Notes under the pieces: generated by a model | Told to the model about the DNA's origin: nothing | The model's input: the letters and a program-made list of their open reading frames with translations, nothing else | The model's database searches: none | Source: Paragyromitra xinjiangensis | Lineage: Eukaryota > Ascomycota > Pezizomycetes > Pezizales > Discinaceae | Direction of reading: 5' to 3' | Assembly: GCA_038503065.1 (NCBI GenBank) | Contig: JBCAMK010000018.1 | Coordinates: 1,302,001 to 1,366,000, forward strand | Length of the DNA: 64,000 bases | Made by a program: the position numbers and the translations under genes | Shown here: piece by piece, positions 1 through 64,000 of the stretch | Layout of the letters: each line of letters opens with the position of its first letter | Numbering within the stretch: the first letter of the stretch is position 1

Positions 1-483
1 AAGGTCAACACCAGCCAGAAGTTCACAGTCGTTACCCAGTTCATTACCAGCGACGGAACTGCCACAGGCACACTTTCTGAGATCCGCCGTATCTACAAGC
101 AGAATGGTGTAGTTATCCAGAACTCCAACACCAACATTCCCGGCATCACCACGACCAACTCCATCTCTACCAACTTCTGTACCCAACAGAAGAGCGTTTT
201 CGGCGATACCAACGACTTCCAGACCAAGGGTGGTCTTACCAAGATGGGAACTGCTTTGCAAAACGGAATGGTTTTGGCTTTGAGTATCTGGGATGACCAT
301 GCGGCCAACATGCTCTGGCTCGACAGCAGCTATCCTCTCGACAAGTCCAGTTCCACCCCTGGTGTCGAGCGTGGACCTTGCCCTACCTCATCCGGCGTGC
401 CTGCCGATGTCGAGGCGCAGTACCCCAATGCCTCGGTCACTTACTCCAACCTCAAGTTTGGCGCTCTCAACACCACTTATTAA
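1..483 (+). CDS. GH7 cellobiohydrolase, C-terminal part (5' truncated by window edge)
   Basis: The reading frame is open from base 1 to the TAA at 481-483 (160 codons), so the gene begins outside the window. The visible part reads as the end of a glycoside hydrolase family 7 catalytic domain (cellobiohydrolase I type). It has the 'FxTxDGTxxGxLxEIRRIYxQNG' strand pair, the Cys in 'TNFCTQQK', and the typical '[24 protein letters not shown]' region, where the family has the end of the active-site tunnel. The Glu-x-Asp-x-x-Glu catalytic residues lie upstream and are not in the window. The protein stops soon after '[12 protein letters not shown]', with no Ser/Thr linker and no CBM1 carbohydrate-binding module, so this is a single-domain GH7. 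Family knowledge: a secreted enzyme releasing cellobiose from cellulose chain ends. No intron is seen in this part. Confidence 0.93.
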
Positions 484-1483
484 GCGTGCTCAGATGTATC
501 TACGCTTTGGTGTATAGTTCGATATATACTGTGGGGGAGAGGGGGTTTTTTTTGTTTGACTTGTTAGGTGGATGAGGGAGATAAAAAATGTGCTGGGATT
601 GGGGGCTTAAAACGATGGTGCGATCGTATCTTAGGGGGACATGTCAGGCTACATGTATGTAGAAAAAAATGAATCGGATGTTTATTCTGAGTGGAACTAT
701 ACGAACCCGCCAAGCCTCGAGTGATTTCACATGATCAGTCCTTCCGCACGTGTCCGTCTGTAACTGAACCTGATCGAACTTCCATAGGGAAATTTTCAAT
801 CTGATATGTGGTAAGTATGAGGTGCGGAGTTTTAAAATGAATTGGATTTTGAACACCTTAGTGTTACTGTAGTACAGTTTCGAACCACAGTGAATTTTGA
901 CGGGGAGTGATTTAAAAGGGTCAGGATTGCGCTTCCGAAAACGGCTAGCGTAAGACAACAAATCTTCACGTCTAGCAATTGCCCAGCTATAGTCGCCCTT
1001 CGTTAAAAACATTATTGTTCTCCCTCTTGCTAATTCTATTCACCACTGCTTTTATTATGATGGCCTATGCATGGTAGTCTATCCCGTGTGTTTCTTGTGG
1101 ATAACTTAGGTGCGGTTTTAGCTTCCCAGCGGCTTTTCCACACGTATTAATTGTGAGAGCTTAAAGCTAAAGAAACTCAAAGATTGTAAAGGGGGTGGGA
1201 ATTTTACATTTCCCGTTTCCAAAGAATCTGGGAAATTTTAAGGGGTCTGATTTTCGGAAATGTGCACGTGATGATTGTCAGGTACGCATGATCGGCTCTG
1301 GGCCCTATTCTAGGGTCTTGTGCTCAAGGATGCTCTGGCTGGCACAAGATCTAGGCCTGCGTTAGGAAGTTATGATGGGATCGGGTCAGCTAGGCACCGT
1401 CCGCCATCAGCAGATCTTTCCTGTGGCTCCATGGTCTGGTAACACCGAAGGTCCCCACCCGCGTTTAGGGTTTAAAGAACCGT

Positions 1484-1503
1484 AGTCAATGGTACCATTG
1501 ACT
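1484..1503. repeat. Perfect 20-bp palindrome centred on GGTACC
   Basis: AGTCAATGG TACCATTGACT reads the same on both strands with no spacer. It lies in a slightly G+C-richer island (about 1.26-1.62 kb) inside the gene-free interval. No adjacent open frame explains it. It may be a protein-binding dyad or a remnant of an inverted-repeat element. Confidence 0.7.
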
Positions 1504-4500
1504 GTGGGCCCTTGAGGTACGGTGCAGCAGAGGCTACTTCAACAACTGATGGCAGCCACCCTAAAGGTGCTGCGAGCCTCTCCATTCCAACTAGTATGGT
1601 CCGTGCAAGCTTTAACCTAGACCAATGAAATTTGGGTGTGGAACGCCCTTGTCTTACAATTCTTGGCTAGTGCTTTGTGAAATACAATAGGAAACCTTCC
1701 ATCCGAATATCTCCACCACCAATGCTCTTAAACAGGCATCACTTGAGATTTAGGCTCTGTACCAGTGTCAATACTCAAATATAGTCTCAAAAGTGAAATT
1801 TGACACAAATTTTCTCTAGGTATACCAGATCACATGCTTAGTATTACTGGGAATGTTCCACTCCGCGCTTTTTACTGCCAAAGATGAGGTTTTATTCCGC
1901 CACAACCCCTAGCCCCTGTGCCTTATAAGAAGATAACAGAGCTTCATTACTATGATGGTAGATTTTGTATCTTTTCCTGAGTAATTTGGTTGGGGTTGGG
2001 GTTCAGAATATCGGCTCAAAATAGGTGGTCTAGGTTAAGACGTTCCCCCACCATAGCTACCTCAGGAGTGCAGGATTTTTTGATGGTTCCTCGGATGGTC
2101 GGTGAGTTGGAGACCGTTAGACCCGGAATTGAGCCTTCATAAATTAAAACCTATAGCTATTCTCGGAATGCATCGTCGCTATTTGCGAGAATCGTCCCTG
2201 ATACAAAACAAGGCAATGAGAAAACGCAATATACGAGCACTTGCAGATCGGAAAAGTGGAATATCATGGCCGAGAGGATATCTAATATAACCGTAACGCG
2301 CGGATATTCTATTTAGTAAGGATCGGACGTTTGAAATCTTGGAGGTAAATTGGGATACATTCTTGTAGTATGGAAAACACCTTGCGTACGCGTACCTATT
2401 AGTAAATAGCCGATGGACCCCTTGGCATTAGCGGGGACCCCACAGAGAAGAATCTTTTTGCAACGTACGCCCAGACGAATATATTAATGTACGGTCGCAA
2501 TCGGCGCCATACACATATGAAGTTGGACGTTTTTGAAATTGAGATCTACGACGGGAGTAATCCCTATTTCAGGTAATGTTTTCTTCGATATTTCCGAACG
2601 TAGGAGTTTCCTCTTGTAGTACGGTCACACTTCGACCAAGACTCAAGAGAATTTTACACGAGAGCAGGATCTATGTCGTTTCGTTGAACAGAGAAGGTTG
2701 ATGGTAGAAGAATCTGTAGAGGATGGGCTAACAAATGGTTCGGCATATCGAGTTCCGACGTAGCGAGAGGCTAGTAGTAGCGCCACCCTGTCACTGCCCG
2801 GCTAATCTAGGGAAAACTTTGGTTCCATGGATCTGTGTCGGCATATCCGCCATCTTTTGGTTCTGGGCCGCCTCCACTAGTGCCCCCCGAAAGTAGGGAA
2901 CCAAGAATGCTAGAAGAACAGGTCACCACCAAAGAATAAGGTCACCAGTAGGGATGTGACTGGTGAATTAAGAAACTTTGCCGGCCGGCTATTTACTATC
3001 AATTAACCGAAATCATTAAGAAAAAACAGGATTAGGGTTCTGTTATAGCCAAACTGGCAGGGTCTAGAAGGGTTCTAGACAATGCAACGAGTAAGCAATA
3101 AGTAGTAAGTTGCTATAGGGTTTCACCAAATTCAGCACTGAATATTACCTCTAGTCATCCTTGTAAAAGTCTCGCCTGACTGTGTAACCCAATTGCTGGG
3201 TGTATCACTACCGGTAGTTAATTGAATAACCATCGTTGGCAATACTTCAGGCTTACGCAGTTCATATTAGGTAACGAGCGAACTACTAACCCCTCGAACG
3301 TATGCAAGCCGGCTACCCTTGCGCGACCAAAATTTAACCCTTTTAGGCTCAACTTACTCGCTCATCCATTTCATGAAATATCACTCACAAGTCACTAATT
3401 GAAAAATTTTGAGATATGGGCCTCTTAATTCCCCTTCCCAACGTGCTATTTATATATCCGGTGTCTTTTTAGCCTAGGGAAAGTAGGTATACGGGATAAT
3501 TGTGTTGATATTTCATGACTTGGTGAAGCATTGTCATTAATATTAGGAAAGGTACTAACTCGTTTGCCGATCTTCCACCCAGCACCGCCCGAGCCAACAA
3601 TGATCGAATTCACTCTTGGAAAAAAGCTGTGTATGTGTACGAGTTATTCTATTCTATCCCTGTAGACGGAGTTCCTATTATCGCTACCGCTAGACAAAAT
3701 CGCATCTGGAGGAATTTGTCGTGAACTCGCTCGTGCAAACCGAGCCCGCCGCGAGTCTAGCGGGACGGATTTTCTTCAAGGCGACATTAACCGAGCGGAT
3801 AGGGGTGGCTGACCGGTTCTCAAAATATCTGCTTCTGTGTGGAGGTAGGCAATGGTGAGTAGCCAGCTGGAGACCGATAAATATTACTGAGAGGGCATGT
3901 GTGGGGTTGTGTTGTGCAAATCAGATTCCTGTAGGAAGTGCTATTAGCAAAAGAGGGACTAGTGGTAGCTGTTGGAACTGGCTGTAGGAATGATTGATGG
4001 TTCCTTCGTTAATGTCTGTTATCATGGTAAACTGTATTTTGGCCGTTGGACGACGTAGAGGCATAGTGATTGAATGAAGTGGGGAGGAGTATAAAAGTAA
4101 AAAAGGAGAATGGCAAAAGACACAAGGAATAGATATGCTCGAAGATCGTTGCAGGGAACCAAGACCACAGACGCTTCCAAACTAAACTCTAGGAATCCCT
4201 CCCTGTCATTGCCATCTCTTTTTCGTTTACTGATCGTCCTCCTCAGTGTATCTGCTTAGACCGAGAATGTCCTTTAGAAAAAAACGATAGCTGTGACGGT
4301 GACCCTTTTGTCCCTGCCCCAAGTGGGGATTTCTGTACTTCCCATGCGATCCTGGGCCGGGGGTTGTGGGAAAGATGATCCGAATCCGGAGCCGGTAATA
4401 AACCTGGTTTTAGCGGAAGTGATGAAACGTATACGTGGGGCGGAGTTAGAAAAGTAGGGAGGAAAGGGCAAGGGGGGTACTGGTATATCTAGACGGTGGG

Positions 4501-4894
4501 ATGGGTGGGATGTAAGTTCGAGCGGGCGCCTGGGCGCCGCGTGACTAGGGTTAGGGGTAGGTGGTGTGAATGTAGCTAGACCCACGTCGCGCACGGAATG
4601 GTGTAACTATAATAAGTTATGCAAGTAGGTATACTCGAAGTGGGGTTATGGGTGCTATTTATCACATTGTATCTTGAAATCTCCAATTCAATTCCTCTCG
4701 AGTTATTTAGACTGTTGCAATCAGTACTTGCCTCGGAGCATGGTAAGCGACTCCGTACGTCGCCGGTATTATTACTCAAGAGCCTGCATGGAAGATATCC
4801 GGCCTTTAGTATTGCAATTGGTTGTTGTGAATCGGTTGCTAAGCTCAAGAATTCGAACACATATGATCACTCGCTGTCCTCTCGGTGCTTAGTA

Positions 4895-5063
4895 CAGTGA
4901 AAACCGGTCATATGGCGGATCCGGTGTGTGGCGGACAGGGGTGCTTTTAGCACAGGGACACAATATTCCCAAGCCGCACCACCAGCAAATATTGTGTCCC
5001 TCAACCAAAAAAAATACCCCTGTCCGCCACACACCGGATCCGCCATATGACCGGTTTTCACTG
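4895..5063. mobile_element. MITE with 48-bp perfect terminal inverted repeats, TA target site
   Basis: The ends CAGTGAAAACCGGTCATATG... match each other as inverted repeats for 48 bp without a mismatch. A second inner pair (GGGACACAATATT) also matches, so the whole 169 bp can fold into one hairpin. The element is flanked by TA on both sides (4893-4894 and 5064-5065). A CAGTG start with TA duplication is typical of Tc1/mariner superfamily elements in fungi (Fot1/Pogo group). There is no coding capacity, so it would depend on a transposase supplied elsewhere. The perfect arms suggest recent insertion. Confidence 0.9.
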
Positions 5064-8000
5064 TAAGCAGCCGACGAGCTAGTTTGGAGCCAAGGGCATT
5101 TCGAGATGCAGGCAAGATTATGTTGTTGTCGCTAAAGCCATTTACGCGCTCATTGCCGTTACGAACTGGCCTCCTGGGATAAGTCAGGGATTTTCCATAT
5201 CACTCGATACGTATACCCAGAGCTCCGTTCAGAAATATCCACAACTGCTAAATAGCACCCTTACCTTCAAAATACTCGGCTTATTCCCGCCGAAGCTTAA
5301 TGGTAGTCCTGAACTTGAAACAGCTAAGTCAAATCATCACTCTTCCCCATAATAGTTATACAGTAGGCTCTCGGTATAGGCATACGCCCGGGTCTAAAAA
5401 ATGTATGCTTATATCGAAGCTATGCTTAGGTCGGGGTAGGCTTTATATGTGCAAGCGAGGATGGGATCGCCGGACAGTATGCCTACGGGGCGGATATGCT
5501 TGTATAGGGTATGCTTATATCGAGAGTCTACTGTAACTACAAAACTAAGTCTTATGAGGTAAATTCCCGATCCAATCATTTCTTCCTAAATGCGCACTAG
5601 TAAGCTGAGAGGTTGATTGTGTAATGCTAAGGGTTAATGAAGCTCATGCTGTGAGTGACGGAATTTGAATTTTAACCTGCCATACTATACTCTTTGAAAA
5701 TAAAAAGGGGATCTGACTGAGGGCAGGCATACTTATTTACTGAAATGGCGAAACTTCGACTCGTGCTTACTAGGAGAATTTCGCACTGAACAAAGTTGTC
5801 TCCACTAGTCGGTATGTATAATAGAAAGCGAAAGGGTTTCTGTATGTATTTTAGGTGGGTGAAAGTGCAGGACTAGGATTTCGTGTTCTGGGTAGATTGG
5901 GGGGTTGTGCCATGTATGCTATTGTGCGTTGTCAAAATTTCATGATCTCCTTCAACGATGAGACCTGATGAGGATTGATGGTAAATTAAGCTGGAAGGTT
6001 TTTCGTCAGTCATTAGCTATAGCTAGAGGTGGTAATGTGGTATGAACTTTGCGCGCGCTCTTTGACTGGATTGGCCTACAAAATAATATCCTTTCCCCTA
6101 TCAGCCACAGAAGTCATAGTAATGCTAGAGCTTTGTTTGGTACAATAAGGGGCCATTTATTTGTCGCGTGCAAGATTTTTTTCCTTGTGGCCGTTGGAGG
6201 AAGATAGTTCATTTAGAAAAAGTGATCGACTCATGGATAATCTAATAGAGGTTCTGCCTGGAGTACTAGTTTTGGAAAGTATGTTCAGGTTCTTCGAAAT
6301 AGTCACCGGGGAAGTATAGATTTATATCTTTTGTGGGGTAGTCGCTCCAAGACTGAGCGCAGTGTCTTCTGGAGCTGTGTTAAACTTGTTGATGTTACCC
6401 GCCCCTGAGTTGAGCTTCTGCTTGGGTGATTAACTAAGTTGAAGCTGAATAGGGCCAGGAGGCTACATTCGATTTTAGTATGCAGGTGTTTGGGTTGATT
6501 CGTTTTGCGTAATAGTATTCCGAACTCCATTTGCCTCACTTCACACCTTTTTGTTTTTTTGCTTTTCTCTTTATCCTATTCACAGATCGACCATGTACAT
6601 GTATCGTCAGGGTTCGGTGCAGAAAACCGAATGGTGGTAGGAGGGGTTCGAAAATTCGGTCTTCTGTGCGAAAATTGTTATTGTAAGTGGTTCTAGGTCG
6701 CTGTTCCGTTACCGATGGTTGGAAATGCGGGGGATCGGGAAACCCTCGTAACTTATAGGTATTTTCCCGTCGCGCAATCCTGCTGATGTTACGCGCAATT
6801 CCCCTAAATTACTCCCTATGCTTCAATAATTTCTTTCTGTAGCTATATAGGTGGAAGGATTCATTATATCCATTCTGCCGGTAAAATCCCCGGTTTTTAC
6901 TCCGCCGAATATCAGTATCTTGCTAAAGACAACTCTCATTTTCGCTTCATGGGGCTCTAGGAGGACTGTCGAAAATTTTCGAAACTTGGAGGGGAGATAA
7001 TCCTCAGGGTACACCTCGGACTAATTGTGTACATGCCCAAATTCGCTTTCAAGAAGATAAAACGGCTATTGTGTATGTGACAGTGCTTCCCTACCACCGG
7101 CGCTCCCTTAGTAACGTCGCAGCATTTCGACTAGATTGCAACGCCCGAACTTTCCCAACAAACATTAGCAGGATGTGCTGAAAATTTATAGCATGATAGT
7201 ATAATATCTGGTGTATACTCTACTGGGTTCAGTTTGCATAAACTTTTCGGGCTTGGTGCTGTGTCTCTATTCTTGCAGCCAAGTATTTTGGGAACAGCCC
7301 TCAACACAAGCTAGCACAAACCCCAACTCCAGAGCTGGGCTATTGCAACCAGAAACAATTGCACACATTAGATTTTCTCCTATATTACTTTACTAATATT
7401 ATTCTTCAACCTGAATTTTTTCCAGATTTTTACAATTGTTTTTAGTGCTTCTAAAATTTAGTGGCCCAAACGCCGCGCCGTTACCGAGGGAACGCCGGTA
7501 GGTAGGGAAGCACTGCATATATTTATTACTTATTAGAAAATTTTAAAAACCGTAGTATGCGCTGTCAGTTAGCCTTGAAGATGGCACAGCTACTTTACAG
7601 GGCTAGGGTTTGCAATTTTCAGGCTTACGCTTTTTAGTTAATAGGCTTTTCCTGTTATCCTCTACCGCTTCGGCCATAGCCGGTTTTTCTAGCAATATTC
7701 GTACTACCTGAGCGGCCTCCTTGAGCACTTTTAGATAATAAAGCAAATTTAACCAAGATTGCACCATTATACTCTTCCTACAATATGCCAGCACCTATGT
7801 TTTGGGATCGCGAATCGTCCACTTCACGACTTCGCACAGGCAGAACCGCATGTTCAGCAGGGGGTACAGAAGAACGCACGCGTTATTGAGAGTGGGTGAA
7901 GTATCAGTTTTTATCCTAAACTCTTAACCGGAAATACTAAAGTCCATCATACATATATTCCATTCCAAAAAGAAGAAAAGAAACTATAAAACCAAGTGAA

Positions 8001-8083
8001 AAGTGTTATCACGATGTCCAACCCTAGCTAGGCCAATTATAGAGGCGCTAGCCTTACAAGTAAAAGGGATCATTGAGCTAATT

Positions 8084-11000
8084 TCAGTCTTGATCGTTCT
8101 CCTTCGCGCCTTCGATTTCCTTGTGATCTGTGCTGAGAACAGAGTATACATGTTCCTTTCCCAAGACTAGTTTCGGGCCTAGATCCTTGAAGTATTCAAG
8201 ATAAACTCCCGCGAATTTGATCGAGTATTTGGTAGCAAGGCTGAGGCCGTAAGCCGCGAGGGCAATTAACAGGACCTCCTCGAGCTCAGGTTGGTCGTCA
8301 GAAAGGGCAGCCGCACAGAATGACCAAGCGCTGATGAGCTGCATGGTATCCTGGATGATTTCCCGTGTGGCCTCGGCGTCATCCTTTTCGGGATCATTGG
8401 CTGGAAGGTGAAGATTATCTACTTCGATGATTACGTCAAGGACGTATGTGGGGATGGAGGTTAGGAATTCCCAGATGCCGACGAAACGTTTCGTACTGGG
8501 CCTAGAGAGGCCGAACTTCCATCCTACGAACCTGCTAGTGCTGAGGAAAACTAAATTGCTCACGTCAAGGCCCCAACTCTATTCCTGACAATATATTAAT
8601 TAGCGTCCGTAACAGGAGAAAGGGCTAACGAAGACAGATATGGAGATCTGAAAATAGGGCGGAAAAACTTGACTTACCCCCCAATGTAGATCCTGGTTTT
8701 GTTTGTATTTTAGAGGCCATGCAAGTGCCAAGGCAATAGACCCCAAGATAATTGACCCGGCATCAATTGTGTTCCCCATCGCGACGCTAGTTGACCTCAA
8801 AGATTTTCCCTCTGACCTCAAGCCTCCGGGTGGAGCCTCACGGACTAAGCCTCCGCCCACCGCGTCAATAGCCATCGTAATCATAGTCAGTTCCAAAGAA
8901 ATTATCCCCACACCGATAGCTGTCATGGATCCCACCGATGCAATATCCTTTGCGAGCGTCGGATCTAGCGACGAATTTCCCGTGACGTAACTTGCAAATG
9001 TATCCTTTGTTAGTCGGCCTGCAAGCCTTGGTGGTGCGGTACTAGCAACAATTTTATATAGCACTGTCGTCGGGATGGCTACAATCAAGGCAAGGCAGTT
9101 GAAAACAGTGAAGTCTCGTCCTCCGTTGATCTGCTTCCACAGAAAACTGAATATAGGAACTTCAATTTTGTAGTTACCCATCTCTCCGATTCTGCGCAAG
9201 ACAATGACTACAGCTTTCAGCATAAAATCGACAACGTTCTCAAGGGTGTCTAAAGCGGCGTTGATGAGTTGATCACTAAGCCTCGCGAATATTTGGCTGG
9301 TGTTTGTGTTAGAAGTGAATAGATCACCGATATCAGTCACGATATCATTTGCCAGGTTTTCCACCACTGCAACTTCTTTGATGATGTCGTCCCAAAGGTC
9401 TTTTAGGGTAATATCGCTGGGACTTGTGGAGCTCGAGGGTGCGGTTATGGTGCCGTTAGTAGTAAAGCCCCCATGCTGCATTTGATATGACGACCAGTTG
9501 TAACTGACTCCGCCCTGGACCTCTTCCGTTTGACTCACTGCGTTGGGGTCAGAGGTAGTGGTGCTCGTAGCAATATTATCCGGCTCAACTTTGCGTTGCA
9601 TCTGTGTTCGTAGATTCTGAACCCAGGCTTTGGCAGCATCGTCAAGCCGGAATAGCTGGTCCCCACTGTATGCGAGGCCGGCATTGAGATAAGTAACTAT
9701 ACTGTCCGTAGTCTGAAGAATATCGTCCCAAGAGAATAGGAATCCAACGAATTCGATCAGCCTTTCGATCCCGACCCCGATCTTAGCGAATACCCAACTC
9801 ATAGCCTTTCCGACAGCCACAATGCTATCTAAGACGAAACGGTAGACTTCCCCAGCCAACTCAACGACGAAGTGAATAAAATCTCCTATATGTTTATTAG
9901 CCTACATCAGGCGTCACTTTGACATAGGTCTAGTTCTTACCGACTTGCTCGACAAACCAAGTTGTAGCATCCTTTGCTTTTTCTAGTAGATACATGAACG
10001 AGTCCCAAGGACTGCTCCAGCTCCAGTCTTTCAACGACCTCAATTTTGCCAAATGCTCGAGATTAGAAGGGAGTCTTCCAGCCAAAAGGATAGGCTTTAT
10101 TTTTCTAAGCGAGTCAGAGAATTGGCAGCGGCGGCCTGTAATGGGTGTAGCCAGGATACCCTTATCCATCCTTATTTGGGATTTATTCAGTTCAGTGATC
10201 ATATTAGCGGCGGAATCAAGATCCTTGGCGCTAACACTACCAGGAGTGATCAAGTTTTGGCCTGTTTGCGTCTTTGCGTTGGCAAGGTCCTCACCAGTTT
10301 TAATTACCATCAGCTTCGTGTTGAGTTTCTGTGTAGGGTTAAGAAGGGCAACAGTAATCGGGGTTTCCACTCCCGTTTGTGGCTTGAATTTGTCTACTTG
10401 TACCGTGTGACAGGATATATCCTCAGTTGAGATGATAATGGTCAAGACCCCGGTGTCGTCAGTCTCATACCAACCACCATCTTGATCCAACGTTGTAGTC
10501 TCCCTATTTGCGAGAACCTCTATAAATCCAGAACTGGTTAGGTGTAATTGACACCTCGCAATGGAGTAGTTTGTGGATGTATCATCTGACAAGGCCCTAA
10601 TTCGAAGGGTAAAGCTTTGGACCTCCATGTTGTTGGTACTCGACGGCGTGTAGAATGGCTGCACTTCCCACATTCCGGTATCGGAAGCTTGTTGCAAGAC
10701 GGTCAAGAAACCCTTCTCGTTAACAGATACTAACGTATTGACCAAGACATTCTGATTATCCTTGCTGGTGGACAAAAGTCCAGAAATACGCCCACCCGCT
10801 CCGTCCGGGATAAGCTGTGTCAGGATTCCTTGATCTATGGCAGAAATTGGGGCAGAATAGTAGTGTGCTCCATTCTTCGCAGTTGTATACCATATTGTGA
10901 GAGCGTCTCCACTTTGAGTGACGTGAATATCCCTGAGACCGAGAGATTTATCTCCAGTCGTAACTAGAGTGCCGGTTCCAGCTGGTGCAACATACTGACG

Positions 11001-11918
11001 ATATTTATACTGTGTAATCATATCTCCACCGACGAGTAAAACTGAGTGTTTTGTGCTGGGATCCTCATAAGATGTCACGCACTGGGTGCCTAATTAGACA
11101 TTAGATTGCAGATACATCTTGATTATGATTTTGATTGCTCACCAGGAGGGGTAGCAATTTCTACGGCGAAATCTCTCGACCCGAATGTTCGGAATTGTAA
11201 CTTGAGACCTCCGGTACTCTGATAAAGGACATATGCCCCTTGCCCCAAGGGACAGGTCACAAAAGTAACATCGATGATTTTGAGAGGATTGGTTGCCAGT
11301 TTCCAAGACCGATTGAGTGATATGGCGGGCTTTCCGCTGCCATCGAGTATAATATCCACGTATCCGAGTTGATCTTCTTTGGTGATCCTATCCAGAGGTT
11401 GGAAAGCAAGGAATATCATAGGAAATGATTTACCCCCAACAACGCGAGTGAAATTACTCTATCTGCACATCAGCATTGCAGAAAGGGATATATCAAGAAG
11501 CGGAGCGAGAGTATACCATAAACATCCCAAGCACCTCCGGATACGGAACAGTACCTCTAATTATTTTGCTTTCTGGAGGAGCAAGGAGATAGTTTGGTTG
11601 TAGGTCGAACACTAAGTAGAAGTTGCTCATGTTGTTTGCTGCCTTGGCCTCGATAGCAATCCAGATTTTGAGATCAGCACCTTGCCGCATATCAAAAGCC
11701 TGTACATCGGTAGTAATTCCACAAAGCTTGCCAAAGTCGACCAAACTGGAAACCCCTCCAACGGAAATAACTAAGTTAAGTTTATGGTCTTGGCTAAGGG
11801 AGAACACAGCGGGGCTCGAGTCCTCATCTCTGAAAGCGACAAAACGATTCCCTGCGGGGACAGGATTCGCTGGTAGCAAGTTGGTCATCAATTCAGCATC
11901 TTGCTTGATGGTGATCAT
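8084..11918 (-). CDS. Large multi-exon protein of unrecognised function (about 1,170 aa) with WSSPWDSFM motif
   Basis: Five reading-frame blocks on the minus strand join into one gene through four short GT-AG introns: ATG at 11918-11916, then blocks near 11918-11512, 11450-11150, 11090-9945, 9885-8680 and 8572-8084. The junctions I traced keep the frame (for example TGG GGG|GTAAGT ... TAG|AGT TGG). The N-terminal half (about 600 aa) is beta-rich with repeated 'GLRDIHVTQSGDALTIWYTTAKNGAHYY'-like segments, suggestive of a propeller or lectin-like repeat. Next come 'WSWSSPWDSFMYLLEKAKDATTWFVEQVG' and a helical part with several hydrophobic stretches, including 'TVFNCLALIVAIPTTVLYKI' and a C-terminal 'VLLIALAAYGLSLATKYSI'. 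I do not recognise the family. The shared WS(S/T)PWD(S/T)(F/Y)M motif links it to the gene at 42299-44432, which is transcribed in the opposite direction. Confidence 0.75.
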
Positions 11919-13322
11919 AATTTTTCCAGTAGATTTCGGGTAATGTATAAGAGTCGAAGAATTTTTAAGAGGAATAAAGACAACCGCAGAAGATCTGATA
12001 TCGGTTTTGCACTTTCCGTGGGAAGGGTTAGCTTGTCATTATAAAAAACTCCAAGGAGTGGTGAAGGAAAAAGGGATCAAGATTGATACGGCCTATGCTC
12101 CTCAAATTTGCAATTACCCACCACCCTGTGGTGGGTCCCTGGGAGTCTAGACAGGCGAGTTCAGCTCAATTCTGGGAAAATATCAGTTTCAGACACGCGG
12201 TCTTCACGCCTCCCCCTAGAGACAGAAGGCCACTCGGGGCTTCCTGCTTGAGCATTTTGAATTGAAACATGCCAGAACTACGCCCGCATCTTGCGAAGGT
12301 TTTTAGTCGATATTCATAAACCATCAGGTACGAGTACGTGCTAAGCTAGGGTCATCAGAAATGACCGTACAGCCGTTTCTTCACTATAGGCAGAAGAAGA
12401 AACTTCATCTAGCTACGTGTATGCAGCTGAAGATACATCACTCTGCATCTTTCAGCTTGAAAAAACGCTATCGGAAGCTCATAACTTCAATACAAGGTAT
12501 ACTAGCAAGTAGACTCGAGATACGGGGTGCCGGGAGGGCTCTCTTTTGTGCCAAAAGCCGCCACGATGAGGCTAGCTTTCCATCTGCAGCATTATCATGA
12601 TGTTTATGTTTAGCTGAAGTTGAAGAAGATCGCCAGTAACAGCTGAAGATATTCAACCAAGATTGTTGACCTCCGTGGCCACGTCATACGCCGGAGGAGT
12701 CTAGACATCGAGACCGTTCGATATATTTCGTGGCTGCCGAGGGGTGCTGGCCCACGATGCGGCCCACAATTTTTTTTGGATATGAGGCCACCTAGGATAC
12801 TAGAGTCCCCCTCGCTAACTTGAATTTTAATATTTTTTGATGATATCTGTGCGCTTCCAGGGATTGGTCGTGTCCCTGACAGCTGATCTCTACAGCCTCT
12901 GGCACGGGCATACAAGCTTAAATCTCTCCCTGCACGGTGTAGGAGAAAACTCGCTTGCAAGAGTTGAGAGTTAGTGGTGCGGATTGGCTTATCGATAAAT
13001 CACGGGATTGCTAAGTATAGCCATTAGCATCAATGGTCCAGATTCTTTACAGGTCGCTATCGTTACACTAGCAAATTATTTCCCCCGCGTTCTTTTTACC
13101 GTCACTTTGCCAATGTTTCGCCCTTCGGTTAATTCAAACCTTCAAACCATGCGGGGTATCTGGCAGCGCAATTCAGCTGAATATGAGATTCACTTTAAGG
13201 GCATACACAAACTTATCCTTATCACCATAGTAGAGAAATCTCCATTAAGGTAGCTCTATGGCTCTTTTAGTCCTGCAAAGTGTCATATGCATAGTTACGC
13301 ATATTTACGCGCGCATATTGCC
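11919..13322. other. Upstream intergenic region of the 8084-11918 gene
   Basis: No credible coding frame is present. It presumably holds the promoter of the minus-strand gene that starts at 11918. Before the transposons entered, this sequence and 41327-42298 would have formed one divergent intergenic region of about 2.4 kb. The last ~50 bp resemble, weakly, the outer flank of the inverted repeat at about 41312-41370, so they may be the left arm of element F. Confidence 0.5.
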
Positions 13323-13329
13323 CATGATC

Positions 13330-13375
13330 TACGGCGGCCTATAGCGACCATCCCGCCATAATTCAGAAAGTCAAA
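13330..13375 (+). repeat. Left terminal inverted repeat of element G
   Basis: These 46 bp match the inverted complement of 39014-39059 with a single C/T difference. Similarity continues more loosely inward: C-rich then A-rich on this side, and the complementary T-rich then G-rich stretch on the other. Confidence 0.88.
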
Positions 13376-13614
13376 ATTTGAATTCACCCCCCGAAAAAAA
13401 AAATCACAGAACCACTTCCAAAATAAGAAAAAAAATAACTGCCCTTTAGAAAACCATGACACATGATACAAAATCCCATACAAATAAAATAACAATGAAA
13501 AAACCCCCGAGTGATAATTCATGAAGCGAGACGTTAATAGTTAGAAAAAAACCCCCAAAACCCTCCAAGCTCTTTCCATATATCCTAAAGCTACCCACCA
13601 CTTTCCCGAAACCA

Positions 13615-14996
13615 TCAACCAGAAACATAAAATAATCTTCCAGATCTAGTTTTTTTAACTATCTGACCCACAGGAGGAGGGACAGGGTGTTCTGAGGATT
13701 GCACCCTTGATTCAACTGGAGATGGTGACTTAATAATAGAATAAGAACGCTAAAGATAAAGTAAATTAGTATGCAGTTTAGATTTGATTAACTAGAAGAT
13801 ATATTACCTTTCTATTATGGGTAGACGATGACAATACAGTATCTTTCTCTTGTAAGTTCCCTCTATCTTCAGTTTCCGACTCCAAAACCTGAGTATCATC
13901 TGTCCTTTGATCATCCTCTATCAATTGTGGCCCATTGCCAGAAGTGTAATTAGGACTGGGATCCGGAATTGTTGATTCGTTATCTGTACTATCTAAAGAA
14001 AAAGTTTCCACTTGCCCACTATCGTCATTGGTATTGGTTGAAAACTTCACAACAGATGCTGACTTATGTGAGTTTTTGGTGGACTTAAGATGTCCTTTAA
14101 AGAGAACAATCTTAGCTTTCTCACGTTGTGACTCAGAGTCATCATCTAAACGGTACTCAAATAAGATTGGGACAATTGGAGGACCTAATTTTTTGTCTTT
14201 AGGGTTGGTTGAGTCGTATGGAAAATTCTCTGTAAGCAATTTTCGGAGGGTTATAGGTTGAGCTATGGCATCTCCAAGATAGTCGGGTCCAGCATGTGCA
14301 TTCCAATTGGAAATAATTTGACATCTATCTGGAACAGGTCCAGCTATGTTTAAAGGCGTCAGAATACTATAGTAATAATTAAAAAAATAAATACAGATGC
14401 AAATACATACCTTGTCCAAACATCTTCCATTGATAACGAGTAAACTTCTTCCATATTGTAAGATTGCTTTCAATAAGCATACTCCACAGCACTTGAGTCC
14501 AAGAAAATTCGTCAAGATAGATCTCTTGATCTAAGAGAGTATCACTAGGATACCATAAATCAGTACCAGGTATTATTTTGAATTTTCGGTAGTTGATATT
14601 CAGTTGGCCCGCAGGGCCATGAACTAGTTGAATGCGACATATAAATCGAGTTGATATGGCAGGATTTTGCCTTAAAGATGGTGAAGAGTTGTGGATTTCT
14701 AAACCAGTATTCCTTTTACCAGATTTCCGTGCAGCATTAACTATCTCAACTGCTCCTCCAGCTTTGAGTAGAGCAAAAGATTCACGGTGCTGAAAATAAG
14801 GAGTAGGTGGTGCAGAAGTTGCAGTTGTAGCTACGTTAGATAAAGTACTACTGGGAGTACCTATAGTTACCATGGCAGGGCTTTCATCTTTATCATTATA
14901 AAGTTGAACTCTGCAGCCACCACAAAAGGGAAAAATTGAACTAGGTTTTCGGGATAAAGCATGAGTACAAGCTGGGCAATATTCTTGTTGAGACAT
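13615..14996 (-). CDS. Zinc-ribbon protein of element G, three exons
   Basis: The ATG is at 14996-14994. The exons are 14996-14411, 14343-13808 and 13728-13615; the introns are GT-AG and all joins keep the frame, giving about 410 aa. The N-terminus carries a four-cysteine zinc ribbon, C-x2-C (residues about 7-10) then C-x2-C ('FCGGC', about 25-28). A region reading 'ISTRFICRIQLVHGPAGQLNINYRKF' follows, then an acidic, Ser/Thr-rich low-complexity part. The last exon ends '...VKKTRSGRLFYVSG', a basic tail. It is divergent from the integrase gene with 217 bp between the two ATGs, and both lie just inside the left end of element G. I therefore infer an accessory transposition or DNA-binding role. 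No stop or frameshift is seen. I do not recognise a named family. Confidence 0.68.
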
Positions 14997-15213
14997 GATA
15001 TAGTATAAGAAGAAGGACAGTTTGATGGAATTGTGAAATTTGAGTGAGAAGACTGGGAGGACTCGGAGATCGTGTTTGCTAATGAAGAAGATTAGTAGGA
15101 AATGGTCATAAAATTTAAGTATTTAAAGACAAGCAGGCCCCTTAATCATAACAAGATATTTTTCCATGCCCCTTCTATAATACCCATCTTTCTAACTTCA
15201 ATCTACGCCCAAC

Positions 15214-17064
15214 ATGCCTGCAGGACGACCAGCATTTTCCTTAGAACCTTACAAGACTGTCATTTGGTCTTGGTATATCGCAGATAACCACTCCCTTCAG
15301 ATAACACGGGATCTTTTGCATGAGCATCATCCAGAAATTGTTAATACTACTCGGCCTGACTACCCATCTTTGCGCACACTATAGCAAGCAATCCAGTCAT
15401 CGGGTTCTGATTTCCAAAAACGAAATATGCCACTTAATGAAGTACAAAAAAATCAATTGATGCAACGTCTGTGGGTCCTGTTTTACACCTATGGTCTCAA
15501 TGATGATGAGATCATGGGATTCATCAACAAGGATAACACAGCAATTACCAAAAGAACGTAAGAAGCCACAATTTTCATTACTTTTTAATTACTGATGGCA
15601 CATAGAATGATCCGATTTAGACTTGCATGTGGCATGTTTAGGCGTAGTGAGAGACAAAATTTTACAGCTCACAATACAGCCATGAGAAATGCACTAAAAA
15701 TGCAACTTGAATCGGGTCAAAGCGTGCTTTATGGCCGAAGTCTTTCATATCAGTTTTTAAGACAAAGTGGGCTTCCAGTAGCCCGTGATCGAATGTATAC
15801 CATCCTACGCGAGTTGGATCCAGCTGGGGTTCAACAGCGCCCTTTCGGTTTACAGAAGACGCCACGTAGTACATACACAGTACCTGGCCCAAATTTTCTG
15901 TGGTCAGTTGATGGTCATCATAAGATGAGTATGTATTGGATCGAGATCTATGCGGCTATTGATGGGTATTCACGGTAACCAACTCACTGTCTTACCAAGA
16001 TTTTAATCTCGACTAATGACATGGCCATGAACCAGGTTTATTACTTGGATACATGTTGGGATTTCCACTAGAACTGCAGTCACCGTATTATGTCAATATC
16101 TTGATGCAATTGAAGATACAGGCATTTTACCCCGTGCAATCAGGTCTGATAGAGGTACTGAAACTCCAATGATGGCCAATGCACATTGGAAGCTACATCA
16201 AGCTCTAGATCCGGACGTCAAATTCAATGAAGTTTATTGGTTTGGTACTTCAACTCTTAATGTTCGAATTGAAAGTTGGTGGCGTCAGATGAGTAAAAGC
16301 CAGACAATTACATGGAAGGTAAGTGCATAGTAAAAAGATAAGCAAAACAATAACTAAGAAAACAATAGACTCATTTGGACCATCTTCGGGATTCAGGTCT
16401 ATTTACTGATAATGCACCATGTAAAATTGCATTATTATATGTATATCTTCCTATTATTCGTCAGGAGATTTATGAGTTTGCAAAATTGTGGAATGCACAT
16501 AGAATTCGAGCCCAACACAGTCGCCCTTATTTACCAACTGGTAAACCACTAGTTATGTATCATACACCACCAGAGGGAATTAAAGATTATGGCCAGATTC
16601 CACCAGTTGAGTTGATATCAGAGTTACGAAAAGAGCTTGAAGGATATGGTAAATATCATGTTATATGCTTATAGTTATTTTAAATAATTAACTAACCAAT
16701 CATAGACCCAGACGAATACCTACCAACTGAAACAATAAGATGGTGCAAAGAAGAATTAGAAGCAACAAATATTCAACTTCCTACATTGCTAGCGATATCT
16801 TCTCAAGATAATTATGGCCCAAGCACTATTAATGTATCCCCACAATTAAAAGCCTATTGTCATTTACGGGTAGCTATACTGGAATTTTTTGACCAAGGAG
16901 GATATTTAGGCCTCTCTGAGGTTCCTTCTCAAGCTTATGATTGGACACCATCAAATATTGGGGAGGATTTGATGCTAGAAATTGATGAAGAAGATATGCT
17001 CGAAGGAGATCACGAGGAAGAGAACATGCTGGCAGAAGATATTGGGAATAGATTAGAGGATTAA
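15214..17064 (+). pseudogene. rve/DDE integrase-core transposase of element G, one in-frame stop
   Basis: Starting at ATG 15214 ('MPAGRPAFSLEPYKTVIWSW'), the gene runs through exons about 15214-15557, 15606-15971, 16036-16317, 16371-16648 and 16706-17064. It has an N-terminal helix-turn-helix-like part ('LYGRSLSYQFLRQSGLPVARDRMYTILRELD') and an integrase core. The probable acidic triad is Asp in 'LWSVDGHHK', Asp in 'RSDRGTE', and Glu in 'NVRIESWW'. This core type occurs in many fungal proteins annotated as integrase core domain-containing. The reading frame has one TAG at 15382-15384 where a CAG codon would continue the protein. All other exons are open, so the copy is young but probably inactive, unless the stop is read through or spliced out. 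The C-terminus is acidic (Glu/Asp-rich). It is divergent from the zinc-ribbon gene, and I infer that it moved element G. Confidence 0.82.
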
Positions 17065-17089
17065 TGTAGAATTTTTGTTTATTTATTTT

Positions 17090-18450
17090 ATTTTATCCGA
17101 CACCAGTTACCTAATTTAGTAACTGAGGGCAGGTAGAAAAAGGTAGGGTAACTGAGAAAAAACTCAGTACTATGTAATAAGTCCTCATTTACATATTCAA
17201 GTAACTGAGGACATGTGCGGAAAGGTAGGGTAACTATAAAAAAACCTCGTTACAATCTAACAAGTCCCCAGTTACCTATTTAAGTAAATGAGAAAAACCC
17301 CCACCAGCTAAATAATAGGTACTGGAGTAAAGTAGGGTAACAAGAAAAAAATCCCGCACTATGTGGAAGCCGTCAGTTATCTAATTGGGCAACTGGGGAC
17401 AACTAATAAACCATTTAATAATTAATTAAAAAAAACCTGCCAGCTTAATTACATTTAGTAAGAGCATGACAAGGTAAGGTAGGGTAACTAAAAAACCCCT
17501 GCCAGCAGGTAGAAGTCCTCAGTTACCTATTTGGGTAACTGAGGACCTGGTAGACCCTTTAATAATAAATGCAAAAAAAACCCGCCAGATAAATTACAGG
17601 TACTAGTGGCATAGTGGGATAAAGTAGGGTAACTAAAAAAAAACCCGCCACTATGTGTAATTCCCCAGTTACCTATTTGGGTAACTGAGGACACCTGATA
17701 AACCCTTTAATAATAAATACAAAGAAAACCCGCCAGCTAGATAATAGGTACTAGAAACAGGATAAGATAAGGTAGGGTAACTAAAAAAAACCTGTCACTA
17801 TAGACATGTCCCCAGTTACCTATTTGGGTAACTGAGGACACCTTATACATTAAATCAAAAAAAACCCGCCAGCTAAATAATAGGTACTAGGAGCATGACA
17901 GAGTAAGGTAGGGTAACTGAAAAAACCCCGCCACTATGTGTAAGTCCCCAGTTACCTATTTGGGAAACTGAGCACACCTGGTAGACCCTTTAATAATAAA
18001 TACAAAAAAAACCCGCCAGCTAAATAATTAATACCAGGGGCATATTAAAGTAAGGTAGGGTAACTAAAAAAAACCCGTCACTATATAAAAGTCCTCAGTT
18101 ACCTATTTAAATAAATGAGGACACCTGGTAGGCCCTTTAATAATAAATGCAAAAAAAACCCGCCAGCTAGATAATATATAATGAGTATAATTGGATAAGG
18201 TAGGGTAACTAAAAAAAAACCCGCCACTATGTGAAAGTCCTCAGTTACCTATTTGGTTAACTGAGGACACCTGGTAGACCCTTTAAAAATAAATTCAAAA
18301 AAAACCCACCAGCTAAATAATATGTAGTATGAGCATAATAAGATAAGGTAGGGTAACTAAAAAAACCCGCCACTATGTGAAAGTCCCCATTTACCTTTTT
18401 AGGTAAGTGAGGACATAAGGTTAAAGTAGGTAGGGTAACTAAAAAAATGC
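17090..18450. repeat. Tandem array of ~150-bp units built from small palindromes
   Basis: About eight to nine imperfect units follow each other. Each holds 'AAGGTAGGGTAACTAAAAAA', an 'ACCCGCCACTATGTG' box, a hairpin 'GTCCTCAGTTACC' / 'GGTAACTGAGGAC' around TATTTG, and 'AAAACCCGCCAGCTAAATAA'. Units differ by point changes and small length differences. The array fills the interval between the integrase gene and the JmjC gene inside element G. Regular dyads at fixed spacing could be protein-binding sites, for example for the element's own zinc-ribbon or integrase protein. This is an inference from spacing only. Confidence 0.85.
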
Positions 18451-18573
18451 GCCACTCCATACCATATCTAGTAAAAGAGGAGTATGTGTTGTCATTTTCC
18501 ACCTTATCTTTTTCCCCTCTGTTCAACCTCAACCACAACCACAATTTTATATCATCATCCACCATCTGCCATC

Positions 18574-19367
18574 ATGAGTTTTATCAACTATACTCCTCAG
18601 TCTATCAAAAATAAAGAAAGACCTGTCAAAGAGGGGACTGATCTCCTTAAACTCCAAAAAAAGCGGAAATATAATCAGGTTTCCAGGGCCCTTCTTACTG
18701 GTATTTCCCCCCTCTACCTTCATTAAATTTTATCATATAATAACTATTTCTTAGGTAAATTGCCTATCAATCTACCTGACGCACAGAGTTCTACTTTGCT
18801 GCCAGATCCCTACACTCCCAGGCCATTCAGATTTCACCTTATTCCTGCTCAATATGCTACCATTTACCGTCCCAATACCCTTCACCCACCCTCTATTACT
18901 GTCACCCCCTATGGTCTTGAGAACTTCCCCAAGCTACTGCAAATCCTTTCACAACTTGGACGTCATTATGGAGCTTTAAAGTTGCATCTTCCTCCTCTTG
19001 AGTCTGGCAATCCCTGGTACCATGTACCCAGTTCCAAGCCACTTAGTACTATCAGGTTGGATGTTAGGCAACAGGTGTTTGAAGAGCTGGAATGTAACGC
19101 CCCTAATGGTAGCAAGGCTTACAGGGTTGCCTTTTTACTCAAAAAAAAGCCCATGTCCCTTTGGCATTCTCATATGGTTAAAAAGGAGGATTTTGAATAC
19201 ATTGGTACAATGCAGAAGTTTTGGGCACAGGTTGCAAAAGAGGTGGAGGAGAAAGGGAGTTCACAAAATCGCTTTTATGGGGTTGACACTGAAAGTAAGT
19301 ACTTGATAAACCAATTTTCTTAATATTTAATTTTACTAACATTTTTTAGCCCATTTGGTTTCTATGG
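18574..19367 (+). pseudogene. JmjN/JmjC (KDM4-like) protein gene, 5' part: JmjN half, broken by element D
   Basis: ATG 18574 begins exon 1 (18574-18700). Exon 2 is 18755-19294 and exon 3 starts at 19350 and is cut at 19367 by element D. The protein 'RPFRFHLIPAQYATI ... PYGLENFPKLLQILSQLG' reads as a JmjN domain. It is followed by the KDM4-like linker 'EDFEYIGTMQKFWAQVAKE ... RFYGVDTE'. All intron phases agree. The GG at 19366-19367 is repeated at 34252-34253 on the far side of element D. Skipping the element and one GG continues the frame into the JmjC half at 34254. The gene lies inside transposon G, downstream of the tandem array, and I infer it is cargo of that transposon. A truncated product from this half alone would lack the catalytic fold. 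Confidence 0.8.
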
Positions 19368-20129
19368 CATCAGTAAAATTAATTATTTCCTCCCTCAGCT
19401 CCAGGAGGTTCGGAATCATCGGGAGGCATGGGAGACTCCTGGAGAATATGTGCCTACCTGGAGGAGCGGATGATGATCCTCATCCTCCACCAGAGACACC
19501 AGGAGTCCGGCGCCTCTCGGCGGAGTCTCATTGGAGATGATAAGGCTCACTCCCGGTGCGCATAATGTGCAAGTAATTACTCGATCTCCGGGAGGGCAGT
19601 CATATTGCTGTTTTCTTCATGGAGTATACGATATCGAGCTTCCTCCCTGGGAGTGCAGAGCGCGACTACCTTCTCCATGACGTATGCGATATCAAGCGTC
19701 CTCCCATTGAGAGCAGCAGCACGACTACATCCTCACTGAAGTATGGGTCATTCAAGACTCCTCCCGAGAGCGCAGAAGCACAACCACCTCCTCCCATGAT
19801 ACGTGATATCGAGCTTCTTCTCACGAGTCGATGTTTCTTACTTTACTACTCCATACTGTGGCATTTATCCCTCCGGGAGATATCACAGATGAATCGTCTT
19901 GGAGGTCCTTTGCATCCTTCCAATCCCTCCATATTCACTAAGGCATGCCATATCCTCTCCCGGGAGCCTTGCTTCGGATCGAGTCTACAGCCATTCACAT
20001 GATATCACTCGGACTTGTGGAATAGGCATAGAAGAATTGAAATTACTATTATAGTGAGAATCTACCAAAATACGATATAGATAATCCTCCGCGAATTGAG
20101 ATCAACCAAGGGATAAATCAAACAGAAAA

Positions 20130-20405
20130 CCAAAGATGAGGCGTATCCTCCCAAGCTCCTAGCGCTAACCAAAAGACAGACTAAAAAAACGGACTAAAGA
20201 AACAATGCAGTGTATCCTCCACGACCTCCAAAACTAACCAAACGACAGACAAAGGGAAAGATGCAGCGTATCCTCCACGACTCCCAAAACTAATCAAACG
20301 ACAGACAAAAGGAAAGATGCAGCGTATCCTCCACGACTTCCAAGACTAACCAAACAGCAGATGAAAACAAACGAAAGGAAAGATGCAGCGTATCCTCCAT
20401 GGCTC
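20130..20405. repeat. Tandem repeat, ~58-bp unit, about five copies
   Basis: The units share 'AAGATGCAGCGTATCCTCCA' followed by 'CGAC.TCCAAAACTAACCAAACGACAGACAAA'. It is placed near the left end of element D, downstream of the DUF6532-like gene. No coding frame crosses it convincingly. It may add to the sub-terminal binding region of the transposon. Confidence 0.75.
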
Positions 20406-20484
20406 AGAGCATCCCCTCAAAGATCTTCATCCTCCATTTCCGCTCAAAGCTTGCGACAGCGCAGAAAGGTCGACCTGCATATTA

Positions 20485-21037
20485 TCAGTAGTAGGAGGAC
20501 TGGTATCGGCTGCAGGAGTTGGAGGAGAGGGTATCGCCTTCACTTCCCATCTCACTCTGGCTTTCTTCCTCCAAGAAAAGGGTAGGAATATTGACAGGCC
20601 CCGATGCCTGCTCACTATCCTTGGGATGAGGAGACTCCGAACCCTTTCGCCTGTCTTTGCTTCGAGTACCTTGATAGCCTCCTCTTTCGAGCTCCCGTTT
20701 CCGCTTACGACGCCGCAACTCATCCATATGATCGCCGTCATCGGCATGATTCTCCAGGAGCAATGACTTGTCCACAGTCCTCCTAGTCACCCTGTGACCT
20801 TCTCTCTACCTTGTGCCGAATCGCATGCAGAACTTCCGCTTCCCATTCAGGAGCTTTGAGTCTTTATGGTATCCCGCGTCTTTATGCCAGTCTTTTCTGT
20901 CAGACGGCTATAAAGGATGTCAGTCATCCTAGCAAAGATATAGCAATTGGAGGGGCAGCAGTACGATAACAGGTCTCCCTAGTGAAGTCTGCAGGCTCCA
21001 CATACATGCCAGTCTTCCAGGCTTTCAAATTGTACTG
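20485..21037 (-). pseudogene. DUF6532-like protein gene, 3' part (cut off by element C)
   Basis: On the minus strand, from 21037 down: 'QYNLKAWKTGMYVEPADFTRETCYR', then an intron and 'KDWHKDAGYHKDSKLLNGKRKFCMRFGTR', then a second short intron and a basic, Glu/Arg-rich tail ending at 20485. The Ala/Leu-then-'W.TG..V..DF' pattern and the 'H...GYHK' motif resemble DUF6532, a domain found in many fungal transposon-associated proteins. The 5' part lies beyond element C at 24776-25960. The TG flanking C (CA on this strand) is duplicated, and removing C plus one copy joins the two halves in frame across the motif. Function unknown; it probably assists transposition of element D. Confidence 0.62.
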
Positions 21038-21126
21038 CATCAGTAAAATGAATTATTTTCTCCCTGAGCTCCAGGAGGCTCGGGATCGCCGGGAGGCTTG
21101 GGATACCCGTGGAGAATATGTGCCTA

Positions 21127-22987
21127 CATCAGCAAAAATTGATAAAGCCGCCCCGGCCGCCTGGAGGTCTAGGCGGTCGGGCGGAATGTTACCCTTCTGT
21201 TAGGTTGCTGCAGCATCTCGGCGCGCCCTAGAGGCATGGTTTCTAGACCTTTGACCGCCTGGAAGAGGTCGTTTCCTCCTGTAGCAAGTGGTGTAGTGGG
21301 CTGCTTCTGGACGCGTGTGGTCCCTCGCTGCCGCAGGATTTTGGTAGCAGTTCGCCCTGTAGAATGGATTTCTATAGCAGGGCCTGGAATATTCGGGAAT
21401 CACTTGTATTTTGGAACCAATATCATTTACAATTGCTTTATTCTATGTATCTATCTATATATCTATGTACAAATATCCAGGGCGCAGCTAAACTGGCTTC
21501 TGTGGAAGCTGCAGCAGCGAGTCGACAACCTGCCAGAGGCAGGCAGCGAATTGACCTATTGGCGCAGGCGCAGGCTCAGGCTCAGGCAGCGGATCGACCA
21601 TATGGCGCAGGAAGCGGAAGCTCAGGCAGCGAATCGACCTATTGGCGCAGGCGCAGGCTCAGGCAGCGGATCGACCATATGGCGCAGGAAGCGGAAGCTC
21701 AGGCAGCGAATTGACCTATTGGCGCAGGCGCAGGCTCAGGCGCAGGCGCAGGCTCAGGCAGCGGATCGACCATATGGCGCAGGAAGCGGAAGCTCAGGCA
21801 GCGAATCGACCTATTGGCGCAGGCTCAGGCTCAGGCAGCGGAGGCTGCTGCAGCGAATCGATCAATTGGCTGAGGCAGCGGAAGCTCAGGCAGCGAATCG
21901 ACCTATTGGCGCAGGCGCAGGCTCAGGCAGCGAATTGACCATATGGCGGAAGTGGAGGAAGCGGCGGAAGCGGCGGAAGCTGCAGCAGCGAATAGAGCAT
22001 ATGGCGGAGGCGGCAGAAGCTCAGGCAGCGGATCGACCATGTGGCGGAGGCAGCGGAAGCTCAGGCAGCGAATTGACCATATGGCGGAGGCGGAGGAAGC
22101 TCAGGAAACGGATCGACGACCTCCAGGAGGCGGCGGAAGCTCAGGGAGTGAATTGACCTATTGGCGCAGGCAGCGTAAGCTGCTGCAGCGAATCGATCAA
22201 TTGACTAAGGCTGCGGAAGCCCAGGCAGCGAATCGACGACCTCCAGGAGGCGGCGGAAGCTCAGGAAGCTCAGGCAGCGGATCGACTATATGGCGGAGGC
22301 TGCAGAGGCGGAGGCAGCGAATCGATCAGTCAATTGAGCTGCCTCCTGAGCTCGCTTAGGCGGAAGCAGCGAAGCAGGCAGCCGGCGGAGGCAGAGGAAG
22401 CTGAAGCAGCGGATCAAAGCGAGTCTAGGAGGCATATCAGCGGGAGTCAAATAAACGGAATCAAGACGTTACCTGGGAGGTTCTTTGCAAGCAGAGCTTC
22501 GCACTTCGAGCCTAAAAGTCACGATGTCAGCGGTACAGCGAGGTTGAGAATGGGTGGGAGGGAATAGGGGGAAGCAATAGAAGGAAGGACGGGAAGGAAT
22601 AGGGGGAGGTGGAGATTGCTGTCTTACTAGGCGTTGCTTTGGCGACGACTAAGCGACGACTTGGCGACTACAAAGTGATGACTAAGCGACTACATAGTGA
22701 TGACTAAGCGACCTCCAGATTTTTGAAAATCGCTAAGTGCCTGGGAGGCGAGTGTATTGAATTTTGCTAAGTCCCGAGTTTTCAGGGACTTAGAAAAATT
22801 CGATCGAAAATTTGCTAAGTACCCAAGCTGCCGCCCTGCGCTGCCGGATGGTAGGAGGTCGCCTGGAAGCGCTGCAGGCAGCAAGTGCCGCCCGGGGAAA
22901 TTGCAGCAGGCAGCAAGTGGCGCCCGGGCGTGGCAGGCGGTCGGGCGGAATATGTACCTATTGGGCGCAATTTTTTTTTTGCTGATG
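21127..22987. mobile_element. Element A: 1.9-kb minisatellite-carrying element, CATCAG ends, TA duplication
   Basis: It starts CATCAGCAAAAATTGATAAAG and ends TTTTTTTGCTGATG, with TA on both sides. The empty site can be seen in this same window: element D reads 'GTGCCTACCTGGAGGAGCG' (about 19451), while element C reads 'GTGCCTA' + A + 'TACCTGGAGGAGCG'. That proves the boundaries and the 2-bp duplication. Inside are a G+C-rich left end, the 40-bp minisatellite (21509-22345), and a right end with repeated 'GCGACGACTAAGCG'-type motifs. A second copy, A', is at 39403-41143 with the same order. Confidence 0.92.
21509..22345 (+). repeat. 40-bp minisatellite array (copy in element A)
   Basis: The unit is about 40 bp: 'AAGCTCAGGCAGCGAAT(T/C)GACCATATGGCGGAGGCGGCGG', with variants (CAATTG in place of CATATG, or a GACGACCTCCAGGAGG block). 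Because 40 is not a multiple of 3, three successive units are read in three frames. Each forward frame gives a 40-residue period such as 'RRQRKLRQRIDHMAEAAEAQAANRPYGGGGGSSGS...'. The frames stay open for up to 306 codons (21236-22156). Whether any is translated cannot be told from the sequence. Confidence 0.9.
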
Positions 22988-23309
22988 TACCTGGAGGAGC
23001 GATTCGCGACCAACCTCCTCAGGGAGGCACACGGAGGAGCAGCAAGCACTCCAGGAGACTCTAGGAGATCGATATAGGCACTCCCAAAGCGCCATGGAGA
23101 GCTGTGGAGAAGCATAAGTTACACCTGTCACCCTTCTCAATTCACTGATGTCACGCTGTCACTCAAGTTTGGAGAATATTTTGAATATTATTATTGACTA
23201 TCTAATGGATCTATATACATCGAACGAGTCCCCGCATCCTCCTGCCTGCCTGCCCTACTGGATCCCACTCCTCCTATTCCGAGCCTGCTGCTGAGCTTGC
23301 CGTGGAGTC

Positions 23310-24345
23310 GATTCGGAGGCAGGCAAACAGCCAATTCAGCTATGGATTCGGAGGCTCGGAAACGGCCTATCCGGAGGCAGGAAAGCACGGGATTCGGAGT
23401 CTATTAAGCAGTCAATTCAGCAGTCAATTCAGCAGGATTCGGAGCCTTAGAAACAGCCGATTCGGAGCCTATTCAGGAGTCAATTCAGCAGTGGATTCGG
23501 AGGCTCAGAAACAGCCGATTCGGAGTCTATGCAGCAGTCTATTCAGCAGTGGATTCGGAGGCTTGGAAACAGCCGATTCGGAGTCTATTCAGGAGTCAAT
23601 TCGGCAGTGGATTCGGAGGTTCGGAAACAGCCTATTCAGAGGCAGGAAATCACGGGATTCGGAGGCTTAGAAACAGCCGATTCGGAGTCTATTCAGGAGT
23701 CAATTCAGCAGTCAATTCAGCAGTGGATTCGGAGGGAGGAAACAGCCGATTCGGAGTCTATTCAGGAGTCAATTCGGCAGTCAATTCAGCAGTGGATTTG
23801 GAGGCTCGGAAACAGCCTATTCGGAGGCAGGAAAGCACGGGATTCGGAGTCTATTCAGGAGTCAATCCAGCAGTCAATTCAGCAGGATTCGGAGTCAATT
23901 CGGGAGTCTATTCAGCAGGATTCGGAGGCTCAGAAACAGCCGATTCGGAGGCTATTCAGGAGTCTATTCGGCAGTGGATTCGGAAGCTTAGAAACAGCCG
24001 ATTCGGAGTCTATTCAGGAGTCAATTCAGCAGTCAATTCAGCAGGATTCGGAGCCTTAGAAACAGCCGATTCGGAGTCAATTCAGGAGTCAATTCGGCAG
24101 TGGATTCGGAGGCTCAGAAACAGCCGATTCGGAGTCTATTCAGCAGTCAATTCGGAGTCTATTCAGGAGTCAATTCAGCAGTGGATTCGGAGTCTATTCA
24201 GGGGTCAATTCGGCAGTAAATTCGGAGGCTTAGAAACAGCCGATTCGGAGTCTATTCAGCAGTCATTTCAGCAGTCAATTCGGAGTCTATTCAGGAGTCA
24301 ATTCAGCAGTGGATTCGGAGGCTCGGAAGCAGTTGATTCAGCAAG
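23310..24345 (+). repeat. ATTCGGAG/ATTCAGCAG short tandem array in element C
   Basis: The array is built from 12- to 24-bp modules such as 'ATTCGGAGTCT', 'ATTCAGGAGTCA', 'ATTCAGCAGTGG' and 'ATTCGGAGGCTCGGAAACAGCCG' in varying order over about 1 kb. Two forward frames stay open for long distances (293 codons at 23549-24427 and 177 codons at 23529-24059), because TAG/TGA/TAA are absent from the modules. There is no recognisable protein family. It differs from the 40-bp array in elements A and B. Confidence 0.88.
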
Positions 24346-24775
24346 GGGATTGACAGGCCTACTCAGAGTTAGCTACTGTACAAAATGCGTTGATGGAGGA
24401 GTTGGAGGGGAGAAGGTATGGGCGTAGCAAAGGGGGTTAAAAGGGGGTGGGTGAATAGGGGTGGGCGGCGTGGGTGGGTTGGGGCAGCAACGGGAGTTGA
24501 AAGAAATTCTTAAGTCACTGGCGAGATCCAATAGTCTGCGATTCAGGGAGTCTCTTGCAGTGGTGTTGAGGTCCAGGAGTGGGATGGAGGCTCAGCATCG
24601 TGCCTTTGGCTCATGGAGGATAAAGCATATCTCGGGAGAAGCCATATCCTCCGGGAGATGCAGGTCGGGCGCTCGTGCCTCCAGGCGCCCTGGGAGCGCA
24701 CGGAGCACCTGGAGGAGATTGCCTCCCCGGGAGACGTGCCCATTCTCCTGGAGGCGTTAATTATTTTTACTGATG

Positions 24776-25960
24776 TGGAGTGCCGCTGTGACGAAGCAAA
24801 TGAACTCCTTATTGATCAAAGAGCCAAACGCAGAATCAGAGCGTCCCCTCATCCTCCTCCCCCTATAGTACTTGAGAAAGATGAGCTCAGCAATCGCATC
24901 ATTCAGAAAGCGATTCTTAAAATCCTAGTAGGATGGTCAGCTTCCTACTCCCATTGCTCTCGAATTCAACATACCGCCATGGTAGATTCAAGGCACATAA
25001 ACCTATCCTTGACTAGCAAATACTCCACCTTGTTTCGGATACTCTCAGGATTTTGCTCATCCAGCTCATAGAGCTGGATGATGCTCACCTTGGCTGCGCT
25101 GACGAGGTGAGAGCGCACGCGGCAATGTTGCTGGCTGATCTATATCTCATGTGAGGATATGCAGTATCCTTCAAGGAAAGGGGTAATTACCTGCCAAATA
25201 TTTTCTGTCGTCAGTTCCAAGCTCTCTAAGGCAAGCAAATCTGACCAGCTGTGGGTAGTAGGCCGTGGGTTGGGAGTGAATACCTGACGAGAACAAGCTG
25301 CCTCCAGAGGAGCCTGACGCTCCATATCCTCGGAAGCCTTCGCCCAAGCAGTACGTATCCACTTGAGCAATGTCTCGGGGGATGGCAGGGGCTCACAAAA
25401 TAGGGTCTTTTGCAGAATATTCTCCTGGGATGCATGGACTAAGGCACGGATAGGCTCTCCCAGCAGATATACGCTTCTGCTGCTCCTTCTATGAAGGTCA
25501 CCTCCGTTACGACTCTCTGCATCCCCCGTGGGAGATACAGACCTTCCACTGCTACGATTCGGAGAATTGGCAGGAGTTGCCGGAGGGCGGCCTGGCCTAG
25601 CTCGCCGAGCTGGTGCCTGCTCAAGGGGTTCGGGAACACGCTGCATCACAGTTAGAAAAGCTCTCAATAGTTTAGGATTCTCAATATCCGAGGATTTGCC
25701 GTATCCTCAGGGCTCCTACCAAGCGAGCTTGCCCTCGATAGCTAGCATTACGAGCCATTTCAGATGCTGCAGCCTGTATCTTCGTCTGTGGTTTTCTGGT
25801 CCGGTTCTGACTTGGGGGGGGAGCTTGCTCATCCTCATAGAAGTCTTCATCCGCTGAATCTTCTTCATCTACTCCCTCCTCGGTCTCCCCCTCAGCTTCC
25901 TCCTCGTTCTCCTCCTCATCCTCCTCCTCTCTTGCGGATGGCTGTCATCCTTCGACGGAG
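24776..25960 (-). pseudogene. DUF6532-like protein gene, 5' part
   Basis: Reading down from about 25960: an acidic stretch (poly-Glu, 'DEEDSADEDFYEDEQ'), 'TRKPQTKIQAAASEMARNASYRGQARL', a short intron, 'RVPEPLEQAPARRARPGRPPATP...', and 'PSPETLLKWIRTAWAKASEDM...SLELTTENIW'. After another intron come 'LYELDEQNPESIRNKVEYLLVKDRF', then 'DFKNRFLNDAIAELIFLKYYRGRRMRGRSDSAFGSLINKEFICFVTAAL', cut at 24776 by element C. That last part resembles the central helix pair of DUF6532 ('F.N.AI.L..TAL..AL..W.TG' across the insertion). The true start codon is not certain because the acidic exon has no clear ATG in frame. This is the minus-strand partner gene of transposon D. Confidence 0.6.
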
Positions 25961-26374
25961 AATGTATGATTTGGAAAGGTGATAGGTGATATTGTATGGA
26001 GGAGATAGAAGAGCGTATGGAGGAGAGAGGGAATCCTGAGGAGGACCTCTGGGGGTGATGCTTATAAGGAGTGCGGTCTGATCTCTAAGACATATTTGAA
26101 TTGACTCTAGCCCTAACATAATACTACTGACGCAGCGCTTCGACCTCCCAAAAAATAAAAAAATAAAAATACACGGATAGCAAATATCAAAGGATGCTCC
26201 ACATCCTCGCGGTAATCTCCATCAAGCGCCCCCTAATCCCAATCCTAATCCTAATACCCGATAATCCTAATCCCAATATCTCTAAACCCCCCTTCCGATC
26301 TTTCGTTTTTCTGTTCAATATTATAAGCATTTGCTGATCTAGTAATAGCCATCAGAAGGGAGTATACCAATCGT

Positions 26375-28000
26375 TCAAGCAGGTCCTGCTGCCTCATAAT
26401 CCTCATCCACTTCCTCCGTATCCTTCCCTTTCCCCTTATCCTTTGCTTTCCCCTTATCCTTCGCCTTCCCCTTATCCTTTGCCTTCCCCTTATCCTTTGC
26501 TTTCCCCTTCTCCTCCACTCCCTTCACTGCAGCCAAGGCTTCGGCAAGCGCTTCAGCCGTAAAATAATCAGGGTCCCCTGACGCAGGTGGCGTATCTGAG
26601 CCATCATACTCCTCCGCAGGCTCCCCCTTAGGGCCCGGACCATCGTATGGGGCCCGATGAAGGACGACCAGCATCCTCGGAGCGGTTAGACCCTGTATCT
26701 GGGCCAGCCAGCCAGCAACATCCTCATCGTCGGCAAGAATAGTAGAGGTTGGGAAAGTCGTAGAAACCTCTCCAGGAACAGCATCCACAAGGGCTCCTAG
26801 CATCCTTTGAGGAGTACGGCCCGCAGGTAATCGCCTCGTGGCTACGCGAAGGCACTCGTTAAGGGTAGGAGCACTAATTACGGCAACCCAAGACTTGATT
26901 AAACCCCAATTGACCTCAGCCGGTGCTTCCCAGGGATAACGAGTCCGAGTCTCCTTGGTGGAAACCCTCCACCAGGCATCCGGGTCACAGAGTGTCACTT
27001 GGACTGCGACTTCTTTGAATTCTGAATCACCCGCACGATAGTAAGCATCCTTCAGTCAAACAAATAGAAGATCATAAACAAAATCTTACCTTCCACATCG
27101 TTCTCTTTCTCGATCATACCAGTATCCTCTAGCTCTAAACGAATCTTGGTATCCGTCTGCTGCACCTGATGCAGGCAATCCCGAAGGAGACTCTGCATCG
27201 CCTGGTCTACCTGCTTCTTATCATCAGCATGCCTTGAACGGTAGGTCACAATAGAATGATGCTCCTCAGCCCATTCTGTTAATGCTTCCCAGGCATTGGC
27301 GCTAGGATTGGCGATGCCTCGGATACCATGCATCCTCAAATAGGATACAACATCACTCCGAAGGACGGTATAATGATGAGGATTATCCTCTCTGAAGCTA
27401 AGGAGTGGTTTGTAGTCGGTGGCCTTCATGAGTTTTTTCTTTGGCGTTTCCTTCTTTGGCGCCTTTCCCTTTATTACCACTTTCTTCGGCGTTTCAGGCT
27501 TCTTCGGGGGTTTTGGGTCCTTCTTCGGAGTCTCCGTATCCTCCTTTGGGGTTTCCGGATCCTCCAATGGTTCCTTAGCTTTGCCTTTACCTTTATCCAG
27601 AGCAGCCATGGGAATAGAAGGAGACTGCATATCCTTGAATGGTATAAGTACCTGGTCCAAAAAGAGGCGCCAAGCTTGAGTTGGGGGGGGAGTCGCGATA
27701 TCAGTCCTCCGAGTGCGAGGAGTAGGAGATGTGGGAGATGAAGGACCTGCGGAGAGGCGGGCAAACTTTCTGAGTTGATAGCCATCGCTGCTAGACGGGC
27801 GTTTTCGTTCTTTCGAGGGAGTCTCTGTATCTTTCGTAGGATTCTGAATAGCACTTGGTTCTGGTTCTGGATTCGATTTACTGGGAGTATTCACCGCCTA
27901 TTTATATTAGCATCAATGTATCAAGATACCCTGCGCCATGGAGTTTGCTCACCGCCCACTTCCCTGCGGAGTCTACTGCCGATTTGAGGATATTGGACAT
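26375..28000 (-). CDS. Lysine-rich accessory protein of element D
   Basis: ATG 28000-27998 ('MSNILKSAVDSAGKWA', exon 28000-27953), then 27897 down to about 27090, then about 27045-26375, separated by short introns. The second splice junction is not resolved exactly. The product (about 500 aa) has a low-complexity N-half rich in Pro, Lys and Glu ('KKDPKPPKKPETPKK') and a central folded part ('LRSDVVSYLRMHGIRGIANPSANAWEALTEWAEEHHSIVTYRSRHADDKKQVDQAMQ'). A second folded part follows ('WWRVSTKETRTRYPWEAPAEVNWGLIKSWVAVI'), then a C-terminal run of 'KGKAKD' repeats before an acidic end. No stop is seen. The highly charged ends suggest nucleic-acid or chromatin binding. Its place between the transposase and the DUF6532-like gene suggests an accessory transposon protein; I do not recognise a family. 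Confidence 0.6.
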
Positions 28001-28158
28001 CTTGAAACAGTAATATCAAGTTGGTTTAGGAAGGATATATAGTATCGTGAGCTTAGGCAAGCTAGGAGAGAAGGTTGCAGAGGATGGAGGAGAGTGAGGA
28101 GGAAGCTGAAGAGGAGGAGAAGCAGGATTTGTTTGCCCTGGCAGCGTTTATGAGGTCA

Positions 28159-30100
28159 CATCAGCAAAAAAAAAATGTCGCCCCGACACTTTCTTGTCTT
28201 CCGGAAGGCCATATTCCGCCCGCTGCGTTTGTGGCCTTCCCTACAACCCAGGCGAGCTGGTCCGAGTGCTTGCCTGTGCGGGCGCAGGTTGCGCAACGCT
28301 CCGGCCTCCTGGCGCTCGGCTGCAGCTCAGCTGTGACCACCCACGCCCGGATGTGGCACTTAGCGAAATCCAGCGGGCTCTGCCCATCAAATTTTGCTAA
28401 GTCCCTGGAAACTCGGGACTTAGCAAAATTCACCTCGCCTCCCCACAGGCACTTAGCGATTTTCAAAAATCTCCAGGTCGCTTAGTCATCGCTTAGTAGT
28501 CGCCGTGCCGTCGCCAAAGCAACGCCTAATAAGACACCAATCTCCACCTCTCCCGTCCTTCCTACTATTGCTTCCCCCTATTCCCTCCCACCCATCCCCT
28601 ATTCACTCCCACCCATCCCCTACCTCGCTGTACCGCTGACATCGTGACATTTAGGTTCGAAGTAACGAGCTCTGCTTGCAAAGAACCTCCCAGGTAACGT
28701 CTTGATTCCGTTTATTTGACTCCCGCTGATATGCCTCCTAGACTCGCTTCGATCCGCTGCTTCAGCTTCCTCTGCTTCCGCCTAAGCGAGCTCTATATGC
28801 TGATCGATTCGCTGCAGCAGCCTCCGCTGCCTGTGCCATATGGTCGATCCGCTGCCTGAGCTTCCGCTGCCTCCTGAAGGTCGTCGATCCGCTGCCTGAG
28901 CTTCCTCCGCCTCCGCCATATGGCCAATTCGCTGCCTGAGCTTCCGCCGCCTCAGCCAATTGATTGATTCGCTGCCTGCGCCATATGGTCGATTCGCTGC
29001 CTGAGCTTCCGCCGCCTCCTGGAGGTCGTCGATCCGCTGCTTGAGCTTCCTCCGCCTCCGCCAATTGGTCAATTCGCTGCAGCAGCCTCCGCTGCCTCCG
29101 CCATATGGTCAATTCGCTGCCTGAGCTTCCGCCGCCTCAGTCAATTGATCGATTCGCTGCCTGCGCCATATGGTCGATCCGCTGCCTGAGCTTCCGCCGC
29201 CTCCTGGAGGTCGTCAATTCGCTGCCTGAGCTTCCTCCGCCTCCGCCATATGGTCGATTCGCTGCCTGAGCTTCCTGAGCTTCTGCCATATGGTCGATTC
29301 GCTGCCTGAGCTTCCGCTGCCTGCGCCACATGGTCAATTCGCTGCAGCAGCCTCCGCTGCCTGCGCCATATGGTCAATTCGCTGCCTGAGCTTCCGCCGC
29401 CTCAGTCAATTGATCGATTCGCTGCTGCAGCCTCTGCAGCCTCCGCCATATGGTCGATCCGCTGCCTGAGCTTCCGCCGCCTCCTGGAGGTCGTCAATTC
29501 GCTGCCTGAGCTTCCTGCGCCTCCGCCATATGGTCGATCCGCTGCCTGAGCTTCCTGAGCTTCTGCCATATGGTCAATTCGCTGCCTGAGCTTCCGCCGC
29601 CTCAGTCAATTGATCGATTCGCTGCAGCAGCCTCCGCTGCCTGCGCCATATGGTCAATTCGCTGCCTGAGCTTCCGCCGCCTCCGCCAGGTCGTCGATTC
29701 GATGCTCAACCCCCCCTACCCATAGAGTACGAAGAACAGATACATGTACATATAGAACTATATATAGATCCATAGAAATAATAGAACGATTGTAAACAAG
29801 CATATGGTGCCAGGCCAGGTGAAAACTCCCAAACTAGACCATAGGGCGACCTGCTGAAAATGTGATTCTGTGGGCGCGCTGCTCTCCCCCCGCTGTCCTC
29901 CAGACGCTCGTCAACCCTCCGTGGTCGTCCAGAGAATAGCCTCCTGGACCTAGGGCGCCCCCATGCCGACCTCTAGTAAGCTGTCGCCCAGACGTGAAGA
30001 GCAAATTTTAGGGCCTGAGGGAGGGCTATATTCCGCCCGGACCGCCTGGGGCGCCTGATGCATTGGGCGGACCGGGCGACAATCCGTTTTTTTGCTGATG
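28159..30100. mobile_element. Element B: 1.9-kb minisatellite-carrying element (reverse orientation), CA duplication
   Basis: The ends are CATCAGCAAAAAAAAAATGTC and CCGTTTTTTTGCTGATG, flanked by CA on both sides. It holds the same components as element B' in the opposite orientation: an end with 'GCTTAGTCATCGCTTAGTAG' and CTAAGTCCC/GGGACTTAG inverted motifs, the 40-bp minisatellite (read on the minus strand), and a G+C-rich end with 'GGGCGGACCGGGCGACAATCCG'. It has no transposase. It lies between the lysine-rich gene and the transposase of element D. Confidence 0.9.
28779..29705 (-). repeat. 40-bp minisatellite array (copy in element B)
   Basis: The same unit as at 21509-22345, on the minus strand, about 23 units. 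CATATG, CAATTG and GACCTCCAGGAGG spacer variants alternate. Minus-strand frames are open over 66-116 codons. Confidence 0.9.
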
Positions 30101-30644
30101 CATATATGAGGTATTGATAGGATCTGTGCACAGGCTAACCCTAACCCACACCGAATCCTCTAAGCGACGCCTACACCTCCTATTTTAGGATTAGCCTACC
30201 CCCATAGTTCAACCTCATATCAACACCCCCTGAACTCCGACGAGCAACAAACGAAAGCCTCCTACCTTTGCAAGCAGCAGAATCCTACTCTAGTGATCAA
30301 TATCACTCCACTTCAGCGAGTTACAGCATCCTACTCCCTTCCAGCATCCTACTCCCTCTCAGCATCCTACTTCTCCTCGGCATTAGCATCCCCGAGGCTG
30401 ATTTCCAGCGATCGCCGCAAATCCTCCACGGGGCAACATTCCATTCCCACGCAAGCTCTAGCCTGCATCCCCCTAATAGTGAGCAAATATCCTACTTTCT
30501 ACCAGCGATTATCAGCATCCTAATTTCTCTTAGCAAATATTAATATCGTACTTCCAGCAAGGGCATTCTACCGTTAAGCGAGCTCCAGCATCCATCCCTT
30601 AGCATCTTGCTCCGCAGTTGATACACGGCATCCTTCAAGTTGAT

Positions 30645-33600
30645 ATGGAGGTTTCAAGATCCCGCTGCCCATTGTGCCGCCGCACCTACAGCTCAGCTCT
30701 GTCGTTGCATACTCACGTGATAGATATCCATCCTAAGCATGCCTCTATCGTATTTGGCCAAGGAGGCTCTCAATCCGAGGAGGATGAACGGGATGGTGCA
30801 GCAGGCTCATGGCGCAAACAGAATCCAGACAGCGATTGGGAAGATATCTGCTCCAACTCGGAAGGAGGCACATCATCGGATGGGAGCACTGCAGGCGGAA
30901 GTGAGAAGGATGACGAGAATCCTTCTGATACGGAGGATAATGACGGGAATACCAACACAGGGCCCATGCAGCTGCCTGGCCCAAGGATAATTCAATTTGC
31001 CGATGCAGCGTGCTCTTTGGGGGATGTGGAGGATCATCGAGAGGTTGTCGAATTCCTCCTCTCAAACCCCTACGCTCCATTTGAGACGGCTTTTGACTTC
31101 AAGCTCGCTAGGTGGATATTAGAGAGTGGGATAGCACAAACCCGCATCAACGAGTATTTCAACGAGGAGCTCTGCACTACTACGCCAGGATTTAGGTCTG
31201 CCCATATGATGTACAGACTCCTCGATAGGATAGATCCTGATTTAGGCCAAGCGCACTGGCAGCGAGGGAGTTGTGAAGTCATGGAGGGGACGAGGAAAAG
31301 AGTGACGTGGTATTACTTCAGGCCAATACTGGCCTGTATCCAATACTTGCTCAAACAGCCGGCATATGCCAAGGATATGGTCTATCGTCCAGTTCGAGAA
31401 TACAACGACAGCGGAGAGAGGATGTATTCTGAGCTGCATACAGCAGACTGGTGGTGGGAAATACAGGTTAGCTATTCCCTCCTACGTATCCATTATTCTG
31501 CTAATTCTCGTGGCTAGGAAAGCTTACCTCACGGAGCCACGGTGATTCCAGTCATCTGCGGCTCGGATGGCACACATCTCACCAATTTCTTAGGTGATAA
31601 GAAGGCTTGGCCAATCTACTTGACGATAGGGAATATCCCTTCCGAAGTTCGAAATAAGCCAACGAATATGGCTATGATTCTCGTGGCGCTCCTCCCAATC
31701 CCTCCAAAGTTTACAAAAGACAATTCAATCAATAGACTCCGCCGAGAAGCCAATAGAGATATACTGCACGAGGTCCTCAGCATCCTTTTCAAGGATATGA
31801 AAGAGGCTGGGATGACTGGAATCCGATTAGCATGTGCGGATGCTCAGTACCGAATGTGCTATCCAATCCTTTGTGCTTGGATGGCTGACCACGCAGAGCA
31901 TTGCCAACTCCACAACCTGCAGCAAAACGCCTGCCCAAAGTGCGAGGTCAAACCAGACCAACTTGGTGAGCAAGCCAGCAGCCCGAAACGAAACGATAAG
32001 GAGTATCAGGAAGTGGCGCAATCCTTCGCCGATACTGGAGATCCTCAGGAGTTGGAGTATCTCGTCGAACGAGGGCTGAAAGTGCCATTCAACGTCTTTT
32101 GGGGGATGCCACACCTCCCTCGCGCTGGGGACCTCCACAAGCCAGACCTCCTACATAACATCTATCTCGGTTTATTGAAGCATCTGATGGAGTGGATAGA
32201 GAGCTTCCTTGAGAAACACAAGAGGCTGCAAGCATTTGACGAAGTACGGATGTCGATACCCCCTTCCCAGGCCTGGCTAGGCCAACTAAAGCCTATCGAG
32301 AGGTTTCCCAGTGGCAGGGCAAGGAGATCGCAATCTCGGCCGTATCCTTCTCGGAGCCTTTGCAGTTGCGCTGCTCCATCCGTCGAAGGATGAGCTATAT
32401 CCTTTCAAGCGAGCTATCGCTTTGCGTGCGGAGTTTTATCGATTTCCACCTTTATGGCACAGACAAAGAGCCATACACCTGAAACCTTGCGATATATGGA
32501 TCACTACCTCGCCGACTTCCACCAGCATAAGGATATCTTCCTAGAATTCAGAGCCTCGAAGAAGGCAAGCGCAAAGGCACGGGCAACAGTCAAGCGCTTG
32601 AAGCTATCGCAGGATGCCCGACCTCCTCTTGCAGGATCAAGAAAAAGACGATTGGAGGATGCAGATAGGCTTGAAAGGAGAGAGCTACTCGTTGAAACGC
32701 AGCAGGAAGAAAGCCACTTCAACTTTCCAAAGATGCACCTCCTAATGCACTTCCATGAGCATGTTGAGCGGTATGGAGGGATCCCCATGTTTTCTACCGA
32801 GGTTGGGGAGACAGCACATCGGCAGCAGATCAAAGAAGGATATAGGGCATCCAATAAAATCGATTCGACGAAGCAAATCCTGCGCTACTATGCACGTCGA
32901 CAAGCATTGGGTATGCGTATATTGAACCTCCGGGCCCTTTCTAGGGATGCTGAAGCTCCCAATTACGAGTATGCTGAGCCTCCCAATTCGCAAGCTGCAC
33001 AATATCCTTAGGCGAGACGATCGGAGATCCAACATATAGGAGAAAGAGCATCCCTCCGGCGATTATGTGGTCGACAAGCGAAGATTTCCCTTCTGCATGA
33101 CATCATCTCCCTAATGAATATTCCGGATCTACCGGAACGAATACTATATTACAGCAGTCAGAATTTGAAGGATGAGCGTCGTCTTGAGGAGGATACAGAG
33201 GCTCTTCTTACATACCCAGCTGAGATGTTCTCTCACCTTCGAGTCCCTGTGCCTATGTTTCAGCGGCCTGAGGAGTTTGAGCTTCATCGTGTGAGATGCA
33301 CAGGGGAGCGAGCGTTTAGGGGTCGAGCTCCACGAAACGATTGGGTGTGGGTCCAGGTAGGAGACGAGAGCCAGTTTGGTGCTCTTCGAGGACGCCTTCC
33401 AGCCAAGGTGCTTTGCCTCTTTAAGATTCGAGATCCTCATACAGAGTACACACATCGGCTAGTCCTTGTGAGGATGCTACGAGCCTTTCCAGGTGGAGGT
33501 AGGATTACGGACATCCATGGGATGGTGAGAGTATCTACTAGGCTGAAGGATGATCGATTCGTTGTGGGGATAAAGAATATCATGGGAATCGCGGATCTCA

Positions 33601-33701
33601 TTCCCGAGCAGCCGGAGCTCCAGGAGAATAATACTAAATGGCTGGTCAACAACCGAATTGACCTTACAACGTTCAATGAGATATATACATTAGAGAATTG
33701 A
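30645..33701 (+). pseudogene. Plavaka-type transposase of element D, frameshifted and with an in-frame stop
   Basis: ATG 30645 begins 'MEVSRSRCPLCRRTYSSALSLHTHV', a C2H2 zinc finger (C-x2-C-x12-H-x5-H spacing). An acidic linker and the transposase core follow. Exon 1 ends at 31466 ('WWWEIQ'), and after a 51-bp intron exon 2 (31518) opens with 'LPHGATVIPVICGSDGTHLTNF'. The Asp-Gly-Thr and 'LTIGNIPSEVRNKP' segments are hallmarks of Plavaka transposases (CACTA-like superfamily in fungi). Conserved text then jumps frame three times: 'KPIERF' (near 32305), 'QWQGKE' (near 32312-32328), 'RNLGRILLGAFAVALL' (to about 32440), 'KSHTPETLRYMDHYL' (from about 32470). A TAG at 33009-33011 interrupts the last long segment, which continues in frame to 33701. 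The copy is therefore inactive as written. Confidence 0.88.
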
Positions 33702-34253
33702 GGATGCTGAGTATCCTCGCAAGACTAGGAACTTGGAAGCATGAGTGGATTAGGAAACTGGGCATCCTCGAGGATTAGGAGCTTGTACATAGTCAGGGAC
33801 TCGGACTCGGAGAACATAGAGTAGACGAAGGATTAGAGAGAGTAGACGAAGGATGAGAGCAGGAGTGAGATGGAAGTAGGCGTAGGATGCTTAACATCCT
33901 ACGTGGCAACACTGCATCATTTGAACGAATAGAGCCAATAAAATCTAAATACTGCGTACTTGGCTGCAATTACTAAGCAAAGCACTTGAAAATTTGCGGG
34001 AAAGAGAAGCATTATCCTCCTAGAGATATAAATAAGTTGTTAGGCGCTCCACGAGCTAACTGCAGCGACGAAGAGCACCCATTTCCTCCAGGAGATAGCT
34101 GGAGTCGAAAGGATTAGGTATATCCTCCAGGAGGAAATCGTAGCGCAACCACTCCTCAAGGAGGTCAGGGAGCACACGGAGGTTGAGGAGAAAATTGCCT
34201 CCCCGGGAGACGTGCCCAAACTCCAGGAGGCGATAATTATTTTTACTGATGGG

Positions 34254-35171
34254 AGCAAAGCAGGACCTTTCTATTTGATGACGAGTTTAACCTGCTTTTG
34301 ACACCTGGCCTGACTTTTATACCTGGTATTACCACCCCCTATGTCTATTTTGGACAACCAGGTACAGCCTTTTCCTGGGATGTGGAAGATTATCACTGTC
34401 ATTCTGCAAATACTTTATTGGATGGGGCTCCGAAAATCTGGCATGTTATTCCTGGTCATTCCATGCATAGATTTGTAGCTCAAGCTAAAGGTATATCTCC
34501 TATTTTAATTTTTAATTTTTGCTAATATAATTTTGAAGCTACTATACCAGAACTCACCTTAACCACCTGCCCCCAAGCTCTTCGTCATGAGGGTTTTGTG
34601 CTTTCTGCTCCTCCTTTAACACTTGAGGATTGGGTGAAATGTGGCTATCCATGTCATCAATTTACTCAGGAAAAAGGAGATATGATGGTACTATTTCCAG
34701 GGGCCTACCACTCAGGTATTAATAGTGGTTGGAATTTAGCAGAGGCTATGAACTTTGCTACCGAGGATTGGATTGAGGAGGGGAGAAAGTACCAACCCTG
34801 TGATTGTGAGAATGCTCCTACTGCATCAGCAAGAACAAAAAATGACCTATTTGAAATTAGGATCATGTTCTTACCTCTGTGACCTATTTGGCTCCTATTT
34901 GGACCTCTGTGGCCTCTGTGGCCTCTGCAGAGGAAAATATCGAAATTTCCTCAGAAACCTCCACAGAGGAATGTTGACCTCTGCAGAGGCCACAGAGGCC
35001 AAATAGGAGCCAAATAGGCCACAGAGGTCAAATAGGCCACAGAGGAATGTCGTTTGTTTTTGCTGATGTGAACCCATTGTTTTAGACTTGGACTTGATTC
35101 AAGACACAGTAGAGGGGAAAAAATTGGGAAAGGGGAAAGCAAAGGCAAAGGGAGGGGCTCAGGGCGAGATT
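34254..35171 (+). pseudogene. JmjN/JmjC (KDM4-like) protein gene, 3' part: JmjC catalytic half, broken by elements E and B'
   Basis: After element D the frame continues 'LFDDEFNLLLTPGLTFIPG' (to 34490). After an intron it runs 34539-34823; element E (34824-35068) interrupts, and the frame resumes at 35071-35171, where element B' begins. 'GITTPYVYFGQPGTAFSWDVED ... GAPKIWHVIPG ... GAYHSGINSGWNLAEAMNFA' is a JmjC domain in KDM4-like order. The first iron-ligand position, His in the usual 'W-H-x-E-D', is Asp here. The Glu and the distal His ('YHSG') are kept. Family knowledge: JmjN/JmjC KDM4 enzymes demethylate histone H3K9/K36 using Fe(II) and 2-oxoglutarate. With Asp at the first ligand, activity is doubtful. 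The Lys/Gly-rich tail is at 35100-35171. Confidence 0.82.
34824..35068. mobile_element. Element E: 245-bp MITE with CATCAG ends, TG duplication
   Basis: It runs from CATCAGCAAGAACAAAAAATG to CGTTTGTTTTTGCTGATG, with TG on both sides. The inside is almost one long imperfect hairpin of 'CCTATTTGGCTCCTATTTGG / CCAAATAGGAGCCAAATAGG' and 'GGCCTCTGCAGAGG' motifs. It sits in the coding sequence of the JmjC gene and, counted with its duplication, its length (247 bp) shifts the frame. Confidence 0.9.
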
Positions 35172-35544
35172 CATCAGCAAAAAAACGGATTGTCGCCCGG
35201 TCCGCCCAATGCATCAGGCACCCCAGGCGGTCGGGGCGGAATATAGCCCTCCCTCAGGCTGTAAATTTTGCCCTTCACGTCTGGGCGACAGCTTACTAGA
35301 GGTCGGCATGGGGGCGCCCTAGGTTCAGGAGGCTATTCTCTGGGCGACCACAGAGGGTTGACAAGCGTCTGGAGGACAGCGGGGGGAGAGCAGTGCGCCC
35401 ACAGAATCACATTTTCAGCAGGTCACCCTGTGGTCTAGTTTGAATGCTTTTGCCCATATTCTTGTTTACAATCGTTCTATTATTTCTATATAGCTCTATA
35501 TGTACATGTATCTGTTCTTCGTATCCTAGGGGTAGGGGGGGGAG

Positions 35545-36201
35545 CGGAGGCAGCGGAGGCTCCTGCAGCGAATCGACCAATTGGCGCAGGCAGCGGAAGC
35601 TGCAGCAGCGAATTGACCATATGGCGCAGGCAGCGGAAGCTGCAGCAGCAAATTGATCAATTGACTGAGGCGGCGGAAGCTCAGGCAGCGAATCGACCAT
35701 ATGGCGGAGGCGGTGGAAGCTCAGGCAGCGAATCGACCATATGGTGCAGGCAGCGGAAGCTGCTGCAGCTGTGGCGGAGGCGGCGGAAGCTCAGGCAGCG
35801 GATCGATCATATGGCGCAGGCAGCGGAGGCTGCTACAGCGAATCGATCAATTGACTGAGGCAGCGGAAGCTCAGGCAGCGAATTGACCATATGGCGGAGG
35901 TGGAGGAAGCTCAGGCAGCGAATTGACGACCTCCAGGAGGCGGCGGAAGCTCAGGCAGCGAATTGACCATGTGGCGCAGGCAGCGGAAGCTGCTGCAGCT
36001 GTGGCGGAGGCGGTGGAAGCTCAGGCAGCGAATCGACCATAGGACGCAGGCAGCGGAGGTGGAGGAAGCTCAGGCAGCAGATTGACGACCTCCAGGAGGT
36101 GGCGAAAGCTCAGTCAGCGGATCAACCATATGGCGGAGGCAGCGGAGGCTGCAGCAGCGAATCGGTCAATTGACTGAGGCAGCGGAAGCTCAGGCAGCGA
36201 A
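35545..36201 (+). repeat. 40-bp minisatellite array (copy in element B')
   Basis: The same 40-bp unit as in A and B, about 16 units before the LTR-like insertion and two more after it (37239-37310). Several modules are duplicated as blocks; for example 'GCAGCGGAAGCTGCTGCAGCTGTGGCGGAGGCGG' appears twice. Confidence 0.88.
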
Positions 36202-37233
36202 TGTAAGACCGGTACTTCGCACCACTACTGAATTCTAAGCGAAGCTTTAGATAGCTCTCTAGACTCTGTAACTCGACCGGCTACTATCCGTAGCACAATA
36301 CCCGAGTGCACGTCCTGACAACTTCTTATGAACCGCACAAAGGCAACGATAGTTTAAGCGAGATAAGGGTCGGGGCTGTTCCGTTGAAAGAACTTTCTCA
36401 ATAGGAAGGACACGAGTGTTGAAGCGCGAAGCTATGCTAAACAACTCGATACGATGGAGAATTTATCACGGAACAAAGTATGTTGGTAACAAAATAATAT
36501 TGATAAGGCTCGTTCTTCCTCGATGATGATCGACTCAGAATTGACGTCCAATGCAAGAGTATTTATATCCCGTCCTCTTTACTACTTTGTGTTCTTTGTA
36601 GCTTGGGTCGACGGACTAAACTATCTACTATTACAAATTGAACTAACTCGCTTATCCATTTATTTGACATCCTATCGGCGAAGCCGATATCTCCAACTTC
36701 CAACGCTTACCCCTCGTTCAGTAATCCTCAGATCGCCTCAGTTCGACGTGGCGATGATACGGTTGCGATGGTTGCGTTTGCCCAATTGAGTAGGTGGTTA
36801 CACGATATCGTTTTGTTGCGACAGCTGGTGTTTGGAGCCCCGTAGCACGGGCAGGAGACCTCTGATGACTAATCCGAATAGCCCACGTGACTCGGCGCCC
36901 CAAGTTGCCCTATGAAGACCTCTCATACATACCCTCCGGGTCGCGTTCCGCGGGAAGGGCGCCGTTGACGACCAAAGGGTTACTTTTAGTCTCCGGGACG
37001 CGGATATTTTGCGGGTGTCCCCCCTTCTCGATCTACTCGCGGCTGAAGGCAGGGTAACGGCCGGGTAACCGGGGAAGGCAGGGTAACTGCCTGGGAATAG
37101 GCTGGGAAGTCAATAGGCAGCCACAGAGGAGTCCAACGAAGACGGGAAGGTGACCAAATGGAAGGTAGGGTAACTCCCTACGTAGGTAGGGTAACAGGGA
37201 GACCACTGCACGCCTATAGCCATAGGTATAACT
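36202..37233. mobile_element. LTR-like insertion (possible solo LTR), 1032 bp, 5-bp duplication GCGAA
   Basis: The sequence TGTAAGACCGGTACTTC... breaks the minisatellite, and the array resumes after '...CATAGGTATAACT'. GCGAA stands at both borders (36197-36201 and 37234-37238). A 5-bp duplication, a TG start, about 1 kb length and no ORF fit a solo LTR of a Ty1/copia or gypsy element. The 3' end is AACT rather than CA, so the identification is tentative. Inside is a cluster of 'GCAGGGTAAC / CCGGGTAACC' motifs near 37050-37200. Confidence 0.6.
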
Positions 37234-37938
37234 GCGAATCGACCATATGGCGCAGGCAGCGGAAGCTCAGGAAGCTCAGGCAGCAAATCGACCAGCCAAT
37301 TGAGCCGCCTCCTGAGCTCGCTTAGGCGGAAGCAGCAAAGCAGGCAGCCAGCGGAGGCAGAGGAAGCTGAAGCAGCGGATCGAAGCGAGTCTAGGAGGCA
37401 TATCAGCGTGAGTCAAATAAACGGAATCAAGACTTTAACTAGGAGGTTCTTTGCAAGCAGAGCTTAGTACTTCGAGCCTAAAAGTCATGATGTTAGCAAA
37501 GTACTATGGTACAGCGAGGTAGGGGATGGGTGGGAGGGAATAGGGGGAAGCAATAGTAGGAAGGACGGGAGAGGTGGAGATTGGTGTCTTATTAGGCGTT
37601 GCTTTGGCGACGACTAAGCGATGACTAAGCGACCTGGAGATTTTTGAAAATCGCTAAGTGCCTGGGGGGAGGCGACGTGAATTTTGCTAAGTCCCGAGTT
37701 TTCAGGGACTTAGAGAAAAAAAAAATTCAATCGAGCAACCTGCTAAGTACCACATCTGGGCGCGGGTGGCCGGAGCCGAGCGCCAGGAGGCCGGTGCAGT
37801 GTGCAGGTTGCGCCCACACAGGCCAGCGCTTGGAGCAGCTTGCCTAGGCGGTCGGGAAGGCCACAAACTCAGCGGGCGGAATATGGCCTTCCAGAAGACA
37901 GGAAAGTGTCGGGGCGACATTTTTTTTTTGCTGATGTT

Positions 37939-37974
37939 AAAAGTGAGGAATATGTTTTAGAGGATGAGGAGTAG
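37939..37974 (+). pseudogene. Last codons of the JmjC gene, beyond element B'
   Basis: The TT next to element B' is duplicated (35170-35171 and 37937-37938). Skipping B' and one TT gives '...GEI|KSEEYVLEDEE' and TAG at 37972-37974 in the same frame. Adding all exon pieces (127+540+18+237+285+101+36) gives 1344 nt, a multiple of three. Confidence 0.75.
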
Positions 37975-37991
37975 TTAGGAGAAGAGGGGTA

Positions 37992-38670
37992 TCCCATGGA
38001 CCGTAACTAAGCATTTTCGCACGGTATTCCGTGCGAATTTTTGGGAGGTTTCCTTCTTTTATCCATAACACCTTCAGCAACCCCCTTTGCCCCTACCTCA
38101 TAGTGCAAAATACAAGTATTAACAACTGGAGATAATTTTAATATCTTGTCAAGATTGCTTAGAATTTTTTCTTGATGAGGGATGGCTCTTGGAAGTTGTA
38201 GGAATATGAGGGTGTGACCAAATATACCCCACAAAATTGGCTCTGAGAACATTGCAACAGCCTTCCCCATTGATAATTTGCAGCTAAAAACACCCACTTT
38301 TCCACCTAAATTTCAACTTTTGAAGACCAAGATAATTAAAATAAATCGCAGCTCTTTCTAGATCATCTAATTTGGCTACTTTATCTAGAATGTATACCTC
38401 AAAATTGTGTCTCATCTACAGGAGAGAGCTAGGGTTTTTCACTTTTAGTGAGAATTCACTCAAAAATGCGCCAAGCTTACAGTCTAGCACATACTACCAA
38501 CTCAAAATAGATCACATAAAATATCTAGAGATAGAAATGATCCCTAGATTATGGGCATATTCTCATTAATTTCTCTAGATTTAAAAGGCTTGTTGTGGCT
38601 GTATAGGCTGTGATAAGCGGGTTCTAAATTCGCACGGTTTTCCGTGCAAATCTCGTTACGGTCCATGGGA
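37992..38670. mobile_element. 679-bp TIR element, ends TCCCATGGACCGTAAC, TA duplication
   Basis: TCCCATGGACCGTAAC at the left is the inverted complement of GTTACGGTCCATGGGA at the right. TA stands on both sides (37990-37991 and 38671-38672). Near each end is a small hairpin (TTCGCACGG..TTCCGTGCGAA). The longest frame (38007-38297, minus, 96 codons) is not recognisable. It is placed just after the stop codon of the JmjC gene, in the right end of element G. Confidence 0.8.
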
Positions 38671-38672
38671 TA

Positions 38673-39013
38673 GGTCTAGCAGGTGTATTTTTTTCATAAT
38701 AGCTTACAATCTCCACTCAAAATCAAATCGCGTTTTCGCCAAGCCTTCAAAACCCATGAACGAAAGCGGGAATCTACTTGTTATATCTTAAAGTATTTAT
38801 CTTGATTTATTCAGACTTTTTGATGCAGTCTTCATAAATTAAAAAAATCACAAACACAAGAATCATGGGATATCACTCGGCCGTCTCGGCGGCAGTTTTG
38901 GTGTGATTTCACTTGCTGATGTGTCCTAGTATACTCCTGGAGTATTCTAGTGTATTATATTTATCATACTGGTGGTTTTGGGAAATTTTTTTTTTGGGGT
39001 GGTTTCGAGTAAA
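38673..39013. other. Non-coding right end of element G
   Basis: No coding frame of note. It includes 'GGCAGTTTTGGTGTGATTTCAC' (about 38890-38912), similar to a motif near 52505-52520, so a second small repeat may end here. The remainder leads into the right TIR. Confidence 0.4.
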
Positions 39014-39059
39014 TTTGACTTTCTGAATTATGGCAGGATGGTCGCTATAGGCCGCCGTA
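39014..39059 (-). repeat. Right terminal inverted repeat of element G
   Basis: Inverted partner of 13330-13375. The sequence immediately outside is CATGATC, identical to the sequence immediately outside the left end. Confidence 0.88.
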
Positions 39060-39402
39060 CATGATCAAAAGTCTGCGGGTTCCCAGCATAGCAACCGTAA
39101 CCATCACCCTTTTTTGCGAAAAAATAAAACCTTGTCGAAACTCAGCCAATATTGCTGGGAAAAAAATGGAAAAAAATAGAAATATCAACCCTAAGACTCA
39201 CTGACCGAATGGGAGCTTTTAGCTGAAGAACTGGTGTTGTTTTGGTGGTCTCAATTGAAAAAATCATCACATACAGGTAATGACCTGACCTCCTAAAAAT
39301 GCCAAGCCTCGGTTGCAGAGCATGCATAGGACATGAACATGAGATCTAGAATGACTTCCACCCTACAAACAAACTTTGTGTGACTAGTACACAACCTGAC
39401 GG

Positions 39403-41143
39403 CATCAGTAAAAATCGATAAAGCCGCCCTGGCCGCCTGGAGGTCTAGGCGGTCGGGTGGAATGTTACCCTTCTGCTAGGTTGCTGCAGCACCTCGGCGC
39501 GCCCGGGAGGCATGGTTTCTAGACCTTTGACCGCCTGGAGGAGGTCGTTTCATCCTGTAGCAAGAGGTGTAGTGGGCTGCTTCTGGGCGTGGGTGGTCCC
39601 TCGCTGCCGCAGGATTTTGGCAGCAGTTCGCCCTGTAGAATGGATTTGTGCAGTAGGGCCTGGAATATTCGGGAATCACTTGTATGGAACCAATATCATT
39701 GACAATTGCTTTATTCTATGTATCTATCTATATATCTATGTACAAATATCGAGGGCGCAGCTAAACTAGCTTCTGTGGAAGCTGCAGCAGCGAGTCGACG
39801 ACCTGCCAGAGGCAGGCAGCGAATCGACCTATTGGCGCAGGCGCAGGAAGCTCAGGCAGCGAATTGACCATTGGCGCAGGCACAGGAAGCTCAGGCAGCG
39901 AATTGACCATTGGCGCAGGCGCAGGCTCAGGCTCAGGCAGCGAATTGACCATATGGCACAGGCTCAGGCTCAGGCTCAGGCTCAGGCAGCGAATTGACCA
40001 TATGGCGCAGGCAGCGGAGGCTGCTGCAGCGAATCGACCATGTGGCGGAGGCAGCGGAAGCTCAGGCAGCGAATCGACCATATGGCGGAAGCGGGGGAAG
40101 CTCAGGCAGCGAATTGACCATATGGCGGAAGCGGCGGAAGCTCAGGCAGCGAATTGACCTATTGGCGCAGGCGCAGGCTCAGGCTCAGGCTCAGGCTCAG
40201 GCAGCGAATTGACCATATGGCGGAAGCGGAGGAAGCTGCGGAAGCTGCAGCAGCGGATCGACCATGTGGCGGAGGCGGCGGAAGCTCAGGCAGCGAATCG
40301 ACCTATTGGCGCAGGCGCAGGCTCAGGCTCAGGCTCAGGCTCAGGCAGCGAATTGACCATATGGCGGAAGCGGAGGAAGCTGCGGAAGCTGCAGCAGCGG
40401 ATCGACCATGTGGCGGAGGCGGCGGAAGCTCAGGCAGCGGATCGATGACCTCCAGGAGGCGGCGGAAGCTCAGGAAGCTGAGGCAGCGAATTGAGCTGTT
40501 TGCTGAGCTCGCTTAGGCAGAAGCAAGCAGCCAGCGGAGGCAGCGGAAGTGGAAGCAGCGGATCAAAGCGAGTCTAGGAGGCATATCAGCGGAAATCATA
40601 TAAACAGAAGCGAGACGTTACCTAGGAGTTTCTTTGCAAACAGAGCTTAGTACTTCGAGCCTAAAAGTCACGATGTTAGCAAAGTCCTATGGTACAGCGA
40701 GGTTGGGAATGGTGGGAGGGAATAGGGGGAAGCAATAGTAGGAAGGACGGGAGGGAATAGGGGGAGGTGGAGATTGGTGTCTTACTAGGCGTTGCTTTGG
40801 CGACGACTAAGCGACGACTTGGCGATGACTTGGCGACGACTTGGCGACGACTTGGCGACTACAAAGTGATGACTAAGCGACCTCCAGATTTTTGAAAATC
40901 GCTAAGTGCCTGGGAGCGAGTGAAGTGAATTTTGCTAAGTCCCGGGTTTTCAGGGACTTAGAAAAATTCGCTAAGTACTCAAGCTGCCGCCCAGCGCTGC
41001 CGGATGGTGGGAGGTCACCCGGAAGCCCTGCAAGCAGCAAGCGACGCCCAGGAGAAGCGCTGCAGGAAGCGAGTGACCTCCAGGCGCGGCAGGCGGTCGG
41101 GCGGAATATGTACCTATTGGGCGCAAATTTTTTTTTACTGATG
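39403..41143. mobile_element. Element A': 1.7-kb second copy of element A, GG duplication
   Basis: It starts CATCAGTAAAAATCGATAAAG and ends CAAATTTTTTTTTACTGATG, with GG on both sides (39401-39402 and 41144-41145). The left ~350 bp follow element A almost base for base (including 'GGCCGCCTGGAGGTCTAGGCGG'). Then come the minisatellite, the 'GGAGGCATATCAGCGG' flank and the 'GGGACTTAG'/'CTAAGTCCC' right end. It is inserted in element F. Confidence 0.92.
39779..40505 (+). repeat. 40-bp minisatellite array (copy in element A')
   Basis: The same unit as in element A, with a duplicated ~165-bp block (40150-40310 and 40315-40440 are near-identical). The GCTCAGGCTCAGGCTCAGG run length varies within blocks, showing recent local slippage or unequal exchange. 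Confidence 0.9.
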
Positions 41144-41326
41144 GGTGTTTTACGTGTCTAAGATGCTGAATTGATGCCTAAGAGTATCTTTTGCTAATCC
41201 TATTTCTTTCGATTTTTTCCCTGAAATATTGGTTGAGTTTTGACAAGGATTTATTTTTTCGCAAAAAAAGGCAATGGTTACGGTTGCCACGCTGGGAACA
41301 CACAGACTTTTGATCATGGACAATAA

Positions 41327-42298
41327 GTAGCGCATACATGAAGACCGAAATTTTGACCATCAATTGAGTCAATATTCCAATATTCATAGTTAACTTAATC
41401 TCTCAAGGGTAGAGGAATATCTTAGGACGATACGTCTACCTCGCTTCTGCTAGGGAATAAAACGGGTAGCCGCAGTGGGTAAGCCTGTTGTGTGATATCA
41501 GACGTTCGAAAGAATACTCATGCGTGTGACCAAACCTACGCAGACACTCTGCCATTGTTTCTTTTGGAACGATACATGCGGGCGGGATATCTTGGAAAAC
41601 TTCCCCAGGAGTGTTACTTTGAGGATATTAAAGCGAGCGGCTAGCCACACTTGGTAAGGTAAAAGCGTTCAAGGTCATTTCTGATTGGCCGCTACCGAGT
41701 CTTAACTATACATATGCGTGCAACCCAAAGAATTGTTTGGGGGCGGCGCTAAGCGAAGGAAATATTTCAATCTACTAGTACCCCTCATGAGATAATCAGT
41801 GCACAATGTCTTAGACTCAGCTCAAGATCGCACTATTCCATCTATCTGTCCTCGAAGTGAGCAAATGGCGTTTGTCCTGGGGTGCCACAGGCATTACTAC
41901 TCTTAGAAGTATACGCCTCTCAGCTGGAGTTACCATTTTCAATCAAACGATGCTTTTAGGCATACGCAATCAAGTTTCTAATGTTACCTAGACCGAGTTT
42001 TTGGTATACCTACTGCGATGTGCGGGCATAATGAACACTCTGCAGCAGAGAGAAGAAATCGCCGGTTCGGAAGCCCACACTCATACTACTGAGCAGATAG
42101 CTGCTTTAGTAGAATGGCAATCAATTTGCTAGATAGTAGGATAGGGATTATGATACCCATGAGCTATGATACTCGTAACGTACTACTTCGAGTAATTTTC
42201 ACTGAGATTGAAGCAGTGCATAAAAGAAGCGCGGACCCATCATAACTCGACCCATCATAACTTCCCTCACCAAAAACCCTTCAATACAATAATTCATC
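41327..42298. other. Upstream region of the 42299-44432 gene
   Basis: No coding frame of note. It presumably contains the promoter of the plus-strand gene. Just before the ATG stands a repeated 'ACCCATCATAACT' (42236 and 42250) and an A/C-rich leader typical of fungal 5' ends. Confidence 0.5.
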
Positions 42299-44432
42299 AT
42301 GTCTGACGCCTTCACAAGTAGTTTCGTCAACAGGACCAACCCTAGCCCATATCATCAGGCATTGGTGCTTAGCCAGGCTATGATCAACAATGCATTTGAA
42401 AATATGTGGTTTGTTGCTGAAGAGGACTCTAACCTCCATAATGTCAACATGAGTATCAGAGGCGCCGGGAATCTGAGAGCAAAGATCTTAGCTCCCAAGA
42501 TCGCGATCCAGGTTACTACGCTTAACCCGCAACTATATTATCTTCTACAATTTGAGTCGGGAAAGCTTTGGTTGTATCTCAGTAATGACGAATCTGACGA
42601 TAGTAAGAAAGAATGGGATGTCGCTGGTTGGGTTTTCGCCTTCCCAGTAAGCATTTGTACGAGTTATCTTTTTTGTGATATTTACTTTTCCGGGCCAACG
42701 AATTTTCTAACTGAGGATTATAGCGAGAAAAACCATAAACAGAAACCACCCGCAATTCGACGCTTACCATAATGATATGGGGTTACCCGCAGGGAACTTT
42801 TCTCTCACACAGTTATTGATCGATTCTTCTAGTATGTGCTATTCATATCCGAGATGTTGAAGCTGTATCTAACCGAATTATACGTCACAGGGGCTGCAGA
42901 TTGGAATCGAGATCTAAGCACTTTTAGCGGCACAGATTGGTCGAAGGAGAACAGTGTGGTCCAAGGCAATTTCGCAACCTTCGTCAACCGTTATGTCGAC
43001 CAGATGGTTAGTCAGGGGAAAACCGTCATCGGAATAGCTTTACAAGCGAATGAGCCAAGTACAGGTATTTATCCCTGGTAATGAATTATTCTCTGGCACG
43101 TTAATGACTCTTGCTTTCAACTTAATAGTAAACGGACATGCTCCGAGTTTTCCTCCTACATCGGTGGATTATTACATGTATCCTTGGATTGATCCAAGCG
43201 CTCCCGGGAGGCCAATTGATAATTTGGACCAAAATGCGCTATGCTATCTCATGATGACTGGGGACGCACAGCCTCCATATCCAGCAGTCATCAATTATTC
43301 GGGGGCGTTCGTCAACTCGGATAGCAATCATGGAGGGATTATGTGTATGAACACCAGCCAATTCTGGGATGCCTGGCTCCTACCGATCTTTCGAAAGCTT
43401 AATAAAGTTTTGGAATTTATCCCTGAGGCCCCCTATGTGGCAATGGCGAATCCATCAACTTTCTCGACGAGGCCAGAGTATACCGTCGGGACAAATCCCA
43501 GTCACACGGACGTCAACGACATATATTTTGGATTCCAAACCGCATTGGGAGGTGGCTGGAATTGGCAAGGACAGACTATCGAGACTAGCACTACTACTTC
43601 AGACCAAGCGTCACGTGCATGGCAATCGGGTGAGTTCATTGCCCAGACTGGCCGAAGGGCCCCACTGATGGTGTAAAACCCTATCCGCAGGTGTCAGCTC
43701 AGCAAATATTAGTTTTGGATCTGGCGGACAGAGCATAACACTTACGGGGAGTAGTATTTTTATTTTCAACGCTAAACCGAGATGGTTATCAAAAGTGTCC
43801 ACGTAAGCTGCCTTATTTCATGTTGCTCATTGATTCCATCATGATGCTAGGATTGACCATGACCAAATAGATATAAAATTACCACTAACTGGCACTTGAA
43901 TTATGCTCTGGGAGTTGTTAATGATGGTGGGCTCCAAATCGTTCGTATCCCCGATGCTGTAGGGATACAGTCAGCTACATCAACTGGCGTAACTATCTCA
44001 GACGCGGGGGGCTGGAGCACTCCCTGGGACACATATATGAACGATATTTCCAACTCGGTACATAACGCCATTGAGGAAAACGTAGGCGATATTAATAATA
44101 CACTTATCCACGCACTAGAAAATCACCACAAGCTTTTCCTCCCTGCTAGCGGTACCTTTTTGATGAGAGATGCCAAGCTCAACAGCCGTGGGGATTTAAT
44201 GGTAGCTTTAACATATAATGGGTTAGTTGTCACCTTAACATTCATTTTTTCGATTTTTTTGCTTACTATTTCCTTAAGAGCAACTCCCCCACAGAAGGCA
44301 TCAAATGTCTTAGATTACCTTAGCGAGCTACCAGCGCGAGCGGACAATCATCCGGCCTTTTCCGCACCTGCACCCGCTCCATTTGCCGGCCCCTTTTTTG
44401 AGTTTGATTCTGGGGACCTAAAAGACGAATGA
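42299..44432 (+). CDS. Five-exon protein of unrecognised function (584 aa) with WSTPWDTYM motif
   Basis: ATG 42299. The exons are 42299-42646, 42833-43064, 43129-43629, 43691-43802 and 43871-44432. All introns are GT-AG, all phases agree, and the total is 1755 nt. The N-terminus has an amphipathic helix ('PYHQALVLSQAMINNAFENMW') followed by long beta-rich stretches ('LRAKILAPKIAIQV', 'YYLLQFESGKLWLYL'). Later come 'FPPTSVDYYMYPW', the 'GGWSTPWDTYMNDI' motif, 'SGTFLMRDAKLNSRGDLMVALTY', one hydrophobic helix (about residues 510-530) and a Pro/Ala-rich tail. I do not recognise the family. The helix-then-beta layout with a C-terminal 'GTF..RDA..N..GDL' segment is somewhat like TULIP-fold P47/OrfX lipid-binding proteins; this is a weak guess. 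It shares a motif with, and points away from, the gene at 8084-11918. Confidence 0.78.
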
Positions 44433-46933
44433 ATGAATAGAGGTTGAGTGGAAAGCTAGTAATCATCGCACAAATTTCTTGATTCAACTAGAACGAACCG
44501 CATGCTCTTTTTCCTTTTAGAATCTTAGGAGATTTCTTTAACTGTAGTGTGGTTAAGTCATCCTGAGCCGACAGGAGTTCGGATGGGTTGAGCAATGCGC
44601 TGTGCGAGTTTTTGTAGCCTTTTGAAAATTCCTTTAGTGCAAATTCAACAAGATCCCTCTCTATTAAATTTTTCTATATCTCCCGCAACCTGTAGCTTAT
44701 TATTGTTTGTTCTCTGCCGCCTTGTACTGTAGGGAACTCAGCGGGTCATCAGTATTGTGTCCCAACAACCATTTATCAGCCAATGAAATCGCGTCCCCCT
44801 GGGCTTCTTATTTTGTTTTTTGACTTGCTCGCGCCGCCTCTAACTACCGTGGCCTGAACACATCCTTCCGCAGACAAATACGACTGACATAAGCAACGTC
44901 CGTAGTTTGTGTCGTTACGCGATGATAATTCAACCGCCTACGCTCTCTTGACCTTTCCAAACTGACTTAGGTCGGCATGACAGTGCATACAGCAAGTTTC
45001 CCTTAGTCTGCAATCTATCCGGAATAAGCAGGTCTCCTCTCTGTGGCGATAAAATGGTGCATTATAATAATCGAATGCCAATTGGAACTTATTGAAGTGC
45101 GCAGAAGTATTAAGTTGAACCCAGACATCGTGCTGGAAATTTCTTTCAAACTGTTAGGCATATGCATAGTCACTTCGACTTTAAGGTTATCAGTGAAATG
45201 GCTGAAATGGCTTACAGCAGATGAATACTATCAAAAGCTTATTATAAATAACCGGCTAGCTTATCGAACACATACTGAATTGCGCAAGTCGTGGTTGATT
45301 CCTCGGATCTTGCAGATAATCATGGGGTCTCTAGACTTTCAAAGCATATAAGGAGATTGAACACTGCTCTGCTCCAGAATTTGCCAGCTATCGTCTCGCC
45401 TGAGAATACGGCTACCCGAGTGACACGCGCACGTGGTGACGTAAAAGAAGACCCAACATGAATACACAGCGCCAACCAGCGAAGTAAGCTATATTCTTGA
45501 TACGCAGTGAATACAATCGCAGTGCATAGGACTTAGTAGAAGACAAGAGAGGAAAACAGGAAGTTATTAGTGTTCACTGGTTTTTACGGCATGCAGCTAA
45601 CCAACCGAAATGTAGCCCTGTCTCGAATTGAGTAGATACACGCTTTCAGATTTATCCTCATTGCAGTACTTTGAAGAAATAATTGGAGCTAATATCCTCA
45701 GTAATCTACCGATGAATAAAATGGAGGATATCCCTCAATCTGAGCTGAGGATCACCATCATGAAATATCACTCACGTACCGAGTGATAGTTTGTGTTTCA
45801 TATAGGATAAATTAAACTATTGTAGGGAGGGTGTTCTTGGCACGAGGGTTAGGGCTAATACTCCAGAGTACGTAAATATATCCGTCAAAGAGGCCTTGTT
45901 GCACTTTTCGGTTCTATGTTATACAATCCTAGCCCTGGCGCTTACACCACGGGCGAGTGGGGTATTCTCTGCTAGTTTAACCTAGAGATCTGAAATTCGC
46001 GGCCATTTTGGTGTAGGAGGCTGTATCGACTCGGACTCTTAGGCTTATAGCGCGGCGCGTACAGAGGCCAGAGTAGAGTTTATGATGAACCGTAAGGCGA
46101 AGTATATGTATAGGGGGTATGAAGGTCATTGCCTAACGAACAAGTGTGGGGAGAATGAATCACCCTCCTCAAGACAACTAGGAAACTGCTCATATAGATG
46201 AGAAGAGGATAAGCCATAGGATAAGAAATAGGTGGCGGGCTCTAGCAGCTGCACCATACGGAACATAAAAAGAATGTTAGAAGACCGCTACCCCTAACCC
46301 TATTCATGTTACACCACATGACAAGGCCTCGTTTCCTTCTAAGATACCGGAGCTTAAACCCAAATATCCCAACAGTTGTGGCCCTATTAAATCTCGGTTT
46401 TGGCTGTAAAATAGAGCTTAGTGAAAGGTGTTGAGAAACACCCTGCAAATGGCCAGGTGTACTGTGTGTCTCAACTTCGTTCGTGTGTTTCTTGGTATGA
46501 TATACACTGTTTCTAATTCATGTGCTATCATCGCTAACAGCGGTTAATATGCATTGAAGGGTGAGTGGAGATATATTTCTAGTGTCCTAGTAGACTTTTG
46601 GTTGTTTTAAAAATGATGGCACCGAGCGCAAAGTCCGAATAGGTGTCGTCCACATTTAAGAGCACATCCGCGTATACTATTTTAAATCTCCTGAGAAACA
46701 AGCGCCCCTGCTAACGTTGACAGAACGTAGGAATTGTAGGTACAGTACACCTCTCCCGGCAGCTAACGTACGAACTAACATCTTTTTGATCGTGGATCCG
46801 GAATCGCTATTCCTTCCTCCTCTCCCACGTAGTGCTAGCGGAAACTTCGAGCCTAATTTTAGAGAAAGAAGGAACGGAAAAGAAAAGAAAGAATTAAAGG
46901 GAAAGTAAGAATACTGTGCTAGAAAATCTGCTC
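44433..46933. other. Gene-free interval of about 2.5 kb
   Basis: The frames here are short (the longest, 45043-45351, has 102 codons), lack recognisable domains and do not splice to neighbours. No inverted-repeat element is evident. It separates the 42299-44432 gene from the 3' end of the NLR gene, and the two are transcribed towards each other. Confidence 0.55.
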
Positions 46934-49900
46934 CTATCTGTACAATAGTCCCTGATTTCGATATGCCAGTGCCAGTCCAGCCAATTCTTCAAAATTACGG
47001 TCCCCTAAGTGCAAGGAAAGGATTCCTTCTCGGAGAATTTCTATCTCTCTCCACTGTGTTTGATCTTTGTCTTCGGGGATCGGATCTAGATAGCTTAATG
47101 CACGCATCATCTCCAGGTGACTCTCTTCTACGAAACCAATCTTGATAGCTGCAATAATCTGAGCTACGAGGTATTCCGCTTCCTTGGTTTGTCTCTGCCT
47201 CCAGTGTTCTGTGGCGAGGTTTGCTAGTGACTTGAGAGATTGGGGTTGATTCTCGGGGTCGATATTCTCGCTGTCGATATTCTCGCTCTGGTTGTCCTCA
47301 TCTTTGCGCTTATTATGCGACCACACCTTGTCATGTTCTTTCAATGCCATAGTAACCGGATTGTTGTCCCCTAGAGTTTTTTGGCCGACAGAGATTGCCT
47401 GCGATCGAAGGTCGTCGCGGGCTTTCAATCTCCCTTGCAAAAAGTACGTCTCCGATAGGTGGAACATCGCGACTATTGTATTGGGATGATGCTCGCCAAA
47501 CTGTCTTTTGCATCTAGCAAGAAGGTCCTCGCCCAAAGGCAATCGCCAGACTCGACTAAAGTTTCCGGACCCGTTACTCGTCAGAAGCAGCCGCTCCATC
47601 GCTGCAAGTGTTTCAGGGTGATCTCCACCTAGAACCTTTGAAGTTGACGTTAGGATTTGTAACTCTAGCTGCTCGCTTTCCTGCTTTCTCCCAGTGGATT
47701 CGTAAGTTGATGCGAGGTTCATTTTCGCTATCCATGTATTCTGGTGATCCTCGCCAAACATATCAGTGCTGATGGATAATATCCGGAGGTTTAGGTCGGA
47801 TTCCTGTTTCCATTTCCACCGGCGCTGACGGCGATAAGAGGTTGCAAGATCACCCATGACTGCCAGCGTCTCGGTATGCTCTTGGCCTAGAACTCTTTCC
47901 ATTGAGGCCAACATCTGAATCTGCAAATCCTCCGCCTCCTTCCATCGCCCTTGATTTCCATATGTCGCGGCCAGGTTTCGAATGGTTGATAAAGTGTCCG
48001 GGTGATCATCGCCCAGAACCCTCTTACAAGCGGCCATCAACTCTAGCCCCATCTCCTCTGCTAAATCGAAGCTTCCTTGCTCCCCGTACGTCGCCACAAG
48101 ATTACCCATTGCTGCAAAAGTATCAGGGTGTTCGTCGCCTAAAACCCTTTTACACATTGCAAGAACCTCAGTCCCTAGAATACGCGCCTCTCTCAAACGT
48201 CCCTGGCCTCTGTATATGGTTACTAGGTTTCCAGTGGCTGTAGAACTGTCCGGGTAGTCCTTTCCAAGGGTTCTTTTGAATGTGTCTATGACCTGCAGCA
48301 TCAAGTTTTCGGCATCCTTCCATCTTCCCTGGTTCCCGTATGTGGCTGCCAAGTTGCTGATAGCTTTCTGGATTTCAAGGTGGTCCTCGCCGAGGGCGCT
48401 TTTACGGATAGCTACGACCTGCATTTGTAATTCTTCCGCCTCCGTCAATCGTCCCCGGTCCGCGTACATCGAGGCTAGATTGAACATAGATTCCGCTGTG
48501 CGTACATCGGTTCCGCCATTTATCTCAGTACGGTACGCCAGTTGCTTTTCTTGTTGTGTGATTATAAAATCTGTGTGCGGTTGCAGTTCCGGATGATTCT
48601 TTGCGACGTTTACGGTGATCCATCCATGAAATCGAGCCTGGAGATAACGGCGGTCACTGATTTTCTTGTTTAGTGGTGCAGAGAGAGGCGAGTCCCACCA
48701 CAACAAGCAATTTTTAGAATTCAAGAACTCAGGAAGAATTCTCAGAAGTGGCTCGGTCGGTGTCTTGGTGTCTAGAAGGTGTAAGATCCAGAACCTATAG
48801 ACATATTCAAGGAGGAAATGCCTATTTAGATCAAGCTTCTGTCCGTCGAGACGCGAAATATAAGATATAGCAAGCAGAGCAATCTCTGCATTGCTTTCGT
48901 CCTGATCTTGAAGGCTGGGTCGAAGGGGTGTGGTCTGCCATACAAAATTCAAGATGTAGTCTTTCACCGTACTGTGCACAAGCTCAACGAGAAGCTCGGA
49001 GCTGTCCGAATCATGCTGATATTTGAATACCAGAAGTCCCCCACAAAGGCTGTCGAAGCCAACCTGGGTGAGCGTGTTTCGGGGGTCAATAGGGAGGGAG
49101 GTGTCATCGTCACTGCCAGCAAGTGGAACTGAAACAGCTTGGGCCAGCTCCTTAAAACTCAATCGACGCTTGGCATAGATGACCCACAGAAAGATCCGCC
49201 TTGCAAGCTCGATTCTAGAATGGGACATTTCTTTGAGAATTTTTAATGTCTCGTCATAAAACTTTGTCAGATCCTCAGGCAAGGAAGACAGGGCTTCATC
49301 CAAGTCGTGGAGAGTGCAAAACTTCCTCCGCCTGAGTGATTCAAGGCGAAGATGTGCAAGTAAGAATAACGAGTCGCAGCCGTTAATCAACCGGGTGGCT
49401 GCTTCGTCGTCACCCCCGAGATCTGAAATGTCGAGTAATTGAACCTTATTACGTATAAAGGTGTCAACATCACGCCGAACCTTTTCCTGAGATACTTGTA
49501 TCCCGCAAACTCTGCCCTCATGAATACGGAATAGAGACCTCTTGATTGACTGGCGACTAGCGAGGATGATGTGAAAGGTTGTTGCCGGTATGTCGCCGAT
49601 ATTCTTGAGTAGAGCAAGAAGGCTATGCGGGTCATCGCACTCGTCAACAGCATCCAGGATGAGAAAGACCTTTGGGATATGGCTCCCTATCCTTTTTAGA
49701 GTATCCTGGAATAGCCATGGTATCATTTTATCCTCGGCTGCGAACTTCTCAAATTGATTGATACATCCCTCAGCATCAACCGGGTGGCTCGATAGGATTG
49801 GCTCAAGTAATTGTGAGAGTAGTGTTTTCACAATGGAGGGAATCGTATTCTGTTGTGAGGCGGTTTTGTTGTCGCAGAAAAAGTAAGCAACTGCCACTTT

Positions 49901-51761
49901 TGTTTTATGATGATCCTTAACATGCTCTAGAACCTTCGACATAAGATATGTCTTCCCACAGCCCGGGTTACCGTTAAGCCAAAGAATTTCGTTGAGAAGC
50001 ATATCCCGCCACTCTTGAAAGTCTGGGTCAGAGAATAACCAGTCACCGGTTCCTTCGCAATGATTCCATGCCCGGTACGTTGTATCGGCCTCAAAATCCA
50101 CGGGATTGAGGAATGTTTTCATTCGGGCACGCAGCTGGACAACATGGCTTGGGGGATTTTCTCCAGAAGAGACTTTATCATAAAATTTAGCGGATACATC
50201 AACTATATAAGTCTACGAAGATTACATACATTGCCCATGCCTGCGTTTCTCAATAGCTACAGGAGCCTCCTTCACAAAGTCAATGATTTTTTGGCGGATA
50301 CTGACATAGTCCGGATCAGTACTATCGCTAAATTTTACAATAGCCGAGTGGTCCGCATCTATAGAGAATTGGTCGTATGAATTTTCGGTTGGAAGGGCAT
50401 ATGTAGCCGACGATTCAGGCACCATGAGTACCGCCGGACCGACCCTTTCCCATATGCCTTTCCGGGTTTCCTGTTTCACGGGACTGTTTTAGCCCTCGCA
50501 GAATAACGAGTAATTTTCATGACTTGGATTTAAAGGCCCTTACCACAACGGTTTTTGTCCATTTCGTCTCAAAAATCGAGACAATTGGTGAATCTTTAAA
50601 TTTAAATTGGTCGGCGAACATCTCGTGTAGCACCTTCAGCGAGGGAGAGCCTGGGTCGAGATCACTGATCAATCTACTATTTGGTTGACCCTTCACCATT
50701 GATTTCAAGGCGGTGATATTGAGCCCTCGGTTTGGAACACCAAAAAATAAAATGCCATAGCACGATAAAAATACTTGTTTGTCCTTCTCATTACCTTTCG
50801 CCGCTCGCGCAAGAGCCTAATACGTCGGCAGATTAGCGTTAGAAGACAAGAAATATGTTTGTGACAAGCGATTGTTTTTAATGTAGTTACGATCAGACAT
50901 ACCTGCTTTATCACAAGTCCCCCTAAACTGTGACCAATAAATATGATCGGACGATATTTTTCCTAGCACGGGATTGAGTGTTTTTCTCGTATTCAACATA
51001 ACCGGGTGGCATATCATACCTCCTCATGTGATCTTGCGGCCTTCAATGCTTGGAGAAATCGCATTGCAAAGTCGTATATTGAGGCGTTGGATGCGCTCCC
51101 AAGCAGAGCCGAATCGTAGCCATAGGTTAAGATACGTGCTGTTGGAACGTGCTCTGGGAGGAAATCTCTGAGCCACATTGTAGCTGCGTTATGGGACTTC
51201 CATGATCCAAATGCATGACCGGAAAGACCTGTTACCGCAATAATGCTATTCATATAGTATCAATATCAGTCTTTGTTCTCTAGACTAAGGCCAATGAACA
51301 TACTCTACCGTTGCCCCGCCTGTGGGGTTACTCAATGGCGTCAGGCCAAAAAAGTGGGTATCAACAACTACCGAAAATGTTTGATATGCATCCATGAGAT
51401 CCATTACACCACCAACACGAAGCACCTGTGGAACCTCTCTGAATGTGATTGTAGCAACATATTCTTTCTCACTGTCGGCAGAGATGGCAGATGGCGCATA
51501 GGACCATAGAAGAATATTTCTAACCCTTCCGCCTTCCTGGCTTCCTCCGCCTGTTAAGGTGTGTATCATATCCAAAAATTTGTCTATTTGAGCTAATCCC
51601 GGGATGTGGGATATCCGTACAGTTAGCGCGGTAGATCTAGGTTTCTCCGGCTTCTTTGAACTTTTCCGGGAGATGTAAATTGATAGGAGAACTATCGCCA
51701 CGGCTAGTAGTACTGGTACCGACATTTTCGGTATCTCCAAAAGTAAAACCCAGCCCAACAT
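46934..51761 (-). CDS. NLR-like receptor: SesB-type hydrolase, NACHT, TPR repeats
   Basis: ATG 51761; the exons are about 51761-51290, 51235-51019, 50980-50920, 50818-50540, 50485-50230 and 50140-46934 (about 1,500 aa). The N-terminus has a membrane-like helix ('SVPVLLAVAIVLLSIYI'). An alpha/beta-hydrolase of the SesB/DUF676 type follows: 'IIAVTGLSGHAFGSWKS', nucleophile 'FIGHSLGGLVIKQ', then 'ILFFGVPNRGL'. The NACHT domain has the P-loop 'GNPGCGKTYL' and Walker B 'VFLILDAVDECDD'. The C-terminal half carries about nine ~42-aa TPR repeats of the kinesin-light-chain/TPR_10 type ('LGDDHPDTLSTIRNLAATYGNQGRWKEAEDL'). Family knowledge: fungal NLR (STAND) proteins sense non-self through the repeats and activate the N-terminal effector, as in vegetative incompatibility. 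No frameshift is seen. It is on the same strand as, and 0.9 kb downstream of, the caspase gene. Confidence 0.88.
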
Positions 51762-52667
51762 GTAAGTGATGTTTTCGTATAGTAAGAAGATAAGACAAGA
51801 AGTAATTCAGTTAGCGAAGAGATACGAGAGAGTATTTTGGATGAGGAAGGGATTGAAAGAAGTGTTTGAATATTCCCAGAATTAACACTAAGTTGGCCCG
51901 CAACATCAAACATCACCAGGTGTTCGTGAATGATTGGTCTGGGCGGCTTGTCTCGTTTCATAACCTATCAGACGCAATTGTACCCGAGTATGGAGTCACC
52001 GGTCCGCGAGTTCGGCTTGGCATAGGTTAAGTTGTGGTCTGCAAGATGAACCCGCTATCTAGCTAACTAACCGAGTTATTTCCCACCTCCCTATATACTT
52101 TACTAGGAAAAAAGGTTTCGGAAGTGTGCTGTTTTACACCAAAAATAGCCACTTTGGCAGTGCCAAAAGTACGGTCTGCCCATAGTGAAAGCCCAGAACT
52201 TAGCGGGGATTTGGAAAATATTTGAGCAGTATCCCCTAATTTTTCTAGCTTTTTTAGTGTTTCCCCTGAGTGGTTATGATTGTTTGAGTCTTGAGGAGTC
52301 TAGAATTCATTGATTTTGTGTGAAAACCCATACAAATCTCCCATAGCAATGGGGTTCAACAACAAAATATTTTCTAGCACTCAATGATCAAAGGATTTAC
52401 TTTCTCTTTCTAAAACTTCTCAAGAGTAATCTTTACATAGTTAGTTTATCCTATTGGCATATCCTAATTTAATTCATTGAGTTCTGAATGTTGTGGAGGT
52501 AGCGGTTTTGGTGTGAATCACCTAATTACGAAAACTTTCGTCCAGGCATTGTATCTACTATCCAAATATTCCGAATCTTTCAGCACAAATAATTTATCCG
52601 CTTCAATAAAATCATCTATATACATGTAGTACGGAGACTGATCGCTGGGCTACACACTCGCCATCCG
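51762..52667. other. Interval between caspase and NLR genes, with a possible small inverted-repeat element
   Basis: No coding exon is credible. 'TTTTACACCAAAAATAGCCAC' (about 52132-52152) and 'GTAGCGGTTTTGGTGTGAATC' (about 52500-52520) are imperfect inverted partners about 390 bp apart, enclosing A+T-rich sequence. A similar 'GCAGTTTTGGTGTGA' occurs at about 38892. This may be a MITE, but the match is only about 15 bp and no clear target duplication was found. Confidence 0.4.
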
Positions 52668-54847
52668 CTACCCTTCCTTTCCCGGGGTGGGTGCAGGAAT
52701 AGTATGTAATACAATCTCGCTTGTAGCCCAAATCCCCGGCGACTTTTTCGCATTCGATCCGCGGTTGTGGACATCCAACTTTTCTAGAAGCTCCCCAAGC
52801 GCATTGGAGCCGCGGTTACCGAGGTACCCGCGTCCTACGTCTGGGCCGATGTCCGGCAGCTCCAGGCACCTGAACGTTGTTGGTTGGAGCGTCACAAAAA
52901 CTTTGAGAATGTCGATAACATGTGCTGCAGATTCTGTCTCTTCGGGTATCACCATACAGAGCTTGTTGATGCGCTCATCACCAGCCGTGATCGTTTCGAA
53001 GTCTGACCGCCGGGGATATAGTTGGGTGACGCCCCACAAGGGCTGCAAATTGAAGAGTGTATAGTTTATTGGTGCTTTTCCGAGATTCCGGAATCGGAGC
53101 CGAACTATTTCGCCACTTTTTATGCGGAATATGTTACCAGATGTCGGAGGCTCTTCTGCGGGGATACATTATTAATTAGATCACTAGTGAACGTTTTTCG
53201 GGTTTACTTACGTTGATCTAGCAGCTCAAAGCTGAATTTGCCGTTTAGCTCCTCGGGGACCTTTGGGTTCCTCAAGTCCCGGATCATCTCGAACTTTGCC
53301 AGCTGCGCTAGGCTGCCTAAGAAGGTTTTTGGATCGTCCGTTGCGGGAAAGTTTTGGACTGGTTCGTCGGCGGGATTCAAGAGGACGTACTTCCCGTGAC
53401 TATTTAAGCTGATTCCATAGGCTGGAGTGGAGCTATCATTCGAGGCTAGCTCCACTGGGAGATTGAAAGATGTGATTGAATTACTAGTGATTTCCTCTCC
53501 GAGCAGCCGCAAAGCTTCATCTTGGCTGTTATTGGCGGAGGATAGGACGAGCTTCACAGTTAAATTCTTGATGGGGCTTTTCAGAGGCACTGCATGGGAC
53601 CCGACCTCGATCTTTCGGGTAGATCGCTCGAAAATTCTTGCTGTTGACTCAAGCTCTGCCACTTGAGATACACGTACTTTCGGTACCGAGCTGAGATCGG
53701 AAAAGTCGTCCGTATTCCAAGGGAATACGGCGTATTCTGTACCGACTTGTATCCCCTGGGCTTCGCCAGCGTCCAGCATAGCGACCTGTCCTTTGAAGTC
53801 TTTAACCGTAACAGTAGGTGTATTCTCACCCTCTACATTACGGACGAAGAATCTCTTCTTCTTGCCCGAGAAAATGGGCGTTTGGTTGTGGAAATGCCTT
53901 CGTATCTTTGCCTGGATCCTACGGTGGAGCATACCGTACGTGAGATTAGTCCCGCCATTTTTGAGGCATTCTAGTAGGAAGTAGGTCAGGGCTCCGTGAT
54001 AGTGCCCGTCTTCGAATTCATCCTCCTTAGCCACTTCGTTCAACCGACATGCGGTAAGTAGCTCGTATCCTCGTGGCTCTAGAAGCCAACTCTCACGCTT
54101 TGGGTCATCGGCTTCTCGAACACCCCTATACGTAGGCGGGATTTGCTCTGTGGCCACATCGCTAGGTAGAATCGATTCGTCCGTTATTCCAATTCCTCGA
54201 GTGACAGGTCCTTTAGATCCACGTGTGGCACTCCCGGAGTGACAGCAGTCTAGGACAACGGTCAGAACCAATTGCTTCGCGACCATGTTGTCGAGGATAG
54301 TTGCAAGCTTAACGTCCCGGAGATAACGGCCACCACGGAGAACGTTACAGGGGACTAGAGCCTCGTCATAACCAGCTTCGCCTTTCCATTCGGGGTAGAC
54401 AGTCTTTGCGCGAGCGCCGTGCCCGGAATAGTGGAGGTAGACGTTGTCTAATGGCTCGGCTTTCAGCGTCACGGCCTCGAGTAACTGTACAATGTTATCG
54501 TATGTGGGCCAGTCCTTTTCTTCTTCAATGGGTTGCTTGGGTGGTTCAGGGCCACTAGCAGGAGGTGTGGTGGATGTGAGGCAGAAGATATGCTGCTTGT
54601 CCACCGCGAAGGTCTCGAGGAGGTATTGCTTGATGTTGCCGATGTCGTGGACACACCCCTTTAGGCTTGGGTATTCGAGTGGGCGACCTTCTTTATCGTA
54701 TCTTTTATCACCTGGAAGGTAGAAATTTACTCCGATTAGGATAGCCCATTTCTTTAGGTTCCGCTTAGGGTTGTCAGGGACTTTTTGGACAGAAGGTGAT
54801 TGGGTTTGCAAGTTAGGAAAGTCTTTTTCCCGGGTGTCGATAGACAT
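52668..54847 (-). CDS. Caspase-like cysteine protease (peptidase C14 type) with C-terminal accessory domain
   Basis: ATG 54847-54845 ('MSIDTREKDFPNLQ'). Exon 1 runs down to 53212, there is a 56-bp intron, and exon 2 is 53155-52668. The caspase fold starts at about residue 33 ('KKWAILIGVNFY'), with 'PSLKGCVHDIGNIKQYL'. The catalytic His is in 'YLHYSGHGA' (about 143) and the catalytic Cys in 'VVLDCCHSGS' (about 202). Both are present, so the enzyme looks active. The p10-like part ends near 'HRRIQAKIRRHFHNQTPIF'. The following ~340 aa form a beta-rich region ('VGTEYAVFPWN', 'LVLSSANNSQDEALRLL', 'SGEIVRLRFRNLGKAPINYTLFNL'), seen in other fungal caspase proteins but of unknown role. There is no Pro/Gln-rich metacaspase prodomain. 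Family knowledge: fungal metacaspases act in stress response and regulated death. It is upstream of the NLR gene and divergent from the CHAT gene. Confidence 0.9.
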
Positions 54848-56330
54848 GGTAGGTATCAGTAGAGAGGACGTCAATTTCCAACTCCTTCTAAGTTGAGCCT
54901 TTTCGATTGTCAATAGGGGATTAGACGGCTGATTTTAGTGGGGTTGGTAGCTTTTGTGTTGAATTTTGTGTCAAAGTTAACGCTCACTATAACAGGGGTT
55001 ACTGCAGACATAAAGTCCATAACTCTTAGGTTTTTACAAGCTAAAGGTAAATAGCGTTGGTATGTATAGTATGAGGTGTATGCTACACAGCATTAGAAAC
55101 TGCAGGCCTAATATCCTATTTCACACCATTACTTGCTTTCCCGGTTCCCATCCTTGTTTGTTGCGCTCTGGAGAGTGTACGAATCCGTAAATCTGTCTAA
55201 CATACATGTCAATGCATGCTCCAATTTTCAATCCCTAGCATGGGTTCGACCAATCTAGATTCGCTTTAATGAACTTATTAGAGGAATCACTAAACGATCC
55301 GGGGTTAAGGAAGGAAAGAGATATTGATCGATAAGATATTACGTATGATTACCTATAGCAACAAAAATTGAGTGGGTGCAAAGTGTAAGAACTCGGTGAT
55401 CGTAGGAAAATATGGGATGGAATGTGATGACGCTTTGGGTATAAAAAGAAATTTCCCGCATCAAAGTTCCTTGACCCGAAACATCAGCGAAGTAGTGCGC
55501 ACATGCTACGGTGAACGCTAAAAAATATCGAGAAAGGTAAGGCGTTTGGGGGTTACTATTGGCCTTATAGGCCCTTGGCAAATGTTCGATTATGGCATTT
55601 GCTTTGTCTCCCGATCGTTTTTGCTTTTCGTTGTAGCAAAAGTTCCGCCTTGTTTTACGGCGGGCCGTTCAGCAGCTGCGATCACAGACTGCAATTTTTA
55701 TGCACCCTGCTGGTTGGTTACCAGATTTGCACGTAGGCTAGTCTGCTTCTAAATCTAGCAGGCCGCTTTGCAATGGTAACAAGTTATATCCCTGTGCCGG
55801 GTGAATGGGCTCGAGCTCTAGAAATGATCACACAGACGAGGGCGTAAGGCGCACAAATTTCCGATCACAAAGAAGTGGTACCAATCAACACTTTACAAAC
55901 TACCTTCCAGGACTTGATTGGTAGAAAGATTTCTCACCTACAACGAGGTATAGAGTACACTCATATGTCTCGCCACTCTCACAATGAGCCCTTATTCTAA
56001 ACTTAACAACAACTCTTGACCATCTTCTCTAGAACTTCACATTCGACCCCTCTGACCACAAAAGATCTTCTGGAGTCGATCACATCGCTAGGTCAATAAC
56101 TAAATAAGTATCATTGTTAATTAGTATCATAACTCACTCTACAGACCTTGTCGGCAAGGTATAGCTTGATTGTAAGTCAATTCAACTTAGTTTAAATTCC
56201 TTAGACAGCCTTGTAGAGTTCCGAAAGATTTCTATGCTATCTCAAGTACTAGTGGTTTCAACCACCTTCTAGGCGCTATAACAGCTATTACCATTTTTTT
56301 CTACTAGCTGACAGCCTAAAAACCTCTGCA
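54848..56330. other. Divergent intergenic region between caspase and TPR-CHAT genes
   Basis: About 1.5 kb without credible coding frames, except that a short upstream exon of the CHAT gene may hide in its right end: an acceptor-like 'TTCTACTAGCTGACAG' lies at about 56300-56315. It presumably holds both promoters. No inverted-repeat element was recognised. Confidence 0.5.
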
Positions 56331-59300
56331 GTGCATACAAACATATCCAAAAACGAACAGGATCAAGACCATCTATCAAGCGAAGGAACTATCTCGGCTG
56401 AACACGCGTTAATGATGGTGCCCCCTAATAATCCGGATCGCCTCACGCTCCTGCAAAGTCTAGCAGAGAAGCATTTCCTAAAATACAACAAAACAAGATC
56501 TACCGCACACATTCAAACAGCCATCGAATGGGCTGAGAAAGCGGTAGTAGCTATGGACCCCAAAGACCCCGAGCGAGCAGTATACCTCGGGACATTAGGC
56601 AACTGGTGGTTCTATAAATACGAACAAACGCGCTCTCTAGACGATCTTCGAGCATCCATTGAACGAGCAGAGGAATCAATAGCAACTGCACCTGCAGACC
56701 ATCCCTACACAGCTTTCGGTCTCTATAACCTAAGCCAAAGGTTATACTCTAGATATGAGCGGACAAATTGCATCGATGACCTTCAATCATCTATTGAACG
56801 AGTTGCGGAAGCGGTAGAACTTACACCTCTCGGTCACCGAAACCGGACAACTTTCATGAATAGCCTGAGTATTCAGATAGCGTCCCGGTATCAACGGCTG
56901 GGTGACCCAAAAGACCTGCAGGCGGCTATCCAATGGGCTGAGGAGATAGTTTCGTGTGCACCCCCGGAAGACCCTGATCGAGCAATGCACCTTAGCAATT
57001 TGGCAAACAGATTGACCGCCGAGTTTCATCGGACTGGTGTCGAAGAAGTCCTTCAGATAGCTATCCAACGATCTAAGGAGGCACTGATAGCTGCGCCACC
57101 AGGACATCCGTATCGAGCATCATGCCTCATGGGCTTAGGAACCAAACTGTTCTATAGGCACGACAGGACCGGCTCAATAGAAGACCTCCAAGCAGCAATT
57201 GACCGAAGTCAGGAAGCAGCTGCAATTATGCCTCTCGATCATTGCCATCGAGTCGGACTCATGGCCAACTTAGGGAGTTTTCTAGATCGGAAATTTTCAT
57301 TAAAGGGAGGTATCGAAGATCTTGACGCAGCAATCGAGAATTCAGAAAAGGCGGTGGCAGCTGCTCCCCCAGGCGACATCAATAGAGCGAGTGCTCTCAA
57401 CAACCTTAGTATGGCTCTATACTCTAGGTACTCAGAAACTGGCATAATCGAAGACCTTGGGGCAGCCATCAGGCTTTCAGAAGAGGCTGTCGCAGATACA
57501 CCACCTAACCACCCCCAGCGAGCAATATATTATGCAAACCTAGGGAACAGACTGGCCTCTAGATATTTGCATACTGGAAATGTGGACGACATATCAGAAG
57601 CAATTGAACATATCGAAGAAGCACTGAAAGCCACGTCTTTGGAACATCCAAGTCGAGCAGCTAACCTTCATAATCTGAGCACCTGGCTACGTACTAGACT
57701 CGAACAGAATGGAGCTTTTGAGGATCTTTCGGCGGCCATGAAATACTCAGAAGAGGCAGTAAGCGCTACGCCTAAAGGACACCCCGATCGAGCTATGCAC
57801 CTCAATGGGCTAGCAAACGTGTTGAGTTCAAAATATGAATGGAGAGGCGCCATGCATGATCTCCAGGCGGCCATCAAGTGTGTGGAAGAGGCGGTGGCTG
57901 CTACATCCTTAGACAATCCCATTCGCGCATTATACCTCAGTAATTTGAGCTCCAAGCTAGGTGACCGGTATGCGCGTACAGGGGCTATGAGCGACTTGAG
58001 GATTTCCATTGATGCTATTTGGGAAGCAGTGATGGCTACGCCTCCAAATCGCCGTGATCGAGCAAGGCGTCTAAACACTTTGAGTTTACGCTTGAGTACT
58101 CGATATCAACGAATAGGAGATATAGGCGATCTACAAGCGGCTATCAGATGGGCGGAGGAGGCAGTAACGGCTACCCCTAAAGGAGATATCGACCGAGGGA
58201 TGATCTTGAATAATTTGGGCCGCCATTTAGTGTTCAGATACGAACGAAAAGGGGCCTTGAGCGATCTTGATAGGGCTATCATGATGACAAGGGAAGCAAT
58301 CTCGATTTCACCTCCTAACTTCCCCAATCGAGCAAGAAGGCTCAACAACTTGGGCGATAGACTGAGTGTCAAATACACGCAAACAAAAGATTCGACCGAT
58401 CTTCAGGAAGCAATCAAAAGTATTCGAGAGGCAGTTGCCAGCTTACCACCAGATTATCCTGAAAAGGCTGGGTACCTCAATAACCTCAGCTTTAATCTAC
58501 GAAAGTCCTTCGAGGATACAGGAACTACCGAAGACCTCCAGGCAGCTATTCGCCTGGCCGAAATAGCAGTGGCTTCTACCCCTTCGGATCATCCGGACCG
58601 GGCAATGTACCTTAAAAACTTAGGGATGGGGCTACGACGCAGGTATGAGCAGGCTGGTAACCTTACCGATCGCGATTATGCCATGAAATCGTGGAAAGAA
58701 GCTGTCGCCTTGAAATTTGCGCCTCCAAGTACTCGCGTCAACGTGGCACAACACCTTGGTGTCATGCTCGAGGAAGATGAGGACTGGATAGGGGCATGTG
58801 ATGCCATGGCGGAAGCCGTGAATTTGCTTCCCCTCTGCAGTTCGCGGGCGTTACAGCAGGGAGATCAGCAGGAAATTGTTGCCCGATATTTTGGCCTCGC
58901 CTCCAGGGCTGCGGCTATGGCATTGCAAGCTGGGAAATCAGCCTTCGATGCTGTGAGGCTCTTGGAGCTTGGTCGATGTGTCATAGCCAGCCTACAACTC
59001 GATACTAGGACTGATCTTACAGACCTACACTTCAAATACCCAGCTTTGGCGAGTAGGTTTGAGGAACTTCGCAATGAGTTGAATTCACCGATAGATACAT
59101 CCTCGGAGTCCTCGGAGTCCTTATCTTCTCGGCGTCACGTAGCTAGTGAACAGTTAGATGAGATTATCGCAGACGTCCGGCAACTCTCAGGATTCGAGAC
59201 CTTTCTCCTCCCCCCAACCGCAAATGATCTGATGAGTGCTGTTACTACCTCTTCGAACTCAATCGTATTCCTCAATGTCTCTTTTCGCTGCGACGCATTC

Positions 59301-60356
59301 ATTATCCAGGCAGACGCCATTTGGTCAATACAATTGCCGTCTCTAAATCTCCCCGACATCAGCGAAAGGGCTATTTTGTTGATGAAGAACACTCTCAGGA
59401 ACTATGACATGTTGGTAATGCTAGAATGGCTCTGGAAAAATGTGACCTGCCCTGTGCTCGAGGAATTAGGGCTAACGGACGCTGTTACTGGTGGAGATTG
59501 GCCTCGCGTATGGTGGATACCTACTGGGCCACTCTGTCTATTTCCGATCCACGCCGCCGGGCGCTATTTCGAAAAAACTTGTCACACGGTTCTCGATAGA
59601 GCGATGTCTTCTTATAGCCCTTCAGTGAGAACTTTGCTGCACCTTCTCCGGCAAAGAGCCCAAGAGAGTTGTAAACAAGCTTCACATAAAATTGTTCTCA
59701 TCTCGATGGAAAATACACCTAAGTATCCCAGACTTCCATACGCTAAACAGGAAGTCACTGAGTTGGATACCCTGCTCCCTACATCAATAAAAAAGGTTAA
59801 ATTGGAGGAACCATATAAGGCTAAAGTGCTTGACGCACTTGAAGGATGCACAATCTTTCATTTTGCTGGCCATGGTGAATCGCATCCTTCCGATCCGTCT
59901 AAAAGCTCGCTGCTTGTTGCAGGCGGTCCTGGGGCAAGGTTGACTGTGGGTGATATGATTGCCACCACCAAGCTCTATGGCAATCGACCGTTCCTTGCAT
60001 ACCTCTCTGCTTGCTCAACAGGTAACAACCAAGTTAGCCACCTACTAGATGAAGGGATACACATGATGGGAGCCTTTCAGCTTGCTGGGTTTCAGCACGT
60101 TATCGGATCCCTCTGGGAAGTCTCAGACTTGAAAAGTGCTGACGTAGCCGGAGGCGTCTATAAATGTTTGTTGGATGCCGATATGAGCCATGACTCCGTT
60201 GCGCGTGGGCTGCATATGGCTATCAGGGCCCTGCGAGATGGCCCTAGCTCCGCGGGCACAACCAGAAACGCGCGATTGATAGACGATGACGAAGTCTCAG
60301 AGCCTAGTATCGCCGACCCGCTCCTATGGGCCCCGTATGTTCATATTGGAATATAA
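56331..60356 (+). CDS. TPR-CHAT protein (caspase-like CHAT domain with ~17 TPR-like repeats)
   Basis: One open frame of 1,342 codons with no intron in the main part. The frame opens before the first ATG in frame (56412); either that is the start or a short upstream exon exists. About 17 repeats of ~43 aa follow the pattern 'RYERTG..EDLQAAI..AEEAV.ATP..HPDRA..L.NL'. After a spacer comes a C-terminal CHAT domain (caspase HetF associated with TPRs). The catalytic His is in 'FHFAGHGE' (about residue 1181) and Cys in 'YLSACSTG' (about 1228), followed by 'GSLWEVSD'. Both catalytic residues are present. Family knowledge: CHAT proteases with TPRs are common in fungi and in bacterial defence (for example the TPR-CHAT partner of type III-E CRISPR). 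The fungal targets are largely unknown. It is divergent from the caspase gene. Confidence 0.92.
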   Translation: MHTNISKNEQDQDHLSSEGTISAEHALMMVPPNNPDRLTLLQSLAEKHFLKYNKTRSTAHIQTAIEWAEKAVVAMDPKDPERAVYLGTLGNWWFYKYEQTRSLDDLRASIERAEESIATAPADHPYTAFGLYNLSQRLYSRYERTNCIDDLQSSIERVAEAVELTPLGHRNRTTFMNSLSIQIASRYQRLGDPKDLQAAIQWAEEIVSCAPPEDPDRAMHLSNLANRLTAEFHRTGVEEVLQIAIQRSKEALIAAPPGHPYRASCLMGLGTKLFYRHDRTGSIEDLQAAIDRSQEAAAIMPLDHCHRVGLMANLGSFLDRKFSLKGGIEDLDAAIENSEKAVAAAPPGDINRASALNNLSMALYSRYSETGIIEDLGAAIRLSEEAVADTPPNHPQRAIYYANLGNRLASRYLHTGNVDDISEAIEHIEEALKATSLEHPSRAANLHNLSTWLRTRLEQNGAFEDLSAAMKYSEEAVSATPKGHPDRAMHLNGLANVLSSKYEWRGAMHDLQAAIKCVEEAVAATSLDNPIRALYLSNLSSKLGDRYARTGAMSDLRISIDAIWEAVMATPPNRRDRARRLNTLSLRLSTRYQRIGDIGDLQAAIRWAEEAVTATPKGDIDRGMILNNLGRHLVFRYERKGALSDLDRAIMMTREAISISPPNFPNRARRLNNLGDRLSVKYTQTKDSTDLQEAIKSIREAVASLPPDYPEKAGYLNNLSFNLRKSFEDTGTTEDLQAAIRLAEIAVASTPSDHPDRAMYLKNLGMGLRRRYEQAGNLTDRDYAMKSWKEAVALKFAPPSTRVNVAQHLGVMLEEDEDWIGACDAMAEAVNLLPLCSSRALQQGDQQEIVARYFGLASRAAAMALQAGKSAFDAVRLLELGRCVIASLQLDTRTDLTDLHFKYPALASRFEELRNELNSPIDTSSESSESLSSRRHVASEQLDEIIADVRQLSGFETFLLPPTANDLMSAVTTSSNSIVFLNVSFRCDAFIIQADAIWSIQLPSLNLPDISERAILLMKNTLRNYDMLVMLEWLWKNVTCPVLEELGLTDAVTGGDWPRVWWIPTGPLCLFPIHAAGRYFEKTCHTVLDRAMSSYSPSVRTLLHLLRQRAQESCKQASHKIVLISMENTPKYPRLPYAKQEVTELDTLLPTSIKKVKLEEPYKAKVLDALEGCTIFHFAGHGESHPSDPSKSSLLVAGGPGARLTVGDMIATTKLYGNRPFLAYLSACSTGNNQVSHLLDEGIHMMGAFQLAGFQHVIGSLWEVSDLKSADVAGGVYKCLLDADMSHDSVARGLHMAIRALRDGPSSAGTTRNARLIDDDEVSEPSIADPLLWAPYVHIGI

Positions 60357-63054
60357 AATTTTCCAGAGGATCTACAAGGCGCAGCATTTTTTTTGTAGCT
60401 CTCTATCTCTTGCTATTTCTCCTTTTTTCATCTTTATCTACTTCATTAGGCACATATATTATCCTTAGATATTAGCCTTACTATGTATTTGTTTTCTTAC
60501 CTATTCTTGATAGAATCGCCACCGGAGCAGAGGGAGTTTCATCTGTTGAGTTGTTGGTTTTGTTAGTGCTGGCGGCTACTTCCTTAGCATGCACCTCTAG
60601 CGTGTTAGAGATACAATACTAAAAAGAGGGGTAGGATTACAGCTGGAGTGTTCCCGATTTTAGAAATAGGAAGTAGGGCTACTAGGTTTTGATAAATACC
60701 TTAATCTAGAGAATACCTGATTCTAAGAAATAGGCATTTTTTGAAATGCTGCATCAATACTAGATCCATTAAGTATTCACTAAAGTGCTGTACTACTCCA
60801 GGGTGTATTGTTTAATTGTACCTCCTTTTTCTATGTACTCAATGTTTTCCCTCAAAATTCTCACGATGTTTACCCCAATTCAAGGATGAAATTCTCATAA
60901 ATTTGGTTCATCCACAGCATCATCAATTCTCTACCTATATCTATGGGCATTTTAAAGTTGGGGAATACTTTTGAAAAATAAATTTTCATCTTGCTATACC
61001 TACTGTATTAAGTGGGCTGATAGTTCACTCACACCCGTGATATTTGATTCTGTAATTATTGAGCTCATCTCATCTCTGTGAAGTATAAGTGGTAGGCAGC
61101 GTGCTGGTGTGACTGCTAATCCTGTGCCCTGAGTGAAAGGTCAAAGGCCTAGGCAGCAGAGTGACAGACCCAGCCTAGGTCTGGCCTATTTTATGACCAG
61201 GGTTTGCTGCAGTGTTGGTACGGTGGTGCTACCATAGTCTCGTGCCAAGACTCTTAGTCAGCATCGCAAATAATAATCGTAACTCCACTTTGCTGCCTAT
61301 GAGGTGTACTGGAAGGAGGTGAGGTCAAGCACGTGATGACTAATCGATTACATAACCGAGCGATCTGGCGCGAGACTAGTGCTACCATATCCCCTAGAAT
61401 ATAGTAGTTACAGATAGCCCTAATTAACTCGGAATTATCCAAAATACCGAATTAAGAATACAATGCAGCAGGGCTATTAATATTCGTAGTCTCGCAACCT
61501 GACTTGTCACGTGGCCGGCCAATATATTCGCCATTGATCGACTGGTGAGAGAGACGAGAGAGCTCAACCAAAAACCCTTATTTAGAGCAAACGGACGACG
61601 ATTGCGAGACTAGGCTATTGGAGCAAATTCACCCGCTTTTTTGGTACTGTAGCTTCCCAATCTCGTGTGAAACAGCCTCCTAGAGAACAAGCTTAGACTG
61701 CAGAACAAAGTTGAAAGTTCTAGCAAGCACGGACTGCAGCTGCAGCTGGAGGCAAAGAGTCTATATTAAGGCTTATACTAGGGTCATCCCTCAAGCAATC
61801 AAGTCTCGATCCCTATTTTACAACATAGCGTTTCCTGTCAACTTCGAGTCAAATGGCTCAGTTTCTTACTCAGTCCAATTCGGGATGTGGATTAAATTGG
61901 CTGGTTGGTTGGGCAATTCGAACCGATTCAATGAGAACATGTACAGATCACTACGCAAAGTATATTCAAACTGCGAAGTTGAATCCTACAAATTAGGACC
62001 TAGGCATCAACGCTAACATTGAACGGGATAATATTTCCAGATCCGCCGGATATTTTTCCACAATGATCGAAATTCTTATCTAGAGGAAGCCGCAAGCATA
62101 TCCACTCGAACACATAACACATGGCAAACACCCACGGCTAATAATTTGTCGATTCGATTGAATGCAAAAAAATCCCGACCGTTTCTCTTGACTTGATGCT
62201 GACCTGGGCCGGATCAAATCGAATGGTCAAAGTTGGCTCGTGATGCATATTAATTGAGAACACTGGGTCTAAGTTACTATTGGAAATCGAAATCGATAAC
62301 GAGGCCGGAAGCGGCAGTGTTACATAATTCACAATTATTGATGAGGAGGGGAGCAAGTGGCCTGCTAAAGCTTTGAGGCTTGTTCTCCAACACACACGAC
62401 CCCTCTATCCCGGAATCTCCGCCCCAATCGAACAGCCCAATGTGCGGCGCGCGATAATGACGAATTTTGGGGTTAGTAGGCAATCATCCAAATCTGATAT
62501 TTCCGAGGAAGAGCTCGCCTAGAATAAAACGAGCCAGTCTGAATATAGGGTGATCCAGTACTAAATTCAGAATATTGCTTATTCACCCCTTCCGATTTCT
62601 ACGCACATATCGATATGCAACCATCTGCACAGCGCAGCTGCGCATACGTACAACATGACAGGTTAGTTCACGAATAGAAACCTAACCAAAAAATGATAGC
62701 GATAATCGAAGTATAGAAAACAGTTGTAGCTTGAAACAATAACTTGCTTTTACAATTGGCTCGATCGCCGCTAGCAGGCAAGCTCCTGCACGTATTATTT
62801 TCCCTTTCTTTATATTTTTTTTAGTATTTCACCCCCCAGTAGACTGATGGTGCATGGTTATTAGGGGCGAGTTTAGTTATGCCCAATACCTCCCTAATGA
62901 TTGCTTCCCATGCAGACCCCTTTAGATCTAGTTACTAAGTAGAAGCTCTCTCGCCTAGTCGATTTTGCCCTGCCGAGCACACCCAGCTTCCTCCACTTTC
63001 ATCAACTCAAATAAACCCCTAAATCGCTCGAGAACCTCCACGAAACAAGAACTG
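60357..63054. other. Gene-free interval of about 2.7 kb
   Basis: The A+T-rich downstream region of the CHAT gene is followed by mixed sequence with only short frames (at most 101 codons at 61711-62016, no domain). A C/T-rich leader with CACCCAG/TCCTCC motifs precedes the next gene at 62960-63050. I see no element boundaries. Confidence 0.5.
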
Positions 63055-63876
63055 ATGCGGAAAACGTGGATTGCAAGCGGTCTTCTTGCCCAGGATGCTG
63101 CTGGGCTTGGTCGCTTCGTCTTGAGTATCGAATACCCGGAACAAGATTTCTATAGCCCTTCCCCCGCCTCCATTACGGAGGAAAACGCCTCCTCTGTGCA
63201 GCTCGAGCCATTCCGCCAGACACTTACTCGGACGGAAGGCTCCAAGTTCCATACATTCTTAACAAATCTCTTGTCAACCACTTATTCCAAGCAAGAAGAA
63301 TCAACAACCGAGATCGAGTCCGCCGTTTGCAAGACCTACCAGTTGCTGAATTCAGGAGAATTCTTCCATAACGAATGCAGGACCGATTCGGCACGAAAGT
63401 GGTTAGAGCGTGCAATCAAGAGGAGGAGAGATGTCTATCTGACTGTCGGCATCAAGACCCTAGAAAACACTCACATCACTATAGGGCAACGGCGATCAAC
63501 CGGGTTGGGCGGACGTTTCGAACTCCCTATCGAACAGCCTACCCAGGTAGGGAGTATAGACCCTGACGTCGGTGCATCACGATCAAAGCAGATCAACCAG
63601 GCGACAAATTTCGTAGCGCCGGGAGAGCACATATATGCGGTGCAATACCGCAAGATCGAGTTCTCTTGGTTCTCCAGTCATAGCCTTGAAAAGGCCTCGC
63701 TCGAGAACGGGAACCGCTGGAAGATTTATCTTGGAGGGAGAGGAGATGATGAAGATGAGGAAGATGTTGTCGATGCGGAGATTCAAGATTACCCAGAAAG
63801 AGATGATCTGGAAGGCGATTGCGAAACATTCGATTTCGGAGATGACGAGATGTTGTATATTCTTGAGTCGGACTGA
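63055..63876 (+). CDS. Fungal protein of unknown function (273 aa) with 'IYAVQYRKI' motif
   Basis: ATG 63055 ('MRKTWIASGLLAQDAAGLGRFVLSIEYPEQDFY') is the first in-frame Met of an open frame that extends to 62965 without one, so the first residues are fairly secure. The protein has a helical N-part that includes 'SKFHTFLTNLLSTTY', a mid-part 'KRRRDVYLTVGIKTLENTHI', and then the stretch 'VAPGEHIYAVQYRKIEFSWFSS'. It ends in a strongly acidic tail ('DDEDEEDVVDAEIQDYPERDDLEGD'). I have the impression of similar proteins in other ascomycetes, often near NLR-like genes, but I cannot name a family or function. There is no signal peptide and no membrane helix. Long frames on the opposite strand are shadows. 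Its position near the NLR-caspase-CHAT cluster is suggestive only. Confidence 0.72.
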   Translation: MRKTWIASGLLAQDAAGLGRFVLSIEYPEQDFYSPSPASITEENASSVQLEPFRQTLTRTEGSKFHTFLTNLLSTTYSKQEESTTEIESAVCKTYQLLNSGEFFHNECRTDSARKWLERAIKRRRDVYLTVGIKTLENTHITIGQRRSTGLGGRFELPIEQPTQVGSIDPDVGASRSKQINQATNFVAPGEHIYAVQYRKIEFSWFSSHSLEKASLENGNRWKIYLGGRGDDEDEEDVVDAEIQDYPERDDLEGDCETFDFGDDEMLYILESD

Positions 63877-64000
63877 AGTTGGGAGTGGAAGAGACACTAC
63901 ATGCATGCAGGAGATCACAAGTGCCATTAAGAGTATCTTCCGCTAGTACGTGGAAGCAAACCTCCTCAGAGGTAGATATCAAGCGATTAAATAGCAACAT
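63877..64000. other. Downstream of the last gene to the window end
   Basis: 124 bp after the TGA stop, with no further feature recognised. Confidence 0.5.

Follow-up and report, generated by a model that had tools for sequence, protein, structure and literature searches.

DNA transposons of the IS3EU superfamily that carry a TET/JBP gene have been described in rusts and in Tuber indicum (Kojima 2025, PMC12730594), as a preliminary description of the present locus had already stated for fungal transposons. The superfamily is characterized by ends TA..TA, in fungi TAYGG..CCRTA, by long inverted repeats and by a target site duplication (TSD) of usually 6 bp. The term 'JmjC' is absent from the main text of PMC12730594, and searches of open-licence full texts yielded no transposon with a JmjC gene; the closest precedents are these TET/JBP-carrying elements and JmjC genes of giant viruses. 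KDM4-like JmjC genes are carried by giant viruses endogenized in Amoebidium and were proposed to counter host chromatin (PMC11244446). VANC of the Arabidopsis VANDAL elements is presented in PMC10398659 as a transposon-encoded anti-silencing factor and a sequence-specific binding protein.

Here, a window of 64,000 nucleotides (the whole stretch of DNA analysed) from Paragyromitra xinjiangensis was investigated. We consider it rather probable that its element G is an IS3EU-type cut-and-paste transposon with a KDM4-like JmjC dioxygenase as a regular gene of the family, which would demethylate histone H3 and loosen the silencing of the element itself. With up to 3 mismatches allowed, the window contains TACGGCGGCCTATAGCGACC at exactly two places, in inverted orientation (13330-13349 and 39040-39059; 0 in 100 shuffles), which confirms the terminal inverted repeats of the preliminary description. 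Enclosed by them are the JmjC gene, an integrase gene and a gene whose protein starts with CxxC..CxxC, again as described:

13323..13329, + strand: left TSD, CATGATC
13330..39059, no strand assigned: element G, a DNA transposon of IS3EU type; inverted ends, 7-bp TSD CATGATC, aligned end to end with the C14 copy
13330..13415, + strand: left terminal inverted repeat, nearly perfect over ~45 bp and weaker to ~86 bp
~13810..14996, - strand: zinc-ribbon-like accessory gene with CxxC..CxxC start; partial model with two main exons and approximate ends
15214..17064, + strand: integrase/transposase gene, five exons (PF24764/PF00665 on the C14 copy)
17323..18415, + strand: tandem array upstream of the JmjC gene, with ~7.5 copies of a 146-bp unit
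38972..39059, - strand: right terminal inverted repeat
39060..39066, + strand: right TSD, CATGATC

The element's own sequence amounts to ~7 kb and the rest of the interval consists of nested inserts. The C14 copy used in the alignment is L001:551-8634 (8,084 bp). Among 13 end pairs examined, six of which have the sister-family end TAC(C/G)GAGG, the left end was TACGG in 12 (the exception, L012, has TACCG) and the right end was CCGTA in all 13; the C20 copy, examined beside these pairs, begins with TATGG. Together with the long inverted repeats this corresponds to the TAYGG..CCRTA form of fungal IS3EU ends. TSDs of the 13 pairs were 7 bp (n=3), 6 bp (n=5), 5 bp (n=2) or not found (n=3), and an additional one of 6 bp was obtained for C20, in line with the usual 6 bp; the window and C14 have 7 bp. 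The ends and the mostly 5-7-bp duplications match the IS3EU superfamily, to which the predicted DDE integrase would probably belong as well.

The C14 integrase matched PF24764 (E 3.5e-32) and PF00665 (E 7.1e-8), and its residues D217, D276 and E317 are conserved in a 14-row alignment; in the window copy, an in-frame TAG interrupts the coding sequence near its beginning. A search returned 64 related proteins among 7998 scored candidates. The fungal relatives with a species name all come from ascomycetes (Penicillium, Aspergillus, Talaromyces, Paracoccidioides and Usnea), and three named relatives come from animals. For the zinc-ribbon-like protein no Pfam match was obtained at E≤1; the sister elements L002 and L003 have a gene that begins similarly and is similarly placed relative to the integrase. 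The 146-bp tandem array is also found in L001 (C14) and L015. The TET/JBP-carrying IS3EU elements of PMC12730594 and element G are alike in their TAYGG..CCRTA ends and TSDs of ~6 bp, in an additional gene for a dioxygenase potentially able to remove a silencing mark, and in a further accessory gene oriented opposite to the transposase. They differ in cargo, which there is a TET/JBP-type DNA-base dioxygenase and an alpha-kinase, whereas element G has a JmjC histone-demethylase-like and a zinc-ribbon-like protein.

The JmjC gene of the window starts at 18574 and ends with a stop codon at 37974, exactly as proposed earlier. Beyond what was described there, it is split by a Plavaka element and two smaller inserts, and a third small insert lies directly 3' of it:

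18574..18700, + strand: JmjC gene exon 1
18755..19294, + strand: exon 2, N-terminal region and YGVD linker
19350..19367, + strand: exon 3, first part
19368..34251, + strand: nested Plavaka transposon of 14,884 bp that splits exon 3, ends CATCAGTAAAA..TTTTACTGATG, TSD GG
34254..34490, + strand: exon 3, remainder; the codon of an iron-ligand His encodes Asp (H271D)
34539..34823, + strand: exon 4, first part; zinc ligands C318/H324 and second iron His
34824..35068, no strand assigned: small nested insert, CATCAGCAA..TTGCTGATG, 2-bp duplication TG
35071..35171, + strand: exon 4, middle part
35172..37936, no strand assigned: nested insert, CATCAGCAAAA..TTTGCTGATG, 2-bp duplication TT, internal repeat at 36200-37232
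37939..37974, + strand: exon 4, last part and stop
37993..38669, no strand assigned: nested insert just 3' of the JmjC gene, CCCATGGACCGTAAC..GTTACGGTCCATGGG, duplication AT by eye

Pieces of the Plavaka transposase are located at 30603-32393 (PF18759, E 2e-17 and 2.6e-59), and positions 34252-34253 are the duplicated GG of this insertion. With its gene in pieces and the HxE..H iron site lost through H271D, the window JmjC copy is dead and cannot itself work.

The protein was therefore characterized from the C14 copy, an open frame of 447 codons that has kept three introns. It matched PF02373 (E 1.9e-24), and its nearest PDB entries were KDM4D (110 bits), RPH1 (109), JMJ14 (90), KDM5 (≤85) and JARID2 (43). 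Like KDM4/RPH1, it has a JmjC core with the HxE..H iron site (H271/E273/H365), the cofactor residues N281 and, for 2-oxoglutarate, K289, and a C-H-C-C zinc site after the core (C318/H324/C395/C397), where we take the roles of the aligned residues from KDM4 structures. The stretch aligned to KDM5C (181-391) takes in the YGVD linker by the range of the match. JmjN is part of KDM4 enzymes. In the C14 protein no JmjN match was obtained with Pfam at E≤1, and residues 1-250 remained unscored by a six-sequence JmjN profile that did score 1055 of 2000 shuffles of this stretch; JmjN was dropped as a domain call on these grounds, and a very diverged JmjN could escape detection. The domain order given in the preliminary description thus stands for the JmjC domain, the linker and the Cys-containing stretch, which aligns with the KDM4 zinc site, and is not supported for JmjN. 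At E≤1, Pfam assigned the cargo protein to no family other than JmjC, so that it does not classify as a TET/JBP dioxygenase, and neither PHD nor Tudor families were found by Pfam. The predicted structure was weak (mean pLDDT 50.7, pTM 0.50); with this weak model 312 fold matches with E≤0.001 were obtained, and among the best 50 of these 312, the titles that name a protein all name JMJD2/KDM4, while the title of the 2w2i chains reads only human 2-oxoglutarate oxygenase. On these comparisons the JmjC core is KDM4-like.

The likeness to KDM4 does not extend to recent descent from the host enzyme. Besides five further JmjC places, the host genome has its own KDM4 and KDM5; none of the host JmjC genes found in it is close to the transposon JmjC. 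In a tree that left out P0066, P0069 and P0072, the transposon JmjC and P0073 formed a group (91/94, not starred) apart from host KDM4 and outside the KDM4 rows. Recent copying from host KDM4 was rejected (AU p 0.0007), and so was a clade uniting the transposon JmjC with the host C3 JmjC protein and the relatives of the latter (p 0.010); a wider KDM4 clade including the transposon JmjC was not rejected (AU p 0.17). A search with the 447-aa protein, in which 3997 candidates were scored, returned only P0001 (Alternaria, E 9.5e-7); with an alignment of five JmjC proteins, eight of 7994 were returned. One of the eight, P0073 (168 aa), groups with the transposon JmjC and fits the transposon copies with 134 bits versus 74 bits for host KDM4. 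It is a metagenomic fragment from a 1,297-base contig, too short for genomic context, and had no match in a PADLOC scan; by sequence comparison it is the closest relative found for the transposon JmjC. No relatives were confirmed in viral contigs or prokaryotic genome contigs. The viral JmjC of Amoebidium (PMC11244446) is likewise KDM4-like without other KDM4 domains, has introns and belongs to a genomic parasite; there it lies in giant-virus insertions of an animal relative, whereas element G is a fungal DNA transposon.

All three family copies found with both ends and integrase (window, C14 and C20) carry the JmjC gene, and each insertion has its own TSD (CATGATC, CTAGAGT and, by eye, GTCAAC, respectively). 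Of the two observations that the preliminary description named as refuting, intact copies without the gene and an orthologous host gene at this place without a transposon, neither was made. At least five loci with an element-type JmjC exist in the genome, and all five adjoin a G-type end (three complete, one truncated at C16:1163525, one old at C16:232466); no element-type JmjC copy was found outside an element. The old C16 copy has 74-80% DNA identity as well as stops and gaps, the C20 gene has a 2-bp gap, and only C14 has a whole JmjC gene. None of the copies examined has all three genes whole: the C14 zinc-ribbon gene is interrupted by an insert, and JmjC and integrase are broken in the window. 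In the one species in which the association has been seen, the JmjC gene is part of the transposon and lies inside the mobile unit in all three copies whose coding portion is preserved.

Selection on the protein was analysed as an excess of synonymous changes over a spectrum-matched null (5000 simulations, C14 as reference), and raw dN/dS was set aside because transitions dominate (dN 0.129, dS 0.464 for the old C16 copy; dN 0.025, dS 0.119 for the second C16 copy). The old C16 copy (204 of 447 codons compared) has 45 synonymous changes versus 30.2 expected, a number reached in 4/5000 simulations, and the second C16 copy (134 of 447 codons) has 9 versus 5.0 (152/5000). The young copies showed no selection (window 5 versus 4.1 expected, C20 1 versus 1.4). 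Since C14 is the reference and its branch is common to all, the four comparisons are not independent. The two with the older copies suggest past purifying selection on the JmjC protein. This bears on the rather unlikely explanation that the gene was captured by chance and spread only with the transposon, without gain for it. A sister family (two copies, different end sequence) has integrase and zinc-ribbon gene without JmjC, the gene is broken or partial in four of the five loci (window, C20 and both on C16), and the young copies lack a selection signal, as expected for such a passenger. However, the JmjC was already aboard by the time the old C16 copy diverged, that copy exceeds the null, C14 keeps all ligands and three introns, and the gene is no recent copy of host KDM4.

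If the gene does serve the transposon, the JmjC protein would demethylate histone H3 at K9 and/or K36 in the element's own chromatin. Silencing through H3K9 methylation by Clr4/DIM-5-type host enzymes would thereby be loosened, which might allow expression of the transposase gene or make the element accessible for excision. As routes of targeting, the zinc-ribbon accessory protein, the transposase and the array of 146-bp repeats are all conceivable; a link of the array to VANC, which binds specific sequences (PMC10398659), is only an idea. The host silencing machinery is present as gene families, with two Pre-SET matches and DNA methylase matches at three places in the host genome. One host Pre-SET protein was compared with PDB, where H3K9 methyltransferases were closest, including Clr4 (121 bits) and DIM-5 (71 bits). 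Both demethylation and anti-silencing by the transposon JmjC are inferred. An unlikely variant is anti-silencing without demethylation, with the protein acting by binding or hydroxylating another substrate. According to PMC7192584, fission yeast Epe1, a putative demethylase, opposes silencing by a non-enzymatic function, and the missing JmjN, PHD and Tudor families and the tree position beside rather than inside the KDM4 rows would also fit. Yet C14 has retained every iron, cofactor and zinc ligand, beyond what binding alone needs.

It is very improbable that the gene works for the fungus, as a host demethylase that happens to lie within the transposon or that the host has acquired from it: C14 does have the only whole gene among the five loci, but the JmjC travels along with the element (TSDs at three loci), no copy outside one was found, and the host is already equipped with KDM4, KDM5 and five further JmjC places. 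Chance joining of an unrelated JmjC gene and repeats by nesting or misassembly, suggested by the heavily nested window region with its gene in pieces, can be dismissed, as C14 and C20 refute it: the 8.1-kb C14 copy has the same order without the window inserts, and the junctions show clean duplications.

Fungal DNA transposons with enzymes acting on methylated DNA bases are already known. We tentatively propose, as a possibility short of probable, that element G is the first DNA transposon seen to encode a KDM4-like histone demethylase of its own as a weapon against silencing, and that the enzyme belongs to an old mobile JmjC lineage that also occurs in other organisms (metagenomic relative P0073). 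In Neurospora the histone methylation layer acts upstream of DNA methylation. If the proposal is true, a transposon would carry an eraser of histone methylation and the arms race would reach the histone layer. Element G would then offer a small natural system, with one gene on one element that can be removed or expressed, in which active undoing of heterochromatin by transposons could be tested.

The inverted ends of element G named in the preliminary description, a 20-base sequence, were recovered at 13330-13349 (+) and 39040-39059 (-) and at no other site in the window. The window copy spans 25,730 bp between these ends and is flanked on either side by the 7-bp target site duplication CATGATC. 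A search of the genome (48.2 Mb, 22 contigs; the window corresponds to C18:1302001-1366000) revealed a second copy of 8,084 bp at a separate genomic place (C14:1413050-1421133, L001:551-8634), which bears its own 7-bp duplication and aligns end to end with the window copy. The genome's ribosomal protein L3 gave its best PDB scores (342 bits) with 7r81, 8oo0 and 7olc, ahead of the next entries such as 4u3m at about 312 bits; these entries are of Neurospora, Chaetomium and budding yeast, so that the host is probably a filamentous ascomycete. A third copy of the element, bordered on both sides by GTCAAC, was obtained at C20:1395215-1415701 and contains JmjC, integrase and zinc-ribbon sequence as well as nested inserts. 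Since the C14 copy represents the same element without the window copy's inserts at the corresponding places, four insertions could be identified within or just 3' of the window JmjC gene. The inserts and the tandem array of the element are as follows.

Inserts and tandem array of element G (window positions unless prefixed)
19368-34251: nested Plavaka element, 14,884 bp, ends CATCAGTAAAA..TTTTACTGATG, duplication GG
Within the JmjC gene or directly 3' of it: the three other inserts, about 0.25, 2.8 and 0.7 kb
17323-18415 and L001:2617-3814: tandem array, unit 146-147 bp, placed after the integrase and before the JmjC gene in those copies that were read

The 14,884-bp insert encodes a Plavaka transposase (PF18759, two pieces, E 2e-17 and 2.6e-59). 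Long open frames on its minus strand (25143-27897), without a Pfam match above the cut-off, are possibly an accessory gene. The C14 copy has a single insert of its own (1.04 kb, within the zinc-ribbon gene). A repeat of ~1.04 kb is inserted in several members of the family (window 36200-37232, L001:6021-7063, L004, L014), its L001:6021-7063 site lying inside the C14 zinc-ribbon gene.

From the left end, the element comprises a zinc-ribbon-like gene (-), the integrase gene (+), the tandem array, the JmjC gene (+) and the right end. Once four introns are removed, the C14 integrase is an open frame of 544 codons with matches to PF24764 (E 3.5e-32) and PF00665 (E 7.1e-8), and D217, D276 and E317 are kept across 14 aligned rows, made up of the query plus 13 relatives; the window integrase carries an in-frame stop. 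The C14 JmjC gene has 447 codons in four exons. The array unit contains an internal palindrome around GGTAACTGAGGAC, and the array could be regulatory or protein-binding.

To assign the family, 13 end pairs were read. Seven of them, those of the window, C14 and five short elements, have the element G end, and the other six have the end of a sister family. The left terminus was TACGG in 12 pairs and TACCG in one, the right terminus was CCGTA in all 13, and duplications were of 7 bp (three pairs), 6 bp (five), 5 bp (two) or lacking (three). Beyond these pairs, the C20 copy starts with TATGG and has a 6-bp duplication. IS3EU elements of rusts are described with 6-bp duplications and repeats of >30 bp ending TAYGG..CCRTA (Kojima, PMC12730594), and complete IS3EU families with termini that are always TA..TA and duplications usually of 6 bp (IS481EU paper, PMC10045372). 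On the fit of its termini and duplication lengths to these descriptions, we place element G in IS3EU.

The proposal that the JmjC gene is carried by the transposon was borne out. A whole-genome search with JmjC protein and DNA detected this type at at least five loci (window, C14, C20, C16:1163525 and C16:232466). Three of these are complete elements, one (second C16 copy, L013) is cut short on its JmjC side and one (L038) is old with a decayed end. A G-type end adjoins the JmjC sequence at 5/5 loci. Matches to the integrase of this family (>=84% identity over exons) were obtained at three places, and all three contain JmjC. Two sister elements (L002, L003; 4.9 kb, ends TACGGAGG, IS3EU-like) harbor an integrase gene, a zinc-ribbon-like gene and, near one end, a small further gene without Pfam match over the cut-off; JmjC is absent from both. 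The L003 integrase shares 45-65% identity with that of element G over the first three segments and 32% at the C-terminus. At 0.7-2.3 kb, nine more end pairs (L004-L012) leave too little room for the set of genes and were taken to be non-autonomous, and two of 30 end matches stay single (C16:1164343, part of L013, and C20:9872). As JmjC is present in the element G family and absent from the sister elements, it is family-specific cargo.

In the C14 JmjC protein, PF02373 (JmjC, E 1.9e-24) was the sole Pfam family at E<=1; the JmjN domain described earlier was found neither by Pfam nor by a small profile. The best PDB sequence matches were KDM4D and related KDM4 proteins (110 bits), RPH1 (109), JMJ14 (90), KDM5 (up to 85) and JARID2 (43). 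H271, E273 and H365, which we take from KDM4 structures to be iron ligands, align with KDM4, as do the presumed cofactor residues N281 and K289 and the presumed zinc residues C318, H324, C395 and C397; the window copy has Asp in place of H271. Fold prediction for the JmjC core gave a low-confidence model (mean pLDDT 50.7), whose listed structural matches were KDM4.

A JmjC tree of 13 rows places the transposon protein with P0073, a metagenomic relative of 168 aa (support 91/94, unstarred), apart from the KDM4 rows, the KDM5 rows and another host JmjC protein; both branches are long and the deeper forks weak (71/58). The two proteins have in common a short mid-core insertion and a YQPCxC stretch, and P0073 scores 134 bits against the C14 copy versus 74 bits against host KDM4. 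Five groupings were subjected to the AU test. Those with host KDM4 alone (p 0.0007) and with the C3 protein of the host plus two of its relatives (p 0.010) were rejected; p was 0.028 with host KDM4 and P0073, 0.069 with host KDM4, RPH1 and P0073, and 0.17 with all KDM4 rows and P0073. These results show that the transposon JmjC is not a recent host copy; it may be an old KDM4 offshoot.

As a test for selection on the protein, synonymous changes were analyzed with the C14 copy as reference, the same changes being placed at random in 5000 simulations; the C14 branch is common to all four comparisons. The old C16 copy (204 codons) showed 45 synonymous and 57 non-synonymous changes, with 30.2 synonymous expected and 45 reached in 4/5000 simulations. 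Over the 134 codons compared, the second C16 copy differed by 9 synonymous and 8 non-synonymous changes (5.0 synonymous expected; 152/5000). No synonymous departure from random was observed for the window (5 versus 4.1 expected) or C20 copy (1 versus 1.4). Transitions made up 12/13, 4/4, 17/17 and 80/102 changes in the window, C20, second C16 and old C16 copies, a pattern that fits C-to-T mutation pressure; CpA sites were without excess among the changes, the second C16 copy perhaps excepted (9/17), in counts uncorrected for site frequency.

The host genome has two Pre-SET matches, and one of these proteins, compared with PDB, most resembled H3K9 methyltransferases, among them Clr4 at 121 bits and DIM-5 at 71 bits. 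C5 DNA methylase matches occur at three places, and the host itself encodes a KDM4 and a KDM5. Another JmjC protein of the host (L035:2145-4055 (-), C3:2986379 region; nearest PDB match KDM4A, 80 bits) carries HAED at the iron site and has close relatives, P0068-P0071, in metagenomic contigs. Separately, P0066 (a cluster of 37 member sequences) and P0067, from Alternaria alternata and Stemphylium lycopersici, combine JmjC and SET domains within one protein, a possible demethylase-methyltransferase fusion.

Among the matches listed in the open-licence full-text literature, outside which subscription papers mostly lie, titles and abstract openings reported no JmjC gene on a transposon. Among these matches, the nearest precedent is TET/JBP genes on fungal transposons (PMC12730594), whose cargo is TET/JBP whereas that of element G is JmjC; another is the KDM4-like JmjC genes of Amoebidium (PMC11244446), which are carried by endogenized giant viruses and not by a transposon. 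As alternatives to demethylation, the JmjC protein might oppose silencing by binding alone, might act as a different hydroxylase, or the gene might be a useless passenger that gives the element nothing. JmjC in element G is family-specific cargo, as TET/JBP is in some IS3EU families, and by making an H3 demethylase itself such an element could hold its chromatin in an open state.
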